From the NCBI GenBank assembly GCA_937929875.1, contig CALFUP010000153.1, positions 1 through 48,231 on the forward strand: DNA of 48,231 bases. The letters are read 5' to 3'. Positions 1 through 48,231 of this stretch are shown in pieces. The position numbers and the translations under genes are program-made. Position 1 is the stretch's first letter; every line of letters starts with the position of its first letter. Below the pieces are notes generated by a model that saw nothing but the letters and a program-made list of their open reading frames with translations, was not told the DNA's origin and did not search any database. Origin of the DNA: an uncultured Cocleimonas sp. (GTDB lineage Bacteria > Pseudomonadota > Gammaproteobacteria > Thiotrichales > Thiotrichaceae).

Positions 1-1
1 G

Positions 2-685
2 GTTAAATTTGTTAAAAGCCTCGGAAAATCTGCTATCACCGTTTTAGGCAATCACGACATTAGTTTAATAGCGATGCACTACGGCTCTATACCCGAAAGC
101 CCCACTTTAAAAAAATTCTTACAATCAAAACACCGCGAAGAACTGATTGATTGGCTTAGAAATCAACCCGTTTTTCATGTTGATGATACCTTAGGTCTTT
201 GTATGGCACATGCGGGAATTTCTCCTCAATGGACGCTTGATGAAGCAACTTCTTTTGCCAAAGAAATAGAAATTCCTTTACGTGGTGATAATGCAGGACA
301 ATGGCTGGCTAAAGTTTATGGTAACAAACCAAACTTATGGAATGATGATCTAACTTCCTACGATCGACACCGTTATATTTTAAATGCTTTTATGCGAATG
401 CGATACTGCAATGTAAAAGACGGATCTTTGGACTTTAAACTCAATGGCGTTCCAAAAATTAAAAAGCCTGGGTCAACCAAGCAAATTCCCTGGTTTTTAT
501 TAAAAGAGCGTAAGCCTATCCCGCTTCGTATCATTTTTGGACATTGGTCTAGCTTAGGTTACTACCACGATGATAACGTCACAGCACTAGATACTGGTTG
601 TGTTTGGGGCAGGCAACTCACAGCAGTTAGAATCGATGACGATGCGATGCCTTTAGTGAGTCAAACTTGCGTTAATTTATCATAA
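2..685 (+). CDS. apaH: Bis(5'-nucleosyl)-tetraphosphatase, symmetrical (ApaH), 5'-truncated by window edge
   Basis: Hydrolyses diadenosine tetraphosphate symmetrically to two ADP, controlling alarmone-like Ap4A and Np4-capped RNA in the cytoplasm. The reading frame is open from base 2, and the metallophosphoesterase motif GNHD is visible at codons 16-19, upstream of the first ATG at 74, so the true start lies outside the window. Further ligand histidines are visible in CMAHAG and IFGHWSS. About 227 codons are present against a usual 270-280, so roughly 50 N-terminal residues are missing. It is followed after 15 bp by a same-strand gene. Identification is from family motifs; confidence is high. 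Confidence 0.95.
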   Translation, partial: VKFVKSLGKSAITVLGNHDISLIAMHYGSIPESPTLKKFLQSKHREELIDWLRNQPVFHVDDTLGLCMAHAGISPQWTLDEATSFAKEIEIPLRGDNAGQWLAKVYGNKPNLWNDDLTSYDRHRYILNAFMRMRYCNVKDGSLDFKLNGVPKIKKPGSTKQIPWFLLKERKPIPLRIIFGHWSSLGYYHDDNVTALDTGCVWGRQLTAVRIDDDAMPLVSQTCVNLS

Positions 686-700
686 TCAAAGAATAATAAT

Positions 701-1192
701 ATGAATGAAGATCAGCACTATGAATCCATCAATGCACCTGCAGGTAGCGTCAAAGTAAACATAGCAGGTGAAGACTACTTGGTGCGTGTGATGAAACCAG
801 CAAATAGTGCATCTTTAAATGAATTACAGATCTCTTTAAGCAGAAATAGGGACATGCTAAAAGAAAGCTATTTAGCTATGCATGAAGCCTGTCGCGATGA
901 ATTTTTTAAACGTGTTGAAAAAAAACATATCGATCATTTTTCACCTACTCAGAATGCTCTAGTTGCCAGAGCAAATATCGATTTGCTGATTCCACTTATT
1001 AATGTAAAAGGAGGGATTGCCTCCTATAAAGGTAAACTAGAAGGTTTACCTATCGAAAAACATATCTCTAAATTACGTAGTAAAGCTGTGGCTAATATAC
1101 AAGAGGAAGGCACCAAAACTAGGGTAGGCAGCTTTTTAATCATTATGGCTGTTATCGTATTAACGACTCTAATTTTATTACTCTTTTTCTAA
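701..1192 (+). CDS. Uncharacterised tail-anchored membrane protein
   Basis: I do not recognise this 163-residue protein. The first 140 or so residues are soluble, charged and predicted mostly helical, with no signal peptide. The last 21 residues (143-163) form one strongly hydrophobic segment ending in FF with nothing behind it, the layout of a C-terminal tail anchor with the bulk of the protein in the cytoplasm. It lies 15 bp after apaH and 17 bp before the threonine aldolase gene on the same strand, so co-transcription is likely. Function is unknown. The gene looks real because it has an ATG start, full length without interruption and compact spacing to both neighbours. Confidence 0.75.
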   Translation: MNEDQHYESINAPAGSVKVNIAGEDYLVRVMKPANSASLNELQISLSRNRDMLKESYLAMHEACRDEFFKRVEKKHIDHFSPTQNALVARANIDLLIPLINVKGGIASYKGKLEGLPIEKHISKLRSKAVANIQEEGTKTRVGSFLIIMAVIVLTTLILLLFF

Positions 1193-1209
1193 TTTTGGTA
1201 ATTTAGTGT

Positions 1210-2271
1210 ATGTCTTCATTAGAGTTTCAAGAAATCCCCGAAAAAAATAGCTTTGCCTCAGATAACACTTCTTGCGCCTGTCCAGAAGTAATGAATGCAC
1301 TTATTGCCGCAAATGATGGAATAGCAAAATCTTACGGCGAAGATGATTACTCTGAAAAGCTACAACAAAAGCTCAATGAAATATTTGAAACAGAAGTAGT
1401 TGTTTTTCCTGTAGTCAGCGGAACCGCCGCAAATGCTCTGGCCTTATCAGCACTGACTCCTTCATACGGAAAAATATTTTGCCATGAAATGTCGCATATC
1501 AATACCGATGAATGTGGTGCTCCAGAGTTTTTTACAGGTGGAGCAAAACTTGTTCCCATTGCTAGTGACAATGGAAAGATCACAGCCAACACCCTAGAAA
1601 AAATGATTCGTGGTGTTGGCAATGTCCATTCAGCGCAACCAGCAACTGTGAGCATTACGCAATCATGCGAAGTTGGGTCTTTATATCAACTTGATGAAAT
1701 TTCAGACATTGCTAAAACCGCACATGAGTATGGCTTAAACGTACACATGGATGGTGCGCGTTTTGCCAACGGCCTAGTTTCTTTAGGAGCTACACCTGCG
1801 GAAATGACATGGAAATCAGGAGTTGATGTATTGTCTTTTGGTGGCACTAAAAACGGTTGTCTGGCGGCAGAAGCTGTTGTTTTCTTTAAGCCTGAGCTGG
1901 TGAAATCCTTCCCTTTTCTACATAAACGATCGGGGCAACTATTATCCAAAATGCGTTTTATATCCGCACAACTGCATGCCTACTTGAGTGATGACGTTTG
2001 GCTACGAAATGCTCGTCATGCGAATGCGATGGCGGCCCGATTGAGCAAAGGAATCACTTTTATATCGGGTGTGGAATTGGCTTATCCTGTGGAATCAAAT
2101 GAATTATTTGTTCACATGCCTAGAAAAACAATTAGCAAATTAAATGCAGCTGGTTTTGTCGTTACCGAAGGTGAGCTTGATGAAACTGCACCACCACGTT
2201 TTGTTACCGCATGGAATACAACAAAAACTGAAGTTGATGATTTATTAACGGCTATTCAAGCTGCTGTTTGA
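1210..2271 (+). CDS. ltaE: Low-specificity L-threonine aldolase (beta-eliminating lyase family)
   Basis: A PLP-dependent fold-type I enzyme that cleaves L-threonine or allo-threonine to glycine and acetaldehyde. Seen in the sequence are HMDGAR (residues 179-184), whose Asp contacts the PLP ring nitrogen, and SFGGTKNG (209-216), with Lys214 as the expected Schiff-base lysine. The active-site region CHEMSHINTDECGAP (91-105) is typical of the family. Length 353 is normal. The stop is followed 20 bp later by a copy of the dispersed G-tract repeat. The next gene, a DoeA-like hydrolase, is on the same strand 121 bp downstream, so aldolase function may or may not be linked to the catabolic block. 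The family call is secure; exact substrate stereospecificity cannot be told. Confidence 0.9.
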   Translation: MSSLEFQEIPEKNSFASDNTSCACPEVMNALIAANDGIAKSYGEDDYSEKLQQKLNEIFETEVVVFPVVSGTAANALALSALTPSYGKIFCHEMSHINTDECGAPEFFTGGAKLVPIASDNGKITANTLEKMIRGVGNVHSAQPATVSITQSCEVGSLYQLDEISDIAKTAHEYGLNVHMDGARFANGLVSLGATPAEMTWKSGVDVLSFGGTKNGCLAAEAVVFFKPELVKSFPFLHKRSGQLLSKMRFISAQLHAYLSDDVWLRNARHANAMAARLSKGITFISGVELAYPVESNELFVHMPRKTISKLNAAGFVVTEGELDETAPPRFVTAWNTTKTEVDDLLTAIQAAV

Positions 2272-2287
2272 TCTATTTAACAATGAA

Positions 2288-2308
2288 AATGACACCCCCC
2301 CACTTTTT
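2288..2308 (-). repeat. G-tract dispersed repeat, copy 1 (GTGGGG subtype)
   Basis: Top strand reads aatgacaccccccc then actttt; on the minus strand this is AAAAGTGGGGGGGTGTCATT. It lies 17 bp after the ltaE stop. No long-form distal end was found next to it. Confidence 0.85.
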
Positions 2309-2312
2309 AACG

Positions 2313-2341
2313 AACTTACCGTTGTTTTTAACAAATAAGTT
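2313..2341. other. Imperfect AT-rich inverted repeat beside repeat copy 1
   Basis: AACTTA and TTGTT on the left pair with AACAA and TAAGTT on the right, around a TTT loop with small bulges. It could act as a weak terminator for ltaE, but no clear T-run follows, so this remains a structural observation. Confidence 0.35.
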
Positions 2342-2392
2342 TTAAAAATGGTCTAACCTTCCTATATCACATCATTTTTGTAGGATTATCTG

Positions 2393-3574
2393 ATGAAAGA
2401 AGGTCGCCGTCGTTTTAGCCAAAATGAATACATACACCGCCAAGCGATGACTCGCGATTCGATGCGAAGAAATAGCATTGATCTATTAATAGTTTATGAT
2501 CCTGCCAACATGAATTGGCTTACAGGTTATGATGGTTGGTCATTCTATGTTCATCAATGTCTAGTCATTGGTACTGCAGGTGAATTATTCTGGTTTGGTC
2601 GTGGTATTGATGCCAATGGAGCAAAACTCACAACGGATCTGAGCGATCAGGATATTATTTCTTATCCCGATCATTATGTTCAATCGCCTGACATTCATCC
2701 GATGGAATATTTATCGGGCATTTTAAAAGAACGTCATTTACACAATAAAAAAGTGGGGCTTGAAAAAGACAATTATTACTTTTCAGCACGTGCAGCAGAA
2801 TCTTTATACGCCAGCCTCCCTGATGCTTCATTTTGTGATAACACCGCATTAGTTAATTGGTTACGTGCGGTTAAATCAGATCAAGAAATCGAATACCTCT
2901 CGACTGCTGGCAAAATTATCACCAATGTCTATGAGCACATCATGCAAGTTGTTACGCCAGAAATGCGTAAGAACGAACTCGCTGCTGAAATATCTCATTC
3001 GGCCATCTCTGGTATTGATGGAGCGTATGGTGATTATACTTCCATCGTTCCATTATTAGGTCTTCGGGAAGAAGCCGCGGCCAGCCACATGACCTGGGAC
3101 TCAGAAATAATTGGTAACGACTCAGGAATGTTTCTAGAGCTTGCTGCGGCACATGCCCGTTATCATTGCCCTTGTTCTCGGACATTATATTTAGGAAAAC
3201 CTACTCAGCCCTATTTGGAAGCGGAAAAAGTCATCAACGAATGTATCGAAGTGACTTTGGACATGTTTAAACCGGGAAATACTTGTGGTGAAGTAGCGAC
3301 TAAATTCTTTGGCACTTTAAAAAAGTTTGGTTACGAAAAAGATAATCGCAGTGGTTATTCAATTGGCCTTTCTTATCCGCCGGATTGGGGCGAGCGCACA
3401 ATGTCTATTCGAACGAACGACACCAGCGTTTTACAAGAAAATATGGTATTCCATTTCATGCCTGCATTATGGTTTGATGATTGGGGATTTGAAACCACTG
3501 AAAGCATTGTGGTGACTGAACAAGGCGGACAATGTTTATCCAATGTGCCTCGACGATTATTGGTGAAAAACTAA
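2393..3574 (+). CDS. doeA: M24-family (creatinase-fold) hydrolase, ectoine hydrolase DoeA-like
   Basis: DoeA opens the ectoine ring to N-acetyl-diaminobutyrate in the cytoplasm. The protein has the creatinase N-domain, with PANMNWLTGYDGWSFYVHQ at 37-55, followed by a pita-bread C-domain. The C-terminal half contains GYSIGLSYPPDWGERT, FHFMPALWFDDWG and a closing NVPRRLL, all of which I associate with DoeA/EutD-type proteins. Metal ligands of true M24 peptidases are replaced (FLELAAAHARYHCPCSRT near 245-265; M where a glutamate is usual near 356), as in creatinase and ectoine hydrolase. AGGATT sits 8 bp before the ATG at 2393. No doeB deacetylase or ectoine transporter is visible here, so the substrate may be another amide or cyclic amidine. 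Family is secure; the specific substrate is inferred. Confidence 0.7.
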   Translation: MKEGRRRFSQNEYIHRQAMTRDSMRRNSIDLLIVYDPANMNWLTGYDGWSFYVHQCLVIGTAGELFWFGRGIDANGAKLTTDLSDQDIISYPDHYVQSPDIHPMEYLSGILKERHLHNKKVGLEKDNYYFSARAAESLYASLPDASFCDNTALVNWLRAVKSDQEIEYLSTAGKIITNVYEHIMQVVTPEMRKNELAAEISHSAISGIDGAYGDYTSIVPLLGLREEAAASHMTWDSEIIGNDSGMFLELAAAHARYHCPCSRTLYLGKPTQPYLEAEKVINECIEVTLDMFKPGNTCGEVATKFFGTLKKFGYEKDNRSGYSIGLSYPPDWGERTMSIRTNDTSVLQENMVFHFMPALWFDDWGFETTESIVVTEQGGQCLSNVPRRLLVKN

Positions 3575-3628
3575 ACACAAATTAGCTGTGCTGAACCTAT
3601 TGAAGGCTAGTCTTATGGGATGTTCTAA

Positions 3629-3650
3629 AAGGACACCCCCCCACTTTTTT
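3629..3650 (-). repeat. G-tract dispersed repeat, copy 2 (GTGGGG subtype)
   Basis: Top strand ggacaccccccc acttttt, 55 bp after the doeA-like stop and in the same orientation as copy 1, so the two flank the doeA-like gene as direct repeats. It sits in the 270-bp gap before the aminotransferase gene, which otherwise holds only AT-rich sequence without an obvious gene. Confidence 0.85.
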
Positions 3651-3844
3651 AGTGAGTTTATCGTTTAATAGTTTAAAACGAGTAACTAAATTATTTATTC
3701 TTTCTTAGACATGAGAGTATTTTGCTGTTGGTTCTAATCACAAAAATAGAAAATGCTTATGCTGTTTTAGACGATAAGTCATTCGGCCTTTCGCTATGCT
3801 CGTTTAAAAAGCTCACTCAATCTTACCAAATGGTGTTTTAGATT

Positions 3845-5200
3845 ATGACTATTAATAACGCGAAGGTTATGCAGCGTACTAACAACCCAAACTTGGCAAC
3901 CATTGCCTCTGGTGATGGTGTTTTTTTAATAGATAAACAAGGTAATCGTTATTTAGATGCTTGTGGGGGTGCCGCTGTTTCTTGCTTGGGGCATTCAAAT
4001 GAACGAGTTAAACAAGCAATTATCGATCAAGTAACTGAAATACCTTATGCCCATACTAGCTTTTTCACCAACACGTCTCAGGAGCAATTGGCTGAGCATC
4101 TACTAAATAATTCTTATGGGAACTTCTCACAAGTCTATTTTGTTACAGGCGGATCGGAAGCCGTTGAAACCTCTCTAAAATTAGCTAGACAGTATTTTTT
4201 CGAGCAAGGAAAAACAGAGAAAAGTCTCTTTATCGCAAGAAAGCAAAGCTATCACGGTAACACTCTAGGCGCCCTTTCAATTGGCGGCAATCTTTGGCGT
4301 CGAAAACCCTTTGATTCTATTTTAGTTAAAGGCAATCATATTTCGGCGTGCAATGAGTATCGAGATAAACTCGAAAATGAAACCGAGTTTGAATATGGCC
4401 AAAGAATTGCTAATGAACTTGAAGAAAAAATCATTGAACTAGGCGAAAACAATGTTGCCGCTTTTGTAGCCGAACCAGTGGTTGGAGCGACTGCAGGTTG
4501 TTTGACTCCGCCTACGGGTTATTTCAAACGAATACGGGAGATTTGTGATCAATACGATGTATTACTCATTCTTGATGAAATCATGTGCGGCATGGGTAGA
4601 ACAGGGACTTTACACGCGTGTGAGCAAGAAGGTATTCAAGGTGATTTACAAACTTTAGCCAAAGGGATTTCAGCGGGCTATCAACCACTTGGCGCTGTAT
4701 TGATTAGCGAAAAAATAGTTAATACCATTGATGAGGGCAGTGGGTTTTTCCAACATGGGCATACATATATTGGTCATCCGACTTCTTGTGCGGCGGGTTT
4801 AGCAACACAATTAGAGGTTCAAGAACGTGACTTGTTGAGCAATGTAAAAACTCAAGGCACGAATCTCACTAAAGCGTTACACGATTCCTTCAATTCAGAT
4901 GCATTACTTGCAGATCATGTCGGTGATATTCGTGGGCGTGGGTTGTTTATTGGTATCGAATTAATCGCGAATAAAAGTAGTAAACAAGCCTTCGATCCAA
5001 GCTTAAAACTCCATGCAAAAATAAAGCAAAAAGCGATGTTGAATCGTTTGATGTGTTATCCAATGGGAGGAACGATTGATGGTGTTAACGGCGATCATAT
5101 CTTACTAGCACCGCCTTTTATTATTGATGAAGAGAACGTGTCTCAAATTGTAGATCGTTTAAGTAATAGCATTAGATCATCAATTCAAGAAGTCTTATGA
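3845..5200 (+). CDS. Class III (omega/beta) PLP aminotransferase
   Basis: Transfers an amino group, usually a distal or beta amine, to a keto acid in the cytoplasm. Visible family hallmarks are TGGSEAVETSLKLAR (101-115), SYHGNT (135-140), LDEIMCGMGRTG (243-254) with Asp244 for the pyridine nitrogen, and LAKGISAGYQPLGA (271-284) with Lys273 as the PLP lysine. Length 451 is normal. It is followed after 12 bp by the BKACE gene and then acetoacetyl-CoA synthetase, so a role in producing a beta-keto acid for BKACE is a reasonable inference. An alternative is a diaminobutyrate-type transaminase of ectoine breakdown (DoeD-like), given the upstream DoeA-like gene. Substrate cannot be read from sequence alone. 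Confidence 0.85.
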   Translation: MTINNAKVMQRTNNPNLATIASGDGVFLIDKQGNRYLDACGGAAVSCLGHSNERVKQAIIDQVTEIPYAHTSFFTNTSQEQLAEHLLNNSYGNFSQVYFVTGGSEAVETSLKLARQYFFEQGKTEKSLFIARKQSYHGNTLGALSIGGNLWRRKPFDSILVKGNHISACNEYRDKLENETEFEYGQRIANELEEKIIELGENNVAAFVAEPVVGATAGCLTPPTGYFKRIREICDQYDVLLILDEIMCGMGRTGTLHACEQEGIQGDLQTLAKGISAGYQPLGAVLISEKIVNTIDEGSGFFQHGHTYIGHPTSCAAGLATQLEVQERDLLSNVKTQGTNLTKALHDSFNSDALLADHVGDIRGRGLFIGIELIANKSSKQAFDPSLKLHAKIKQKAMLNRLMCYPMGGTIDGVNGDHILLAPPFIIDEENVSQIVDRLSNSIRSSIQEVL

Positions 5201-5212
5201 GCGATATACATT

Positions 5213-6037
5213 ATGAACGATAAGGAAAATATAATCATAGCCGTGGCACCCAATGGTGCCCGCAAAATGAAAAAAGACCACCCAGAAATTCCATTAAATG
5301 CGATAGAATCTGCTCAAACAGCTCAGGCTTGTTTAGCGGCTGGCGCCAGTATGATTCATTTGCATGTGCGTAATCCCGAAGATAACTCTCACAGTCTCTC
5401 AGTAGCGCTTTACCAGCAAGCTATTGATGCAATTCACGCAAGCTGTAATGAAAGGATGTTTATTCAGGTGACATCTGAAGCAGTAGGTATTTATTCTGCC
5501 GAAGAGCAATTCGAGATGATTCATGCGCTCAAACCAAAAGCGGTTTCCATTGGTTTAAGGGAAATAAAAAGTTTAAAAAACAATACTATTCATGAACATT
5601 TCGTGAAAATGAAAGATGAAGATATACACCCTCAAATCATTCTTTATAATCAAGATGACCTTGATGAATACCACGCGTGGCTAGATAGCAAGGTGCTACC
5701 CGGCAATGCTTACCCTATCTTATTAGTGATAGGCAGACCTAACACGGAAGGTAGTTTTGAAAATAGTTATTTAATTAAAGAGAATATTGAAAAAATTAAA
5801 GCATCGAGTTGGATGATCTGTGCATTTGGTGAAAACGAATTTCCTGCTGCTAAGTTAGCCGCAAATTTAGGCGGACATATAAGAATTGGCTTTGAAAATA
5901 ACAGTGTCCTGGATGATGGTTCTGATGCTAAAGACAATGCAGCATTGATCAATCAAATCGCTGAATATTTGAAAAGTGAAAATTTAAAAAGCGCAGACTA
6001 CACTCAGACAACTAAATTGATGACTCCAGACTGGTAA
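5213..6037 (+). CDS. Beta-keto acid cleavage enzyme (BKACE, DUF849 / 3-keto-5-aminohexanoate cleavage family)
   Basis: BKACE enzymes condense a beta-keto acid with acetyl-CoA and split it into acetoacetate and a new acyl-CoA, using zinc. The sequence shows the TIM-barrel family features: IAVAPNGAR near the start, the zinc pair in MIHLHVRNP (His49, His51), and HIRIGFENN (222-230) with a conserved glutamate near the barrel end. Length 274 is typical. It lies 12 bp after an aminotransferase gene and 20 bp before acetoacetyl-CoA synthetase, which would consume the acetoacetate it makes. Which beta-keto acid it cleaves (3-keto-5-aminohexanoate, dehydrocarnitine, 3-oxoadipate or other) is not determined. 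Confidence 0.88.
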   Translation: MNDKENIIIAVAPNGARKMKKDHPEIPLNAIESAQTAQACLAAGASMIHLHVRNPEDNSHSLSVALYQQAIDAIHASCNERMFIQVTSEAVGIYSAEEQFEMIHALKPKAVSIGLREIKSLKNNTIHEHFVKMKDEDIHPQIILYNQDDLDEYHAWLDSKVLPGNAYPILLVIGRPNTEGSFENSYLIKENIEKIKASSWMICAFGENEFPAAKLAANLGGHIRIGFENNSVLDDGSDAKDNAALINQIAEYLKSENLKSADYTQTTKLMTPDW

Positions 6038-6057
6038 AATAGGATTAACCTAAAAAT

Positions 6058-8016
6058 ATGGAAAGTAATAAGGCTCTATGGACTCCCACAACAACTCAAA
6101 TTGAAAATGCGAATAGCACGCAGTTTATTAAAATCCTAAACGATAAATTTGATTCAAAACTAACTAAATTTCAAGAGCTGCATCGTTGGTCCGTCGAAAA
6201 TCCAGAATCTTTTTGGGACGAGCTTTGGTACTTCACTGGTGTCATTGGTGATAAAGGTAAGCACATTCTTGAGAATGAGCATTTAATGCCGGGGGCAACG
6301 TGGTTTTCTGACTCGAAAATTAATTTTTCTGAAAACTTATTAAATGACAAAAATAGAAAGTTAGATGCTGATGCCATCGTCTATTGGGGCGAAGATCAAC
6401 AAAAGCGCACGCTGAGTTTTGCAGAATTAAAGCAACAAGTCGCAAGCTTAAGTCAGTATTTACGAGATAAAGACATTCAAGCGGGTGATGTCGTCGCCGG
6501 CTTTATGCCAAACATGCCCGAAGCAGTGATTGGTATGTTAGCGGCTAGTAGCATTGGTGCCGTGTGGACCTCATGCTCGCCAGATTTTGGCGTGCAGGGC
6601 GTACTGGATCGATTTGGACAAGTGAAACCTAAACTACTTATTACTGCAAATGCTTATTATTACAACGGCAAGACACATGATTGTTTAGAGAAAATCAAAA
6701 CCATCGACGCTGCCATCGATTCAATTGAAAACATAGTCGTTGTCCCTTACGCGAATGAAAGTACGCTAGATAACTCAACCGCTTATCCGCAAATCCTTAA
6801 AGATTTCGCGGAGGCAGAGATTGAATATACCCGCATGCCGTTTAATGCGCCGCAATACATTATGTATTCTTCAGGTACTACAGGCGTACCTAAGTGTATA
6901 GTTCATGGCATCGGCGGTTCGCTACTTCAGCATCTAAAAGAACATATTTTGCATGTCGATGTGAAACCTGAAGATAGAGTATTCTACTTTACAACTTGTG
7001 GTTGGATGATGTGGAACTGGCTAGTCAGCTGTTTGCAAACGGGCGCAACTTTAATGCTTTATGATGGTTCGCCATTTTACCCAAACCCCACCATACTATT
7101 TGATTATGCCGAGCAAGAAAATATTAGTGTGTTCGGAACTTCGGCTAAATACATAGATGGTTTACGAAAAGAGTCTTTAGACTTTACTAAAACGCATCCA
7201 TTAAATAATTTGAAAAGCATTCTCTCGACTGGTTCAGTGCTAGTCCCTGAAAGCTTCGATTATGTTTATCAAAACATTAAAAAAGATGTGTGCTTATCTT
7301 CTATTTCAGGTGGCACAGATATCATGTCATGTTTTGCTTTAGGCTCACCGACCTTGCCAGTTGTTAGAGGTGAATTACAAACCAAAGGCTTGGGCATGTC
7401 GGTCGAAGTTTGGGATGACTCGACAAAAAGCGAAGCTGCTATTAATACCAAAGGTGAGCTGGTTTGTGTCAAACCATTTCCCTCAATGCCCATCTATTTT
7501 TGGAATGACGCAGAAGATAAAAAATACCGTGATGCCTATTTTGCTAAGTATGACAATATTTGGTGCCATGGTGATTACGTCAGCGAAACTGAAACGGGCG
7601 GCCTTATTTTTTACGGCCGATCTGATACGATATTAAATCCAGGTGGGGTTAGGATCGGTACTGCTGAAATCTATCGACAAGTAGAAAAGCTCGATGAAGT
7701 TAAAGAATCAATCGTAGTCGGTCAAGAATGGGACAACGACGTTAGAGTAGTGTTATTTGTGAAGCTAAGCGATGGCTTAACCTTAGACGATGATCTAATC
7801 AAAAAGATAAAACTTCAGATTAGAAGTAATACCACGCCTCGTCATGTTCCTGCCAAAGTATTACAAGTGAATGATATTCCACGAACCAAGAGTGGCAAAA
7901 TTGTCGAAATAGCGGTTAGGTGCTGTATTCATGGCGAAGCTATTAAAAATAGCGAATCACTAGCAAACCCAGAAGCTTTAGACGAATATAAAGGAAGGGT
8001 CGAGCTTACAAGTTAA
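6058..8016 (+). CDS. Acetoacetyl-CoA synthetase (acetoacetate-CoA ligase)
   Basis: Activates acetoacetate with ATP and CoA to acetoacetyl-CoA, which thiolase can split to two acetyl-CoA. An ANL-superfamily enzyme of 652 residues: the N-terminal extension LWTPTTTQIENANSTQF is typical of acetoacetyl-CoA synthetases, the A3 phosphate loop is YSSGTTGVPK (270-279), TTCGWMMWNW follows, and the C-terminal catalytic lysine is in RTKSGKIVE (Lys614). The gene is last in the tight aminotransferase-BKACE-synthetase unit, 20 bp after BKACE. It ends 81 bp before coaE. Function is well supported; the common symbol aacS/acsA is ambiguous so none is given. Confidence 0.93.
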   Translation: MESNKALWTPTTTQIENANSTQFIKILNDKFDSKLTKFQELHRWSVENPESFWDELWYFTGVIGDKGKHILENEHLMPGATWFSDSKINFSENLLNDKNRKLDADAIVYWGEDQQKRTLSFAELKQQVASLSQYLRDKDIQAGDVVAGFMPNMPEAVIGMLAASSIGAVWTSCSPDFGVQGVLDRFGQVKPKLLITANAYYYNGKTHDCLEKIKTIDAAIDSIENIVVVPYANESTLDNSTAYPQILKDFAEAEIEYTRMPFNAPQYIMYSSGTTGVPKCIVHGIGGSLLQHLKEHILHVDVKPEDRVFYFTTCGWMMWNWLVSCLQTGATLMLYDGSPFYPNPTILFDYAEQENISVFGTSAKYIDGLRKESLDFTKTHPLNNLKSILSTGSVLVPESFDYVYQNIKKDVCLSSISGGTDIMSCFALGSPTLPVVRGELQTKGLGMSVEVWDDSTKSEAAINTKGELVCVKPFPSMPIYFWNDAEDKKYRDAYFAKYDNIWCHGDYVSETETGGLIFYGRSDTILNPGGVRIGTAEIYRQVEKLDEVKESIVVGQEWDNDVRVVLFVKLSDGLTLDDDLIKKIKLQIRSNTTPRHVPAKVLQVNDIPRTKSGKIVEIAVRCCIHGEAIKNSESLANPEALDEYKGRVELTS

Positions 8017-8097
8017 AGTGAATCAATGAAAATATTGATCATCTCAATTATTAGTTTGAACAGTCATTAATTTTAGATAACACAAGGTTACTTTATT

Positions 8098-8724
8098 TTG
8101 CTAAAAGTCGGTTTAACAGGCGGTATTGGTTGCGGTAAAAGTACGGCAGTCGATGCTTTTCGTGATTTAGGTGCGATGATAATTGACGCGGACCAAGTCG
8201 CTCGTGAAATCGTTGAGCCGGGCACAAAAGCGTTGAGCCAAATAGCTGAACACTTTGGCGCTGATATTCTTTTAGAGAATGGTGCTCTTAATAGACAAAA
8301 GCTTGGAAGCCTCATTTTTGCACCGACTAAAGAAGCCGAACAAGCCTTAGCATATTTAGAAAAAATCACTCATCCCATTATTAGTGAAGAAATAAAATCA
8401 CGCATGGATTGGGCTACTAATACTCAAAGTGAAATCTACCCCTATCTGTTAGTTGATATTCCATTATTAGTCGAAAAAGAATACGAACCGTTATTTGATC
8501 GGATAGTAGTTGTCGATTGCTTGTTAGAGCAGCAAATCGATCGAGTAAAAAACCGTGATGGAATGAATGAAGAGTCTATTTTACAAATCATTGAACAACA
8601 AGCGACACGAGAACAAAGACAAGAAGTTTCCACAGATATTCTCGATAACAGCAAAGATGTAGACCATTTATTAGCGCAAGTAAAACAGATCCATCGGCAG
8701 TTTGTGAGTTTATCCCAGCAATAG
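8098..8724 (+). CDS. coaE: Dephospho-CoA kinase
   Basis: Last step of CoA biosynthesis: phosphorylates the ribose 3'-hydroxyl of dephospho-CoA with ATP in the cytoplasm. The P-loop GGIGCGKST is at residues 8-16, the conserved DADQVAREIVEPG follows at about 31-43, and LVDIPLLVE is the substrate-lid region. 208 residues is the normal size. The start is TTG at 8098, chosen because the protein begins LKVGLTGGIG exactly as in the family and no in-frame ATG precedes the P-loop. It is followed by zapD, matching the gammaproteobacterial pilD-coaE-zapD order, but pilBCD are replaced upstream by the catabolic block. Confidence 0.95.
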   Translation: MLKVGLTGGIGCGKSTAVDAFRDLGAMIIDADQVAREIVEPGTKALSQIAEHFGADILLENGALNRQKLGSLIFAPTKEAEQALAYLEKITHPIISEEIKSRMDWATNTQSEIYPYLLVDIPLLVEKEYEPLFDRIVVVDCLLEQQIDRVKNRDGMNEESILQIIEQQATREQRQEVSTDILDNSKDVDHLLAQVKQIHRQFVSLSQQ

Positions 8725-8728
8725 CTCT

Positions 8729-8769
8729 GCTATACTAACTCTCCAACACGTTAATAAAGTTGGTATAGC
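8729..8769. other. Imperfect inverted repeat in coaE-zapD gap
   Basis: GCTATACTAACTCT (8729-8742) pairs with AAAGTTGGTATAGC (8756-8769), 12 of 14 Watson-Crick plus a G-U, around a 13-nt loop. No T-run follows, so it is not a standard terminator. It may be an operator or an RNA processing hairpin. Confidence 0.4.
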
Positions 8770-8869
8770 GTTAGTCAGGATTATTTACCGATAAAAATGG
8801 CAGATAGCCTTAAATCACAACCCTTAATCAGCAACCCTACTAAGTAACCTAAAAAGTAATAAAGTTTCT

Positions 8870-9631
8870 ATGGCAGTTTACGAACACCCGCTTAATGAAA
8901 AAACTCGCCTATTTATGCGCTTGAGTTATTTGATAAAGCGTTTTAACTTTCATTTAGAAAACCCTACACCAGAAAACTGTCAGGCGGCCATTGTAGTGTT
9001 ATTAGAGCTCTACAATCTTTCTTCACGTTTAGATGTAAAAAACGCCGCGCTTCATGTGTTAGATGTACAAACACAGGCCGTTAGAATGGCCGAAGGTGTA
9101 GAAGGAATCGACAAGGGGAAAGTGGCTCGTATACTTGAAAAACTTGAAGAAAAAAGTAAGAGATTGTATAGCTTCCGTGGGCAATTAGGACAACATTTAA
9201 AATCTCATAATTTTCTTAATATTATCAAACAACGTAGTTCTATCGCGGGTGGCGTTAATGATCTTGATGTGCCTTTATTTAACCATTGGTTAAACTTGCC
9301 AGAAGAGCAAAGAGCTAAAGATTTACTTAATTGGGCAAGACCCTACAAAGTTGCATTTGAAGCGGTAGAATTATTGATGGATTTAATTTACCAAGGAATC
9401 CAAAGTACAGAAGAAGTTGCGCCAGGTGGTTTTTATCAAGCAACCTTAAGTCATGAGATTGATTACCAGATTATTTCAATCGGCTTAGAAGAAAGTTCTG
9501 AGATTTATCCTGAAATCAGTGCCGGAAAACAACGATTCTCTATACGTTTTGTGGATGCGAGTAACCTTGAAGAAAAGGGCAAGCAGATCGTTGAAGATGT
9601 AGCTTTTACTTTAAAACTTTATAGCTTCTAA
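8870..9631 (+). CDS. zapD: Cell division protein ZapD
   Basis: Cytosolic protein that bundles FtsZ protofilaments and stabilises the Z ring. The 253-residue protein opens AVYEHPLNEKTRLFMRLSYL, the highly conserved ZapD start, with an all-helical N-terminal domain and a C-terminal beta domain including QATLSHEIDYQIISI. Length is as expected. It follows coaE by 145 bp as in many gammaproteobacteria, but yacG (the usual third gene) is absent: the next gene on the other side is ftsY, convergent. The 3' end is followed by a long copy of the dispersed repeat. Confidence 0.95.
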   Translation: MAVYEHPLNEKTRLFMRLSYLIKRFNFHLENPTPENCQAAIVVLLELYNLSSRLDVKNAALHVLDVQTQAVRMAEGVEGIDKGKVARILEKLEEKSKRLYSFRGQLGQHLKSHNFLNIIKQRSSIAGGVNDLDVPLFNHWLNLPEEQRAKDLLNWARPYKVAFEAVELLMDLIYQGIQSTEEVAPGGFYQATLSHEIDYQIISIGLEESSEIYPEISAGKQRFSIRFVDASNLEEKGKQIVEDVAFTLKLYSF

Positions 9632-9678
9632 ACCGTTAGGATAACGATTAAAGCTATAAAATATAATAAGGGAATCAA

Positions 9679-9786
9679 AAAAAGTAGGGGGGTGTCATTT
9701 CGACAGGCTCAATACAAGCATTTCGACTTTTCGCAATCCAGGCATTTCGATTTAGCTTAATAAAGGGTTCGACAAAACAGCCATTT
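9679..9786 (+). repeat. Dispersed repeat, copy 3 (long form, about 107 bp)
   Basis: Starts AAAAGTAGGGGGGTGTCATT, continues CGACAGGCTCAATACAAGC and ends GGGTTCGACAAAACAGCCATTT, matching the distal end of copies 6, 7, 10 and 12. It fills the convergent gap between zapD and ftsY, and its distal end runs into the ftsY stop codon (9785-9787). Confidence 0.85.
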
Positions 9787-10969
9787 ATTCTTCGTTAGCT
9801 AATAATGCACCAGTGAATTCATAAGCATCGAACTCTTGTAAGTCATCAATTGCTTCGCCAACACCTATAAACCTAACAGGGATTCCTGTCTTTTCAGCCA
9901 TCGCGAACAAAATTCCACCTTTCGCAGTACCATCCAATTTGGTCACTGTAATACCCGTTAAACCTAAAGCAGCATCAAATTCTTTCGCTTGAGCTAAAGC
10001 GTTTTGTCCTATGCTAGCATCTACAATCAGCATGATTTCATGTGGAGCTTCTGGGTTTATCTTTTGCATTACTCGCTTAACTTTCTTTAACTCTTCCATT
10101 AAGTTTGTTTGAGTATGCAAACGACCTGCTGTGTCTGCTAACAAAATATCGATATTTTTTGCTCTAGCCGATTCCATGGCATCATAAATAACGGAGGCAC
10201 TGTCAGCACCAGTTCCTTGGGCAACGACAGGAATATCGTTGCGCTCACCCCAAACTTGTAATTGTTCAACGGCAGCAGCACGGAAAGTGTCACCAGCAGC
10301 AAGCATTACTGACAGACCATCATTTTGAAATTGTTTAGCAAGTTTGCCGATGGTGGTGGTTTTGCCTGCGCCATTAATTCCGACCATTAAAACGACCGCA
10401 GGCCCTTCGATTCCTTCTAGGTCTAACGGTTTTGAAACAGGTCGTAGAATGTTAACCATTTCGTCATGTAAAGCTGCCATCAACGCGTCGACATCATTCA
10501 ATTCGTTACGTGAGCTACGTTGAGTAAGGTCTTTAATGATTCGTTGTGTCGCTTCCATTCCAACATCAGCCATGAGCAAACGAGTTTCTAAGTCTTCTAA
10601 AACATCTTCATCAATTTTCTTTTTGCCTAACACTAAGGCGCTCATGCCTTCGGTTAAGCTATTACTTGTTTTTGATAAACCAGACTTTAATCTTTGGAAT
10701 AAGCCTTTTTTCTCTTCTTTGGGTTTTTCTTCGATGACAGCTTCTTCTACTAAAGTTTCCGCAATTACTTCTTTCTCAGCTAAAGACTGAAGATTCTCAG
10801 GAACTTCTGAGCCGTTTTCAGACTCTACATTCTGAGTTTCTTCGACGAGTGAATCTGTGCTTGTAGTAGCTGGAGTTGTAGCTACAGCATCAGAACTAAC
10901 TTCTGATTCAATTTTCTCTACCTCGATGGACTCATCGCTCGGCTTTTTTTTCTTAAATAGTCGGAACAT
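9785..10969 (-). CDS. ftsY: Signal recognition particle receptor FtsY
   Basis: GTPase that docks SRP-ribosome complexes at the inner membrane for co-translational insertion. The layout is a basic N-terminal patch (FRLFKKKKP), a long acidic Glu/Val/Ser/Thr-rich A domain to about residue 85, then the NG domain. GTPase motifs seen are GINGAGKTTT (198-207), DTFRAAAVEQL (227-237), DTAGRLHT (279-286) and TKLDGTAKGG near 345. Length 394 is normal. It is divergent from the M16 protease genes with only 24 bp between start codons, so promoters must overlap coding sequence or each other. In many relatives ftsE and ftsX follow ftsY; here the downstream side is a repeat and zapD. Confidence 0.96.
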   Translation of the reverse strand: MFRLFKKKKPSDESIEVEKIESEVSSDAVATTPATTSTDSLVEETQNVESENGSEVPENLQSLAEKEVIAETLVEEAVIEEKPKEEKKGLFQRLKSGLSKTSNSLTEGMSALVLGKKKIDEDVLEDLETRLLMADVGMEATQRIIKDLTQRSSRNELNDVDALMAALHDEMVNILRPVSKPLDLEGIEGPAVVLMVGINGAGKTTTIGKLAKQFQNDGLSVMLAAGDTFRAAAVEQLQVWGERNDIPVVAQGTGADSASVIYDAMESARAKNIDILLADTAGRLHTQTNLMEELKKVKRVMQKINPEAPHEIMLIVDASIGQNALAQAKEFDAALGLTGITVTKLDGTAKGGILFAMAEKTGIPVRFIGVGEAIDDLQEFDAYEFTGALLANEE

Positions 10970-10993
10970 TGTTATACTTAACTTTTTAGGTTT

Positions 10994-12430
10994 ATGGGCA
11001 ATAAAATAATGATTAGAAGTTTATCACCTGCAACACCAAGCCGTATTAGTTTTTTATTTGCACCATTAATTTTAATCTCTGCTTTGTGCTTAACAGCAAA
11101 TGCTACAGAGACAAAGGACGATGCAAATGAAAGCAAAAGCAAAGTGCACGAATATAACCTAGAAAATGGTCTAAAAGTGTTAGTTAAGCAGGATAAACGA
11201 GCGCCAGTTGCAGTGGTGCAAGTTTGGTATGCAGTTGGCACAAGTTATGAGCATGAAGGCATAACAGGCTTATCTCATGCCTTAGAACACATGATGTTTA
11301 AAGGTACCAAGACAAGAAAATCGGGTGAGTTTGAAAAATTAGTGTCTGCTATTGGTGCACGTAACAATGCATTTACTTCACAAGACTATACGGCTTATTA
11401 CGAAGTGTTGGCGAATGATAAACTAGAACAAGCGATTGAAATTGAAGCAGATCGTATGCGCAACTTAGTCTTTGATCCTAAAGAATTCGAAAAAGAAATC
11501 GAAGTAGTTAAAGAAGAACGCCGTTGGAGAACAGATGATAAACCTAGTTCATTAACGCGTGAACAGTTCAATGCGACCGCATTTTTGAATAGTCCCTATC
11601 GTGCCCCAGTGATTGGTTGGATGGTTGACCTTGATGGAATGACCATAGAAGACGCTAAGATTTGGTATAAAAAATGGTACACCCCGAATAATGCAACTTT
11701 GGTTGTAGTGGGTGATGTAGAGCCTGACGCAGTTCATGAAATGGCTAAAAAATACTTTGGACTATATAAAAGTAACCCATTACCTGTGGTTAAGTTAAGA
11801 ACAGAGGTTGAGCAACTCGGCCCTCGAAACATTACCTTGAAACTCCCTGCTAAGCTTGCAAGTCTTCGCATGGGCTATAAAACACCGGCAATGATCAGCG
11901 CTAAGCAAGGTAAAGTTCCTGAATGGGAGCCTTATGCACTAGAGGTATTAGCGAATATTCTAGATGGTGGTGACAGTGCCCGTTTTGCAAAAAACTTAAT
12001 CCGAGGTAAGGAAGTCGCAGCAGGTGCAAACGCTGGTTACTATGGTTATGGACGATTAGACAACCTACTGACTATTTCAGCTACTCCGGCTGAAGGTGTT
12101 TCGACAGAGAAACTGAAAGAATTGATACTCGCTGAAATCGAAACCTTAAAAACTGAGTTGGTAAGTGAAGCTGAATTAAAACGTGTTAAAGCACAAGTTA
12201 TTGCTGGCGAAGTGTTTGAGCGTGATTCAATTGAGCATATGGCTACCTTACTTGGATCATTAGAAACGGTTGGATTAGGTCATAAATATATAGATCAATA
12301 TGTTCCCGGTGTTTTAGCAGTGACCGCTGAACAGATTCAAGATGTGGCAAAAAAATACCTAATTGAAAACAGTTTGACCGTTGGGGAATTAATTCCATTG
12401 CCACTGGGCGAAAAGCAGGAGAAAAAATAA
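10994..12430 (+). CDS. Periplasmic M16 zinc protease (catalytic member of a pair)
   Basis: Insulinase-like (M16) metallopeptidase exported to the periplasm. A signal peptide spans roughly residues 6-37 (basic MIRSLS, then LFAPLILISALCLTANA). The inverted zinc motif HALEH is at 95-99, with the distal glutamate in VVKEER near 174. The C-terminal M16 domain follows, 478 residues in total. The start at ATG 10994 has AGG 5 bp upstream; ATG 11009 is an alternative and gives the same signal peptide. It overlaps the next M16 gene at 12430, and the two probably form a heterodimer as in other bacterial tandem M16 pairs. Substrates are unknown. Confidence 0.9.
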   Translation: MGNKIMIRSLSPATPSRISFLFAPLILISALCLTANATETKDDANESKSKVHEYNLENGLKVLVKQDKRAPVAVVQVWYAVGTSYEHEGITGLSHALEHMMFKGTKTRKSGEFEKLVSAIGARNNAFTSQDYTAYYEVLANDKLEQAIEIEADRMRNLVFDPKEFEKEIEVVKEERRWRTDDKPSSLTREQFNATAFLNSPYRAPVIGWMVDLDGMTIEDAKIWYKKWYTPNNATLVVVGDVEPDAVHEMAKKYFGLYKSNPLPVVKLRTEVEQLGPRNITLKLPAKLASLRMGYKTPAMISAKQGKVPEWEPYALEVLANILDGGDSARFAKNLIRGKEVAAGANAGYYGYGRLDNLLTISATPAEGVSTEKLKELILAEIETLKTELVSEAELKRVKAQVIAGEVFERDSIEHMATLLGSLETVGLGHKYIDQYVPGVLAVTAEQIQDVAKKYLIENSLTVGELIPLPLGEKQEKK

Positions 12431-13845
12431 TGTCAGTTTATAAAAAATCATCACTCAGTTTTTCGTTTAGATTTTTAAACGCAGCAATGCTGCTTGTAAT
12501 TAGTCTGGTAAGCCACGCCGCCCCTAAAATTGAAAGCTGGGAAACCTCATCAGGATTACGCGTTTATTTTGTGAATGTGCCTGAGCTACCGATGCTAGAC
12601 CTGAGATTATCATTTGCTGCAGGTAGTGCATACGATGGAGTTAAGTTGGGTGTTGCTGGCATGACAGCAAGTATGCTGAATAAAGGTGCTGCTGGCTTAA
12701 ACGCGGATCAGCTTGCAGAAAAATTTGAGTCAGTGGGTGCTAATTATTCAGCGAATGTAGGAAGAGACACTGCGTCAATAAGTCTCCGCACCCTAACGCT
12801 TGAAGAGCAAATGGATACTGCTTTATCGACATGGTTGAAAGTTATAGAAAAGCCAGAGTTTCCAGAAGCTGATTTTGAGCGTTTAAAGAAACAAGCATTG
12901 ATTGGCCTACAGGCTGAAAAACAAAATCCTGGCTCAATTGCTAGTAAGGCATTCTATGCAAATCTCTATCCAAATCACCCATATGGTCAACCTGAAAACG
13001 GTAATGAAGATAGTATCGATAAGATGACCACAGCAGATTTAAAAGCATTTTATAAACAGTACTTTGTGAATAAAAATGGTCAAATTGCATTAGTTGGGGC
13101 AATCGACAAACAACAAGCAGTCAATATTGCTGAGGGAATATCTAAAGCATTAATGGGTGGTGATCGAGGTGTTGGTGAGAAAGCGGCAGTAATACCCGCT
13201 GTTAAGCCCCTAGATGAGGCTAAAACAGTCCGTATTGCTTATCCTTCATCTCAGGCACATATTTACATCGGTCAACCTGGAAATAAGCGTGGAGACAAAG
13301 ATTACTTTCCGCTTTACTTAGGTAACCACGAGTTAGGCGGTAGTGGTTTTACTTCTCGTTTGATGAAAGAAATTCGTGTTAAGCGAGGCCTTTCTTATAG
13401 CGTTTACAGTTACTTTATCCCGATGAAAGAATTTGGACCATTTATGTTGGGCCTACAAACGAAGTTATCGCAAACGGATGAGGCGATAAAAGTTGCTCGT
13501 GAAGTCTTAAAGACATTTCAAAATGATGGACCATCAGAAGAGAATTTAAAAGCATCTAAAATAAATATCTCTGGCGGATTTCCATTACGTACTGCTAGTA
13601 ATAGCGATATTTTGGGTTATATTGAAATGATAGGCATGTATGATTTGCCCTTAAACTACTTGGATACGTTTACTCAAGTCGTTAACGATACCACTCGTGA
13701 AGAAGTTATTGATGCGTTTAAGCGTCGTGTAAATTTAGATAAACTTCTCACAATCGTCGTGGGTGGCGAAGCGGTTGCTACAAAAACCGATAGTGCCGAT
13801 TCAGAAAGTGTAGAAACAAGTGAAAAGAAAGAAAGCACAAACTAA
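12430..13845 (+). CDS. Periplasmic M16-family protein, non-catalytic partner
   Basis: Second M16 protein, 471 residues, with a signal peptide (FRFLNAAMLLVISLVSHA). The position that carries HxxEH in the upstream protein reads VAGMTASMLNKGAAG here, so zinc ligands are missing and the protein is expected to be inactive alone. It retains the R/Y motif region KRGLSYSVYSYF that in M16 partners helps form the active cleft. It starts on the last base of the upstream gene (ATAATG overlap) and its 3' end overlaps rsmD by 26 bp, so the three genes are likely co-transcribed. The family is clear; role as partner subunit is inferred from the pair arrangement. Confidence 0.88.
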   Translation: MSVYKKSSLSFSFRFLNAAMLLVISLVSHAAPKIESWETSSGLRVYFVNVPELPMLDLRLSFAAGSAYDGVKLGVAGMTASMLNKGAAGLNADQLAEKFESVGANYSANVGRDTASISLRTLTLEEQMDTALSTWLKVIEKPEFPEADFERLKKQALIGLQAEKQNPGSIASKAFYANLYPNHPYGQPENGNEDSIDKMTTADLKAFYKQYFVNKNGQIALVGAIDKQQAVNIAEGISKALMGGDRGVGEKAAVIPAVKPLDEAKTVRIAYPSSQAHIYIGQPGNKRGDKDYFPLYLGNHELGGSGFTSRLMKEIRVKRGLSYSVYSYFIPMKEFGPFMLGLQTKLSQTDEAIKVAREVLKTFQNDGPSEENLKASKINISGGFPLRTASNSDILGYIEMIGMYDLPLNYLDTFTQVVNDTTREEVIDAFKRRVNLDKLLTIVVGGEAVATKTDSADSESVETSEKKESTN

Positions 13846-14443
13846 TACTCGTCGCGGAAAAAATAGCAACACCCTCAGAATTATTGGGGGTGAGTGGCGT
13901 AGTCGAAAATTACCGTTTGTAGATGCTCCAGGGCTTCGTCCTACGCCAGATAGAATAAGAGAAACTTTATTCAATTGGTTACAAAGTGAGATACATGGTG
14001 CGACTTGTCTTGATATGTTTGCGGGCAGTGGCTCTTTAGGGTTTGAGGCATTATCACGAGGCGCTAAAGACGTTCTTTTTGTTGAAAAAAATGCAACTTG
14101 TGCAAAACAACTTAATGAAAATCTTACATTACTTAACGCTGAAGCTAGAGTTTTACAAAGCGATGCATTAAATTTTCTTAATCAGTTAGAAGAGCCAAAA
14201 CAGGCTTTCGATATTGTTTTTTTAGACCCTCCTTATCGCCAGCGCTTAATAGAAAAATCAATTATTTATCTAAATATTGAAAAACTGATTGGTTCAAATA
14301 CTTTGATTTATTTAGAGCACGAATCTGATGAAAAATATAACTGGGATGACTTCAATCTAACGCTTTTAAAACAAGCAAAGGCAGGTCAAGTGCATAGCTT
14401 TTTATTAGAGAAAACTGAGATTACAAATGGAAACATTTTATAA
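13820..14443 (+). CDS. rsmD: 16S rRNA (guanine(966)-N(2))-methyltransferase RsmD
   Basis: SAM-dependent methyltransferase that makes m2G966 in 16S rRNA during 30S assembly. The SAM-binding motif DMFAGSGSLGFEALSRGA is at 65-82 and the catalytic N-methyltransferase motif DPPY at 136-139. The family signature LRIIGGEWRSRKLPF is near the start and LRPTPDRIRETLFNWL at 39-54. A basic N-terminal stretch (KRKKAQTNTRRGK) precedes it. Length 207 is normal. It overlaps the second M16 gene by 26 bp and the next gene by 17 bp, and is divergent from ftsY across the M16 pair, a common gammaproteobacterial order. Confidence 0.95.
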   Translation: MKRKKAQTNTRRGKNSNTLRIIGGEWRSRKLPFVDAPGLRPTPDRIRETLFNWLQSEIHGATCLDMFAGSGSLGFEALSRGAKDVLFVEKNATCAKQLNENLTLLNAEARVLQSDALNFLNQLEEPKQAFDIVFLDPPYRQRLIEKSIIYLNIEKLIGSNTLIYLEHESDEKYNWDDFNLTLLKQAKAGQVHSFLLEKTEITNGNIL

Positions 14444-14969
14444 CATGATGAATAAATTCCTTTCTATTTGTTTGTGTATTTGGCCAATACTAATCGGACA
14501 GACTGCTCAAGCAAACGTAGAAATATCGTTTTTTGAGAGTGCTCCAAAGGATCGTTTTGTTTTTAAGAATACAGGTAAATGTAATCTACAGAATATTAGT
14601 TTGGAATTCGATCTAAGTAAAAGCTCAGGACGTTTAATTTTTGACACAACTGCAACTGGTGCAGGAGTTGAAGTGTTTCAACCTTTCGAAGTGACCGAGG
14701 GAAGTATCAAACTTAACGCACCGGTTAAAGATGGTGATTCGAAATTATCTTTATTGATAGCAAACTTAGATTCGGGAAAGTCCGCTAGTTTTACTATTGA
14801 TGTTGATGATACTTTACTTAAAAGTGAATTAGGCAAAATTAGAATCTCTGACTCAGAAATTCAAAATGGGATGGTGAAAATCAGTTTAATAAATCATAAG
14901 ACTAGCAGTGCGATATTTGGCAGTGATAGTAAGGCAGTTATTCAGTTGGTAGACTGCCCTGTATTATAA
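14427..14969 (+). CDS. Secreted protein resembling the 'aggregation factor core' family
   Basis: A 180-residue protein with a signal peptide (FLSICLCIWPILIGQTAQA), so periplasmic or secreted. The mature part is beta-rich with two cysteines, in TGKCNL and VDCPVL, that could form a disulfide. The motifs FFESAPKDRFVFKN, GAGVEVFQPFEV, VKDGD and SASFTIDVDDTL resemble, from memory, small proteins annotated 'aggregation factor core' in marine Proteobacteria; that name comes from distant sponge proteins and does not establish function. It overlaps rsmD by 17 bp. The ATG at 14427 is the longest start; ATG 14445 or 14448 (MMNKFLS) gives a more usual signal peptide. Confidence 0.6.
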   Translation: METFYNMMNKFLSICLCIWPILIGQTAQANVEISFFESAPKDRFVFKNTGKCNLQNISLEFDLSKSSGRLIFDTTATGAGVEVFQPFEVTEGSIKLNAPVKDGDSKLSLLIANLDSGKSASFTIDVDDTLLKSELGKIRISDSEIQNGMVKISLINHKTSSAIFGSDSKAVIQLVDCPVL

Positions 14970-15065
14970 ATTCTCTTGGCGTGGGAGAGTATGAGGGCTA
15001 AAAAATTAGATCTTAACTCTCTGAATAAGATTAAAAGTAGTTAGAAATCAATCATGGAAATCATT

Positions 15066-15089
15066 AAAAAGTGGGGGGGTGTCATTTTT
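15066..15089 (+). repeat. G-tract dispersed repeat, copy 4 (GTGGGG subtype)
   Basis: AAAAAGTGGGGGGG followed by TGTCATTTTT, in the convergent gap between the secreted protein and fpr, 6 bp before the fpr stop codon. Short form: the distal end of the long copies is not present because fpr begins at once. Confidence 0.85.
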
Positions 15090-15094
15090 ATCAA

Positions 15095-15856
15095 TTAAAA
15101 GTACTTTTCTGAGGATATATGTCCTGGCTTTCTGTTTAAATGCCTATCCATTCCTCTTTTTTTCAAAACAGCTTTGCTGTCCTCAAGTAGACCACTATTT
15201 CCGCATAACATGATATGTGAATCATCAGCACTTATTTTTAATCCCGCTTTTGCTTCTAATTCACCGCTTTCAATTAAAGCAGGGATTCGTCCCTTGAGTG
15301 AATCCACATGATCTTCGCGGCTGACGATAGAAATAAATTGAAATTGATCAGGATGTTCTTTTGCGAATTGTTCTATTAACTCCGAGTAGTTTAGTTCGTC
15401 AGCAACAGGGACGGCATGTACCAAGATAATCTTTTCAAAACGCTCCCATGCTTCTGCGGTTTTTAGAATTGACAAATAGGGGCCAATTCCCGTTCCCGTT
15501 GACAGCATCCAGAGATGTTTGGCGTCTGGTATTTGTGCCAATACAAAAAAGCCGATGCAAGGCTGTGCTACGTCAAATGTATCGCCAGCTTTAAGTGCGG
15601 CAAGCCCGTTTGAGACTTTGCCGTCAGGCACCGTATTAAAATAAATTTCTGAGTGTTTTTCTTCAGGGGCATTGATTAAGGAATAAGGATTGGCAAACTT
15701 TTCTAGTTCGCCCTCATCATTTTTAACCTCAATTTGTGCTTTGACAAATTGCCCCGCTTGGAAGGGTAATAGCTGGGTTTCAAAGATCAATGCATAATGC
15801 CGATCTGTTAACTGGCGATTTTCAATAACCGTTGCTTCTACCCAGTTGGTAGCCAT
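15095..15856 (-). CDS. fpr: Ferredoxin/flavodoxin--NADP(+) reductase
   Basis: FAD enzyme moving electrons between NADPH and ferredoxin or flavodoxin in the cytoplasm, used for Fe-S cluster assembly, radical-SAM activation and oxidative stress. Seen are the FAD-binding region FANPYSLINAP (about 56-66), the NADP-binding stretch LWMLSTGTGIGPYLSIL (about 115-131) and MLCGNSGLLEDSK near the end. It terminates in SSEKYF, where an aromatic C-terminal residue stacks on flavin in this family. Length 253 matches bacterial Fpr. The gene stands alone, flanked by inverted copies 4 and 5 of the GTGGGG repeat subtype. Confidence 0.92.
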   Translation of the reverse strand: MATNWVEATVIENRQLTDRHYALIFETQLLPFQAGQFVKAQIEVKNDEGELEKFANPYSLINAPEEKHSEIYFNTVPDGKVSNGLAALKAGDTFDVAQPCIGFFVLAQIPDAKHLWMLSTGTGIGPYLSILKTAEAWERFEKIILVHAVPVADELNYSELIEQFAKEHPDQFQFISIVSREDHVDSLKGRIPALIESGELEAKAGLKISADDSHIMLCGNSGLLEDSKAVLKKRGMDRHLNRKPGHISSEKYF

Positions 15857-15954
15857 CTAGATTATCTCCCCATTCGCAAAATTTTGATTTGACCAGCACG
15901 CTAATTCCTCTTGGAATTGTCGATGTGCTTTCTGTCTGCTAGTGAGCCTTAGAA

Positions 15955-15972
15955 AGACACCCCCCCACTTTT
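15955..15972 (-). repeat. G-tract dispersed repeat, copy 5 (GTGGGG subtype)
   Basis: Top strand gacaccccccc acttttc. It lies in the 235-bp gap between fpr and yggX (15857-16091), which holds no convincing gene. With copy 4 it brackets fpr in inverted orientation. Confidence 0.8.
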
Positions 15973-16091
15973 CGCATGTTTTTTTTACGCATTTAAGTGA
16001 AAAACATCCTCTGCGGGTCATTGTTGATGCGCTGCAATAGTGTCTCGGCTGCGCTTCGACTTGAGGAGGTTGTTGACCTTGCATTATTGTC

Positions 16092-16358
16092 TTATTCGGG
16101 AACAAAGTTACTCACTGCTGATGGGCCATCACCAAATAAGAATTTTTCCATTTCTTCTTCAAGAAATTTACGGTCTTTGGGATTGATTGGAGATAAGCGA
16201 TACTCATTTAACAGCATGGTTTGATGTCCGACCCAAGCTGTCCAAGCTTCTTGACAGATTCCGTCATAAATTCGTTGGCCTAAGTCTCCAGGATATACTG
16301 GTCTCTCTAAACCTTCTGCTTCTTTGCCCATTTTTACGCAATTAACCATTCTTGCCAT
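16092..16358 (-). CDS. yggX: Fe(2+)-trafficking / oxidative damage protection protein YggX
   Basis: Small cytosolic protein that protects labile Fe-S clusters and takes part in iron trafficking. The family pattern is clear: MARMVNCVKMGKEAEGL, the conserved Cys, RPVYPGDLGQRIYDGICQEAW, HQTMLLNEYRLSP and FLFGDG near the end. Length 88 with the start at 16358, chosen because AAGGA lies 7 bp upstream of it while the alternative ATG at 16364 is directly against the SD. The gene overlaps the mutY 3' end by 17 bp, the standard mutY-yggX operon arrangement. Confidence 0.94.
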   Translation of the reverse strand: MARMVNCVKMGKEAEGLERPVYPGDLGQRIYDGICQEAWTAWVGHQTMLLNEYRLSPINPKDRKFLEEEMEKFLFGDGPSAVSNFVPE

Positions 16359-17448
16359 CGTCATTTCCTTGTCGCTTTAAAATATTTAAAAGTGTAGTGA
16401 CAGGAGCTGCAAGCCCGCCGTCAAATTCTGTTTTGATGTTATACCAGAGAGTCTCATGATTCTCCATCACACTGTTACTTATTGGGTGTTTAAGCGATAT
16501 TTTCAAGGGTTGAATATGTAATTTGAAATGACTGAAGGTATGATTTAGAACAGGCATCTTAACTGCGGTAGCCAAAGCTACATCGGCAGATTCATTTAGC
16601 CACTCGCTTGCATCTGCTTCAGTATCAAATTGTGGAAAACACCATAAACCACCCCAAATTCCAACGGGTGGTCGTTTTATCATCAGTACTTCGTCAGTAT
16701 CACTGCTGTCATTTTTTATAATAAGCATAATCGCCTGTCTTTCAGGAATGATTTTCTTGGGCTTTTTTGTTGGGAAATTATCCTGAGTTCCATCAGCATT
16801 AGCAATGCAATCAGCACTTAAAGGACAATCTTCACATCGAGGTTTACTGCGCGTACAAAGTGTTGCACCTAAGTCCATAATAGCTTGGGTGTAATCTGCA
16901 TTGCGCTTTGTTGGGGTGGTTTGTTCCGCTAACAGCCACAGTTTTTTCAGGACATCAGCTTTGCCTGACCACCCTTCAACGGCAAATACACGGCTTAAAA
17001 CGCGTTTAACATTGCCGTCTAAAATAGGCTCTGCTTGATTGTTTGCGATGGATAAAATCGCCGCTCCTGTTGAGCGTCCAATGCCTTTTAGCGTTTGAAT
17101 ACGTTCAATATCTTCTGGAAACTTACCCTTAAACTCATCACAAACCATTTTCGCAGCCGCATGCATATTTCGTGCGCGAGCATAATAGCCTAAGCCAGAC
17201 CAGTGTTTTAAAACTTCGTCTTGCTCCGCCTTGGCTAAGTCTTGAACCGTTGGAAATGACTGCATAAATTTTTCGAAATACGGAATAACTGTTTTTACTT
17301 GGGTTTGCTGCAACATAATTTCAGATACCCAAACACGATAGGCGCTTATGTCTTGTTGCCAAGGCAGTCCTTTACGACCGTGAATATCAAACCAAGTTAA
17401 GATTTTTTGCGAAAAAGAGTCATTATTTTTGATTGTGCTTTTAAACAT
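16342..17448 (-). CDS. mutY: Adenine DNA glycosylase MutY
   Basis: Removes adenine mispaired with 8-oxoguanine. Domains in order: helix-hairpin-helix glycosylase with catalytic Glu43 (SEIMLQQTQV), HhH motif LKGIGRSTGAAIL (120-132), catalytic Asp144 (ILDGNVKR), and a 4Fe-4S cluster with Cys198, Cys205, Cys208 and Cys214 (C-x6-C-x2-C-x5-C). A C-terminal NUDIX-like 8-oxoG recognition domain follows from about residue 235, with PPVGIWGGLWCFPQF and NHTFSHFKLHI. Length 368 is typical. It is co-transcribed with yggX (17-bp overlap). All catalytic residues are intact. Confidence 0.96.
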   Translation of the reverse strand: MFKSTIKNNDSFSQKILTWFDIHGRKGLPWQQDISAYRVWVSEIMLQQTQVKTVIPYFEKFMQSFPTVQDLAKAEQDEVLKHWSGLGYYARARNMHAAAKMVCDEFKGKFPEDIERIQTLKGIGRSTGAAILSIANNQAEPILDGNVKRVLSRVFAVEGWSGKADVLKKLWLLAEQTTPTKRNADYTQAIMDLGATLCTRSKPRCEDCPLSADCIANADGTQDNFPTKKPKKIIPERQAIMLIIKNDSSDTDEVLMIKRPPVGIWGGLWCFPQFDTEADASEWLNESADVALATAVKMPVLNHTFSHFKLHIQPLKISLKHPISNSVMENHETLWYNIKTEFDGGLAAPVTTLLNILKRQGNDDGKNG

Positions 17449-17520
17449 TATTTATTTAACGTAATTGGGTGAATTTCAGGGTTCTTTTGTTGGGCTTTAT
17501 TTTTTAACTTAATGAAAGGG

Positions 17521-17997
17521 CTAGCTTTTAAACATATAACGCAAGTACTGAATACTTTCATCAGTGCTTTCGCCATAAGCAGAAATCGTCTCGAAACCAT
17601 AATCTTTATAAAGAAATTGAGCCGCTTTCATTTTTTCAGGTAAGGTTTCTAAAACAACCGCCTCATACCCCATTTGTTTTGCACTAAGCATCGATGCTTT
17701 AAAAATATCCTTACCTAAGCCGTGACCGCGATAAGACTCTTTAATATATAAGCGCTTCAATTCTGCGTCAGTTGTTGGTTTGTCAGCTCTTGGTTTTATA
17801 GCTGAGCAACCAACGGCCTGATCTCCGTCAAAGGCAAGATAAATTACACCTTTGGGTGCTGCGTAACTTCCTGGTAAATTAGTGAGTTCAGCTTCAAAGC
17901 CCTGAAAACAACAATCAGCATCTAACCATGTTTGATACTCACGAAATAAATCGCGGACTAAGTCTAGGTGTTGTGCTTGTGCCTGAATGATTTCCAT
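17521..17997 (-). CDS. GNAT-family N-acetyltransferase
   Basis: A 158-residue acetyl-CoA-dependent N-acetyltransferase of the GNAT fold. Visible are the beta4 region AELKRLYIKESYRGHGLGKDIF with the acetyl-CoA pyrophosphate loop R/Q-x-x-G-x-G/A as RGHGLG (about 95-100), and the late motif AAQFLYKDYGFETI. There are two adjacent cysteines in DADCCFQGF (around 28-32). Substrate is unknown. It lies 72 bp downstream of the mutY start and 24 bp after the ABC transporter start region on the minus strand, so it may share a transcript with the exporter upstream. Confidence 0.85.
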   Translation of the reverse strand: MEIIQAQAQHLDLVRDLFREYQTWLDADCCFQGFEAELTNLPGSYAAPKGVIYLAFDGDQAVGCSAIKPRADKPTTDAELKRLYIKESYRGHGLGKDIFKASMLSAKQMGYEAVVLETLPEKMKAAQFLYKDYGFETISAYGESTDESIQYLRYMFKS

Positions 17998-18021
17998 GGT
18001 GTCGCCTTTACTTATTTAAAA

Positions 18022-19779
18022 TTAGGATTGATTTAAAAATTCTCCACTTTGATGCTTCCACATAGTCGCATATTTGCCGTTTTTATCGAGTAATTCATTG
18101 TGAGTTCCTTGCTCAATAATTTTTCCGTGCTCTAACACTATAATACGATCCATGCGTAAGATAGTAGACAATCGATGCGCAATAACGATGGCTGTTTTAT
18201 CTGAGATTAATTCAAAAATAGACGTTTGAATTTGTTTTTCAGTGATTGAGTCTAAAGCACTTGTTGCTTCATCTAAAACGACAATGGGCGCTTCTTCTAA
18301 AAAGGCACGGGCCAAAGCAATACGTTGTTTTTCACCACCTGAAAGCTTCACTCCACGCTCGCCGACCATGGTTTCGAATTTCTTTGGCAAGTTGTTAATA
18401 AAATCTAAGCTACCTGATTTTTTGGCCGCTGCGATGAGTTGCTCTTCACTTACTTCTGTATTTAAAACGATATTATCGCGCACCGAGCGATGAAATAATT
18501 CAGGTTGCTGTGGCACAAGCGAGATCTGATTTCGTAAAGATTCTAATGTGAAATCGCATGCGTCTTGCCCATCAAATAAAATTGTTCCTTGTTGTGGGTC
18601 GAAAAAACGAAATAGTAACTTTGTTAATGAGGTTTTACCGGATCCAGAATGCCCAACTAAGGCTATCTTTTCACCTGCTTTTATCTTTAAAGAAAAATCC
18701 TCGAATAAACAGGCGTTAGAATTTTTATTTCCTGCATAGCTAAAGTAAAGAGTGTTTAATTGAATCTCACCTGCGCTTATTGTTAATGGCTTTGCAGTTT
18801 TGGAGTCTTTTTCAATATCGACACTCTGGAAAACAGCGGCCATCTCTGCGGAATCAGCCAAGGCGGTAAAGAAGTTACGAAAGTTACGTCCAAATTCCCA
18901 TAAGCGTTGAACCAACATCAATAATATTGATTGAAATAAGACAAATTCTCCGACATTGAATAAACCCTGTTGCCATTTATCTATCATCAAATAGACGAGT
19001 ATCAATTCGATTCCCATTGTTAAAATGCCTTGCACTGAAAAAGACACGAACATTAAAATCCATGCAATTTTTTTCTTGGCGTAAATTTCATCTGCTTTTT
19101 GATCAATATTGCTTTGTTCGTGATTCTCTAAGGCAAAACTTTTGACGATAAAGATATTACTAATGGCATCGGAATAGGCACCGCCTAATTTTGAATCACG
19201 CTCAGCCACAGCTTTATCAAATTTCAATTTCCAGATTGAAAAACCAACGCTCCAGGCAATGAATACAATAATCCAGAGCAAAAAATAAAAGGCAAACTCA
19301 GGGTAGTGCTGATAAAAAATAACGAAGGCGATGCTGATGCCGATGATATTTTGTACAAATTGAAATAAAAACCAATCCATGATGACTTCATAGGCTCGCG
19401 AGAAGCGGCTGGCTTTTTTAATTAAACCTCCTGAGAAATTATTCTCAAAGAAATCAAATTTCTGCTGTTTCAGCACATCAAAACAACGCTTTTCTAATAG
19501 GTTAACGCCTCCGCCATCCAAAGGAATAATTCCAATTTCTAATACACGCCATGATAGCCAAACTCCCGCGTAAAAAGTCACAACCATCCAAAAATTTTCA
19601 AGAATAAGTTTAGTTGTTTCAGGACTGACACCCGCAGCAAAACCATTGGCTATATTTTTATAAAAAACAGGCACATACATACCGAACGAGGTAGCGCAAA
19701 TAACGCCTAATACGGACAGTAAAAAAGCCCAACGTTTTTGCCATGTAACATCAAGGTATTCATTGAAAATGGTTTTCAT
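18022..19779 (-). CDS. ABC exporter, fused permease and ATPase (MsbA/MDR type half-transporter)
   Basis: Inner-membrane half-transporter expected to work as a homodimer. The N-terminal 330 residues hold about six membrane segments (including FLLSVLGVICATSFGMYVPVF and IIGISIAFVIFYQ). The C-terminal ATPase shows Walker A GHSGSGKTS near 376, the ABC signature LSGGEKQR near 478, Walker B IVVLDEATSALD near 500 and the switch histidine in IAHRLS. All ATPase motifs are intact. Length 585 fits. Substrate is not deducible: no lipid A or heme-export partner is adjacent. The next gene in the same direction is an acetyltransferase 24 bp on. Confidence 0.9.
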   Translation of the reverse strand: MKTIFNEYLDVTWQKRWAFLLSVLGVICATSFGMYVPVFYKNIANGFAAGVSPETTKLILENFWMVVTFYAGVWLSWRVLEIGIIPLDGGGVNLLEKRCFDVLKQQKFDFFENNFSGGLIKKASRFSRAYEVIMDWFLFQFVQNIIGISIAFVIFYQHYPEFAFYFLLWIIVFIAWSVGFSIWKLKFDKAVAERDSKLGGAYSDAISNIFIVKSFALENHEQSNIDQKADEIYAKKKIAWILMFVSFSVQGILTMGIELILVYLMIDKWQQGLFNVGEFVLFQSILLMLVQRLWEFGRNFRNFFTALADSAEMAAVFQSVDIEKDSKTAKPLTISAGEIQLNTLYFSYAGNKNSNACLFEDFSLKIKAGEKIALVGHSGSGKTSLTKLLFRFFDPQQGTILFDGQDACDFTLESLRNQISLVPQQPELFHRSVRDNIVLNTEVSEEQLIAAAKKSGSLDFINNLPKKFETMVGERGVKLSGGEKQRIALARAFLEEAPIVVLDEATSALDSITEKQIQTSIFELISDKTAIVIAHRLSTILRMDRIIVLEHGKIIEQGTHNELLDKNGKYATMWKHQSGEFLNQS

Positions 19780-19928
19780 AGGGCGAGTGTACTTGATACG
19801 GATTTATTTTAAGGGCTAATTTTTATTAATTTTGAGATTATATTAGTTAAGTTTTCGGTAAGTAACAGCCCAAAGTGTAAGCTATTATTTTTCTCACTTT
19901 ATTTACTCGCTAAATATATACTTCTATC

Positions 19929-20693
19929 ATGGAAACAGTTCTAGAATTGAGTATTTATTGGGTTATTGCATTAGCATTTGTTGGATTTTTAGCGGGCTAT
20001 ATTGATGCCGTTGCGGGCGGTGGAGGCATGCTTAATTTACCTGCATTGCTTTTTGCCGGGGTACCACCTGTATCTGCTTTGGCAGTGAGTAAAATGAGCG
20101 CAATTGCAGGCACTATTCTTGCCGTTATCAAGTTCACCTTGAGTAAACGTATTCATTGGAAAACCGTAATAATTGCTGCTGTACCCTGTTTACTCGCATC
20201 ATATTTTGGTGGCAAGGCTGCCTTAAATATCTCTGCTGAAGTGCTTGCATGGGCTATCTTAATTTGTATCCCAATTGCATTAACTATCGTTTTACGTGAC
20301 AAAGTTGACAGCCAAGAAACTGAAGTCAGTAATATTCCTAAAACCTTATTAGCGATTACCCCTATTGGCTTTTATGACGGAATTCTTGGACCAGGAACAG
20401 GCACTTACATGACAATTGCCGTCAGAAAAATTCTTAAATTCGATTTGCTCAAAGCGACCGCTACAATTAAACCATTAAATTTATTAAGCAACATCGGTGC
20501 AGCAGTTGCTTTTATTCTTGCGGGTAAAGTAATCTGGTCGATTGCAGTGCCAATGTTAGTTGCAAGTTCTGTGGGCGGTTGGCTAGGGAGCAAATCTGCA
20601 ATTAAAGGGGGTGAGTTTTTTATCCGAAGATTACTCATTACCATTCTGAGTATTATGTTAGCGGCAAATTTATATAAAATGTTCTTTTCTTAA
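19929..20693 (+). CDS. TauE/SafE-family permease (sulfite or anion exporter family)
   Basis: A 254-residue polytopic inner-membrane protein of about eight segments. The family motif AGYIDAVAGGGGMLNLPALLF lies at roughly 22-42 and the repeated half-motif PIGFYDGILGPGTGTYMTIA at about 140-160, the internal duplication typical of TauE/SafE (DUF81) proteins. Characterised members move sulfite, sulfoacetate or related organic anions, but most are unassigned, so the substrate is unknown. It is divergent from the ABC exporter (149 bp between starts) and convergent with the ParC-like gene, with a long repeat between. Confidence 0.88.
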   Translation: METVLELSIYWVIALAFVGFLAGYIDAVAGGGGMLNLPALLFAGVPPVSALAVSKMSAIAGTILAVIKFTLSKRIHWKTVIIAAVPCLLASYFGGKAALNISAEVLAWAILICIPIALTIVLRDKVDSQETEVSNIPKTLLAITPIGFYDGILGPGTGTYMTIAVRKILKFDLLKATATIKPLNLLSNIGAAVAFILAGKVIWSIAVPMLVASSVGGWLGSKSAIKGGEFFIRRLLITILSIMLAANLYKMFFS

Positions 20694-20719
20694 TTTTGTA
20701 GTATCGATTAAAAACTTTT

Positions 20720-20816
20720 AAAAAGTAGGGGGGTGTCATTTCGACGTTATTGAATATAAGTAATTCGACATACTTCGATTAAGCTGAGTACGAGTGCTCA
20801 ACAAAACTGTCATTTT
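20720..20816 (+). repeat. Dispersed repeat, copy 6 (long form, about 97 bp)
   Basis: Begins AAAAGTAGGGGGGTGTCATT then TCGACG, and ends TTCGATTAAGCTGAGTACG followed by AGTGCTCAACAAAACTGTCA. It sits between the convergent tauE-like and ParC-like genes, 26 bp past the permease stop. Confidence 0.88.
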
Positions 20817-20857
20817 AAATACTGTAATACGACGAATACCTGACATGAAGAAACTAG

Positions 20858-21436
20858 CTATTTAGCTCTCGGGTTCTCTTCCTGTAGGATTTTAGCTCTA
20901 CGGTGCTCCCATCTTTCTTTAGCTATCTGGATGGCTTTATCTGTTGGATTCACTTTTACAGGCTCAGTAACCTCTGCTAAATCAATTTCTTGAGTTTGTT
21001 GTTCTGGTTGGATATTTACTTTTAAAGTTGGTTCGGTTGTATTTTCCTGACTATCTTCAATAGTGTTAGTAGCTTCAACAAGTTTAGTTTCGGCAATTTC
21101 AGATGTTTGTTGTTGAAGTGATTGATGGGATTTGTGTGTTTGTTTAAGAGTATTGGCGCTATCAGGACGGCGCAGACTCTTCTTGGTAGGATCGTATCTG
21201 GATACATCAGTCTGAAATTTATCAATACCTAAGTCTTTTAAATACTTAGCTAGCGTGTCTAGTTTTCTCCAAACACGAGGTTTCCCACTATTTTTAGCCA
21301 TGACAACTTTTAGTGTGTCGCCTACCTCTACGCTCAATGCCCAGGTATCTCCTATTGCTTTGACGATGACAACGGATACAGCATCTGCTTCAATTAGGTG
21401 TGTTAAAGCATTATGATTTATTTGATGTTTTTTCAT
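20858..21436 (-). CDS. ParC-family partition-associated-like protein
   Basis: A 192-residue protein. The N-terminal 90 residues (INHNALTHLIEADAVSVV, then VWRKLDTLAKYLKDLGIDKF and YDPTKKSLRRPD) resemble, from memory, the ParC-family partition-associated proteins found on plasmids and integrative elements. The rest is low-complexity, rich in Gln, Glu and Thr, and ends in a basic helix (AKERWEHRRAKI). I infer a DNA- or partition-associated role, but no parA or parB is next to it here. The low-complexity tail is unusual for the family and longer than normal. It is transcribed away from tcdA with 187 bp between starts. Confidence 0.55.
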   Translation of the reverse strand: MKKHQINHNALTHLIEADAVSVVIVKAIGDTWALSVEVGDTLKVVMAKNSGKPRVWRKLDTLAKYLKDLGIDKFQTDVSRYDPTKKSLRRPDSANTLKQTHKSHQSLQQQTSEIAETKLVEATNTIEDSQENTTEPTLKVNIQPEQQTQEIDLAEVTEPVKVNPTDKAIQIAKERWEHRRAKILQEENPRAK

Positions 21437-21623
21437 GTCATCCCCTTTACTTGACTTATGAATCCCGAATATTAACTGTTCAGTAATTATATATTAAAGT
21501 CATCGCATTACGAAAATTTTCTCAATTCGTCATTTAGAAATTTATGTAAATCCTCAAGATACCTTTCGCAAAAAGTTTCAAGCTAAGCTATCTTCTCGGT
21601 TTAGTTAGTAATTTGCACTTATT

Positions 21624-22454
21624 ATGACCAATAAAACCCTGTATATAACAAGTCATGATGCCAGACGTCGTTTTGGTGGTGTCGAGCGTTTGTATGGTAG
21701 GAATGCATTAGAAAAATTCAAAAATGCTAATGTCATTGTTATAGGTATCGGAGGAGTCGGTTCTTGGGCTGTGGAAGCGTTGGCTAGAAATGCCATTGGA
21801 AAATTAACTCTGATTGATATGGATGTGGTGGCGGAATCAAATATAAATCGACAGCTTCCAGCGTTAAGTAGCACTTTGGGTAGAAATAAAATTGATGTTA
21901 TGTCCGATCGAATTTATGAGATAAATCCTGATTGTAAGGTAACGTTGATTGATGATTTCCTCACGAAAGATAATTTATCTGAACTTGTTGGTGAAGGCAT
22001 TGATACTAGAGTAGATTATGTGATTGATTGCATCGATAATTCCCGTGTAAAAGCAGCACTAGTTGCTTGGTGTAAACGACGCAAAATCAAAATTATTACT
22101 CTTGGTGGTGCTGGCGGTCAAACGGATCCAAGTTTAATTAAAATAGCTGATTTAAGTAAAACGGCACATGACCCACTACTTTCAAGAACACGAAAACTAC
22201 TTCGTCAAAACTATGACTTTTCCAACAATACCAAAAGACGGTTTGGTATACCTTGTGTCTTTTCACCAGAGCATTTGAAATATGCAAATTTAGATGGTGG
22301 CGTTAGTCAGGATAAACCGATGCCTACTGAAAACGAGTCTGATATAACAAATGACTTGAGTTGTGCAGGAGGAATAGGATCTTCGGTGATGGTAACAGCT
22401 AGTTTTGCTTTTATCGCTGTGTCGTATGTATTAGAAAAAATTGCCCAAAAATAG
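21624..22454 (+). CDS. tcdA: tRNA threonylcarbamoyladenosine dehydratase TcdA (CsdL)
   Basis: E1-like enzyme that uses ATP to cyclise t6A37 to ct6A37 in tRNAs reading ANN codons. The Rossmann glycine motif GIGGVGSWAVEALAR is at 41-55, the ribose-binding aspartate region LIDMDVVAESNINRQ at 63-77, then VIDCIDN and LGGAGGQTDP. The N-terminal signature RFGGVERLYG and the RKLLRQNYDF and IPCVFSPE blocks are TcdA-specific. 276 residues is standard. In many bacteria tcdA neighbours csdA/csdE; none is visible here. Confidence 0.95.
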   Translation: MTNKTLYITSHDARRRFGGVERLYGRNALEKFKNANVIVIGIGGVGSWAVEALARNAIGKLTLIDMDVVAESNINRQLPALSSTLGRNKIDVMSDRIYEINPDCKVTLIDDFLTKDNLSELVGEGIDTRVDYVIDCIDNSRVKAALVAWCKRRKIKIITLGGAGGQTDPSLIKIADLSKTAHDPLLSRTRKLLRQNYDFSNNTKRRFGIPCVFSPEHLKYANLDGGVSQDKPMPTENESDITNDLSCAGGIGSSVMVTASFAFIAVSYVLEKIAQK

Positions 22455-22624
22455 AGATAAACTCTCCAACTTCACTGTCATAAGTAATAGTAGATTAATT
22501 CGATTTAATTTAATCTATAATCCACAAGAGAGTTTTATCGTTTTATTTTCTACGGTTAAGCTGGTGCTAAGCATGCAAAAGTTATGCTGTGGAAAATAAT
22601 AATAAGAAAGGTAGGGGAACCTCC

Positions 22625-23662
22625 ATGTTGAAAAAATTTTGTACTTTATTACCAATGGTTGTGGCTTCGGTAGCAGTAACATCATGTTCTGGCACTAAAC
22701 CACAAGTTAGCACAGCAACACCTATTAAAGCTCCCGTGCTAGTCAAAAAGAAAGCGATAAAACCAATCCCCGTGGTTTATGAGAAATTATCACCAAAAAA
22801 GAGGCGTGTGCAGAAAACTCGTAGGTACAGTAAAAGTCCTTATGCTAATTCGTTTAACCAAAAGTTATCAAATGCGGCTCTTGGACGCTTACGCTCAAAG
22901 GTTAGATACGACGGAGCTTATGTAAAAATTGCATATCCTGGTGGAGATGTACATCCGAGCACTGGCGTTTGTACAGACGTAGTGATTAGGTCTTATCGTA
23001 AATTAGGCATAGATTTACAAGAACAAGTTCATCGAGATATGAGCTCAGCTTTCAATGCTTACCCTAACCCACGAAAATGGGGTTTATCGAAGCCAGATAC
23101 TAATATTGATCATCGTCGTGTCTATAATTTACGCCAGTTTTTCCAACGCCGAGGAGCGGCTTTACGTATTACTAATAACCCGCGAAATTATAAGCCAGGT
23201 GACGTAGTGTCATGGATGGTTGGTCCAGACCTGCCTCATATTGGAATTGTCGTTAATAAACGTTCAAAAGCAGATCCAAATCGTTTTATGGTTGTGCATA
23301 ATATTGCTCGTGGACCAGAATTAGAAGACATGTTATTCAGATTCCCTGTTACTGGTCATTACCGTTATACACCAGCACATATGGGTAATATTCCAAATGG
23401 GATTTTAACCAAAAAGCGCTCTAATAATGGTGGTATGAGTCATGCTCAATTAATACAAGCAGCTAATATTCTTGGTACCAATGTTTCTCAAAACAATGCT
23501 TCTCAAGTAAAGAAAGTAGTACGAACTAACAAAAGACAAAGCAATCTTGATCAGGTAGTTCGATTGAACAGTATTAACGGACCCGTGGTTAAAGCAAAAA
23601 ATGGTTCAATGACCTTGGCAAATTTATCAGATGCTGAAATCCAAACGCTTTTAGTAAAATAA
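22625..23662 (+). CDS. DUF1287-domain lipoprotein
   Basis: A lipoprotein: LLPMVVASVAVTSC ends in a lipobox with Cys21 as the lipidated residue. After a basic linker (about 45-85) comes a DUF1287 domain, an NlpC/P60-like fold, with VRYDGAYVKIAYPGGDV, GVCTDVVIRSYRKLGIDL, NIDHRRVYNLRQFFQRRG and LPHIGIVVN. The Cys in CTDVV and the His in LPHIG are candidate catalytic residues. An extra C-terminal tail of about 75 residues rich in Asn, Lys and Gln is beyond the normal DUF1287 end. ATG 22625 is preferred over GTG 22589 because AGGGGA lies 8 bp upstream and the lipoprotein signal starts there. Function in cell-wall turnover is plausible, not shown. Confidence 0.75.
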   Translation: MLKKFCTLLPMVVASVAVTSCSGTKPQVSTATPIKAPVLVKKKAIKPIPVVYEKLSPKKRRVQKTRRYSKSPYANSFNQKLSNAALGRLRSKVRYDGAYVKIAYPGGDVHPSTGVCTDVVIRSYRKLGIDLQEQVHRDMSSAFNAYPNPRKWGLSKPDTNIDHRRVYNLRQFFQRRGAALRITNNPRNYKPGDVVSWMVGPDLPHIGIVVNKRSKADPNRFMVVHNIARGPELEDMLFRFPVTGHYRYTPAHMGNIPNGILTKKRSNNGGMSHAQLIQAANILGTNVSQNNASQVKKVVRTNKRQSNLDQVVRLNSINGPVVKAKNGSMTLANLSDAEIQTLLVK

Positions 23663-23728
23663 TAATTAATTGCATCCGATTATCTTTTTGAGTCGTTACT
23701 AAAAATAGAACGTTGCGGTTTTTCAACA

Positions 23729-23769
23729 ATACCCTCACACTGTTATTAGCAGTTTGGGGGTATTTTTTT
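23729..23769 (+). terminator. Rho-independent terminator of the DUF1287 gene
   Basis: ATACCCTCACACTG pairs with CAGTTTGGGGGTAT (one mismatch, one wobble) around TTATTAG, then seven T residues. Placed 67 bp after the stop codon at 23662 on the same strand. Confidence 0.85.
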
Positions 23770-23898
23770 ATCCTACATACTTATTCATATCCGAAACTTA
23801 CTTCTTTCTTATCCTTTCTTTTGCAATAAGCATTATTGCTTTGTCAGTGCAAAGCCATCTGAGCTATCATTACATTTTTAATTTAGGTGAAAAAAAAC

Positions 23899-24474
23899 AT
23901 GGCACTGACTCCTTCAACCATGCTGGAATTGGGCACTAAAGCTCCAGAATTTTCTCTTTTAGAGCCATTAACTCAAAACTTGGTTTCATTATCAGACTTC
24001 GAAGAAATGCCAGTTTTGATTGCTTTCATTTGTAATCATTGTCCTTATGTGGTGTTACTAAAAGAAGCTTTCGAGCAATTTGCTAAAGACTATCAAGCTA
24101 AAGGCCTACAAGTTATCGCTATTAACTCTAACGATATAGAAAATTACCCTGCTGATAGTCCTGAAAAAATGATTGAAGATGCAAAAAACTATGGCTACAG
24201 TTTTCCTTATCTATTTGATGAGACACAAGAAGTTGCTGCCAAGTATAAAGCCGCATGTACTCCTGATTTTTTCTTGTTTGATCGCCAACATACACTTTAT
24301 TATCGAGGTCAATTTGATAATGCAAGACCCAACTCGGGAATAATGGTGACCGGTAATGATATGAGAAATGCAGCTAATAGTTTATTGGTCGGTGAAGGCA
24401 TACCAACTGAGCAAGTTCCGTCTGTAGGTTGTAATATTAAATGGAAGCAAGGGTGTCAGCCAGAATATGCTTAG
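23899..24474 (+). CDS. Thioredoxin-fold (redoxin/peroxiredoxin-like) protein
   Basis: A 191-residue soluble thioredoxin-like protein of the AhpC/TSA-redoxin type. The redox motif C-N-H-C lies at 45-48 within IAFICNHCPYVV, and a cis-proline region CTPDFFLFD is near residue 119-127. APEFSLLEPL near the start is typical of redoxins. Three further cysteines, at CTPD and near the C-terminus (VGCN and GCQP), are notable. No signal peptide is present, so it is probably cytoplasmic. ATG 23899 is preferred over GTG 23887 because TTAGGTG provides the ribosome binding site. It stands alone after a terminator. Physiological partner unknown. Confidence 0.85.
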   Translation: MALTPSTMLELGTKAPEFSLLEPLTQNLVSLSDFEEMPVLIAFICNHCPYVVLLKEAFEQFAKDYQAKGLQVIAINSNDIENYPADSPEKMIEDAKNYGYSFPYLFDETQEVAAKYKAACTPDFFLFDRQHTLYYRGQFDNARPNSGIMVTGNDMRNAANSLLVGEGIPTEQVPSVGCNIKWKQGCQPEYA

Positions 24475-24556
24475 GTAGTTCTGATCGCTTGAGTTTTATC
24501 TTTGATCAAGTTAGATAGTTTAAATTTATGAATACACTATAAATTTAATGCTCTAC

Positions 24557-24652
24557 AAAAAGTAGGGGGGTGTCATTTGAATGCGCTCAATAATCCAATT
24601 CGACAAACTTTGACTAAGCTGAGTACAAGTTTTCAACAGAACTATCGTTTTT
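24557..24652 (+). repeat. Dispersed repeat, copy 7 (long form, about 96 bp)
   Basis: Starts AAAAGTAGGGGGGTGTCATT and ends ACTAAGCTGAGTACAAGTTT followed by TCAACAGAACTATCGTTTT. It fills the convergent gap between the thioredoxin-fold gene and lipB, 83 bp after the former's stop. Confidence 0.88.
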
Positions 24653-24677
24653 ATAAGAACTAGCGGTCTTTTTTGTC

Positions 24678-25340
24678 TTAAAGGTTCTGTCCCGAAGTAC
24701 TATTTTTAACGAGTTGCTTTAATTGAGTCTCAAGCATTGACTGCAGTTTAATAGCAATTGTCGTCATATCTTGCTCAACTCCTAAATTTTTAGTTTGTGT
24801 AATTTCTAGGCCTGAATACCCGCATGGGTTTATATAAGAGAAAGGTTTCAAGTTCATATCAACATTAAGGCTTAAACCATGGGTTGTTCTGCCTTTTGAT
24901 ACACGCAGCCCCAGCGCAGCAATTTTTTTTCTATCTACGTATACACCTGGAGCTTTTGGATCACTATTCGCCGTAATATTATAATGTGCTAATAGCTCTA
25001 TAATGCAATCTTCAATAAGTGTAACCAAGCGCCGAATGCCTAATTTACGACGATGTAGATCTAATAAAAAATAAATGACTATCTGGCCTGGTCCGTGGTA
25101 TGTGACCTGTCCGCCTCGATCCACTTTGATTACTGGTATATTAGAATTTTGCAATATATGTTCTGCTTTGCCATTCCTACCTAAGGTAAAAACTGAAGGA
25201 TGTTCGACAACCCAAAGTTCATCCAAAGTATCCTCATTTCTATCATTGGTAAAGTCTTGCATTGCTTGCCAAACATTTTGATAGTCTTGCAGACCCAGTT
25301 GTTTTATTTTTATTTTTTGAGTTTCAGTAAATGATGGCAT
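24678..25340 (-). CDS. lipB: Octanoyl-[ACP]:protein N-octanoyltransferase LipB
   Basis: Transfers octanoyl from acyl carrier protein to lipoyl domains, the first step of endogenous lipoate synthesis. Seen are [13 protein letters not shown] (74-86), the catalytic lysine in [11 protein letters not shown] (Lys139), [11 protein letters not shown] and the catalytic Cys173 in NPCGYSG. With ATG 25340 the protein is 220 residues, close to the family norm. A TTG at 25382 would add 14 residues and overlap ybeD; it looks less likely since family members start near [10 protein letters not shown]. The lipA gene, often next, is missing: a repeat and a convergent gene follow instead. Confidence 0.94.
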
Positions 25341-25369
25341 CTTTATAAGTTTGTCTAGAGGCTTCTTAA

Positions 25370-25699
25370 TCAAAGCGCCCAAAGAACCAATTCATGATCT
25401 GTAAAGTCTTTATAAAGAGCATCTAATTGGGATTTGTCATTAGCATGTATATTGAGGGTTAAGCTAACGTATTTGCCTGTTTTACTGACATTTTGAGTGG
25501 TTTGATTTTCATCAAATTTTGAATCATGCGTTGTCGCGATTTTATTAATAGCGCTGTGAAACTCAGGAAGAGCAGGCCCCATAACTTTTACAGGAAATTC
25601 ACAGGGAAACTCAATAAGTGACTCTTCTTCAGTGCCTTGTGCATCTTTATGTTTTTTAGATAATTGAGCTATTGTATTTAGTTTTTTTTTGGAGGACAT
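25370..25699 (-). CDS. ybeD: YbeD/DUF493 family protein
   Basis: A 109-residue soluble protein of the DUF493 alpha/beta family. Domain hallmarks seen are [41 protein letters not shown] and a C-terminal VLWAL. An N-terminal extension of about 28 charged residues ([20 protein letters not shown]) precedes the domain. It sits between dacA and lipB exactly as in Escherichia coli, with the stop 29 bp before the preferred lipB start. Function is not established in the family. Confidence 0.92.
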
Positions 25700-25751
25700 A
25701 TTAAATAAGGCTCGTTCGTAATTGTATTGACTTCAAAACAATAAATAAGTA

Positions 25752-26888
25752 CTAGTTAAATAGCTTTTTTACGCTATCTGTCACTTTAGTCCAGAAACCA
25801 CCTGCGTCCACTGCATCAAGCGCGAGCAAAGAGACTTCATGTACAATTTTATCACCATCTTTGATAATCGCAGTACCTACTTTATCTCCGCGTTTAACAG
25901 GAGCGTCTAAGGATTTATCTAATTCCATTAAGCCTTTAAGTTGCTTGTAATGGCCTTTTTGCACAGTCACATAGAAGTCATCAACAATACCGGCTGGTAC
26001 TGTATTCTTAGTGCCTTTCCACACTCTAGCATCAGCTAACACAGAACCTTTGTCATATAGTTTATGAGTTTCATAAAATCTAAAACCAAATTCTATTAAC
26101 TCTTGACTGTAGTCAGCGCGAGATTTTTCCGTCTCAGCCCCTAAGATAACTGAAATTAAGCGCATGTCGTTGCGAAGCGCAGACGAAACTAAGCAGTATC
26201 CTGCTGAATCTGTATGGCCTGTCTTAACACCGTCAACCGTATCATCACGCCATAAGAGCTTGTTGCGGTTATATTGTTTTATACCGTTATAAGTATATTC
26301 TTTTAAGGCGTGAAGTTTGTAATATTCTGGGTAGTCATTAATCAAAGCTCGCGTTAGTAACACGATGTCTTTTGCTGTTGTATAATGATTTTCAGCTGGC
26401 CAGCCTGTTGAGTTTTGAAACTGAGTAGAGTTCATGCCTAAGGCAGCTGCTTGTTTATTCATTTTTGTGACAAAAGCGGCCTCACTTCCTGCAATATGTT
26501 CAGCTAAAGCAACTGCAGCATCGTTGCCTGATTGAACGACTAAACCATTTAACATACGACTCAAAGCGACTTTTTTCCCCGCTTCGACAAACATTCGTGA
26601 GCCTTCCATTTTCCAAGCTTTCTTGCTAATTAAGACTTTGTCGTCTGCAGAAACACTGCCATTAGCTAGCTCTTTGTAAATAACATAAGCCGTCATTAAT
26701 TTAGTAATACTGGCGGGTTCGATTTGTTTATTCGAGTTTTTTTCAGCTAACTCAACCCCACTATGGAAATCAACAAGTAGGTAACTACTGGCTTTAATTT
26801 CTGGGGCAGAGACATCCGCTGCCCAAGCCATGCTAGACAAAACGAAAAATACAATAAAACTAAATGAGGATTTTACAATGATATTCAT
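25752..26888 (-). CDS. dacA: D-alanyl-D-alanine carboxypeptidase (PBP5/6 type)
   Basis: Trims the terminal D-Ala from peptidoglycan pentapeptides in the periplasm. It has a signal peptide (FSFIVFFVLSSMAWA) and the three active-site motifs SITK (60-63), SGN (120-122) and KTG (222-224). A C-terminal PBP5 beta domain follows, ending in a short amphipathic helix (GGFWTKVTDSVKKLF) for membrane attachment. Length 378. ATG 26888 is used; the GTG at 26894 only adds two residues. It is in the mrdAB-mltB-SPOR-dacA-ybeD-lipB minus-strand cluster; the 92-bp gap to the upstream SPOR gene may hold a promoter. Confidence 0.95.
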   Translation of the reverse strand: MNIIVKSSFSFIVFFVLSSMAWAADVSAPEIKASSYLLVDFHSGVELAEKNSNKQIEPASITKLMTAYVIYKELANGSVSADDKVLISKKAWKMEGSRMFVEAGKKVALSRMLNGLVVQSGNDAAVALAEHIAGSEAAFVTKMNKQAAALGMNSTQFQNSTGWPAENHYTTAKDIVLLTRALINDYPEYYKLHALKEYTYNGIKQYNRNKLLWRDDTVDGVKTGHTDSAGYCLVSSALRNDMRLISVILGAETEKSRADYSQELIEFGFRFYETHKLYDKGSVLADARVWKGTKNTVPAGIVDDFYVTVQKGHYKQLKGLMELDKSLDAPVKRGDKVGTAIIKDGDKIVHEVSLLALDAVDAGGFWTKVTDSVKKLFN

Positions 26889-26980
26889 AGTCACTTTTAA
26901 CTGAATAAAATAAGCCTTCTTTAAAGTGCTGAAGGCAGTTAGATGAGTTTGATAGTGTAATCCAAAAACGAGTTAATAAC

Positions 26981-27505
26981 TCAGTTTTTAACAATCTTAA
27001 ACTGTGACATACCAGTGTTTGTAAGACTATCTTTTGCCTTATCAATATCTTCTTGCTTCGAGTACGGACCTAAGCGAACCATGTGCAGTAAACTGCCTGC
27101 TTTAGTTCGACGAGACTCCATAGTTGCGCCTTTCAAACCTATCGATGATAGTCGAGTGAAAGTATCTAGCGCATCTAACTGATCAGGATAAGTGCCAACG
27201 ATGATGTAGTAATTAGCACTTGGCTGATAGACAGCTTTTCTTGGTTGCGATGTATTTTGTGACTGCTGTGCTTGTCGCGTTGGAGCACTTTTGGTTTGGC
27301 GACGTACAACAGGTTGATCTGTACCACTAGCCGGAACCTTCAAGCTTGGAGGAATAATAAGAGTATTATCGATGCCTGCAGCACTATTACCACCTAAGCC
27401 AGAGCTTCCCATTTGACTAGATGAACTACAACCTGAAAAGCCAGTTAAAGATATAAGTAAAATTAAACCTGTACTGATGTTTATTTTAGTATTTGTTTTT
27501 TGCAT
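26981..27505 (-). CDS. SPOR-domain lipoprotein at the rlpA position, lacking the DPBB domain
   Basis: A 174-residue outer-membrane-type lipoprotein: LILLISLTGFSGC gives a lipobox with Cys26. A low-complexity Ser/Gly/Gln linker follows, with LIIPPSLKVP, then a SPOR domain from about 98 to 174 (YYIIVGTYPDQLDALDTFTRL to MVRLGPYSKQEDIDKAKDSL). SPOR domains bind denuded glycan at division sites. In E. coli this chromosomal slot between mrdB/mltB and dacA is occupied by rlpA, which has a double-psi beta-barrel lytic transglycosylase domain; none is seen here. Either rlpA has lost that domain or an unrelated SPOR lipoprotein took its place. Confidence 0.8.
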   Translation of the reverse strand: MQKTNTKINISTGLILLISLTGFSGCSSSSQMGSSGLGGNSAAGIDNTLIIPPSLKVPASGTDQPVVRRQTKSAPTRQAQQSQNTSQPRKAVYQPSANYYIIVGTYPDQLDALDTFTRLSSIGLKGATMESRRTKAGSLLHMVRLGPYSKQEDIDKAKDSLTNTGMSQFKIVKN

Positions 27506-27565
27506 TATCGTCCCCTTTTTAGATAATGATTTATTTAAGTAAGATTGCTATCGTTTTTATTTTAT

Positions 27566-28552
27566 TTACTGCTGCGAAAGCTTCCTACGTTTTATCTCCC
27601 AAGCTAATTGATATACAGCCATAGCATATTTCGGACTATGGTTATAACGAGTGATAACATAAAAGTTATCGCCTGTTACCCAATGCTCTAAGCCATTAGC
27701 TCCCTGAAGTTGGAGTAAGGAAACATGTTTTGAGTTCAATTTACCCTGCAATGAAACGCCATGTTGTTGCAATTTAGATAAACTATGAACTGGCTTTGTT
27801 GCTTTGACAGTGACAATGTTACCATATAAATTGCCTAAAATTCGAGCAGGTACTGTAACATCTCCACCCTTTTTCCAGCCATGTTTGGAAAAATAATTAG
27901 CGACACTTCCTATTGCATCATCTGGGTGCCAAAGATCTGTATGCCCATCTCGATTAAAGTCGACAGCGTAATGACGATAACTACTAGATATAAACTGGCC
28001 CAAGCCCATTGCTCCAGCATAGGAACCTGTCAAAATTGCTGGATTATTGATCTTTTCTTCACGAATAAATTGTAAATAGTTCTTGAGCTCACTGGTGTAG
28101 AATTTTTCTCTTTTAGGGAAATCCATGGCCAATGTTGTCAGGCTTCTTAAAACATTGTGTTTGCCAGTATTACGACCATAGAATGTTTCAACTCCTATGA
28201 TTGCTACTATAATTTCTGGGTCGACTCCAAACTGCTGACTTGCCGCTTTTATAGCTGCTTCATGACGATTCCAAAAGCCATGGCCTGTACGAATTCTATC
28301 TTCGGTTAGAAAAATAGGTCGATATTGACTCCAGGGCTTACCTTCCGCGGGTGAATTTACTAGCGATAATATTTTTTCATCTCGTTTTATATTAGAGAAT
28401 GTTTGAACAAGATAATTTTTAGAAAAGCCTGTCTCTACCATATGTTGAATAAAGCGTTGCATGGCTGGGTATGACATGTAGTCGCCATTTGCAAATGAAG
28501 CATTGTTTACTACTAATAAAGTACATAGTAGCAGCAGTCTAATTTTTATCAT
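27566..28552 (-). CDS. mltB: Membrane-bound lytic murein transglycosylase B
   Basis: Cleaves peptidoglycan glycan strands with formation of 1,6-anhydro-MurNAc. The signal peptide spans LLLLCTLLVVNNASFA (no lipobox cysteine, so soluble periplasmic rather than a lipoprotein as in E. coli). The catalytic glutamate is Glu122 in IIGVETFYGRNTG, followed by MGLGQFISSSYRHYAVDFNRDGHTDLW and SVANYFSKHGW. Length 328. It lies between rodA and the SPOR lipoprotein gene. A dispersed-repeat copy lies in the 75-bp gap behind rodA. Confidence 0.93.
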   Translation of the reverse strand: MIKIRLLLLCTLLVVNNASFANGDYMSYPAMQRFIQHMVETGFSKNYLVQTFSNIKRDEKILSLVNSPAEGKPWSQYRPIFLTEDRIRTGHGFWNRHEAAIKAASQQFGVDPEIIVAIIGVETFYGRNTGKHNVLRSLTTLAMDFPKREKFYTSELKNYLQFIREEKINNPAILTGSYAGAMGLGQFISSSYRHYAVDFNRDGHTDLWHPDDAIGSVANYFSKHGWKKGGDVTVPARILGNLYGNIVTVKATKPVHSLSKLQQHGVSLQGKLNSKHVSLLQLQGANGLEHWVTGDNFYVITRYNHSPKYAMAVYQLAWEIKRRKLSQQ

Positions 28553-28583
28553 TATTTAGTCTTCTAATTTTGAAAGGTATACA

Positions 28584-28605
28584 AAAAAGTAGGGGGGTGT
28601 CATTT
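28584..28605 (+). repeat. G-tract dispersed repeat, copy 8 (GTAGGG subtype)
   Basis: AAAAAGTAGGGGGG then TGTCATTTT, in the 75-bp gap between mltB and mrdB. No distal long-form end. Relative to copy 9 it is inverted, so the pair brackets mrdB and mrdA. Confidence 0.85.
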
Positions 28606-28627
28606 TTCAATGATTTTATGCATTAAT

Positions 28628-29752
28628 TTAAGTGTTTTGATCATAGCCTCTTTTTCGGCGACGTAAGCCCATCAACAAACCAAACGCTGCCATTAAAGTA
28701 ACCAAAGAAGTTCCACCATAACTAATTAGCGGTAAAGGAACTCCTACTACGGGTAAAATACCACTGACCATGCCAGTATTTACAAGTAAATAAATGAAAA
28801 AAGTCAGGCTTAAGCTACCACCAAGTAATCTTGCGAAGCTATCGTGACCTTTCATTGCTAAGTACAAGCCACGCCAAATGATAAATAAATATAAGAAAAA
28901 TAAAATACCATTGCCGAGCAAACCAAACTCTTCACCAAACACGGCAAAAATAAAGTCAGTATGTCTTTCGGGTAAAAAATCTAAACGAGATTGATCGCCA
29001 TTAAGCCATCCTTTTCCATAGATTCCACCAGAGCCAATCGCGATTGTTGATTGTATAATATGATAACCAGAGCCTAATCTATCCGCTGCAGGGTCAAACA
29101 ACGTTAACACGCGCTGGCGCTGGTAGTCATGCATTCCGAAGTAAAAGACTAGTGGTGCTGCAATGGCAATCGCGGCTACTGAAGCTCCTAGCCATTTCCA
29201 AGGTAAGCCTGCAAAGTAAATAACAAAAAAACCAGCGCAGCCCACTAATAACGAAGTACCCAGGTCAGGCTGTTTTACAATTAGCATCATGGGTACAACT
29301 ACCAACATGCACGCTATGAATATGTCTTTAAAGCTAGGGGGTAAGCTTTTTTTAGAAAGGTAACTAGCGACCATCATAGGTACTGCTAGCTTCATTACCT
29401 CAGAGGGTTGAAAGCGTAAACTCCCTATTTCTAACCATCGTTGTGCTCCCTTACCCATTGAGCCTTGTATAAGAACTAATACCAGAACAGCAACACCAAT
29501 AATATAAATCCAAAACGACCAACGCTTGAGTAAGTCACTTGATAACTGTGTTGCGATCAACATGACCACTGTCGCTAAAACTAAGTGAATCGTATGCTTA
29601 TTCATCATTTTAATATTTTCGCCACTGGCGCTAAATAATATGATGGTGCCTAATGCAATTAATAAAGCTAAAGCTACTAATAAGACTAAATCGAGTGATG
29701 CTAACCAACGAAATATATAACTACTTAAGCCAGAGGAGTTTTTTGAATTCAT
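28628..29752 (-). CDS. mrdB: Rod-shape peptidoglycan glycosyltransferase RodA
   Basis: SEDS-family polymerase of the elongasome that works with PBP2. Ten or so membrane segments. Family motifs are visible: GKGAQRWLEIGSLRFQPSE, KQPDLGTSL, GIYGKGWLNGDQSRLDFLPERHTDFIFAV and the C-terminal PVVGVPLPLISYGGTSL. Length 374 matches RodA. Its start overlaps the mrdA stop by 4 bp (ATGA), so expression is coupled to PBP2. The elongasome partner genes mreBCD are not in the window. Confidence 0.96.
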   Translation of the reverse strand: MNSKNSSGLSSYIFRWLASLDLVLLVALALLIALGTIILFSASGENIKMMNKHTIHLVLATVVMLIATQLSSDLLKRWSFWIYIIGVAVLVLVLIQGSMGKGAQRWLEIGSLRFQPSEVMKLAVPMMVASYLSKKSLPPSFKDIFIACMLVVVPMMLIVKQPDLGTSLLVGCAGFFVIYFAGLPWKWLGASVAAIAIAAPLVFYFGMHDYQRQRVLTLFDPAADRLGSGYHIIQSTIAIGSGGIYGKGWLNGDQSRLDFLPERHTDFIFAVFGEEFGLLGNGILFFLYLFIIWRGLYLAMKGHDSFARLLGGSLSLTFFIYLLVNTGMVSGILPVVGVPLPLISYGGTSLVTLMAAFGLLMGLRRRKRGYDQNT

Positions 29753-31782
29753 TGCACTGGCCTGATTATTGTTTGATTTTTGGTTTTATTGCTTGAGCCA
29801 TTAATCAAAGCTTGAGTTTTAAGCTGTCTTTTTAATTCAGCCTCTTTCCTTAGTTTATTGATATTCATCAAAGAGGGTGAAGAATCAGATTCAGTTGAAT
29901 CATCATTCGCCATTAATTCTTCTTTCTGTTGAGGAGTCAGCAAATAAGTATCCAACAGTTTACGAGCTAAAGGTGCAGCCACTTTGCTTCCACCACCAGC
30001 ATTTTCAGCAATAATTGCAAGAGCAATACGTGGGTTTTCTAAAGGAGCGAATGCCACAAAAAGTGAATGATCGTGAAGTTTCTTTTTAAGTTTAGATGCG
30101 TCATAGGTCTTGTTTTGTGCAATACCAAAAACCTGAGCAGTTCCTGTCTTACCCGCATATCGATATTTTGCACCTGCTGCCGATGACCTAGCAGTGCCAT
30201 GTGCTCCATGCACAACATTAATCATGCCGCGTTCTACATCATCCCAATACCTTAGTTTTGTTACACCGACAGAAGGTAGTTTTTCTGGAGTAACTAATTT
30301 TTTAGGTAAATTGCGAGAAACCCTTGTTGCTCTCAGAATATGAGGTCTAAACTGACGCCCATGATTAGCAACAATAGCGGTGGCATGAGCTAATTGTAAT
30401 GGTGTAGCCGTAAAAAACCCTTGGCCAATACCTGAGTTAACCGTGTCACCTGGATACCAGAATTTATCAAAGCGTTTGCGTTTCCATTCCGCAGTTGGCA
30501 TTAATGCTTTGCTTTCATGGGGAAGATCAATACCTGTGCGTAAACCAAAACCAAACCGAGACATTGCTTTTGAATAGCGTTTTATCCCCATGCGAAAAGC
30601 AAGATCATAAAAATAAACATCACATGACTGATACAAAGATCGGTTTAAACTTATGTGACCATGGCCGGCTTTTTTCCAGCATCTAAATTTACGTTTATTT
30701 CCAGGAATTTGATAAAAACCTTTTCCGTAAACTGAGCTAGATGGTGTTACTACACCAGAATTTAAACCTGCAATTGCCGCCATGGGTTTAATTGTGGAAC
30801 CTGGTGGATAAGCACCTTGTAAGGCACGATTAAAGAGTGGTCTATCAATATTATCGCGAAGAGCATTGTAGTTAGCGTAAGAAATACCATTTACGAATAA
30901 ATTTGGATCGTATGCAGGCATACTTGCCATTGCTAACACTTCACCATTCCGAGGATCGATAGCAACAGCTGCACCATTATGCTCTTTTAGTAGTTCTTCT
31001 GCTTTGATTTGGAGCTCAATATCAATACTAAGAAATAAATCTTCACCAGTTGTAGCTGCTTTTTCATCGAGCTTTAATTGCGGTTTTCCATGCGCATCAA
31101 CTTCAGTTAATTCGTATCCCGCTCTTCCATGTAATCGAGATTCATATTGCTTCTCTATACCTGACTTGCCAATATGAGTTGTGCCTTGATAGTTTGCTTT
31201 TTGTGCCTCATCCATATTTTTTAAATCGCGTTTGTCAATTCTACCGACATAACCAATTAAATGGCTTGCAAGAGAGCCCAACGGATAATTTCGCTGTACT
31301 CTGACGCTGACTTTAAATCCAGGAAAGCGCGAGCGATTGGCTGAAAATATAGCTATTTCTTTTTCTGTAAGATTTTTACGTAAAACGACTGGAAGAAAGC
31401 GAGAATTGACACGTAATTTTTGTTTGTACTTGTTCACTTCTTGGATAGTGATTGGAAGCAGTTGCATTAGCTTATTTAAGCTAGCTGGCATATCTTTCAC
31501 ATCATCTTCTGCGGCTTCTAAGACATATTCAATATGGTTGTCAGCTAAAACAACACCATTTCTATCATAAATCAGACCACGAACGGGAGGTACAGGAATA
31601 CGTTTTTGGTAGTTTTCTTTGGAAAGAGCAGTGAAATGCTCATATTGATTCATTTGTAGAAAAACCAGGCGTGCAAATACAAGTGATAAAGCAATCAATA
31701 CCAACAAAGCAGCAACGTAGGCACGCGAGCGGAATAAACGATATTCCTCACGTTCACTTTTGACTGTTACACGTTTTTCCAT
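29749..31782 (-). CDS. mrdA: Penicillin-binding protein 2 (elongation transpeptidase)
   Basis: Monofunctional transpeptidase cross-linking lateral-wall peptidoglycan with RodA. A single N-terminal transmembrane helix (about 21-43, AYVAALLVLIALSLVFARLVF) is followed by the pedestal with RGLIYDRNGVVLADN. The transpeptidase motifs are STIK (329-332), SCD (386-388) and KTGT (545-548), all intact. A Lys/Ser/Asn-rich tail follows from about residue 627, longer than in E. coli. Length 677. The usual upstream rsfS-rlmH pair is replaced by a gap with a MITE-like element and ppa. Confidence 0.96.
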   Translation of the reverse strand: MEKRVTVKSEREEYRLFRSRAYVAALLVLIALSLVFARLVFLQMNQYEHFTALSKENYQKRIPVPPVRGLIYDRNGVVLADNHIEYVLEAAEDDVKDMPASLNKLMQLLPITIQEVNKYKQKLRVNSRFLPVVLRKNLTEKEIAIFSANRSRFPGFKVSVRVQRNYPLGSLASHLIGYVGRIDKRDLKNMDEAQKANYQGTTHIGKSGIEKQYESRLHGRAGYELTEVDAHGKPQLKLDEKAATTGEDLFLSIDIELQIKAEELLKEHNGAAVAIDPRNGEVLAMASMPAYDPNLFVNGISYANYNALRDNIDRPLFNRALQGAYPPGSTIKPMAAIAGLNSGVVTPSSSVYGKGFYQIPGNKRKFRCWKKAGHGHISLNRSLYQSCDVYFYDLAFRMGIKRYSKAMSRFGFGLRTGIDLPHESKALMPTAEWKRKRFDKFWYPGDTVNSGIGQGFFTATPLQLAHATAIVANHGRQFRPHILRATRVSRNLPKKLVTPEKLPSVGVTKLRYWDDVERGMINVVHGAHGTARSSAAGAKYRYAGKTGTAQVFGIAQNKTYDASKLKKKLHDHSLFVAFAPLENPRIALAIIAENAGGGSKVAAPLARKLLDTYLLTPQQKEELMANDDSTESDSSPSLMNINKLRKEAELKRQLKTQALINGSSNKTKNQTIIRPVQ

Positions 31783-31830
31783 TTAGCCCAAACCCAGTGT
31801 CTTATTTGAATTATTGCATTTAAAATAATA

Positions 31831-31851
31831 AAAGACACCCCCCTACTTTTT
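31831..31851 (-). repeat. G-tract dispersed repeat, copy 9 (GTAGGG subtype)
   Basis: Top strand gacacccccctactttt, 49 bp upstream of the mrdA start. The region 31783-32279 has no protein gene: it holds this repeat, the MITE-like element (32015-32190) and the ppa terminator. Confidence 0.85.
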
Positions 31852-32014
31852 AACTAATAATTAGTTTTTTGTTTTGAAACGCAAGCTTGGAATTAAAATA
31901 AAGCCAGCGATTAATAATACTTAGAACATACGATCTTAAGTGAAATTCTTAAATAGATTCTTGGTTGATACTAGACATGCAGAAGTGACTATCGTTCAAC
32001 AAATGATCTGCTAA

Positions 32015-32190
32015 ATAATTAGAGACCTTTGCATGAGAGACATGACGGATTAAAAATGCTTAAGTTCTTCTTATTTTCCTTAGAAATTCGCTCAGTAGCC
32101 TTGCTATTAAGCTCAATTTTAAGAAAAATAGTTGAAATCACGCAATTTTTTATCTCGCCATTCTCTTGTGCAAAGGTCTAAACTAATTAT
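32015..32190. mobile_element. MITE-like element or IS remnant with terminal inverted repeats
   Basis: AGACCTTTGCATGAGAG (32023-32039) is matched as an inverted repeat by CTCTTGTGCAAAGGTCT (32163-32179), 15 of 17 positions. The flanks ATAATTAG (32015-32022) and CTAATTAT (32183-32190) extend the symmetry with a 3-nt gap. The 120-bp inside has no open frame. Ends beginning near AGACCTTTGCA are reminiscent, from memory, of some IS5-group elements. The inside is too short for a transposase, so it is a non-autonomous element or an internal-deletion remnant. Confidence 0.6.
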
Positions 32191-32221
32191 AAATCTATAA
32201 TAATTAAGGAATAAAACATAA

Positions 32222-32257
32222 AAAAGCCAACTGATAAATTAACATCAGTTGGCTTTT
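32222..32257 (-). terminator. Rho-independent terminator of ppa
   Basis: AAAAGCCAACTGAT (32222-32235) pairs perfectly with ATCAGTTGGCTTTT (32244-32257) over 14 bp around an 8-nt loop. Read on the minus strand it is followed by a T-rich run, 22 bp past the ppa stop. The A/T tracts on both sides make it potentially bidirectional. Confidence 0.9.
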
Positions 32258-32279
32258 AAAAAATTATATTTCTTAACTA

Positions 32280-32813
32280 TTAAAGACTATCTTGGTACAT
32301 TTTGATGCTATCAATGACAGCCTGTTTAGCAACGTCAGCACCTTTCCAACCGTCTATTTTTACCCACTTATCACTATCTAATACTTTGTAATATTCGAAG
32401 AAGTATTCAATTTGCTCTAGTAGTAAAGGTGGAAGATCAGAAATTTCTTGAATGTGATCTGATGCAGATTTAAGGCCTTTTGCAGGAACTGCTATCACCT
32501 TAGAATCACGACCTGCTTCATCAGTCATTTCTAAAATACCAATGGGTCTAGCGGCGATTACGCAGTTATGGACTAATGGCACAGGCGTTACAACTAATAC
32601 ATCAAGTGCGTCACCATCTGCGGCTAATGTATGTGGAACAAAACCATAGTTAGCAGGGTAAAAAATAGGAGCTGCCATAAAACGGTCAACCAATAAGGCG
32701 CCACTTTCCTTTTCAATCTCGTATTTAACAGGTGAAGATTGTGCAGGAATTTCTATGATTACATTTACTTCTTCAGGAGCGTTTTTTCCAACTTCAATAT
32801 TATCAATATTCAT
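32280..32813 (-). CDS. ppa: Inorganic pyrophosphatase (family I)
   Basis: Hydrolyses pyrophosphate to orthophosphate, pulling biosynthetic reactions forward in the cytoplasm. Conserved features seen are YEIEKESGALLVDRFM, FYPANYGFVPHTLAADGDALDVLV with the metal-binding DxDxxD-type aspartates, MTDEAGRDSKVIAVP and FFEYYKVLDSDKWVKIDGW. 177 residues from ATG 32813, which aligns with the standard start MNIDNIEVGKNAP; ATG 32822 would add three residues. It is divergent from yaiL and ends at a strong terminator. Confidence 0.96.
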   Translation of the reverse strand: MNIDNIEVGKNAPEEVNVIIEIPAQSSPVKYEIEKESGALLVDRFMAAPIFYPANYGFVPHTLAADGDALDVLVVTPVPLVHNCVIAARPIGILEMTDEAGRDSKVIAVPAKGLKSASDHIQEISDLPPLLLEQIEYFFEYYKVLDSDKWVKIDGWKGADVAKQAVIDSIKMYQDSL

Positions 32814-32958
32814 AATGACCATTTTAGGGTTTTTTAAAAAAGATGGCGCATTATAGCGACTCTGGTGCTCTTGGCAAAACAGTATGCATTTTTTTTAAAG
32901 CATTATTGAGATACTAAATGTTAGAATTCAGTTTTTTAGACACTTTTAACGATATTTT

Positions 32959-33513
32959 ATGAGTTCACTTAGCGACCAATTACTTAAAGCGGGAATTGTT
33001 ACCGAAGAGCAAGTTAAAAAAGCGGCGGAAAAACCGAAGAGAAATAAGCCGAATCAAGGCAGGTCTAAAAATTCACATAATAAAAGACCCACATCTAGCA
33101 ACACTAAAAACAAATCAAATAGTAATCCAAACAATAATCCTAAAAAAGAAACGTCTGATTTAGCTCAGTTTTATAAAGAACGTGCGTCACTTGAAAGATC
33201 AGAGAAGCAGGAAGCAGCCCGAAAGAAGCAAGAAGAAGCGAGGCTGAAAAAAGAAACAAACGATAAAATTAATAAGCTTCTTAGTGACAACCTTCAGAAT
33301 GATGAGACTGCCGACATTCGTTATAACTTTGTCGTAGGCACGACCATAAAATATCTATTCGTAAATGAAGAGCAACAACAAAAGCTAGCAGACGGTGAGC
33401 TAGCAATTAGCTTTCTTGGAGGGAAAAGAGCACTAATACCAGCAACTATCGCTAAAGAAATAAAAAGTATTAATCCTAATAAAATAGTCATTGTTTCTGA
33501 AAACACGGATTAA
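32959..33513 (+). CDS. yaiL: YaiL/DUF2058 family protein
   Basis: A 184-residue basic protein of the DUF2058 family. The N-terminal SLSDQLLKAGIVTEEQVKKA motif, the long Lys/Asn/Ser-rich linker (about 24-64), a charged coiled-coil-like helix (YKERASLERSEKQEAARKKQ) and the C-terminal beta domain (DIRYNFVVGTTIKYLFVNEEQQQKLADGELAIS) are all present. Annotated by some as a polynucleotide- or nucleoprotein-associated protein; function is not established. Divergent from ppa across a 145-bp gap. Confidence 0.9.
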   Translation: MSSLSDQLLKAGIVTEEQVKKAAEKPKRNKPNQGRSKNSHNKRPTSSNTKNKSNSNPNNNPKKETSDLAQFYKERASLERSEKQEAARKKQEEARLKKETNDKINKLLSDNLQNDETADIRYNFVVGTTIKYLFVNEEQQQKLADGELAISFLGGKRALIPATIAKEIKSINPNKIVIVSENTD

Positions 33514-33641
33514 ATGACTGGAAGTGTGTGCAAAATGTGGTTTTTGCTGATATTCAGCTAGGGTTTATCAAACATAAGGTTTAATGTTGTCATCAATAAA
33601 TGAATTAAAGTGCCTAATGGAATAGCCTAATATAGGTAAAG

Positions 33642-33661
33642 CGCTATTTTACTAAATAGCG
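33642..33661. other. Short perfect hairpin upstream of tonB-like gene
   Basis: CGCTATTT pairs with AAATAGCG around TACT. No T-run follows. It lies 54 bp before the start of the next gene and may be an operator; no further support. Confidence 0.25.
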
Positions 33662-33714
33662 ATAATAAATTGATTATAAATAAATCATATTGCTAAAAGA
33701 TAATAATAACGCCT

Positions 33715-34659
33715 ATGTCTCTTAAAACATTGTCATCTAATACTTATACTTCAAAGACGAAGCCTGCTGATAAAAAGCGTTCTAAATTTGAAATATTTGG
33801 AAAGAACCCTTTATATCTAACGATCCCTGCATCATTAATGTTGCATGCTGGCTTGTATGCAATTGGTTTTAGGCCGCCAGACTTTCCTGCACCGAAACCA
33901 TCTCCTACTTTTGATATAACTATGGTTATACCACAGGATGCAGAGGCCCCAGATGATGCGGATTTTATGGCTAATGCGAATCAAGCAGGTAGCGGGAGTA
34001 AAGCAGAAAAAAGCCGTCTGAAAAGTCAGTTTGCTGCAAATGAAGAAAATTTAGATGTGGGTGCAGATGAAGTTACTGCTGATAAAAGTGTCGCTGAAAT
34101 CATTCCAAAACCTGAGCCTGAAATACTAACAACAAAAGGCAAGACGAATAAATCAGTCGATAAGCTTCCTGAAGAAAAGCCTCAAGAGGTTCCAGTTATT
34201 GAAACGGTTGATAACGCTGAACAAACGCAAGCGATAGCAAAACTCATTGCGGAAATGAGTAGTCAAGAAGAGGCGTTTGCTAAACGTCCTCGCATACACT
34301 TCGTCGATTCTTTAAGTGCTAAAGGCTCTGTTGAAGCCGAATATATTCACAATTGGTCTAAAAAATTAGAGCGTATTGGTAATATTAACTTTCCGAAAAA
34401 AGCCTTAGATTTGAGTCTTAGTGGTACTTTAATATTAAATACCACACTTGATCGAGCGGGTCGAATTCAAGAAATTCAAATCTCTGTTTCATCGGGTTCA
34501 AAGGTATTGGATAACGCAGCTTTAAAAATTGTAAAACTGGCAGCTCCTTATGAGCCACTGCCAAAGAAAATTCGGGAAAAATATGATCGGCTTAATATCA
34601 CTCGAACAATGGTTTTTCACAAAGCAAAAGGTCAAAAGGCAAAATTTAGCTCTAACTAG
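33715..34659 (+). CDS. tonB: TonB-family energy transducer
   Basis: Single-pass protein thought to transmit the proton-motive force to outer-membrane receptors. The order is a cytoplasmic basic start, one membrane segment (about 32-51, PLYLTIPASLMLHAGLYAIGF with the conserved His used by TonB/ExbD), a long acidic and Pro-containing periplasmic linker, and a C-terminal TonB domain with LSLSGTLILNTTLDRAGRIQEIQISVSSGSKVLDNAALKIVKLAAPYEPLP. 314 residues. Its position before yqgE-ruvX-pyrR-pyrB matches the Pseudomonas-type gshB-tonB-algH-ruvX-pyr cluster, but gshB is absent here. No exbBD nearby. Confidence 0.9.
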   Translation: MSLKTLSSNTYTSKTKPADKKRSKFEIFGKNPLYLTIPASLMLHAGLYAIGFRPPDFPAPKPSPTFDITMVIPQDAEAPDDADFMANANQAGSGSKAEKSRLKSQFAANEENLDVGADEVTADKSVAEIIPKPEPEILTTKGKTNKSVDKLPEEKPQEVPVIETVDNAEQTQAIAKLIAEMSSQEEAFAKRPRIHFVDSLSAKGSVEAEYIHNWSKKLERIGNINFPKKALDLSLSGTLILNTTLDRAGRIQEIQISVSSGSKVLDNAALKIVKLAAPYEPLPKKIREKYDRLNITRTMVFHKAKGQKAKFSSN

Positions 34660-34680
34660 GCCACATTTATGGGGTAATCT

Positions 34681-35376
34681 ATGTTGATGCAAGATCAGAA
34701 TATAACTGGGCAAGATCCTAGCCAAAAAAACCTTAAAGATAACAATACAGCGACTTCAAAAGTTGCAGTCAACAATAGTTATCTCCAGAGCCAATTGTTA
34801 ATTGCAATGCCCGGCTTGGATGACCCGTATTTCAAACAATCAGTGACTTTAATTTGTCAGCATAATGAAGATGGATGTTTTGGCTTAACAATCAATAATC
34901 CTATTCAAATAACTGTTGATGAAGTACTTAAGCAGCTAGAGATTGACTCAGAGCACTCCATTGCTAACTCAGCAAAAACCAAATATACACAGCTAAATAA
35001 ATCTGCTTCTCCCAAATCGATGTCCGCTCTTCGTGGAGGGCCAGTGCAAACTGAGCAGGGATTTATCATTCATGATGGTGATAAAAAATGGGAGAACACC
35101 ATAGCCGTTTGTGAGGGAATATCAGTAACAGCATCAAAAGATGTTTTGATAGATATCGCGATAGGAAATGGCCCTGAAAATTATCTGTTAGTTTTAGGTT
35201 GTGCAAGTTGGGAAGCAGGGCAAGTTGAAGATGAAATCATTAATAACTCATGGTTAAATTGTCCAGTCGATAAAAAAATACTCTTTGAAACACCCTATGA
35301 GGATCGCTGGCAGGCATCTGCAGATAGCCTTGGTATTAATCTCTTCGCGATGAGTGGAATTTCTGGGCATGATTAA
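34681..35376 (+). CDS. yqgE: YqgE/AlgH family protein (UPF0301)
   Basis: A 231-residue protein with the DUF179 domain from about residue 34: YLQSQLLIAMPGLDDPYFKQSVTLICQHNEDGCFGLTINNP, then LRGGPVQTEQGFIIHD and LLVLGCASWEAGQVEDEIINNSWL. The first 33 residues form an extra polar extension rich in Asn, Gln and Thr, and a second insertion (about residues 93-112) with Ser and Lys lies before LRGGP. Role unclear; AlgH was first tied to alginate regulation. It is 21 bp after tonB and 27 bp before ruvX. Confidence 0.93.
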   Translation: MLMQDQNITGQDPSQKNLKDNNTATSKVAVNNSYLQSQLLIAMPGLDDPYFKQSVTLICQHNEDGCFGLTINNPIQITVDEVLKQLEIDSEHSIANSAKTKYTQLNKSASPKSMSALRGGPVQTEQGFIIHDGDKKWENTIAVCEGISVTASKDVLIDIAIGNGPENYLLVLGCASWEAGQVEDEIINNSWLNCPVDKKILFETPYEDRWQASADSLGINLFAMSGISGHD

Positions 35377-35403
35377 TAAGTGGATTATGGTAATGACCTT
35401 TTA

Positions 35404-35832
35404 ATGGCCGTCGTTATTGCATTTGATTTTGGTTTAAAACGTACAGGTGTTGCAGTTGGAAATACTGTTATAGGTAGCGCTACTCCTGAATGTACCTTAA
35501 GCAGTAAAGATGAATCGCCCGATTGGGATGGAATTTCAAAGTTAATTGAAGAATGGCAGCCCTCACAAATAGTGGTGGGAATGCCGATTGAACTTGATGG
35601 CAGTGAAAATCCCCTTAAAAAACGAATTGATCGCTTTTGTCATCAAATTCAAGGCCGTTATAATGTAGCTGTGGATCAAGAGAACGAACAATTCACATCT
35701 ATTGAAGCCGCACAACGTTTAAAGCAGCTTCGTCAAAGTGGTAGAAAACAAAAAATTACTAAGGATGAAGTTGATAAAATAGCAGCTTCAATTATTTTAG
35801 AGAACTGGATGCAACGGAATGCGCATAGTTAA
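35404..35832 (+). CDS. ruvX: Holliday-junction-resolvase-like protein RuvX (YqgF), pre-16S rRNA nuclease
   Basis: RNase-H-fold nuclease; family members process the 5' end of 16S rRNA and were first called putative Holliday junction resolvases. Catalytic-type motifs are visible: AFDFGLKRTGVAVG (first Asp of the fold), QIVVGMPIELDGSENP, QENEQFTSIEAAQRL and KDEVDKIAASIIL with the last Asp. ATG 35404 is used because the protein then begins AVVIAFDFG as in relatives; a GTG at 35380 would add eight residues. 142 residues. It is in the tonB-yqgE-ruvX-pyrR order. Confidence 0.93.
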   Translation: MAVVIAFDFGLKRTGVAVGNTVIGSATPECTLSSKDESPDWDGISKLIEEWQPSQIVVGMPIELDGSENPLKKRIDRFCHQIQGRYNVAVDQENEQFTSIEAAQRLKQLRQSGRKQKITKDEVDKIAASIILENWMQRNAHS

Positions 35833-35880
35833 TTTTACACTTCTTAATATGAGATTAGAAAGCATTAGGAAAAAGGTGTA

Positions 35881-36414
35881 ATGAGTACAAATAAAGAGGT
35901 TAATACTGGCGACTTTGATAACAATGTAGATTCTCTACTTAGTCAAATGTCAGAACAACTTAGCGGTATTATAGAAAAAAATAAGCTAGAGTCGCCCGTA
36001 ATGGTGGGAATACATTCCGCTGGTGTATGGGTAGCTGAACGCTTACATCAGTCATTAAATATTCAAGAACCCTTGGGTAAATTAAACATCAATTTTTATC
36101 GTGATGATTTCAGTCGTATTGGTCTACATCCACAAATAGAAGCTTCAGAATTGCCTTTTAGTTTAGAAGATAAACATATCATTCTAGTTGATGATGTTTT
36201 GTTTACAGGCCGAACCATTCGAGCAGCGATGAATGAATTATTTGATTACGGTCGCCCTGCAAGTATTACGCTAGCGGTGTTAATTGATAGAGGTAAAAGA
36301 GAATTACCTGTAGAAGCTAATGTCGTTGGTTTTCGATGTGAGATGGATGCAAATAGTTATTTCAAATTGACCAATGATAATAACCAATTAGAATTAGGTA
36401 TTATCAATAAATAA
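35881..36414 (+). CDS. pyrR: PyrR-type uracil phosphoribosyltransferase / regulator
   Basis: A 177-residue type I phosphoribosyltransferase-fold protein. The PRPP motif IILVDDVLFTGRTIRAAM is at 100-117, preceded by the typical LNINFYRDDFSRI and followed by PASITLAVLIDRGKRELPVEANVVG. In Gram-positive bacteria PyrR binds pyr mRNA to attenuate the operon; in gammaproteobacteria the regulatory role is less clear. It precedes pyrB, but the 131-bp gap from stop to the TTG candidate (212 to the ATG) holds an inverted repeat pair, not a visible attenuator. Confidence 0.93.
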   Translation: MSTNKEVNTGDFDNNVDSLLSQMSEQLSGIIEKNKLESPVMVGIHSAGVWVAERLHQSLNIQEPLGKLNINFYRDDFSRIGLHPQIEASELPFSLEDKHIILVDDVLFTGRTIRAAMNELFDYGRPASITLAVLIDRGKRELPVEANVVGFRCEMDANSYFKLTNDNNQLELGIINK

Positions 36415-36423
36415 AACTATCTC

Positions 36424-36507
36424 AAAAAGTAGGGGGTGTCGTTTCGATCATGCTTAATATAGTTTTTCGACGAAACTCAGTACAAGTGCTTAACAGAAAT
36501 GTCATTA
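36424..36507 (+). repeat. Dispersed repeat, copy 10 (long form)
   Basis: AAAAAGTAGGGGG then TGTCGTTTCGAT, ending GAAACTCAGTACAAGTGCTT then AACAGAAATGTCATT. Starts 9 bp after the pyrR stop. With copy 11 it makes a unit bounded by inverted core sequences. Confidence 0.88.
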
Positions 36508-36519
36508 TTAGAATAAATA

Positions 36520-36536
36520 GACACCCCCCTACTTTT
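36520..36536 (-). repeat. G-tract dispersed repeat, copy 11 (core only, inverted relative to copy 10)
   Basis: Top strand gacacccccctactttt, 13 bp after the distal end of copy 10. The pair gives an element of about 113 bp (36424-36536) with inverted GTAGGG termini between pyrR and pyrB. Confidence 0.88.
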
Positions 36537-36625
36537 CCGCTATTTTGCGTAACGCTTTAAACAAACTAACAACGAATAATAGAGAGAATAGAGTCATTAT
36601 AAAACCTGGCCCATTACCCTCATCA

Positions 36626-37594
36626 ATGCAGTTAACTGCTGATGGCAAACTAAAACACTTCCTCACTACTGAAGGTATCCCACCGTTATTGCTTGAAGAA
36701 ATTCTTGATCGAGCCCAACAATTTGTATCCTTACCCGGTAAAGCCCAAGTAAAAGCCCCTTTACTGCGCGGTAAAACGGTGATGAATTTGTTTTTTGAAA
36801 ACTCTACTCGTACTCGTACTACATTTGAACTGGCAGCAAAACGTCTCTCAGCTGATTTGGTTAATTTAGATATTAGAAACTCTGCCACCTCAAAAGGTGA
36901 GAGTCTGCTGGATACTATTCGCAACATCGAAGCGATGGGCTGTGATATGTTTGTGGTTCGGCACGCCAGTAGTAGCGCAGCTCATTTCATAGCAAAATAT
37001 TGCGCACCTCATATCAGTGTTATCAATGCTGGTGACGGACGTCATGCTCATCCCACGCAAGCCATGTTAGATATGTTGACGATACGGCAGCACAAGCCTG
37101 ATTTTGCACCACTTAAAATTGCCATTGTGGGCGACATAAAACACTCGCGAGTCGCACGTTCCGAAATCCATGCTTTGACGACATTATGTGCAGGTGAAAT
37201 ACGTTTGATCGCTCCCATTACATTAATGCCAAGCGGAATCGAAGAAATGGGGGTAAACGTCTATACTGATATGGCCAAAGGACTTAAAGATGTTGATGTG
37301 GTGATTATGCTTCGCCTTCAACACGAAAGGATGAATACCGCTTTATTACCTTCAGTTCGAGAATACTATGCTCGCTATGGTCTTACTGAAGAACGCTTAA
37401 AATTGGCTAAGCCAGATGCCATTGTTATGCATCCTGGTCCAGTTAATCGAGGCGTCGAAATAGACTCACAAGTCGCTGATGGTCCTCAATCAGTCATTAT
37501 GCAGCAAGTCACCAATGGTGTTGCCGTTCGTATGGCAGTAATGGCGATGGCGATGGCGTCGCAGGCCTCTCTAGTAAAAAAGGAGGAGCTGTAA
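36626..37594 (+). CDS. pyrB: Aspartate carbamoyltransferase catalytic chain (Pseudomonas-type, class A)
   Basis: Makes carbamoyl-aspartate from carbamoyl phosphate and aspartate in de novo pyrimidine synthesis. Motifs seen are [13 protein letters not shown] (56-68), ATSKGES with Lys90, HPTQ (142-145), VIMLRLQ and MHPGPVNRG. The start is uncertain: ATG 36626 begins [13 protein letters not shown] and aligns with relatives, while TTG 36545 adds 27 residues and starts within 10 bp of repeat copy 11. Neither has a clear SD. It is followed immediately by the pyrC' gene (stop TAA abuts ATG), the pairing found in class A ATCases. Confidence 0.94.
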
Positions 37595-38887
37595 ATGAAT
37601 CAAGTGATCATAAAAAACGCGCGCATTATTAATCCCTCCACAAAGCTTGATGAAATCACTAATCTAGCTATTAGTGGAAGTAAAATCGCAGGGATTGGTG
37701 CTTCAATTTCTAAAGAATTTGAAGAAAATGAAGTGACTGAAAGCATAGATGCTTCTGGCAAATGGGTTTTACCAGGATTAGTTGATTTAAGTGCGTATTT
37801 ACGCGAGCCAGGGCAAGAAAATAAAACCCGTATTCCATTTGAAACTTACAGTGCAGTTAGTGCTGGTATTACTAGAATTTGCTGCATGCCTGAAGCACTA
37901 TGCCCTATTGATAGTGGTGCAACCGTCAAACTTATTCGCAATAAAGTCAAAAAAGCAGGTTTTGCGCGTGTTAGTGTTATTGGTGCATTAACTCAAGGCC
38001 TTAAAGGCGAACAGCTCAGTCATATGGGAAGTTTAAAATACGTTGATTGTGTTGGTTTGAGTCAAGGGCATGAGCCTATTAAAGATTTGGCTACGCTAAG
38101 AAAAGCAATGGAATATGCATCGACATTCGACTTACCACTGTTTTTGCATCCATTTGATCATTCATTGATGGTTGCTGGTGGAATGCATGAAGGTCCATTA
38201 TCCACACGACTCGGATTAAACCCCATTCCTGTGGCTGCGGAAACGGCAGCGATGGCTCAAATTTTGACTTTAGTTGAACAGACTCAATGCCCTGTTCACT
38301 TTTGTCGTCTATCTAGTGGAGATAGCATCAAGCTATTAAAGCAGGCTAAAGACAATGGTCTACCTGTGACAGCAGATGTTGCGGCTCACCAATTATTTTT
38401 AACTGAAATGGATGTCTGTGATTACAACCCACTTTGTCATACGGTGCCGCCATTGCGTTCCGAGCGAGATAGAGATGCATTGAGACAGGCTGCATCAGAT
38501 GGGATTTTAGATGCTATTTGTTCGGATCATCAGCCACATGAAATTGATGCAAAACTAGCGCCATTCGAAGAAACTAGCCCTGGTGTTTCTGGTTTTGAAA
38601 CACTCTTACCGTTAGTCATGAGATTAGTTGAAGAAAAGGTATTGAGTGAGACTCAAGCTGTAGCATACCTAACTGATCAACCAGCCAAGCTGGTGAATGT
38701 GGCATCTGGAAGTATAGAGGTAGGTAAGTCAGCTGATTTAAGTATCTATGATCCCAATGAGTTTTGGCAATTAGACACAGATAGAATGACCAGTCGTGGG
38801 AAAAACACGCCATTCTCTGGTTGGGGTTTTAACGGTAAGACCGTTAAAACGTTTGTCAAAGGTAAATCAGTTTTTGAACTTGTTTAA
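37595..38887 (+). CDS. pyrC': Dihydroorotase-like PyrC' (probably non-catalytic ATCase subunit)
   Basis: Amidohydrolase-fold protein of 430 residues that in Pseudomonas is an inactive structural subunit of the dodecameric ATCase. Where active dihydroorotases have the zinc motif D-x-H-x-H-x-R, this reads VDLSAYLREPG (64-73): both histidines are replaced, by Ser66 and Tyr68. Downstream SDHQPHE keeps the conserved aspartate. The protein is otherwise full length, including VSGFETLLPLVM and TPFSGW. Loss of the metal pair is direct from the sequence; the structural role is from the known Pseudomonas system. A functional pyrC must exist elsewhere. Confidence 0.92.
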   Translation: MNQVIIKNARIINPSTKLDEITNLAISGSKIAGIGASISKEFEENEVTESIDASGKWVLPGLVDLSAYLREPGQENKTRIPFETYSAVSAGITRICCMPEALCPIDSGATVKLIRNKVKKAGFARVSVIGALTQGLKGEQLSHMGSLKYVDCVGLSQGHEPIKDLATLRKAMEYASTFDLPLFLHPFDHSLMVAGGMHEGPLSTRLGLNPIPVAAETAAMAQILTLVEQTQCPVHFCRLSSGDSIKLLKQAKDNGLPVTADVAAHQLFLTEMDVCDYNPLCHTVPPLRSERDRDALRQAASDGILDAICSDHQPHEIDAKLAPFEETSPGVSGFETLLPLVMRLVEEKVLSETQAVAYLTDQPAKLVNVASGSIEVGKSADLSIYDPNEFWQLDTDRMTSRGKNTPFSGWGFNGKTVKTFVKGKSVFELV

Positions 38888-38888
38888 A

Positions 38889-38909
38889 AGTGAAAATATT
38901 AGTTTCACT
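38889..38909. terminator. Possible weak terminator after pyrC'
   Basis: AGTGAAA pairs with TTTCACT around a 7-nt AT loop, one base past the pyrC' stop codon. The stem is AT-rich and only A-tracts follow, so activity as an intrinsic terminator is doubtful; it lies between convergent genes. Confidence 0.35.
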
Positions 38910-38926
38910 AAAACAAATTGTTATTT

Positions 38927-39199
38927 CTATAGATATTGCGAAACAGAATTCTTAACTAGTACAAAATATTTGTGAACAAATTCTCCGTAAGCGCGCCTCT
39001 CTCTATTCTGTGAGTAGGCATGGCGTTCTACTTTAGTTGCATTGGCTCTACGCACCTGATTAGCAATATGCTGCTGTGTTTCTGCTAGATAAGCGCTTTC
39101 GCAACTTTTATCATCACAAGCAAAGACACTTGTAGTGATCAGCATTGAAAACATCAAAATTAAACCCAAAAACAAACCATTCAATAATTTAAGTGACAT
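38927..39199 (-). CDS. Small secreted protein of unknown function
   Basis: A 90-residue protein with a clear signal peptide (LLNGLFLGLILMFSMLITTSVFA) and cleavage before CDDKSC. The mature part, about 62 residues, has two cysteines close together (CDDKSC) and a basic helix rich in Arg, Ala and Asn (QQHIANQVRRANATKVERHA). I do not recognise the family. It is convergent with pyrC' and followed upstream by a 353-bp gap (39200-39552) that holds only repeat copy 12 and AT-rich sequence. Confidence 0.65.
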   Translation of the reverse strand: MSLKLLNGLFLGLILMFSMLITTSVFACDDKSCESAYLAETQQHIANQVRRANATKVERHAYSQNRERRAYGEFVHKYFVLVKNSVSQYL

Positions 39200-39360
39200 A
39201 ACACTATCCTAGAAATCAATAATTAATGATCAGGATAAAGGAGTTCATTGCGTGCAAGAAGCAAGCACAGACTTAAGGTTATTTTAGTCAGATCATTCTA
39301 TAGACGGCAAAACCAACGGTTTAATATGACGGATTAAACTTGTTTTTACATATGTAATAT

Positions 39361-39456
39361 AAAAATGACAGTTCTGTTGAGCACTTGTACTGAGCTTTGT
39401 CGAAGTCTGTCGAATTAGGTTCCTGAGCTTTGTCGAAGGACCCCCCCCTACTTTTT
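39361..39456 (-). repeat. Dispersed repeat, copy 12 (long form, about 96 bp)
   Basis: Read on the minus strand it starts AAAAAGTAGGGGGGGG then TCCTTCGAC, includes AAGCTCAGGAACC and ends CTCAGTACAAGTGCTCAACA followed by GAACTGTCATTTTT. The core differs from other copies by an extra G run and loss of TGTC. It lies alone in the 353-bp gap. Confidence 0.85.
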
Positions 39457-39552
39457 GTAGAATAAATTGAGATGTCTATCTTAGGTTCAATTTAAAAAGG
39501 GTTATTTGGGTTCACAGAGAATAGGTGGTGATTGAAAAGTTTCGATAAAAAG

Positions 39553-40266
39553 TCAATGAAGTGGTAGTTTTTCTCGAAGTTTGTTCTTATCAAACCACCA
39601 GTTTTCAGCAACCAAGGCATCGATGACTTGTGCCAGTTTGGGCAAAAACAATTGTGGGTCGTTTAGCTCTAGCTTATCCATCCAAAAATTTAACTGACTT
39701 TGGTCTTTAACATTGCTATGACGTTCTGCTACCTGTGCGATCATATTCGTTGTTAGAAACATCACGCTATCTCGTTTATCACCTTCTAAACGCAAGTCAG
39801 CAAGATAATGTGCCGTTACTGCTGCCACTGCTGCGCCGTCTGATTTTGCTGGTGTATCATCGATAAGACTTTTCATCATCAGAATGCTTAATTCGGTATC
39901 TATAGGATATGTAACAGAGAGCCACATTGCATGGCCTAAAGCGACTATTGCTGAAGGTAGCTCTGTACGGTAAAGGCAATCTAAAGATCTGACCGCAGCT
40001 TCAATCTCGTCGTTATCCATGAATAGTTTAAATGCTTCTTTAGCTAAACCCCAAGCTGCTTCTGGCATGCCGCTTTCTGCAACATCAAGCATGATTTCAG
40101 CTATTTCTAATTGTAAGTTTGCCCGCTCTAAAGGAGATGATTTAGGATTAATCTGGGCAAGTAAGGTTTGTTTTTCGAGTAATGTTCGTTTTAAAAAATC
40201 ACGTGACTCACTAGCTTCTGTAAATTCTATTCCAGATTTGTTTTTATTGAGATCGTTTGTTTCCAT
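39553..40266 (-). CDS. Uncharacterised helical (TPR-like) protein
   Basis: A 237-residue soluble protein with no signal peptide. It is mostly amphipathic helices in repeated pairs (SSPLERANLQLEIAEIMLDVAESG, PEAAWGLAKEAFKLFMDNDEIEAAVRSLDCLYR), like a tetratricopeptide or HEAT-like solenoid. The second half carries conserved-looking GAAVAAVTAHYLADLRLEGDKR, DPQLFLPKLAQVIDALVAENWWFDKNKLREKLP. I recall similar unnamed proteins in other gammaproteobacteria but cannot assign a function. It lies 37 bp from the RskA-like gene on the same strand, so the two may be co-transcribed. Confidence 0.7.
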   Translation of the reverse strand: METNDLNKNKSGIEFTEASESRDFLKRTLLEKQTLLAQINPKSSPLERANLQLEIAEIMLDVAESGMPEAAWGLAKEAFKLFMDNDEIEAAVRSLDCLYRTELPSAIVALGHAMWLSVTYPIDTELSILMMKSLIDDTPAKSDGAAVAAVTAHYLADLRLEGDKRDSVMFLTTNMIAQVAERHSNVKDQSQLNFWMDKLELNDPQLFLPKLAQVIDALVAENWWFDKNKLREKLPLH

Positions 40267-40303
40267 AAATAATTAAGGTTTATCTAGACTAAAAAAGTAT
40301 AAG

Positions 40304-40831
40304 TTAGGGTTGAGCTAAAAAAAGTGGTTGGCTAACTTCATCGCCCTCTGTTTTTAAAACTAATTCAAATTTGAAAGGGGATAGAATCAACTCTTTTGAC
40401 GTAAAAGGTAGCAGCATTGTTGTTGATGTTATTTCAGTAAACTCATTTGATAGGATGGGTTTTGTATCTTTACCTACTAAATCATATATCCATAATTGAT
40501 ATTTTTGGTCTTTATCTATTTTAGGTAAACCGACGAATTCCATTACGCCTTTTTGTAGGATATTGCTCCATACCACTCGACCTGTGACATTTTTCACCAA
40601 GGGATTTAATGTATGTAACCAGTTGGTATTGATCACACCATCTTGGGCAAGTAGGAGCTCCTGCTGGATGATAAGCTCTGATTTGTTTCTTTGTTGAACA
40701 GGTTCTGCAATCCATTTTTTATAAATCAACCCACTCAATAACGTTAAACTAATCAGCAAGATGACCGTGAGTAGAATCAACAGCCACAATGGGAGTTTCT
40801 TTTGTTGATTGATTGACACAGTACTGTTCAC
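40304..40831 (-). CDS. RskA-like (anti-sigma-K C-terminal type) single-pass membrane protein
   Basis: A 175-residue protein with one N-terminal membrane helix (about 14-36, PLWLLILLTVILLISLTLLSGLIY) and a periplasmic beta domain. The segment GRVVWSNILQKGVMEFVGLPKIDKDQKYQLWIYDLVGKDTKP matches the RskA C-terminal domain pattern. A cytoplasmic zinc anti-sigma domain, present in full RskA proteins, is not visible in the 12 N-terminal residues, and no ECF sigma factor is adjacent. The role is therefore unclear. It is divergent from ycaO. Confidence 0.7.
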   Translation of the reverse strand: MNSTVSINQQKKLPLWLLILLTVILLISLTLLSGLIYKKWIAEPVQQRNKSELIIQQELLLAQDGVINTNWLHTLNPLVKNVTGRVVWSNILQKGVMEFVGLPKIDKDQKYQLWIYDLVGKDTKPILSNEFTEITSTTMLLPFTSKELILSPFKFELVLKTEGDEVSQPLFLAQP

Positions 40832-40923
40832 TCGGGTTTCAAATTTATTTAAGATGGTTATTTTGGTGTAAAACGATTACATCCTGATATTCTAGCGCGT
40901 AAGATTCATTTTAAGGAATCTCA

Positions 40924-42690
40924 TTGCGAATTAGACAAAAAATGATCAAGATAACACATTCTGCTGGCAAAGATGCTGCACTCTCAGAACAAGTTGCCAA
41001 GTTAAAACAGAAGCTACTCAATTATGGTATCAACATAGTAGAAGACTCTTGTTTGAACCCTGTTGATAATATTTGGTCGATATCAGTTAGTGATCGAGAA
41101 TGCCCAGTTCTTAATTGTAGTGGCTATGGCGCTTCAAAAAACGCTGCAATGTTTTTCGCTTTAAGTAGATTCATTCAGCAATTAACAACACATCATTTTT
41201 GGTCTGACTATTATCTTGGGGACGAAGTTGCAAATAGCAAATTTGTTCATTCTGTAAATGAGGTTTGGTTTGCACCGAATACCAGTGATTCATTCTGGCC
41301 AGAAGGCGTATTAGACAACGAGTTTAGTGAGAGTGAAGGAACGTTACGCGAATTATATAATCCAGATGGTGAGCTCAATATCAGTCGTTTGATTGACATG
41401 AATTCGTCAAACCTTGACCGTGGTATTTGTTGCGTTCCTTATCGAAGTATTAGAACAGGTGAAATTGTCAATTTTCCTGTGAACATTATCGATAATATAT
41501 ACTCTTGCAATGGTATTGGATCGGGAGACACAATTCATGAAGCTCGGCTTGATGCTTTGTGCGAAGTGATAGCTAACTATATTCAATTCAAAGTTATCTC
41601 TGAGGGAATCTCACTCCCCAATATACCCGACGGAATATTAAGTCGTTATCCTAGCTTACTAAAGAGCATTCAAGATATTGAAAAATTAGGTCTTTCTGTA
41701 TTGGCAAAAGAAGCTTCTTTAGGTGGGCAGTATCCGGTATTAGCAATGATCTTAGTAGACCCGAAAAATCAGGGTGTCTATTCGAATTTCGCTGCTCATC
41801 CAGATTTTGAAGTTGCTTTTGAGCGTTCACTCACTGGTCTGTTCCAAGACCGAGATCTAGAACATTTAGATGGCTTTCTAGAAGCTGGGTTTGATATGGA
41901 TGAAATGGCAAGTCCGAATAACCTTGAGGCTCATTTTAAACGTTCTCAAGCTCGCTCTTCAAATGGCAGAGTGCCTTGGTTGTCTCTGAATGATAAGCCA
42001 GATTTTGATTTTGTAGCGTGGGACAAACAAGTCTCTATTAAAAACTATGAAGAAGAGTTTCATCACCTTTGTGATTTGGTACACGCAGATGGGAATGAGG
42101 TTTTCATATGTGAACATGGTGACATAGGTCTAAACATTTGTAGGATAATCGCTCCTGGTATGTCTGAAATCTATCCAGTTGATCGCTTGGTGCTAGAAAA
42201 TAATAATGCAGGCATGGATGTTCGAGAACAGATTTTAAAAAAAGAAAAATCATTGGCTGAATGTGAACAACTCATTCAAGACTTAGAAGAGCTAAATCAA
42301 GATGACTACTGTTTAGTTTCGACTCTAATAGGTATGGCGGCAGATACAGATAGTATATTTCATGATCTATGCGTTGCTGAATTAATTACTCTCTTGGCTT
42401 TAAAAGTACAAGATAACGAACGTATCCAAGAAGGTTGTGAATGGTTACTCCACTTCAAACAATTAAACCCCAGACGTTTAAAAACCTATCATTGTATTAA
42501 TACGATTCTGCAGCTAGATACTATGACGAGTTATGCAATAACTTTAGAAAAACTATATACCAAAGAAATTTTAAGCGATGCATTAGCGCTGATTGACGGT
42601 GAAGATGTTTTTCCATTAGTCAGCAAATGGAAAATGCACGGTCTACTGGTCGATGCTTATGTAAAAGTGAATGAAACGAGAAAAAAGTAG
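40924..42690 (+). CDS. ycaO: YcaO-family protein with degenerate ATP/Mg site
   Basis: Homologue of E. coli YcaO, an accessory factor in RimO methylthiolation of ribosomal protein S12. Homology runs end to end: GKDAALSEQVAKLKQKL, LNPVDNIWSISVSD, LDRGICCVPY, SLGGQYPVLAMILVDP, AAHPDFEVAFERSLTGLFQDR and CRIIAPGMSEIYPVDRLVLENN. The C-terminal half is helical like YcaO. Two nucleotide-site motifs are altered: E. coli EYFERLST reads RFIQQLTT (82-89), and SEVFERY reads CEVIANY (213-219), so three of four Mg-binding glutamates and an arginine are lost. TTG 40924 is used because AAGGA lies 6 bp upstream; ATG 40942 is an alternative. The TAG stop lies in a repeat. Confidence 0.85.
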   Translation: MRIRQKMIKITHSAGKDAALSEQVAKLKQKLLNYGINIVEDSCLNPVDNIWSISVSDRECPVLNCSGYGASKNAAMFFALSRFIQQLTTHHFWSDYYLGDEVANSKFVHSVNEVWFAPNTSDSFWPEGVLDNEFSESEGTLRELYNPDGELNISRLIDMNSSNLDRGICCVPYRSIRTGEIVNFPVNIIDNIYSCNGIGSGDTIHEARLDALCEVIANYIQFKVISEGISLPNIPDGILSRYPSLLKSIQDIEKLGLSVLAKEASLGGQYPVLAMILVDPKNQGVYSNFAAHPDFEVAFERSLTGLFQDRDLEHLDGFLEAGFDMDEMASPNNLEAHFKRSQARSSNGRVPWLSLNDKPDFDFVAWDKQVSIKNYEEEFHHLCDLVHADGNEVFICEHGDIGLNICRIIAPGMSEIYPVDRLVLENNNAGMDVREQILKKEKSLAECEQLIQDLEELNQDDYCLVSTLIGMAADTDSIFHDLCVAELITLLALKVQDNERIQEGCEWLLHFKQLNPRRLKTYHCINTILQLDTMTSYAITLEKLYTKEILSDALALIDGEDVFPLVSKWKMHGLLVDAYVKVNETRKK

Positions 42691-42703
42691 GGGGGTGTGA
42701 TTT
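42682..42703 (+). repeat. G-tract dispersed repeat, copy 13 (overlaps ycaO stop)
   Basis: AAAAAGTAGGGGGG then TGTGATTT. The TAG at 42688-42690 is the ycaO stop codon, so the repeat supplies the last lysine codons and the stop. Confidence 0.88.
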
Positions 42704-42824
42704 TTAAATCTTTATTGACCTTAAAAATAGCTTAAAAGGTTTAAGTGAATATTTAAAGTGATCTAAGGCTAAACAGTAAATCACTCACACTACGAGTAGA
42801 TCAAAAAAACACGAAAAGCGGCTA

Positions 42825-42859
42825 AATATCCTGAAGTGCTATTTACACTTCAGGATATT
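42825..42859. terminator. Stem-loop after pit, between convergent genes
   Basis: AATATCCTGAAGTG (42825-42838) pairs perfectly with CACTTCAGGATATT (42846-42859) around a 7-nt loop, 4 bp past the pit stop. The stem is strong but T-tracts on either strand are short, so it may be a terminator or an mRNA-stabilising hairpin. Confidence 0.55.
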
Positions 42860-42862
42860 AAA

Positions 42863-44125
42863 TTAACTAAATATGCCTTTCAAAGTGAAGAAGAACAATA
42901 TTGAAAGAATCGCGCCAGCAGGTAACGTGATTACCCATGACATAAAGATATTACCTACAACCCTCAAGTCAATTGCCGCAATTCCCCTTGCTAACCCAAC
43001 CCCCAAAATTGCACCTACTAAGGTCTGAGTAGTTGAGATTGGAAGACCGGTGTATGAAGCTAAAACTACGGTCGACGCTGCTCCAATTTCAGCAGAAAAA
43101 CCACGAGTGGGAGTTAATTCAGTGATATTTTCACCAACGGTAGCCATAACTTTGTAACCCAAAGTAGCCAAACCTATAACGATACCTATTGCACCTACCA
43201 ATAATACCCAAGGCGGAAGAGAAGACTTTGATGCAAGCTCTCCAGACTGAGCAATACTGATAACAGCAGCCATCGGGCCAACAGCATTTGCCACATCATT
43301 AGAGCCGTGAGCAAAAGCCATAGCGGCTGCCGTAAATACCATCAATACCGCAAATATTTTTTCTACATTAGCGAAGTGAAAGCGTTTTTCTGCTTTCTCA
43401 TCAAATTTTACTTGTCTAATTAAATACACACCAACTAAGGCAACTATCAATCCTAAGATGCCAGCGTAAACAAACTCCAGTCCACCACTAACATCTAATC
43501 CAATATGTTTTAAGCCTTTTTTGATTGTTACCAAGGCGATGATAAATCCGACCATAAATAAATAAGCGGGACCATATTTTTTAGCGTTTGCTAATGGATT
43601 GGTTGTATTGATAACTAGTTTTTGGATGCTCATAAATACAGCAAACGCAATAGCACCTGCAAGAACCGGAGAAACTACCCAGCTCATTACGATGGTGCCA
43701 ACCTTGCCCCAGCTAACGGCATCAACACTAACACCTACCGCAGCAAAACCTATAACCGCTCCAACGATACTATGCGTGGTAGATACCGGCCAACCTTTCA
43801 TGGATGCGATTAATAGCCATGTACCTGCAGCTAATAATGCAGCTAGCATGCCCCAAATTAACAAATCCGGATTACCTTCAAAGGCATTCAGATCGACAAT
43901 ACCTTTTCGGATGGTCTTGGTAACCTGACCTCCAGCAAGAAAAGCACCTAAAAATTCAAATATAGCAGCTATGATTATAGCTTGTTTAATAGTGATGGCT
44001 TTTGAGCCAACTGAGGTCGCCATTGCATTTGCAACATCGTTTGCACCAATACCCCATGCCATAAATATGCCAAATACGGCTGCAAGAATGATATAGATAA
44101 ACGCAGTATCAGATAAAAAGTCCAT
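42863..44125 (-). CDS. pitA: Low-affinity inorganic phosphate transporter (Pit family)
   Basis: Proton-coupled metal-phosphate transporter of the inner membrane, 420 residues with about ten membrane segments. The duplicated family signature is visible: GIGANDVANAMATSVGSKAIT at about 25-45 and FAHGSNDVANAVGPMAAV at about 267-284, with PVSTTHSIVGAVIGFA and PISTTQTLVGAILGVG in the second part of each half. It is 12 bp after the PhoU-like gene, the usual pair. No Pho box is evident upstream. Confidence 0.94.
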   Translation of the reverse strand: MDFLSDTAFIYIILAAVFGIFMAWGIGANDVANAMATSVGSKAITIKQAIIIAAIFEFLGAFLAGGQVTKTIRKGIVDLNAFEGNPDLLIWGMLAALLAAGTWLLIASMKGWPVSTTHSIVGAVIGFAAVGVSVDAVSWGKVGTIVMSWVVSPVLAGAIAFAVFMSIQKLVINTTNPLANAKKYGPAYLFMVGFIIALVTIKKGLKHIGLDVSGGLEFVYAGILGLIVALVGVYLIRQVKFDEKAEKRFHFANVEKIFAVLMVFTAAAMAFAHGSNDVANAVGPMAAVISIAQSGELASKSSLPPWVLLVGAIGIVIGLATLGYKVMATVGENITELTPTRGFSAEIGAASTVVLASYTGLPISTTQTLVGAILGVGLARGIAAIDLRVVGNIFMSWVITLPAGAILSILFFFTLKGIFS

Positions 44126-44137
44126 GCTGGATTCCTC

Positions 44138-44818
44138 TTAGCGAGCTAGCATTAATGATAAACGACTGCCAACACGTTCTGCATTGTCAGCGATATTTCC
44201 TACCCATTCAATCAGGCGGTATGTGAAAACTACATCTACTGGGCTTAGGTCTTTTTCTAAGCTGAATAAGGTGTTACGTAGAACATCTTGCATTTCGTCT
44301 GTTTCAGTTTCGATCACACCCAATTTTTCAATCATGGTTTCAACACGATCTACTTCTAAGCCACGGAAACCTGTTTCGACTAGCTCATCTAATTCATTAA
44401 TTGTATTTAGAGATTGCCTAACAGTATCAATACAACGATTGGTTAGTTTTTGAAAATCATCATTCATTTGCGCAGGCAGTTGCATATTACGGCTTACAAT
44501 AAGTCCTGCAATATCCTTAGCTTGATTGACAATTTTATCTTGGGTTAATAAAACATCTAAAATATCGCGACGATCAACAGGCATAAACAAGCCTTTTGGA
44601 AGGTGAGTTCGCAACTCATGCTTCATTTCATCGGCATCGTGTTCGCCTTTAACAATTTCTGCTTGAGCGGCTAAAATGGCTTTCGTATCACCCGTTATCA
44701 TGCCTTCTACCAATGGTGATAAGTGCTTGATACTCATGTAAACACGATACATATGTTCTTGAAGTGGTTTGATTGGTGAGCGCCCGAACAAGCCAGACAT
44801 ATAGTTAGATGAAACCAT
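44138..44818 (-). CDS. PhoU-like Pit accessory protein (DUF47, TIGR00153 family)
   Basis: A 226-residue all-helical cytoplasmic protein of the DUF47 group, distant relatives of PhoU that are typically encoded just before Pit transporters and thought to modulate them. Seen are FGRSPIKPLQEHMYRV, GEHDADEMKHELRTHLPKGLFMPVDRRDILDVLLTQDKI and WVGNIADNAERVGSRLSLMLAR. Length is normal. It is the first gene of the two-gene minus-strand operon with pitA; the 228-bp gap to the ankyrin gene should hold promoters for both directions. Confidence 0.93.
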   Translation of the reverse strand: MVSSNYMSGLFGRSPIKPLQEHMYRVYMSIKHLSPLVEGMITGDTKAILAAQAEIVKGEHDADEMKHELRTHLPKGLFMPVDRRDILDVLLTQDKIVNQAKDIAGLIVSRNMQLPAQMNDDFQKLTNRCIDTVRQSLNTINELDELVETGFRGLEVDRVETMIEKLGVIETETDEMQDVLRNTLFSLEKDLSPVDVVFTYRLIEWVGNIADNAERVGSRLSLMLAR

Positions 44819-45004
44819 AATTAATTCTCAAAAATGTGAAGCATAAAAAACGCGGAGTTTAGGGCTTGAAAAAGAATATGTAAAGCAAGAGTCATATCCA
44901 AATTTCACACAATAATCACTCGATTATAGGACATAAATACCGCTTGTTTGTGGTTTGTAACACTTTAGTTAAATTTGATGATCTGATTCATTTTTCCAAT
45001 GTAC

Positions 45005-45010
45005 TATAAT
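45005..45010 (+). promoter_or_regulatory. Candidate -10 element of the ankyrin gene
   Basis: TATAAT lies 37 bp before the GTG start at 45047. No good -35 box is seen at 16-18 bp spacing (TCTGAT is the nearest). GAGGAG at about 45032-45037 is a strong ribosome binding site for the GTG. Confidence 0.4.
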
Positions 45011-45046
45011 TTCAAATGATATTGAGTCATAAATGAGGAGTCTTCT

Positions 45047-45817
45047 GTGTCAAAGCTTAAAGTTAGTACCATCATAATAGGAGTTTTTTGTTCTTTCCTG
45101 GGAGCAATGCAAATCGCTACTGCAAATAGTATTGATTACAATGCAGTTGATGTTGGTGCTTTACAAAGTCAGTATCAGAGTCAGTTAAAACCACGAACTC
45201 CAAAGAAAGTTAAAACAAGAAAACCAGTTAAACGAAATAAAATTAACAACTCTGAGTTACTTCGATATCAAAAGTTATTAGCTGCACCGCAATCAGTTAA
45301 TAAGCAGCAAGCTAAAAGACCTCCAGTAAGAAAAGCTGTGACAAAACCTGTTCGACAAGTACAAAAACAAGTTACGCCACAGCGTCAAGTTCAACGACAA
45401 CAAGTAGTGCAAAGAAGAGTTGTGCCTAAGCCTCAAGCGGCAGCTCCTAGAAGAGATGCAATTTTTGAAGCGGCTTCAACTGGTAATGTCAGATTGATCG
45501 GTCAGCTAATAAGACAGGGTGTGAATGTCAATCAAGCAAATGGTGAGCGTGAGACTGCTTTACATATGGCTTCTGCAAAAGGACATTATTCAGCGGTAAT
45601 CTATTTGTTGAATCATGGTGCTAACATCAATGCGCGAACGGTAAACAATTGGTTGCCTATTCATCACGCAACTCGCTTTAGACACGCTCAAATCGCTAAC
45701 TACTTAAAGCAAAAAGGTTCGCCTATTTATGCCAAAACCTCAGATGGAATGAGTGCAGTAGACATGGCTAGAACTTTGAATGACACTCGAATTCTAGGTA
45801 TTTTTGGGATTCGATAA
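45047..45817 (+). CDS. Exported ankyrin-repeat protein with basic Gln/Arg/Val linker
   Basis: A 256-residue protein with a signal peptide (TIIIGVFCSFLGAMQIATA) so periplasmic or secreted. The middle (about 50-135) is strongly basic and repetitive, with TPKKVKTRKPVKRNK and VQKQVTPQRQVQRQQVVQRRV. The C-terminal part has about four ankyrin repeats (136-254): RRDAIFEAASTGNVRLIGQL, ETALHMASAKGHYSAVIYLLNHG, LPIHHATRFRHAQIANYLKQKG and GMSAVDMARTLNDTRILG. The start is GTG with SD GAGGAG. A protein-binding role is likely; the partner is unknown. Confidence 0.85.
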   Translation: MSKLKVSTIIIGVFCSFLGAMQIATANSIDYNAVDVGALQSQYQSQLKPRTPKKVKTRKPVKRNKINNSELLRYQKLLAAPQSVNKQQAKRPPVRKAVTKPVRQVQKQVTPQRQVQRQQVVQRRVVPKPQAAAPRRDAIFEAASTGNVRLIGQLIRQGVNVNQANGERETALHMASAKGHYSAVIYLLNHGANINARTVNNWLPIHHATRFRHAQIANYLKQKGSPIYAKTSDGMSAVDMARTLNDTRILGIFGIR

Positions 45818-45826
45818 GCAACTTCT

Positions 45827-45855
45827 TATAAGTATTTTTTGTAAAAATACTTATA
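45827..45855. terminator. Bidirectional terminator between ankyrin gene and trpD2
   Basis: TATAAGTATTTTT pairs perfectly with AAAAATACTTATA around TGT. It lies 10 bp after the ankyrin stop, and its right arm contains the trpD2 stop codon (45851-45853). T-runs exist on both strands within the stem. Confidence 0.75.
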
Positions 45856-46978
45856 TATTAGCCCCAGAATTCTTCAAACGTTGAATAACAGCGCCAGATT
45901 GCAACACTTTGCTCACAGCATTCGCGGCCTCAACTAGTGTTGCATAACGTTTGCGGTGCAGTAATACAATTGCTGCATTGTACAACAGACTATCGTAAGC
46001 CATTCCTGCCTGTCCTGTTAACGCAGCTAAACCTTCTTTTGCCGCAGCCGCTGAAGCTGCTTCCGCATTGATAACTCCATGATCATCTTCACTAGGCTCT
46101 GGTAAATCATCTGGTAGAGGGATAGCTCGTTTTTTTACGTCGATACCTATACTTTTAGGGTCAAGTTCAACCAAGCTTTCTTCACCTTGATTGTGATAGC
46201 CAAAATATTTGCCTTGTTGTTGTAAAGAAGGAGTAATTCCACCCTCTACTCCTCGGATGATAGCTGCACTATCAAATCCTGAAAAACGACCAAGTTCGGT
46301 GTAAATAGCGGGATACTCTGAATGTACATAGCCACACACCATCAATGTTTCATTGCGTCCAGAAATGGGTTTAAGCAGGCTTTCCGTAGTCGTTAATGCA
46401 GATCGTTTAATCAATCGTTCGCGTAAGTCGACAAGATTATGCAAACTTGGGTTAATTGCTTTTTGATCTATATAGGCCCAGCCAATATCTCGATTAGCTA
46501 ATTGCTTGGCCGCTTCAGCGACTGATATGTCAACATTAATACCTATTGATTTCAACACTTTGTGATGGGTCAATCCAAATTTGGGGCCTACTGATTCAAC
46601 GCCATGTGAATAAGCAGCTTCACCCATTTCCGCTAATAAGGGTGCAAGAAATGCAGTTACCGACAAGCCACGCACGTATCCATTATAAGGCTCAGAAATA
46701 TCAATAACGGCATCAACATCCGCAGTAACTCGATTGCTTGTTTGTATAAGTGCTTCTAAAAAGCCTTTATTTTCCTCTATTGATTCGCGCTTCATTCGTA
46801 ACGCAATTAAGAATACTCCTGCCCTTACTTGATCTGCATCACCTTTTAAAATTGATAACAATGCATCTCGCGCATCCTCTTGCGATAGGCTTTTACTATA
46901 ACCAGGACCAGTGGCTACCTTTTGAATACAACGATAAAGAATGTCATCAAGGTCGGGATTTTGTTGGGATTTATTCAT
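45851..46978 (-). CDS. ybiB: TrpD2/YbiB-like glycosyltransferase-fold protein
   Basis: Homologue of anthranilate phosphoribosyltransferase but of the TrpD2 (YbiB) branch, whose E. coli member has been reported to bind nucleic acids rather than make tryptophan. The N-terminal helical domain (LSQEDARDALLSILKGDADQVRAGVFLIALRMK) and the nucleoside phosphorylase-like C-domain (FLAPLLAEMGEAAYSHGVESVGPKFGLTHHKVL) are present. TrpD's PRPP motif GTGGD is replaced by EPYNGYVRG and the KHGN region by SHGVESVG, consistent with loss of catalysis. No other trp gene is close. 375 residues. Confidence 0.82.
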   Translation of the reverse strand: MNKSQQNPDLDDILYRCIQKVATGPGYSKSLSQEDARDALLSILKGDADQVRAGVFLIALRMKRESIEENKGFLEALIQTSNRVTADVDAVIDISEPYNGYVRGLSVTAFLAPLLAEMGEAAYSHGVESVGPKFGLTHHKVLKSIGINVDISVAEAAKQLANRDIGWAYIDQKAINPSLHNLVDLRERLIKRSALTTTESLLKPISGRNETLMVCGYVHSEYPAIYTELGRFSGFDSAAIIRGVEGGITPSLQQQGKYFGYHNQGEESLVELDPKSIGIDVKKRAIPLPDDLPEPSEDDHGVINAEAASAAAAKEGLAALTGQAGMAYDSLLYNAAIVLLHRKRYATLVEAANAVSKVLQSGAVIQRLKNSGANI

Positions 46979-47118
46979 GGTAGCGACAGTAGCAATTGTA
47001 TGAGTAAAGGGTCAAGTAAACATAAGAGATATAAGAATGACTCATTGGTTTTTATAAATCTAAAGGCAGGTAAATATTTACTAAACAGTAATAAGTAGGA
47101 TAAACTCAATCAAATATA

Positions 47119-47130
47119 GAGCGATCGCTC
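47119..47130. promoter_or_regulatory. 12-bp perfect palindrome upstream of fadB
   Basis: GAGCGATCGCTC is a perfect palindrome, 148 bp before the fadB start and upstream of repeat copy 14, in the 299-bp gap between divergent trpD2 and fadB. It could be an operator for either gene; no known consensus is matched. Confidence 0.35.
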
Positions 47131-47160
47131 GTTTTTAAGCATCAACCCAATAAAACCTAT

Positions 47161-47182
47161 AAAAAGGTGGGGGGTGTGTTTT
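47161..47182 (+). repeat. G-tract dispersed repeat, copy 14 (divergent GTGGGG subtype)
   Basis: AAAAAGGTGGGGGG then TGTGTTTT, 95 bp before fadB. More diverged than the other copies (an extra G before GTGGGG; TGTC reads TGTG). Lies in the promoter region rather than after a gene. Confidence 0.65.
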
Positions 47183-47277
47183 TATATCAGTTTTTAAGTT
47201 ATAACAGTAATGTGAAGGTAAATAATTTTGGTGATGTTAATACCCCAAACCACTAATACAAATAATAGGAGTAAATC

Positions 47278-48231
47278 ATGATATTTGAAGGCAAATGCCT
47301 GACTGTAGATGTTAACGCAGAAGGTATCGCAGAATTAAAGTTTGATTTAGCAGACTCATCGGTTAATACCATGGGACTTGCAACGGTCACTGAATTGTCA
47401 AAAGCAGTTGCAGCGCTGACAATTCAAGCAAATGAAATCAAAGGTTTGATTTTTACCAGCGCCAAAAAAGATTTTATGGTTGGTGCTAATATTTTTGAAT
47501 TTCTTGGTTATTTCGAATTACCAGATGATGAGTTTGAGGAAAACTTATTAGATGTACATAAAGCATTCGCAGCGATTGAAGATTTTCCTTTTCCTACAGT
47601 CTGTGCAATTAACGGACTTGCTTTAGGCGGTGGATTTGAATTGCCACTGGCGACTGATTATCGAGTTATTACCACTAAATCAAAAGTTGGCTTACCAGAA
47701 ATCAGTTTAGGTATTTTCCCTGGATGGGGTGGTAGTTTCCGCTTGCCTCGTCTGATTGGTATGGATAATGCGCTAGAGTGGATTGCGACAGCAAAACCAC
47801 AACGCTCTGCTGACGCACTTAAAAAAGGTGCAGTTGATGCAGTCGTTGAGCCAGAAAACTTAGAGGCAGCTGCGCTTACTTTATTACAGCGTTGTATTGA
47901 CGGCGAGTTAGATTATGAAGCACGTCGCGAAGAGAAACGTAATGGCATCTTATTAAACGATATTGAAATGCTCATGTCCTTTAGCACGGCTAGAGGCATG
48001 ATCTTAGGAAAAGCAGGCCCACACTATCCTGCGCCAAGAATTGCTTTAGATACGATTCAAACTATTGCCAAGATGCATCGTGATGATGCCATGGTGGTTG
48101 AAGTTAAAGGTTTTGTAAAAGCAGCTAAAACAGACGTTGCGGCAAACCTAGTTGGTTTGTTCTTAAACGACCAAATGCTAAACAAGCAAGCACGCAAACT
48201 CACCAAAACAGCATCGAAGGTAAATGTAGCT
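47278..48231 (+). CDS. fadB: Fatty acid oxidation complex alpha subunit FadB, 3'-truncated by window edge
   Basis: Multifunctional enoyl-CoA hydratase / 3-hydroxyacyl-CoA dehydrogenase. The window holds the first 318 codons: the crotonase domain with NGLALGGGFELPLATDYRV (oxyanion hole and catalytic glutamate) and VGLPEISLGIFPGWGGSFRLPRLIG (second catalytic glutamate), then the linker YEARREEKRNG, YPAPRIALDTIQ and LFLNDQ leading to the dehydrogenase domain. The start MIFEGKCLTVDV fits FadB; TAGGAG lies 7 bp upstream of the ATG. The frame stays open to the end of the window. fadA is expected further downstream. Confidence 0.94.
   Translation, partial: MIFEGKCLTVDVNAEGIAELKFDLADSSVNTMGLATVTELSKAVAALTIQANEIKGLIFTSAKKDFMVGANIFEFLGYFELPDDEFEENLLDVHKAFAAIEDFPFPTVCAINGLALGGGFELPLATDYRVITTKSKVGLPEISLGIFPGWGGSFRLPRLIGMDNALEWIATAKPQRSADALKKGAVDAVVEPENLEAAALTLLQRCIDGELDYEARREEKRNGILLNDIEMLMSFSTARGMILGKAGPHYPAPRIALDTIQTIAKMHRDDAMVVEVKGFVKAAKTDVAANLVGLFLNDQMLNKQARKLTKTASKVNVA

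Follow-up and report, generated by a model that had tools for sequence, protein, structure and literature searches.

A G-tract word repeated through a Cocleimonas-like genome as a candidate DNA uptake sequence

What is a short G-rich word doing at fourteen places of a single contig of an uncultured Cocleimonas species? The window, i.e. the whole stretch of 48,231 nt that was analysed, had been described in an initial annotation as carrying fourteen copies of an intergenic core in both orientations, and the copies were thought to be perhaps a REP-like or MITE family. We suggest that the core is rather a candidate DNA uptake sequence of the DUS/USS type, belonging to a Cocleimonas-like lineage of the Thiotrichaceae, and we give this reading a probability of about 0.68.

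The core in the window and in the genome

The pattern GTAGGGGGGTGTCATT, with at most 3 mismatches, matches the window 12 times against 0.11 expected, and 0 of 100 shuffles reach 12. With the copy at 36424, which has one G fewer than the pattern, and that at 47161, which is the 13-mer AAGTRGGGGGGTG with 2 mismatches, all 14 listed copies are present (Table 1), and they do occur in both orientations. Some details had to be corrected. The core listed at 39361 lies on the minus strand at 39439-39455, 39361 being its distal end, and the copies at 36424 and 36520, listed separately, are both present but form one inverted pair about 80 bp apart that encloses a TTCGAC/CTCAGTACAAG module. The copies were said to lie outside genes or at their edge; 12 of the 14 are in gaps and one sits at the end of the YcaO ORF (the ORF ends at 42690), but the copy at 15956 is within an ORF. 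That ORF has a TTG start and its reality is doubtful. Neither Rfam models (at the gathering threshold) nor a tRNA scan gave any hit in the window.

Table 1. Copies of the core in the window, with strand, description and basis of the assignment
Position	Strand	Feature	Basis
2291..2307	-	core AAAAGTGGGGGGGTGTC	pattern match
3632..3648	-	core	pattern match
9680..9696	+	long-copy core, then TTCGAC units to ~9785	pattern match
15067..15083	+	core	pattern match
15956..15972	-	core within doubtful 82-aa ORF	pattern match, ORF list
20721..20737	+	long-copy core, distal end ~20816	
24558..24574	+	long-copy core, distal end ~24651	
28585..28601	+	core	
31834..31850	-	core upstream of PBP gene 29749-31782	
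36424..36440	+	core with five Gs, left half of inverted pair	
36520..36536	-	core, right half of inverted pair	
39439..39455	-	long-copy core, module 39361-39438	
42683..42699	+	core over YcaO ORF end, TAG within core = stop codon	
47162..47178	+	degenerate core (AAAAGGTGGGGGGTGTG)	

The expectation of hundreds of copies genome-wide was correct, since AAAAGTRGGGGGGTGTC with at most 1 mismatch has 662 matches in the 3.25 Mb of the window's genome, which is 87% complete, and the reversed-pattern control has 0. The density is one core per 4-5 kb, and such extreme over-representation of one short word is a mark of uptake sequences. The word is bipartite: a short A-tract lies about 10 bp upstream of AAAAGTRGGGGGGTGTC, to which a T-tract is joined downstream. 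The long form of about 85-107 bp with a common distal end, also proposed from the window, is real, but its length varies. In 388 kb of the genome, TTCGAC..GCTCA units are found at most 60 nt downstream of 22 of 103 cores, and in 17 of these 22 a AACTGTCATT-like end is present as well, the distance to the core being 28 to 184 nt, as opposed to 8 of the 81 cores that have no units. What was taken for a long form is a TTCGAC module that is distinct from the core and varies in length, and it could itself be mobile. In the orthologous gap of the 39439 copy, the relatives G008 and G003 have the core without the module.

Persistence and dialects among relatives

The core was counted 713, 390, 375, 229 and 106 times in five of eleven congeners. 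Other members of the genus carry other dialects: AAANAGGGGGGATGGGTAT occurs 374 times in G002, 319 times in G010 and 13 times in G011, and never in the remaining 36 of 39 genomes, AAAARRGGGGGGGTG occurs 160 times in G011, 36 times in G010 and 0-6 times in the ten others, G007 carries a GTGTA form, and the form of G003 and G008 has a free letter after GTG. The gene tree, built from two proteins, some of them partial, and weak at its deep nodes, is in line with the dialects, G003 with G008 and G002 with G010 each being grouped at 100% support. Dialects that go by clade and have a common anatomy are again a mark of uptake sequences. G001, G005 and G006 are without the motif when their whole genomes are searched with the dialect patterns, and the over-represented 12-mers in pieces of these genomes (16-37 kb each) include no G-tract word. 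A viral collection contains 2 stretches with the 17-mer and 1 with one form of the ATGGGTAT dialect.

The orthologous gap of the 28585 core in G009 is of equal length (75 bp), and a diverged core stands in the corresponding position. In the 31834 gap the G-tract motif is also present in G009, G008 and G003, the ATGGGTAT dialect takes its place in G002 and G010, and the aligned gap has no motif in G001, G005 and G011.

A closer comparison was made between G003 and G008. From 109 G003 sites, 44 are without a counterpart in the G008 DNA fetched; among the 65 that could be mapped, 61 are in both genomes, 3 are near and 1 is absent, and among the 60 that lie inside one alignment, 57 are common to both, 2 are near and 1 is absent. 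Over the 57 common sites, 14 of 741 letters differ in the 13-bp core (1.9%), compared with 426 of 2280 letters in one flank and 382 of 2223 in the other (17-19%), gaps being counted only where G008 is without a G003 letter, and the A-tract positions -13 to -9 differ at 0-7%. Two non-core letters differ in one direction only: position 13 is G/C in G003 and A/T in G008 at 21 sites, the reverse at 0 (in the flanks 356 and 278), and position -2 is C in G003 and A/T in G008 at 16 sites, the reverse at 0. Letters change in place at common sites, and only 3 of the 60 sites differ in state, too few for gains and losses to be followed. What the common sites demonstrate is persistence rather than a mode of origin. 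As for newly acquired DNA, a 9 kb block of G003 that does not align to G008 holds 3 sites, compared with 0.25 per kb elsewhere; this is one block and a small sample.

Placement of the sites and rival readings

In three genomes (the window's own, G003 and G008) the sites per kb amount to 2.77-3.72 in convergent, 1.58-2.16 in co-directional and 0.55-0.70 in divergent gaps. All 33 of 33 neighbours less than 100 bp apart are inverted, the G003 and G008 pieces being partly orthologous, and inverted pairs near gene ends are likewise characteristic of uptake sequences. Most cores are solo (93 of 105 own sites), the other 12 lying within 150 bp of another core. Copies in genes, defined by naive ORFs of at least 100 aa, number 3 of 105 in the own genome, 49 of 287 in G003 and 16 of 93 in G008. 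The degenerate letter is the coding-friendly G in 25 of 26 exact copies inside long ORFs (at least 150 aa, 60 nt from the ends) vs 27 of 210 other copies. A preference for permissive DNA combined with occurrence in genes is what uptake sequences have, yet the gene share is far below published values. There is no rule of orientation relative to genes (opposite/same 34/25 in the own genome, 64/72 in G003 and 14/21 in G008). Co-directional sites are closer to stops than to starts (37 to 22, 84 to 52 and 21 to 14 in the three genomes), and for 60 solo sites the predicted folds are slightly more stable than those of shuffles (G strand -7.76 vs -6.94, p 0.04; C strand -5.00 vs -4.03, p 0.009), the excess being only about 1 kcal.

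The sites also have a polarity. In G003, 16 plus and 27 minus cores lie left of dnaA, and 46 and 22 right of it (p 0.003). On the dnaA contig, 72 of 110 cores (65%) are on the leading strand. A KOPS-type function was first suggested by this polarity and then dropped, as G-runs outside the cores lean likewise: 69 of 115 other G5+ runs on this contig are leading (58-60%; 55 of 91 in coding and 14 of 24 in intergenic DNA). The bias is therefore not specific to the motif, and 65% vs 58-60% is not the polarity clearly beyond base skew that KOPS- or Chi-like words have. Over all contigs the values are 66% for cores, 64% for non-core G-runs and 58% for G4+ intergenic runs, but this count is circular because the strand of contig C2, where GC skew is positive to about 240 kb, was set partly from the cores themselves. 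Most, perhaps not all, of the strand bias is base skew. Taken per stretch, the correlation with GC skew is weak for the own genome (rho of 0.52, p 0.016), and G003 has none (rho of -0.04). For cores more than 300 bp apart the neighbour is on the same strand 56 to 21, with a switch at dnaA. In terms of spacing, a null allowing several sites per gap gave 0/2000, and a null with one site per gap gave p = 0.19, 0.17, 0.025, 0.002 and 0.017 in five stretches, two pairs among which are orthologous; even spacing, with p<0.05 in three of the five, is only suggestive.

Several other functions have to be weighed against uptake. A signal that serves chromosome maintenance and has its reader within the cell, be it a polar word of the KOPS or Chi kind or a chromosome-organising site of a nucleoid protein, would account for one site per 4-5 kb, for the leading-strand bias around dnaA, for the somewhat even spacing and for the conserved positions. 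KOPS/FRS and Chi are G-rich and leading-strand biased, and Chi occurs about once per 5 kb. However, KOPS has 8 bp and Chi 5-8 bp, shorter than the 13 bp plus A-tract found here, the bias stays near that of other G-runs, and neither sparse divergent gaps nor inverted close pairs are expected of such a signal, so we consider it unlikely. A site bound by a transcription regulator of very wide range, or by a nucleoid-associated repressor, is less probable still. Its mostly intergenic copies would be kept at orthologous positions, as these are, and dialects suggest a protein reader, but divergent gaps, where promoters lie, have the lowest density, the sites follow no orientation rule relative to genes and some are deep within long ORFs.

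That the core is not a simple terminator was anticipated, and our data agree: a transcription terminator or 3'-end processing signal seems about as improbable as the regulator site, even if the convergent-gap preference, the nearness of co-directional sites to stops, the slightly better folding and the ability of inverted pairs to form A-stem-T hairpins (e.g. L001 1502 and 1527) point towards it. Solo sites prevail and their folding excess is small, no orientation relative to transcription is kept, divergent gaps and long ORFs contain sites too, and by eye the ATGGGTAT dialect has no evident stem. The least probable reading, to which we attach very little weight, is the mobile REP or MITE family of the initial annotation. 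It would explain hundreds of near-identical, largely intergenic copies, and the distal end of the long forms echoes the core's TGTCATTT. But 57 of 60 aligned sites are common to G003 and G008, letters change in place, ORF copies fit codons, and the dialect differs between related species, in one gap at an unchanged position. Many REPs begin with GTAG, and they are palindromic units accompanied by a Y1 transposase; the cores here are mostly solo, non-palindromic and nearly unstructured, and the genome, which is 87% complete, has no match to PF01797 (Y1_Tnp/RAYT) at E<=0.001, a search that gave matches in 5 of 14 control genomes. A MITE is defined by terminal inverted repeats and by empty sites in relatives, and neither fits the mostly solo cores and the 57 of 60 common sites.

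The uptake reading and known systems

The traits of the core resemble those of uptake sequences evolving in place. We propose that one of the minor pilins of the type IV pilus, perhaps a FimT-like one, would bind the motif on extracellular DNA, that the bound DNA would be pulled in via ComEA, and that it would enter single-stranded through ComEC and then recombine. Alleles nearer to the reader's preferred word would keep replacing worse ones, because motif-bearing fragments would be taken up preferentially, and sites would thus build up by point mutation in unconstrained sequence; if the preference of the reader drifts, the sites would shift together and give species dialects. ComEC is present in 11 of 12 genomes of the genus, and ComEA and the GspH/FimT family in 12 of 12. 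The host thus has uptake machinery, but the three also occur in the motif-free G001, G005 and G006, so these genes do not discriminate. Among 27 GspH/FimT loci, 8 yielded a FimT-like ORF, 2 another pilin with GRIR and 9 a FimU-like ORF without GRxR; in 5 the wrong ORF was read and in 3 none, and the window genome's own FimT locus is among those unread. Points against uptake include genic copies that are far fewer than for published uptake sequences, the leading-strand bias, a density below that of meningococcal DUS, and accessory DNA that is not depleted in the single small block examined.

From the sequence evidence, we put it at slightly better than even odds that this is a third lineage with self-DNA uptake signals, having G-tract words, about five dialects in one genus, a type IV minor pilin as reader and, in one clade, TTCGAC satellites adjoining the sites. 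Satellites settled beside uptake sites could travel with transforming DNA. Among the literature matches listed, with subscription journals and preprints outside coverage, no title or abstract ties uptake sequences to this group. If the reading is true, such an additional lineage, in which one genus has several dialects, would allow an independent test of whether uptake signals arise by molecular drive and would provide natural reader-word pairs for locating specificity determinants. Sexual isolation by DNA word would then also apply to Cocleimonas-like bacteria, which are marine sulfur oxidisers.

It is useful to compare the motif with the uptake sequences described for Pasteurellaceae and Neisseriaceae (PMC7811141). 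Evolution by point mutation and a preference for non-coding DNA are reported for them, along with a genic share of 65% in H. influenzae and 35% in N. gonorrhoeae (PMC1939737); the same source describes them as without orientation bias, while 65% of the motifs on the dnaA contig are on the leading strand. Inverted uptake-sequence pairs are presented as terminators (PMC7811141, PMC12616744), and clade dialects are documented as well (PMC3630211). The DUS of Neisseriaceae, with eight dialects following phylogeny (PMC3630211), shares with the motif such phylogeny-following dialects, the inverted pairs and usually one dominant dialect per genome. The word itself is unrelated, and DUS are denser and common in genes: the named genomes contain 943 to 5918 copies, and meningococcus has about 1900 in 2.2-2.3 Mb (PMC3630211), above the density found here. 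For DUS the ComP receptor is known, whereas the motif has only a candidate reader.

The Hin-USS of Pasteurellaceae, printed in its extended form as AAAGTGCGGTCAATTTT (PMC12616744), is alike in its hundreds of copies, in the short G-rich core after AAAGT with AT tracts beside it, in the inverted pairs at gene ends and in having dialects, and even the layout is similar (AAAGTG, a G-rich part, T..CA and TTTT). The motif differs from it in that its core is a G6 tract with a further conserved A-tract upstream, in its far fewer genic copies, in belonging to another bacterial family and in being a candidate uptake sequence; the likeness between the two words may be convergent.

The core word, its placement and its long form

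All 14 copies of the 13-bp G-tract core listed in the initial annotation are present in the window, where a strict pattern gives 12 matches against 0.11 expected. The proposed hundreds of copies genome-wide were also found: the source genome, G000 (3.25 Mb, 87% complete), contains 662 matches of AAAAGTRGGGGGGTGTC at no more than one mismatch and none of the reversed control. We located 105 cores in 388 kb of this genome (67 perfect, 33 with one mismatch, 5 with two), and they lie mostly outside genes, as first described: 98 of the 103 flanked by ORFs on both sides are mainly extra-ORF, though ORFs cover 88% of the DNA. In the position table, positions -11 to -7 form an A-tract, and a T-tract comes 3' of the core. 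At window 42683-42699 a core overlaps the end of a YcaO-family ORF, which takes its TAG stop codon from the core.

Core variants and satellite modules in the window
Feature	Window position	Remark
Core copy with one G fewer	36424	
Degenerate core copy	47162	
TTCGAC..GCTCA modules	9697-9785, 20738-20816, 24575-24651, 36443-36519, 39361-39438	nearly always directly 3' of core

Site density per kb is 3.67, 2.77 and 3.72 in convergent gaps of G000 and two congeners, G003 and G008, respectively, 2.16, 1.58 and 1.59 in co-directional gaps, and 0.68, 0.70 and 0.55 in divergent gaps, the G003 and G008 pieces being partly orthologous. No consistent core orientation relative to genes was seen in these three genomes, and all 33 pairs of neighbours less than 100 bp apart are inverted. 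Wholly inside ORFs of at least 100 aa lie 49 of 287 G003 cores, 40 of them more than 40 nt from the ORF end. Exact copies deep in ORFs (ORF of at least 150 aa, copy at least 60 nt from its ends) have G at the degenerate letter in 25/26 cases versus 27/210 other copies, a contrast that ORF calling alone does not explain, because an in-frame TAG is excluded in only one of six frames. The in-ORF copies with G encode SGGV, KWGG and KVGG, and TPP and HPP on the opposite strand.

The annotated long form, a core followed by TTCGAC..GCTCA units and a distal end, stood in part: five copies do carry a module with the distal end, but module length varies (28-184 nt). Units occur within 60 nt downstream of 22 of the 103 cores; of the 37 units counted, 30 are found no more than 200 nt 3' of a core, two others come after degenerate cores, and five look like chance, perhaps save one following GTCATT (fetched stretch L094, position 10641). 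The AACTGTCATT-like end, which echoes the core's own TGTCATTT, accompanies 17 of the 22 unit-bearing cores versus 8 of the 81 without units. At the position orthologous to window 39439, the core of G003 and of G008 lacks the module, which is scarce in the pieces of both genomes (13 in 1.16 Mb and 4 in 0.35 Mb, respectively). We read TTCGAC..GCTCA as a separate satellite module that would lie beside pre-existing sites.

Two other repeats were noted. One, at window 32014-32188 (about 160-180 bp, imperfect terminal inverted repeats GAGACCTTTGCA.../...TGCAAAGGTCT), is found again, 82-91% identical, in at least 20 other places of G000 and, 75-83% identical, in G007, G008 and G011; it looks like a MITE, with ends that we take to be of IS5-like type. 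Stretches L156 and L157 (G010) and L154 (G011) have, in intergenic DNA, a different inverted-repeat family whose ends resemble CCTGAATCC[AG]TGA.

Distribution and dialects among relatives

In a scan of named genomes at least 38 stretches, among the matches listed, carry the core; two uncultured Cocleimonas MAGs account for 36 of these, and a Thiotrichaceae bacterium and Lunatimonas for one each. G000 itself probably belongs to a Cocleimonas-like bacterium within Thiotrichaceae. A count over 57 genomes (G000, eleven congeners, 24 others of the family and 21 of the class) gave 713, 390, 375, 229 and 106 matches of the G000 pattern in five congeners, 0-4 in the other six and in the 24 family genomes, and 0 in the class genomes; the reversed control gave 0, save 1 each in two of the class.

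Relatives poor in or without the G000 word can possess words of their own, i.e. dialects. With up to one mismatch, AAANAGGGGGGATGGGTAT occurs 374 times in G002, 319 in G010, 13 in G011 and 0 in the other 36 of 39 genomes, and AAGTRGGGGGGTGNC 1014 times in G003 (reversed control 1); exact AAAARRGGGGGGGTG occurs 160 times in G011, 36 in G010 and 0-6 in ten others. The G007 dialect is a GTGTA form, and in that of G003 and G008, counted above in G003 as AAGTRGGGGGGTGNC, the letter after GTG is free. No such word was seen in the pieces examined of G001, G005 and G006. Viral-collection contigs L208, L209 and L210 have one exact dialect word apiece, possibly host sequence, prophage or chance.

In a tree built on two proteins, with some sequences incomplete, G003 pairs with G008, G002 with G010 and, as sisters, G001 with G005, each with 100% support; a further 100% split sets G000, G009 and G004 apart from the rest, and support at several of the remaining nodes is only 33-51%. 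At window 31834, in the gap 5' of the PBP gene, G009, G008 and G003 carry a site in their own forms, G002 and G010 have the ATGGGTAT form, and G001, G005 and G011 have no site; G004, G006 and G007 yielded no sequence for this gap.

Change in place between G003 and G008

We compared 109 G003 sites with G008 in alignments 87% identical: 44 have no counterpart in the G008 DNA fetched, and of the 65 mapped, 61 are in both species, 3 near and 1 absent. A more cautious count takes just the 60 sites that fall within a single alignment, because 4 of the 61 had been placed by way of gaps, and at least two of these gaps differ greatly in length; of the 60, 57 are in both species, 2 are near and 1 is absent. 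Over these 57 common sites the species differ at 14/741 core letters (1.9%), at 426/2280 and 382/2223 flank letters (19% and 17%) and at 0-7% per A-tract position; requiring the site in both species biases slightly toward conservation, with only 3/60 excluded. The G003 letter is missing from G008 at 0% of core positions, at 2-4% of those immediately 3' of the core and at 0.6-0.8% farther out in the flanks, a count that leaves out insertions in G008. At non-core position 13, G/C in G003 meets A/T in G008 at 21 sites and the reverse at 0 (flanks 356 and 278), and at position -2, also non-core, C in G003 meets A/T in G008 at 16 sites and the reverse at 0. Such same-direction change at many separate sites is what a drifting reader, i.e. 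a putative protein recognising the core, would produce; it would not be expected of neutral decay.

The core as a candidate uptake sequence

Judged from these patterns, the core is a genuine word, spread over the whole genome, and acts as though read by a protein. For this family, initially annotated as possibly REP-like or MITE, we favour a candidate DNA uptake sequence, akin to the DUS of Neisseriaceae and USS of Pasteurellaceae, with a probability of roughly two in three. ComEA and GspH/FimT-family pilins are encoded in 12/12 genus genomes and ComEC in 11/12, with none in G004 (89% complete). The eight FimT-like ORFs read (G009, G004, G008, G003, G011, G007, G002 and G005; G000's own copy is not among them) have GRx[RK] close to the C-terminus, resembling the GRxR motif that PMC8897410 describes for FimT. 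These genes permit the uptake reading and do not prove it, because they are also found in relatives without the motif.

On the G003 contig holding dnaA, the leading strand has 72/110 cores, and elsewhere 55/91 G5+ and 409/692 G4+ runs in ORFs and 14/24 and 58/101 outside. Over all G003 contigs, with the strand of C2 set partly from the cores themselves, it has 190/286 cores, 170/266 and 50/78 G5+ runs and 167/287 intergenic G4+ runs. G-runs outside cores lean likewise, and therefore most of the core polarity is expected from base skew; a strand bias mostly so explained counts against the uptake reading. Two further points against that reading are that no depletion of cores was seen in the small amount of accessory DNA and that the evenness of their spacing is no more than suggestive.

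Published uptake sequences differ from the core in having a larger share of copies in genes and a higher density, which likewise counts against the uptake reading. The traits of the core match those of the uptake sequences in PMC3630211, PMC1939737, PMC7811141 and PMC12616744. In PMC12616744 the extended Hin-USS is printed as AAAGTGCGGTCAATTTT, a layout that resembles AAAGTGGGGGGGTGTCATTTT here, and either homology or convergence would fit this likeness.
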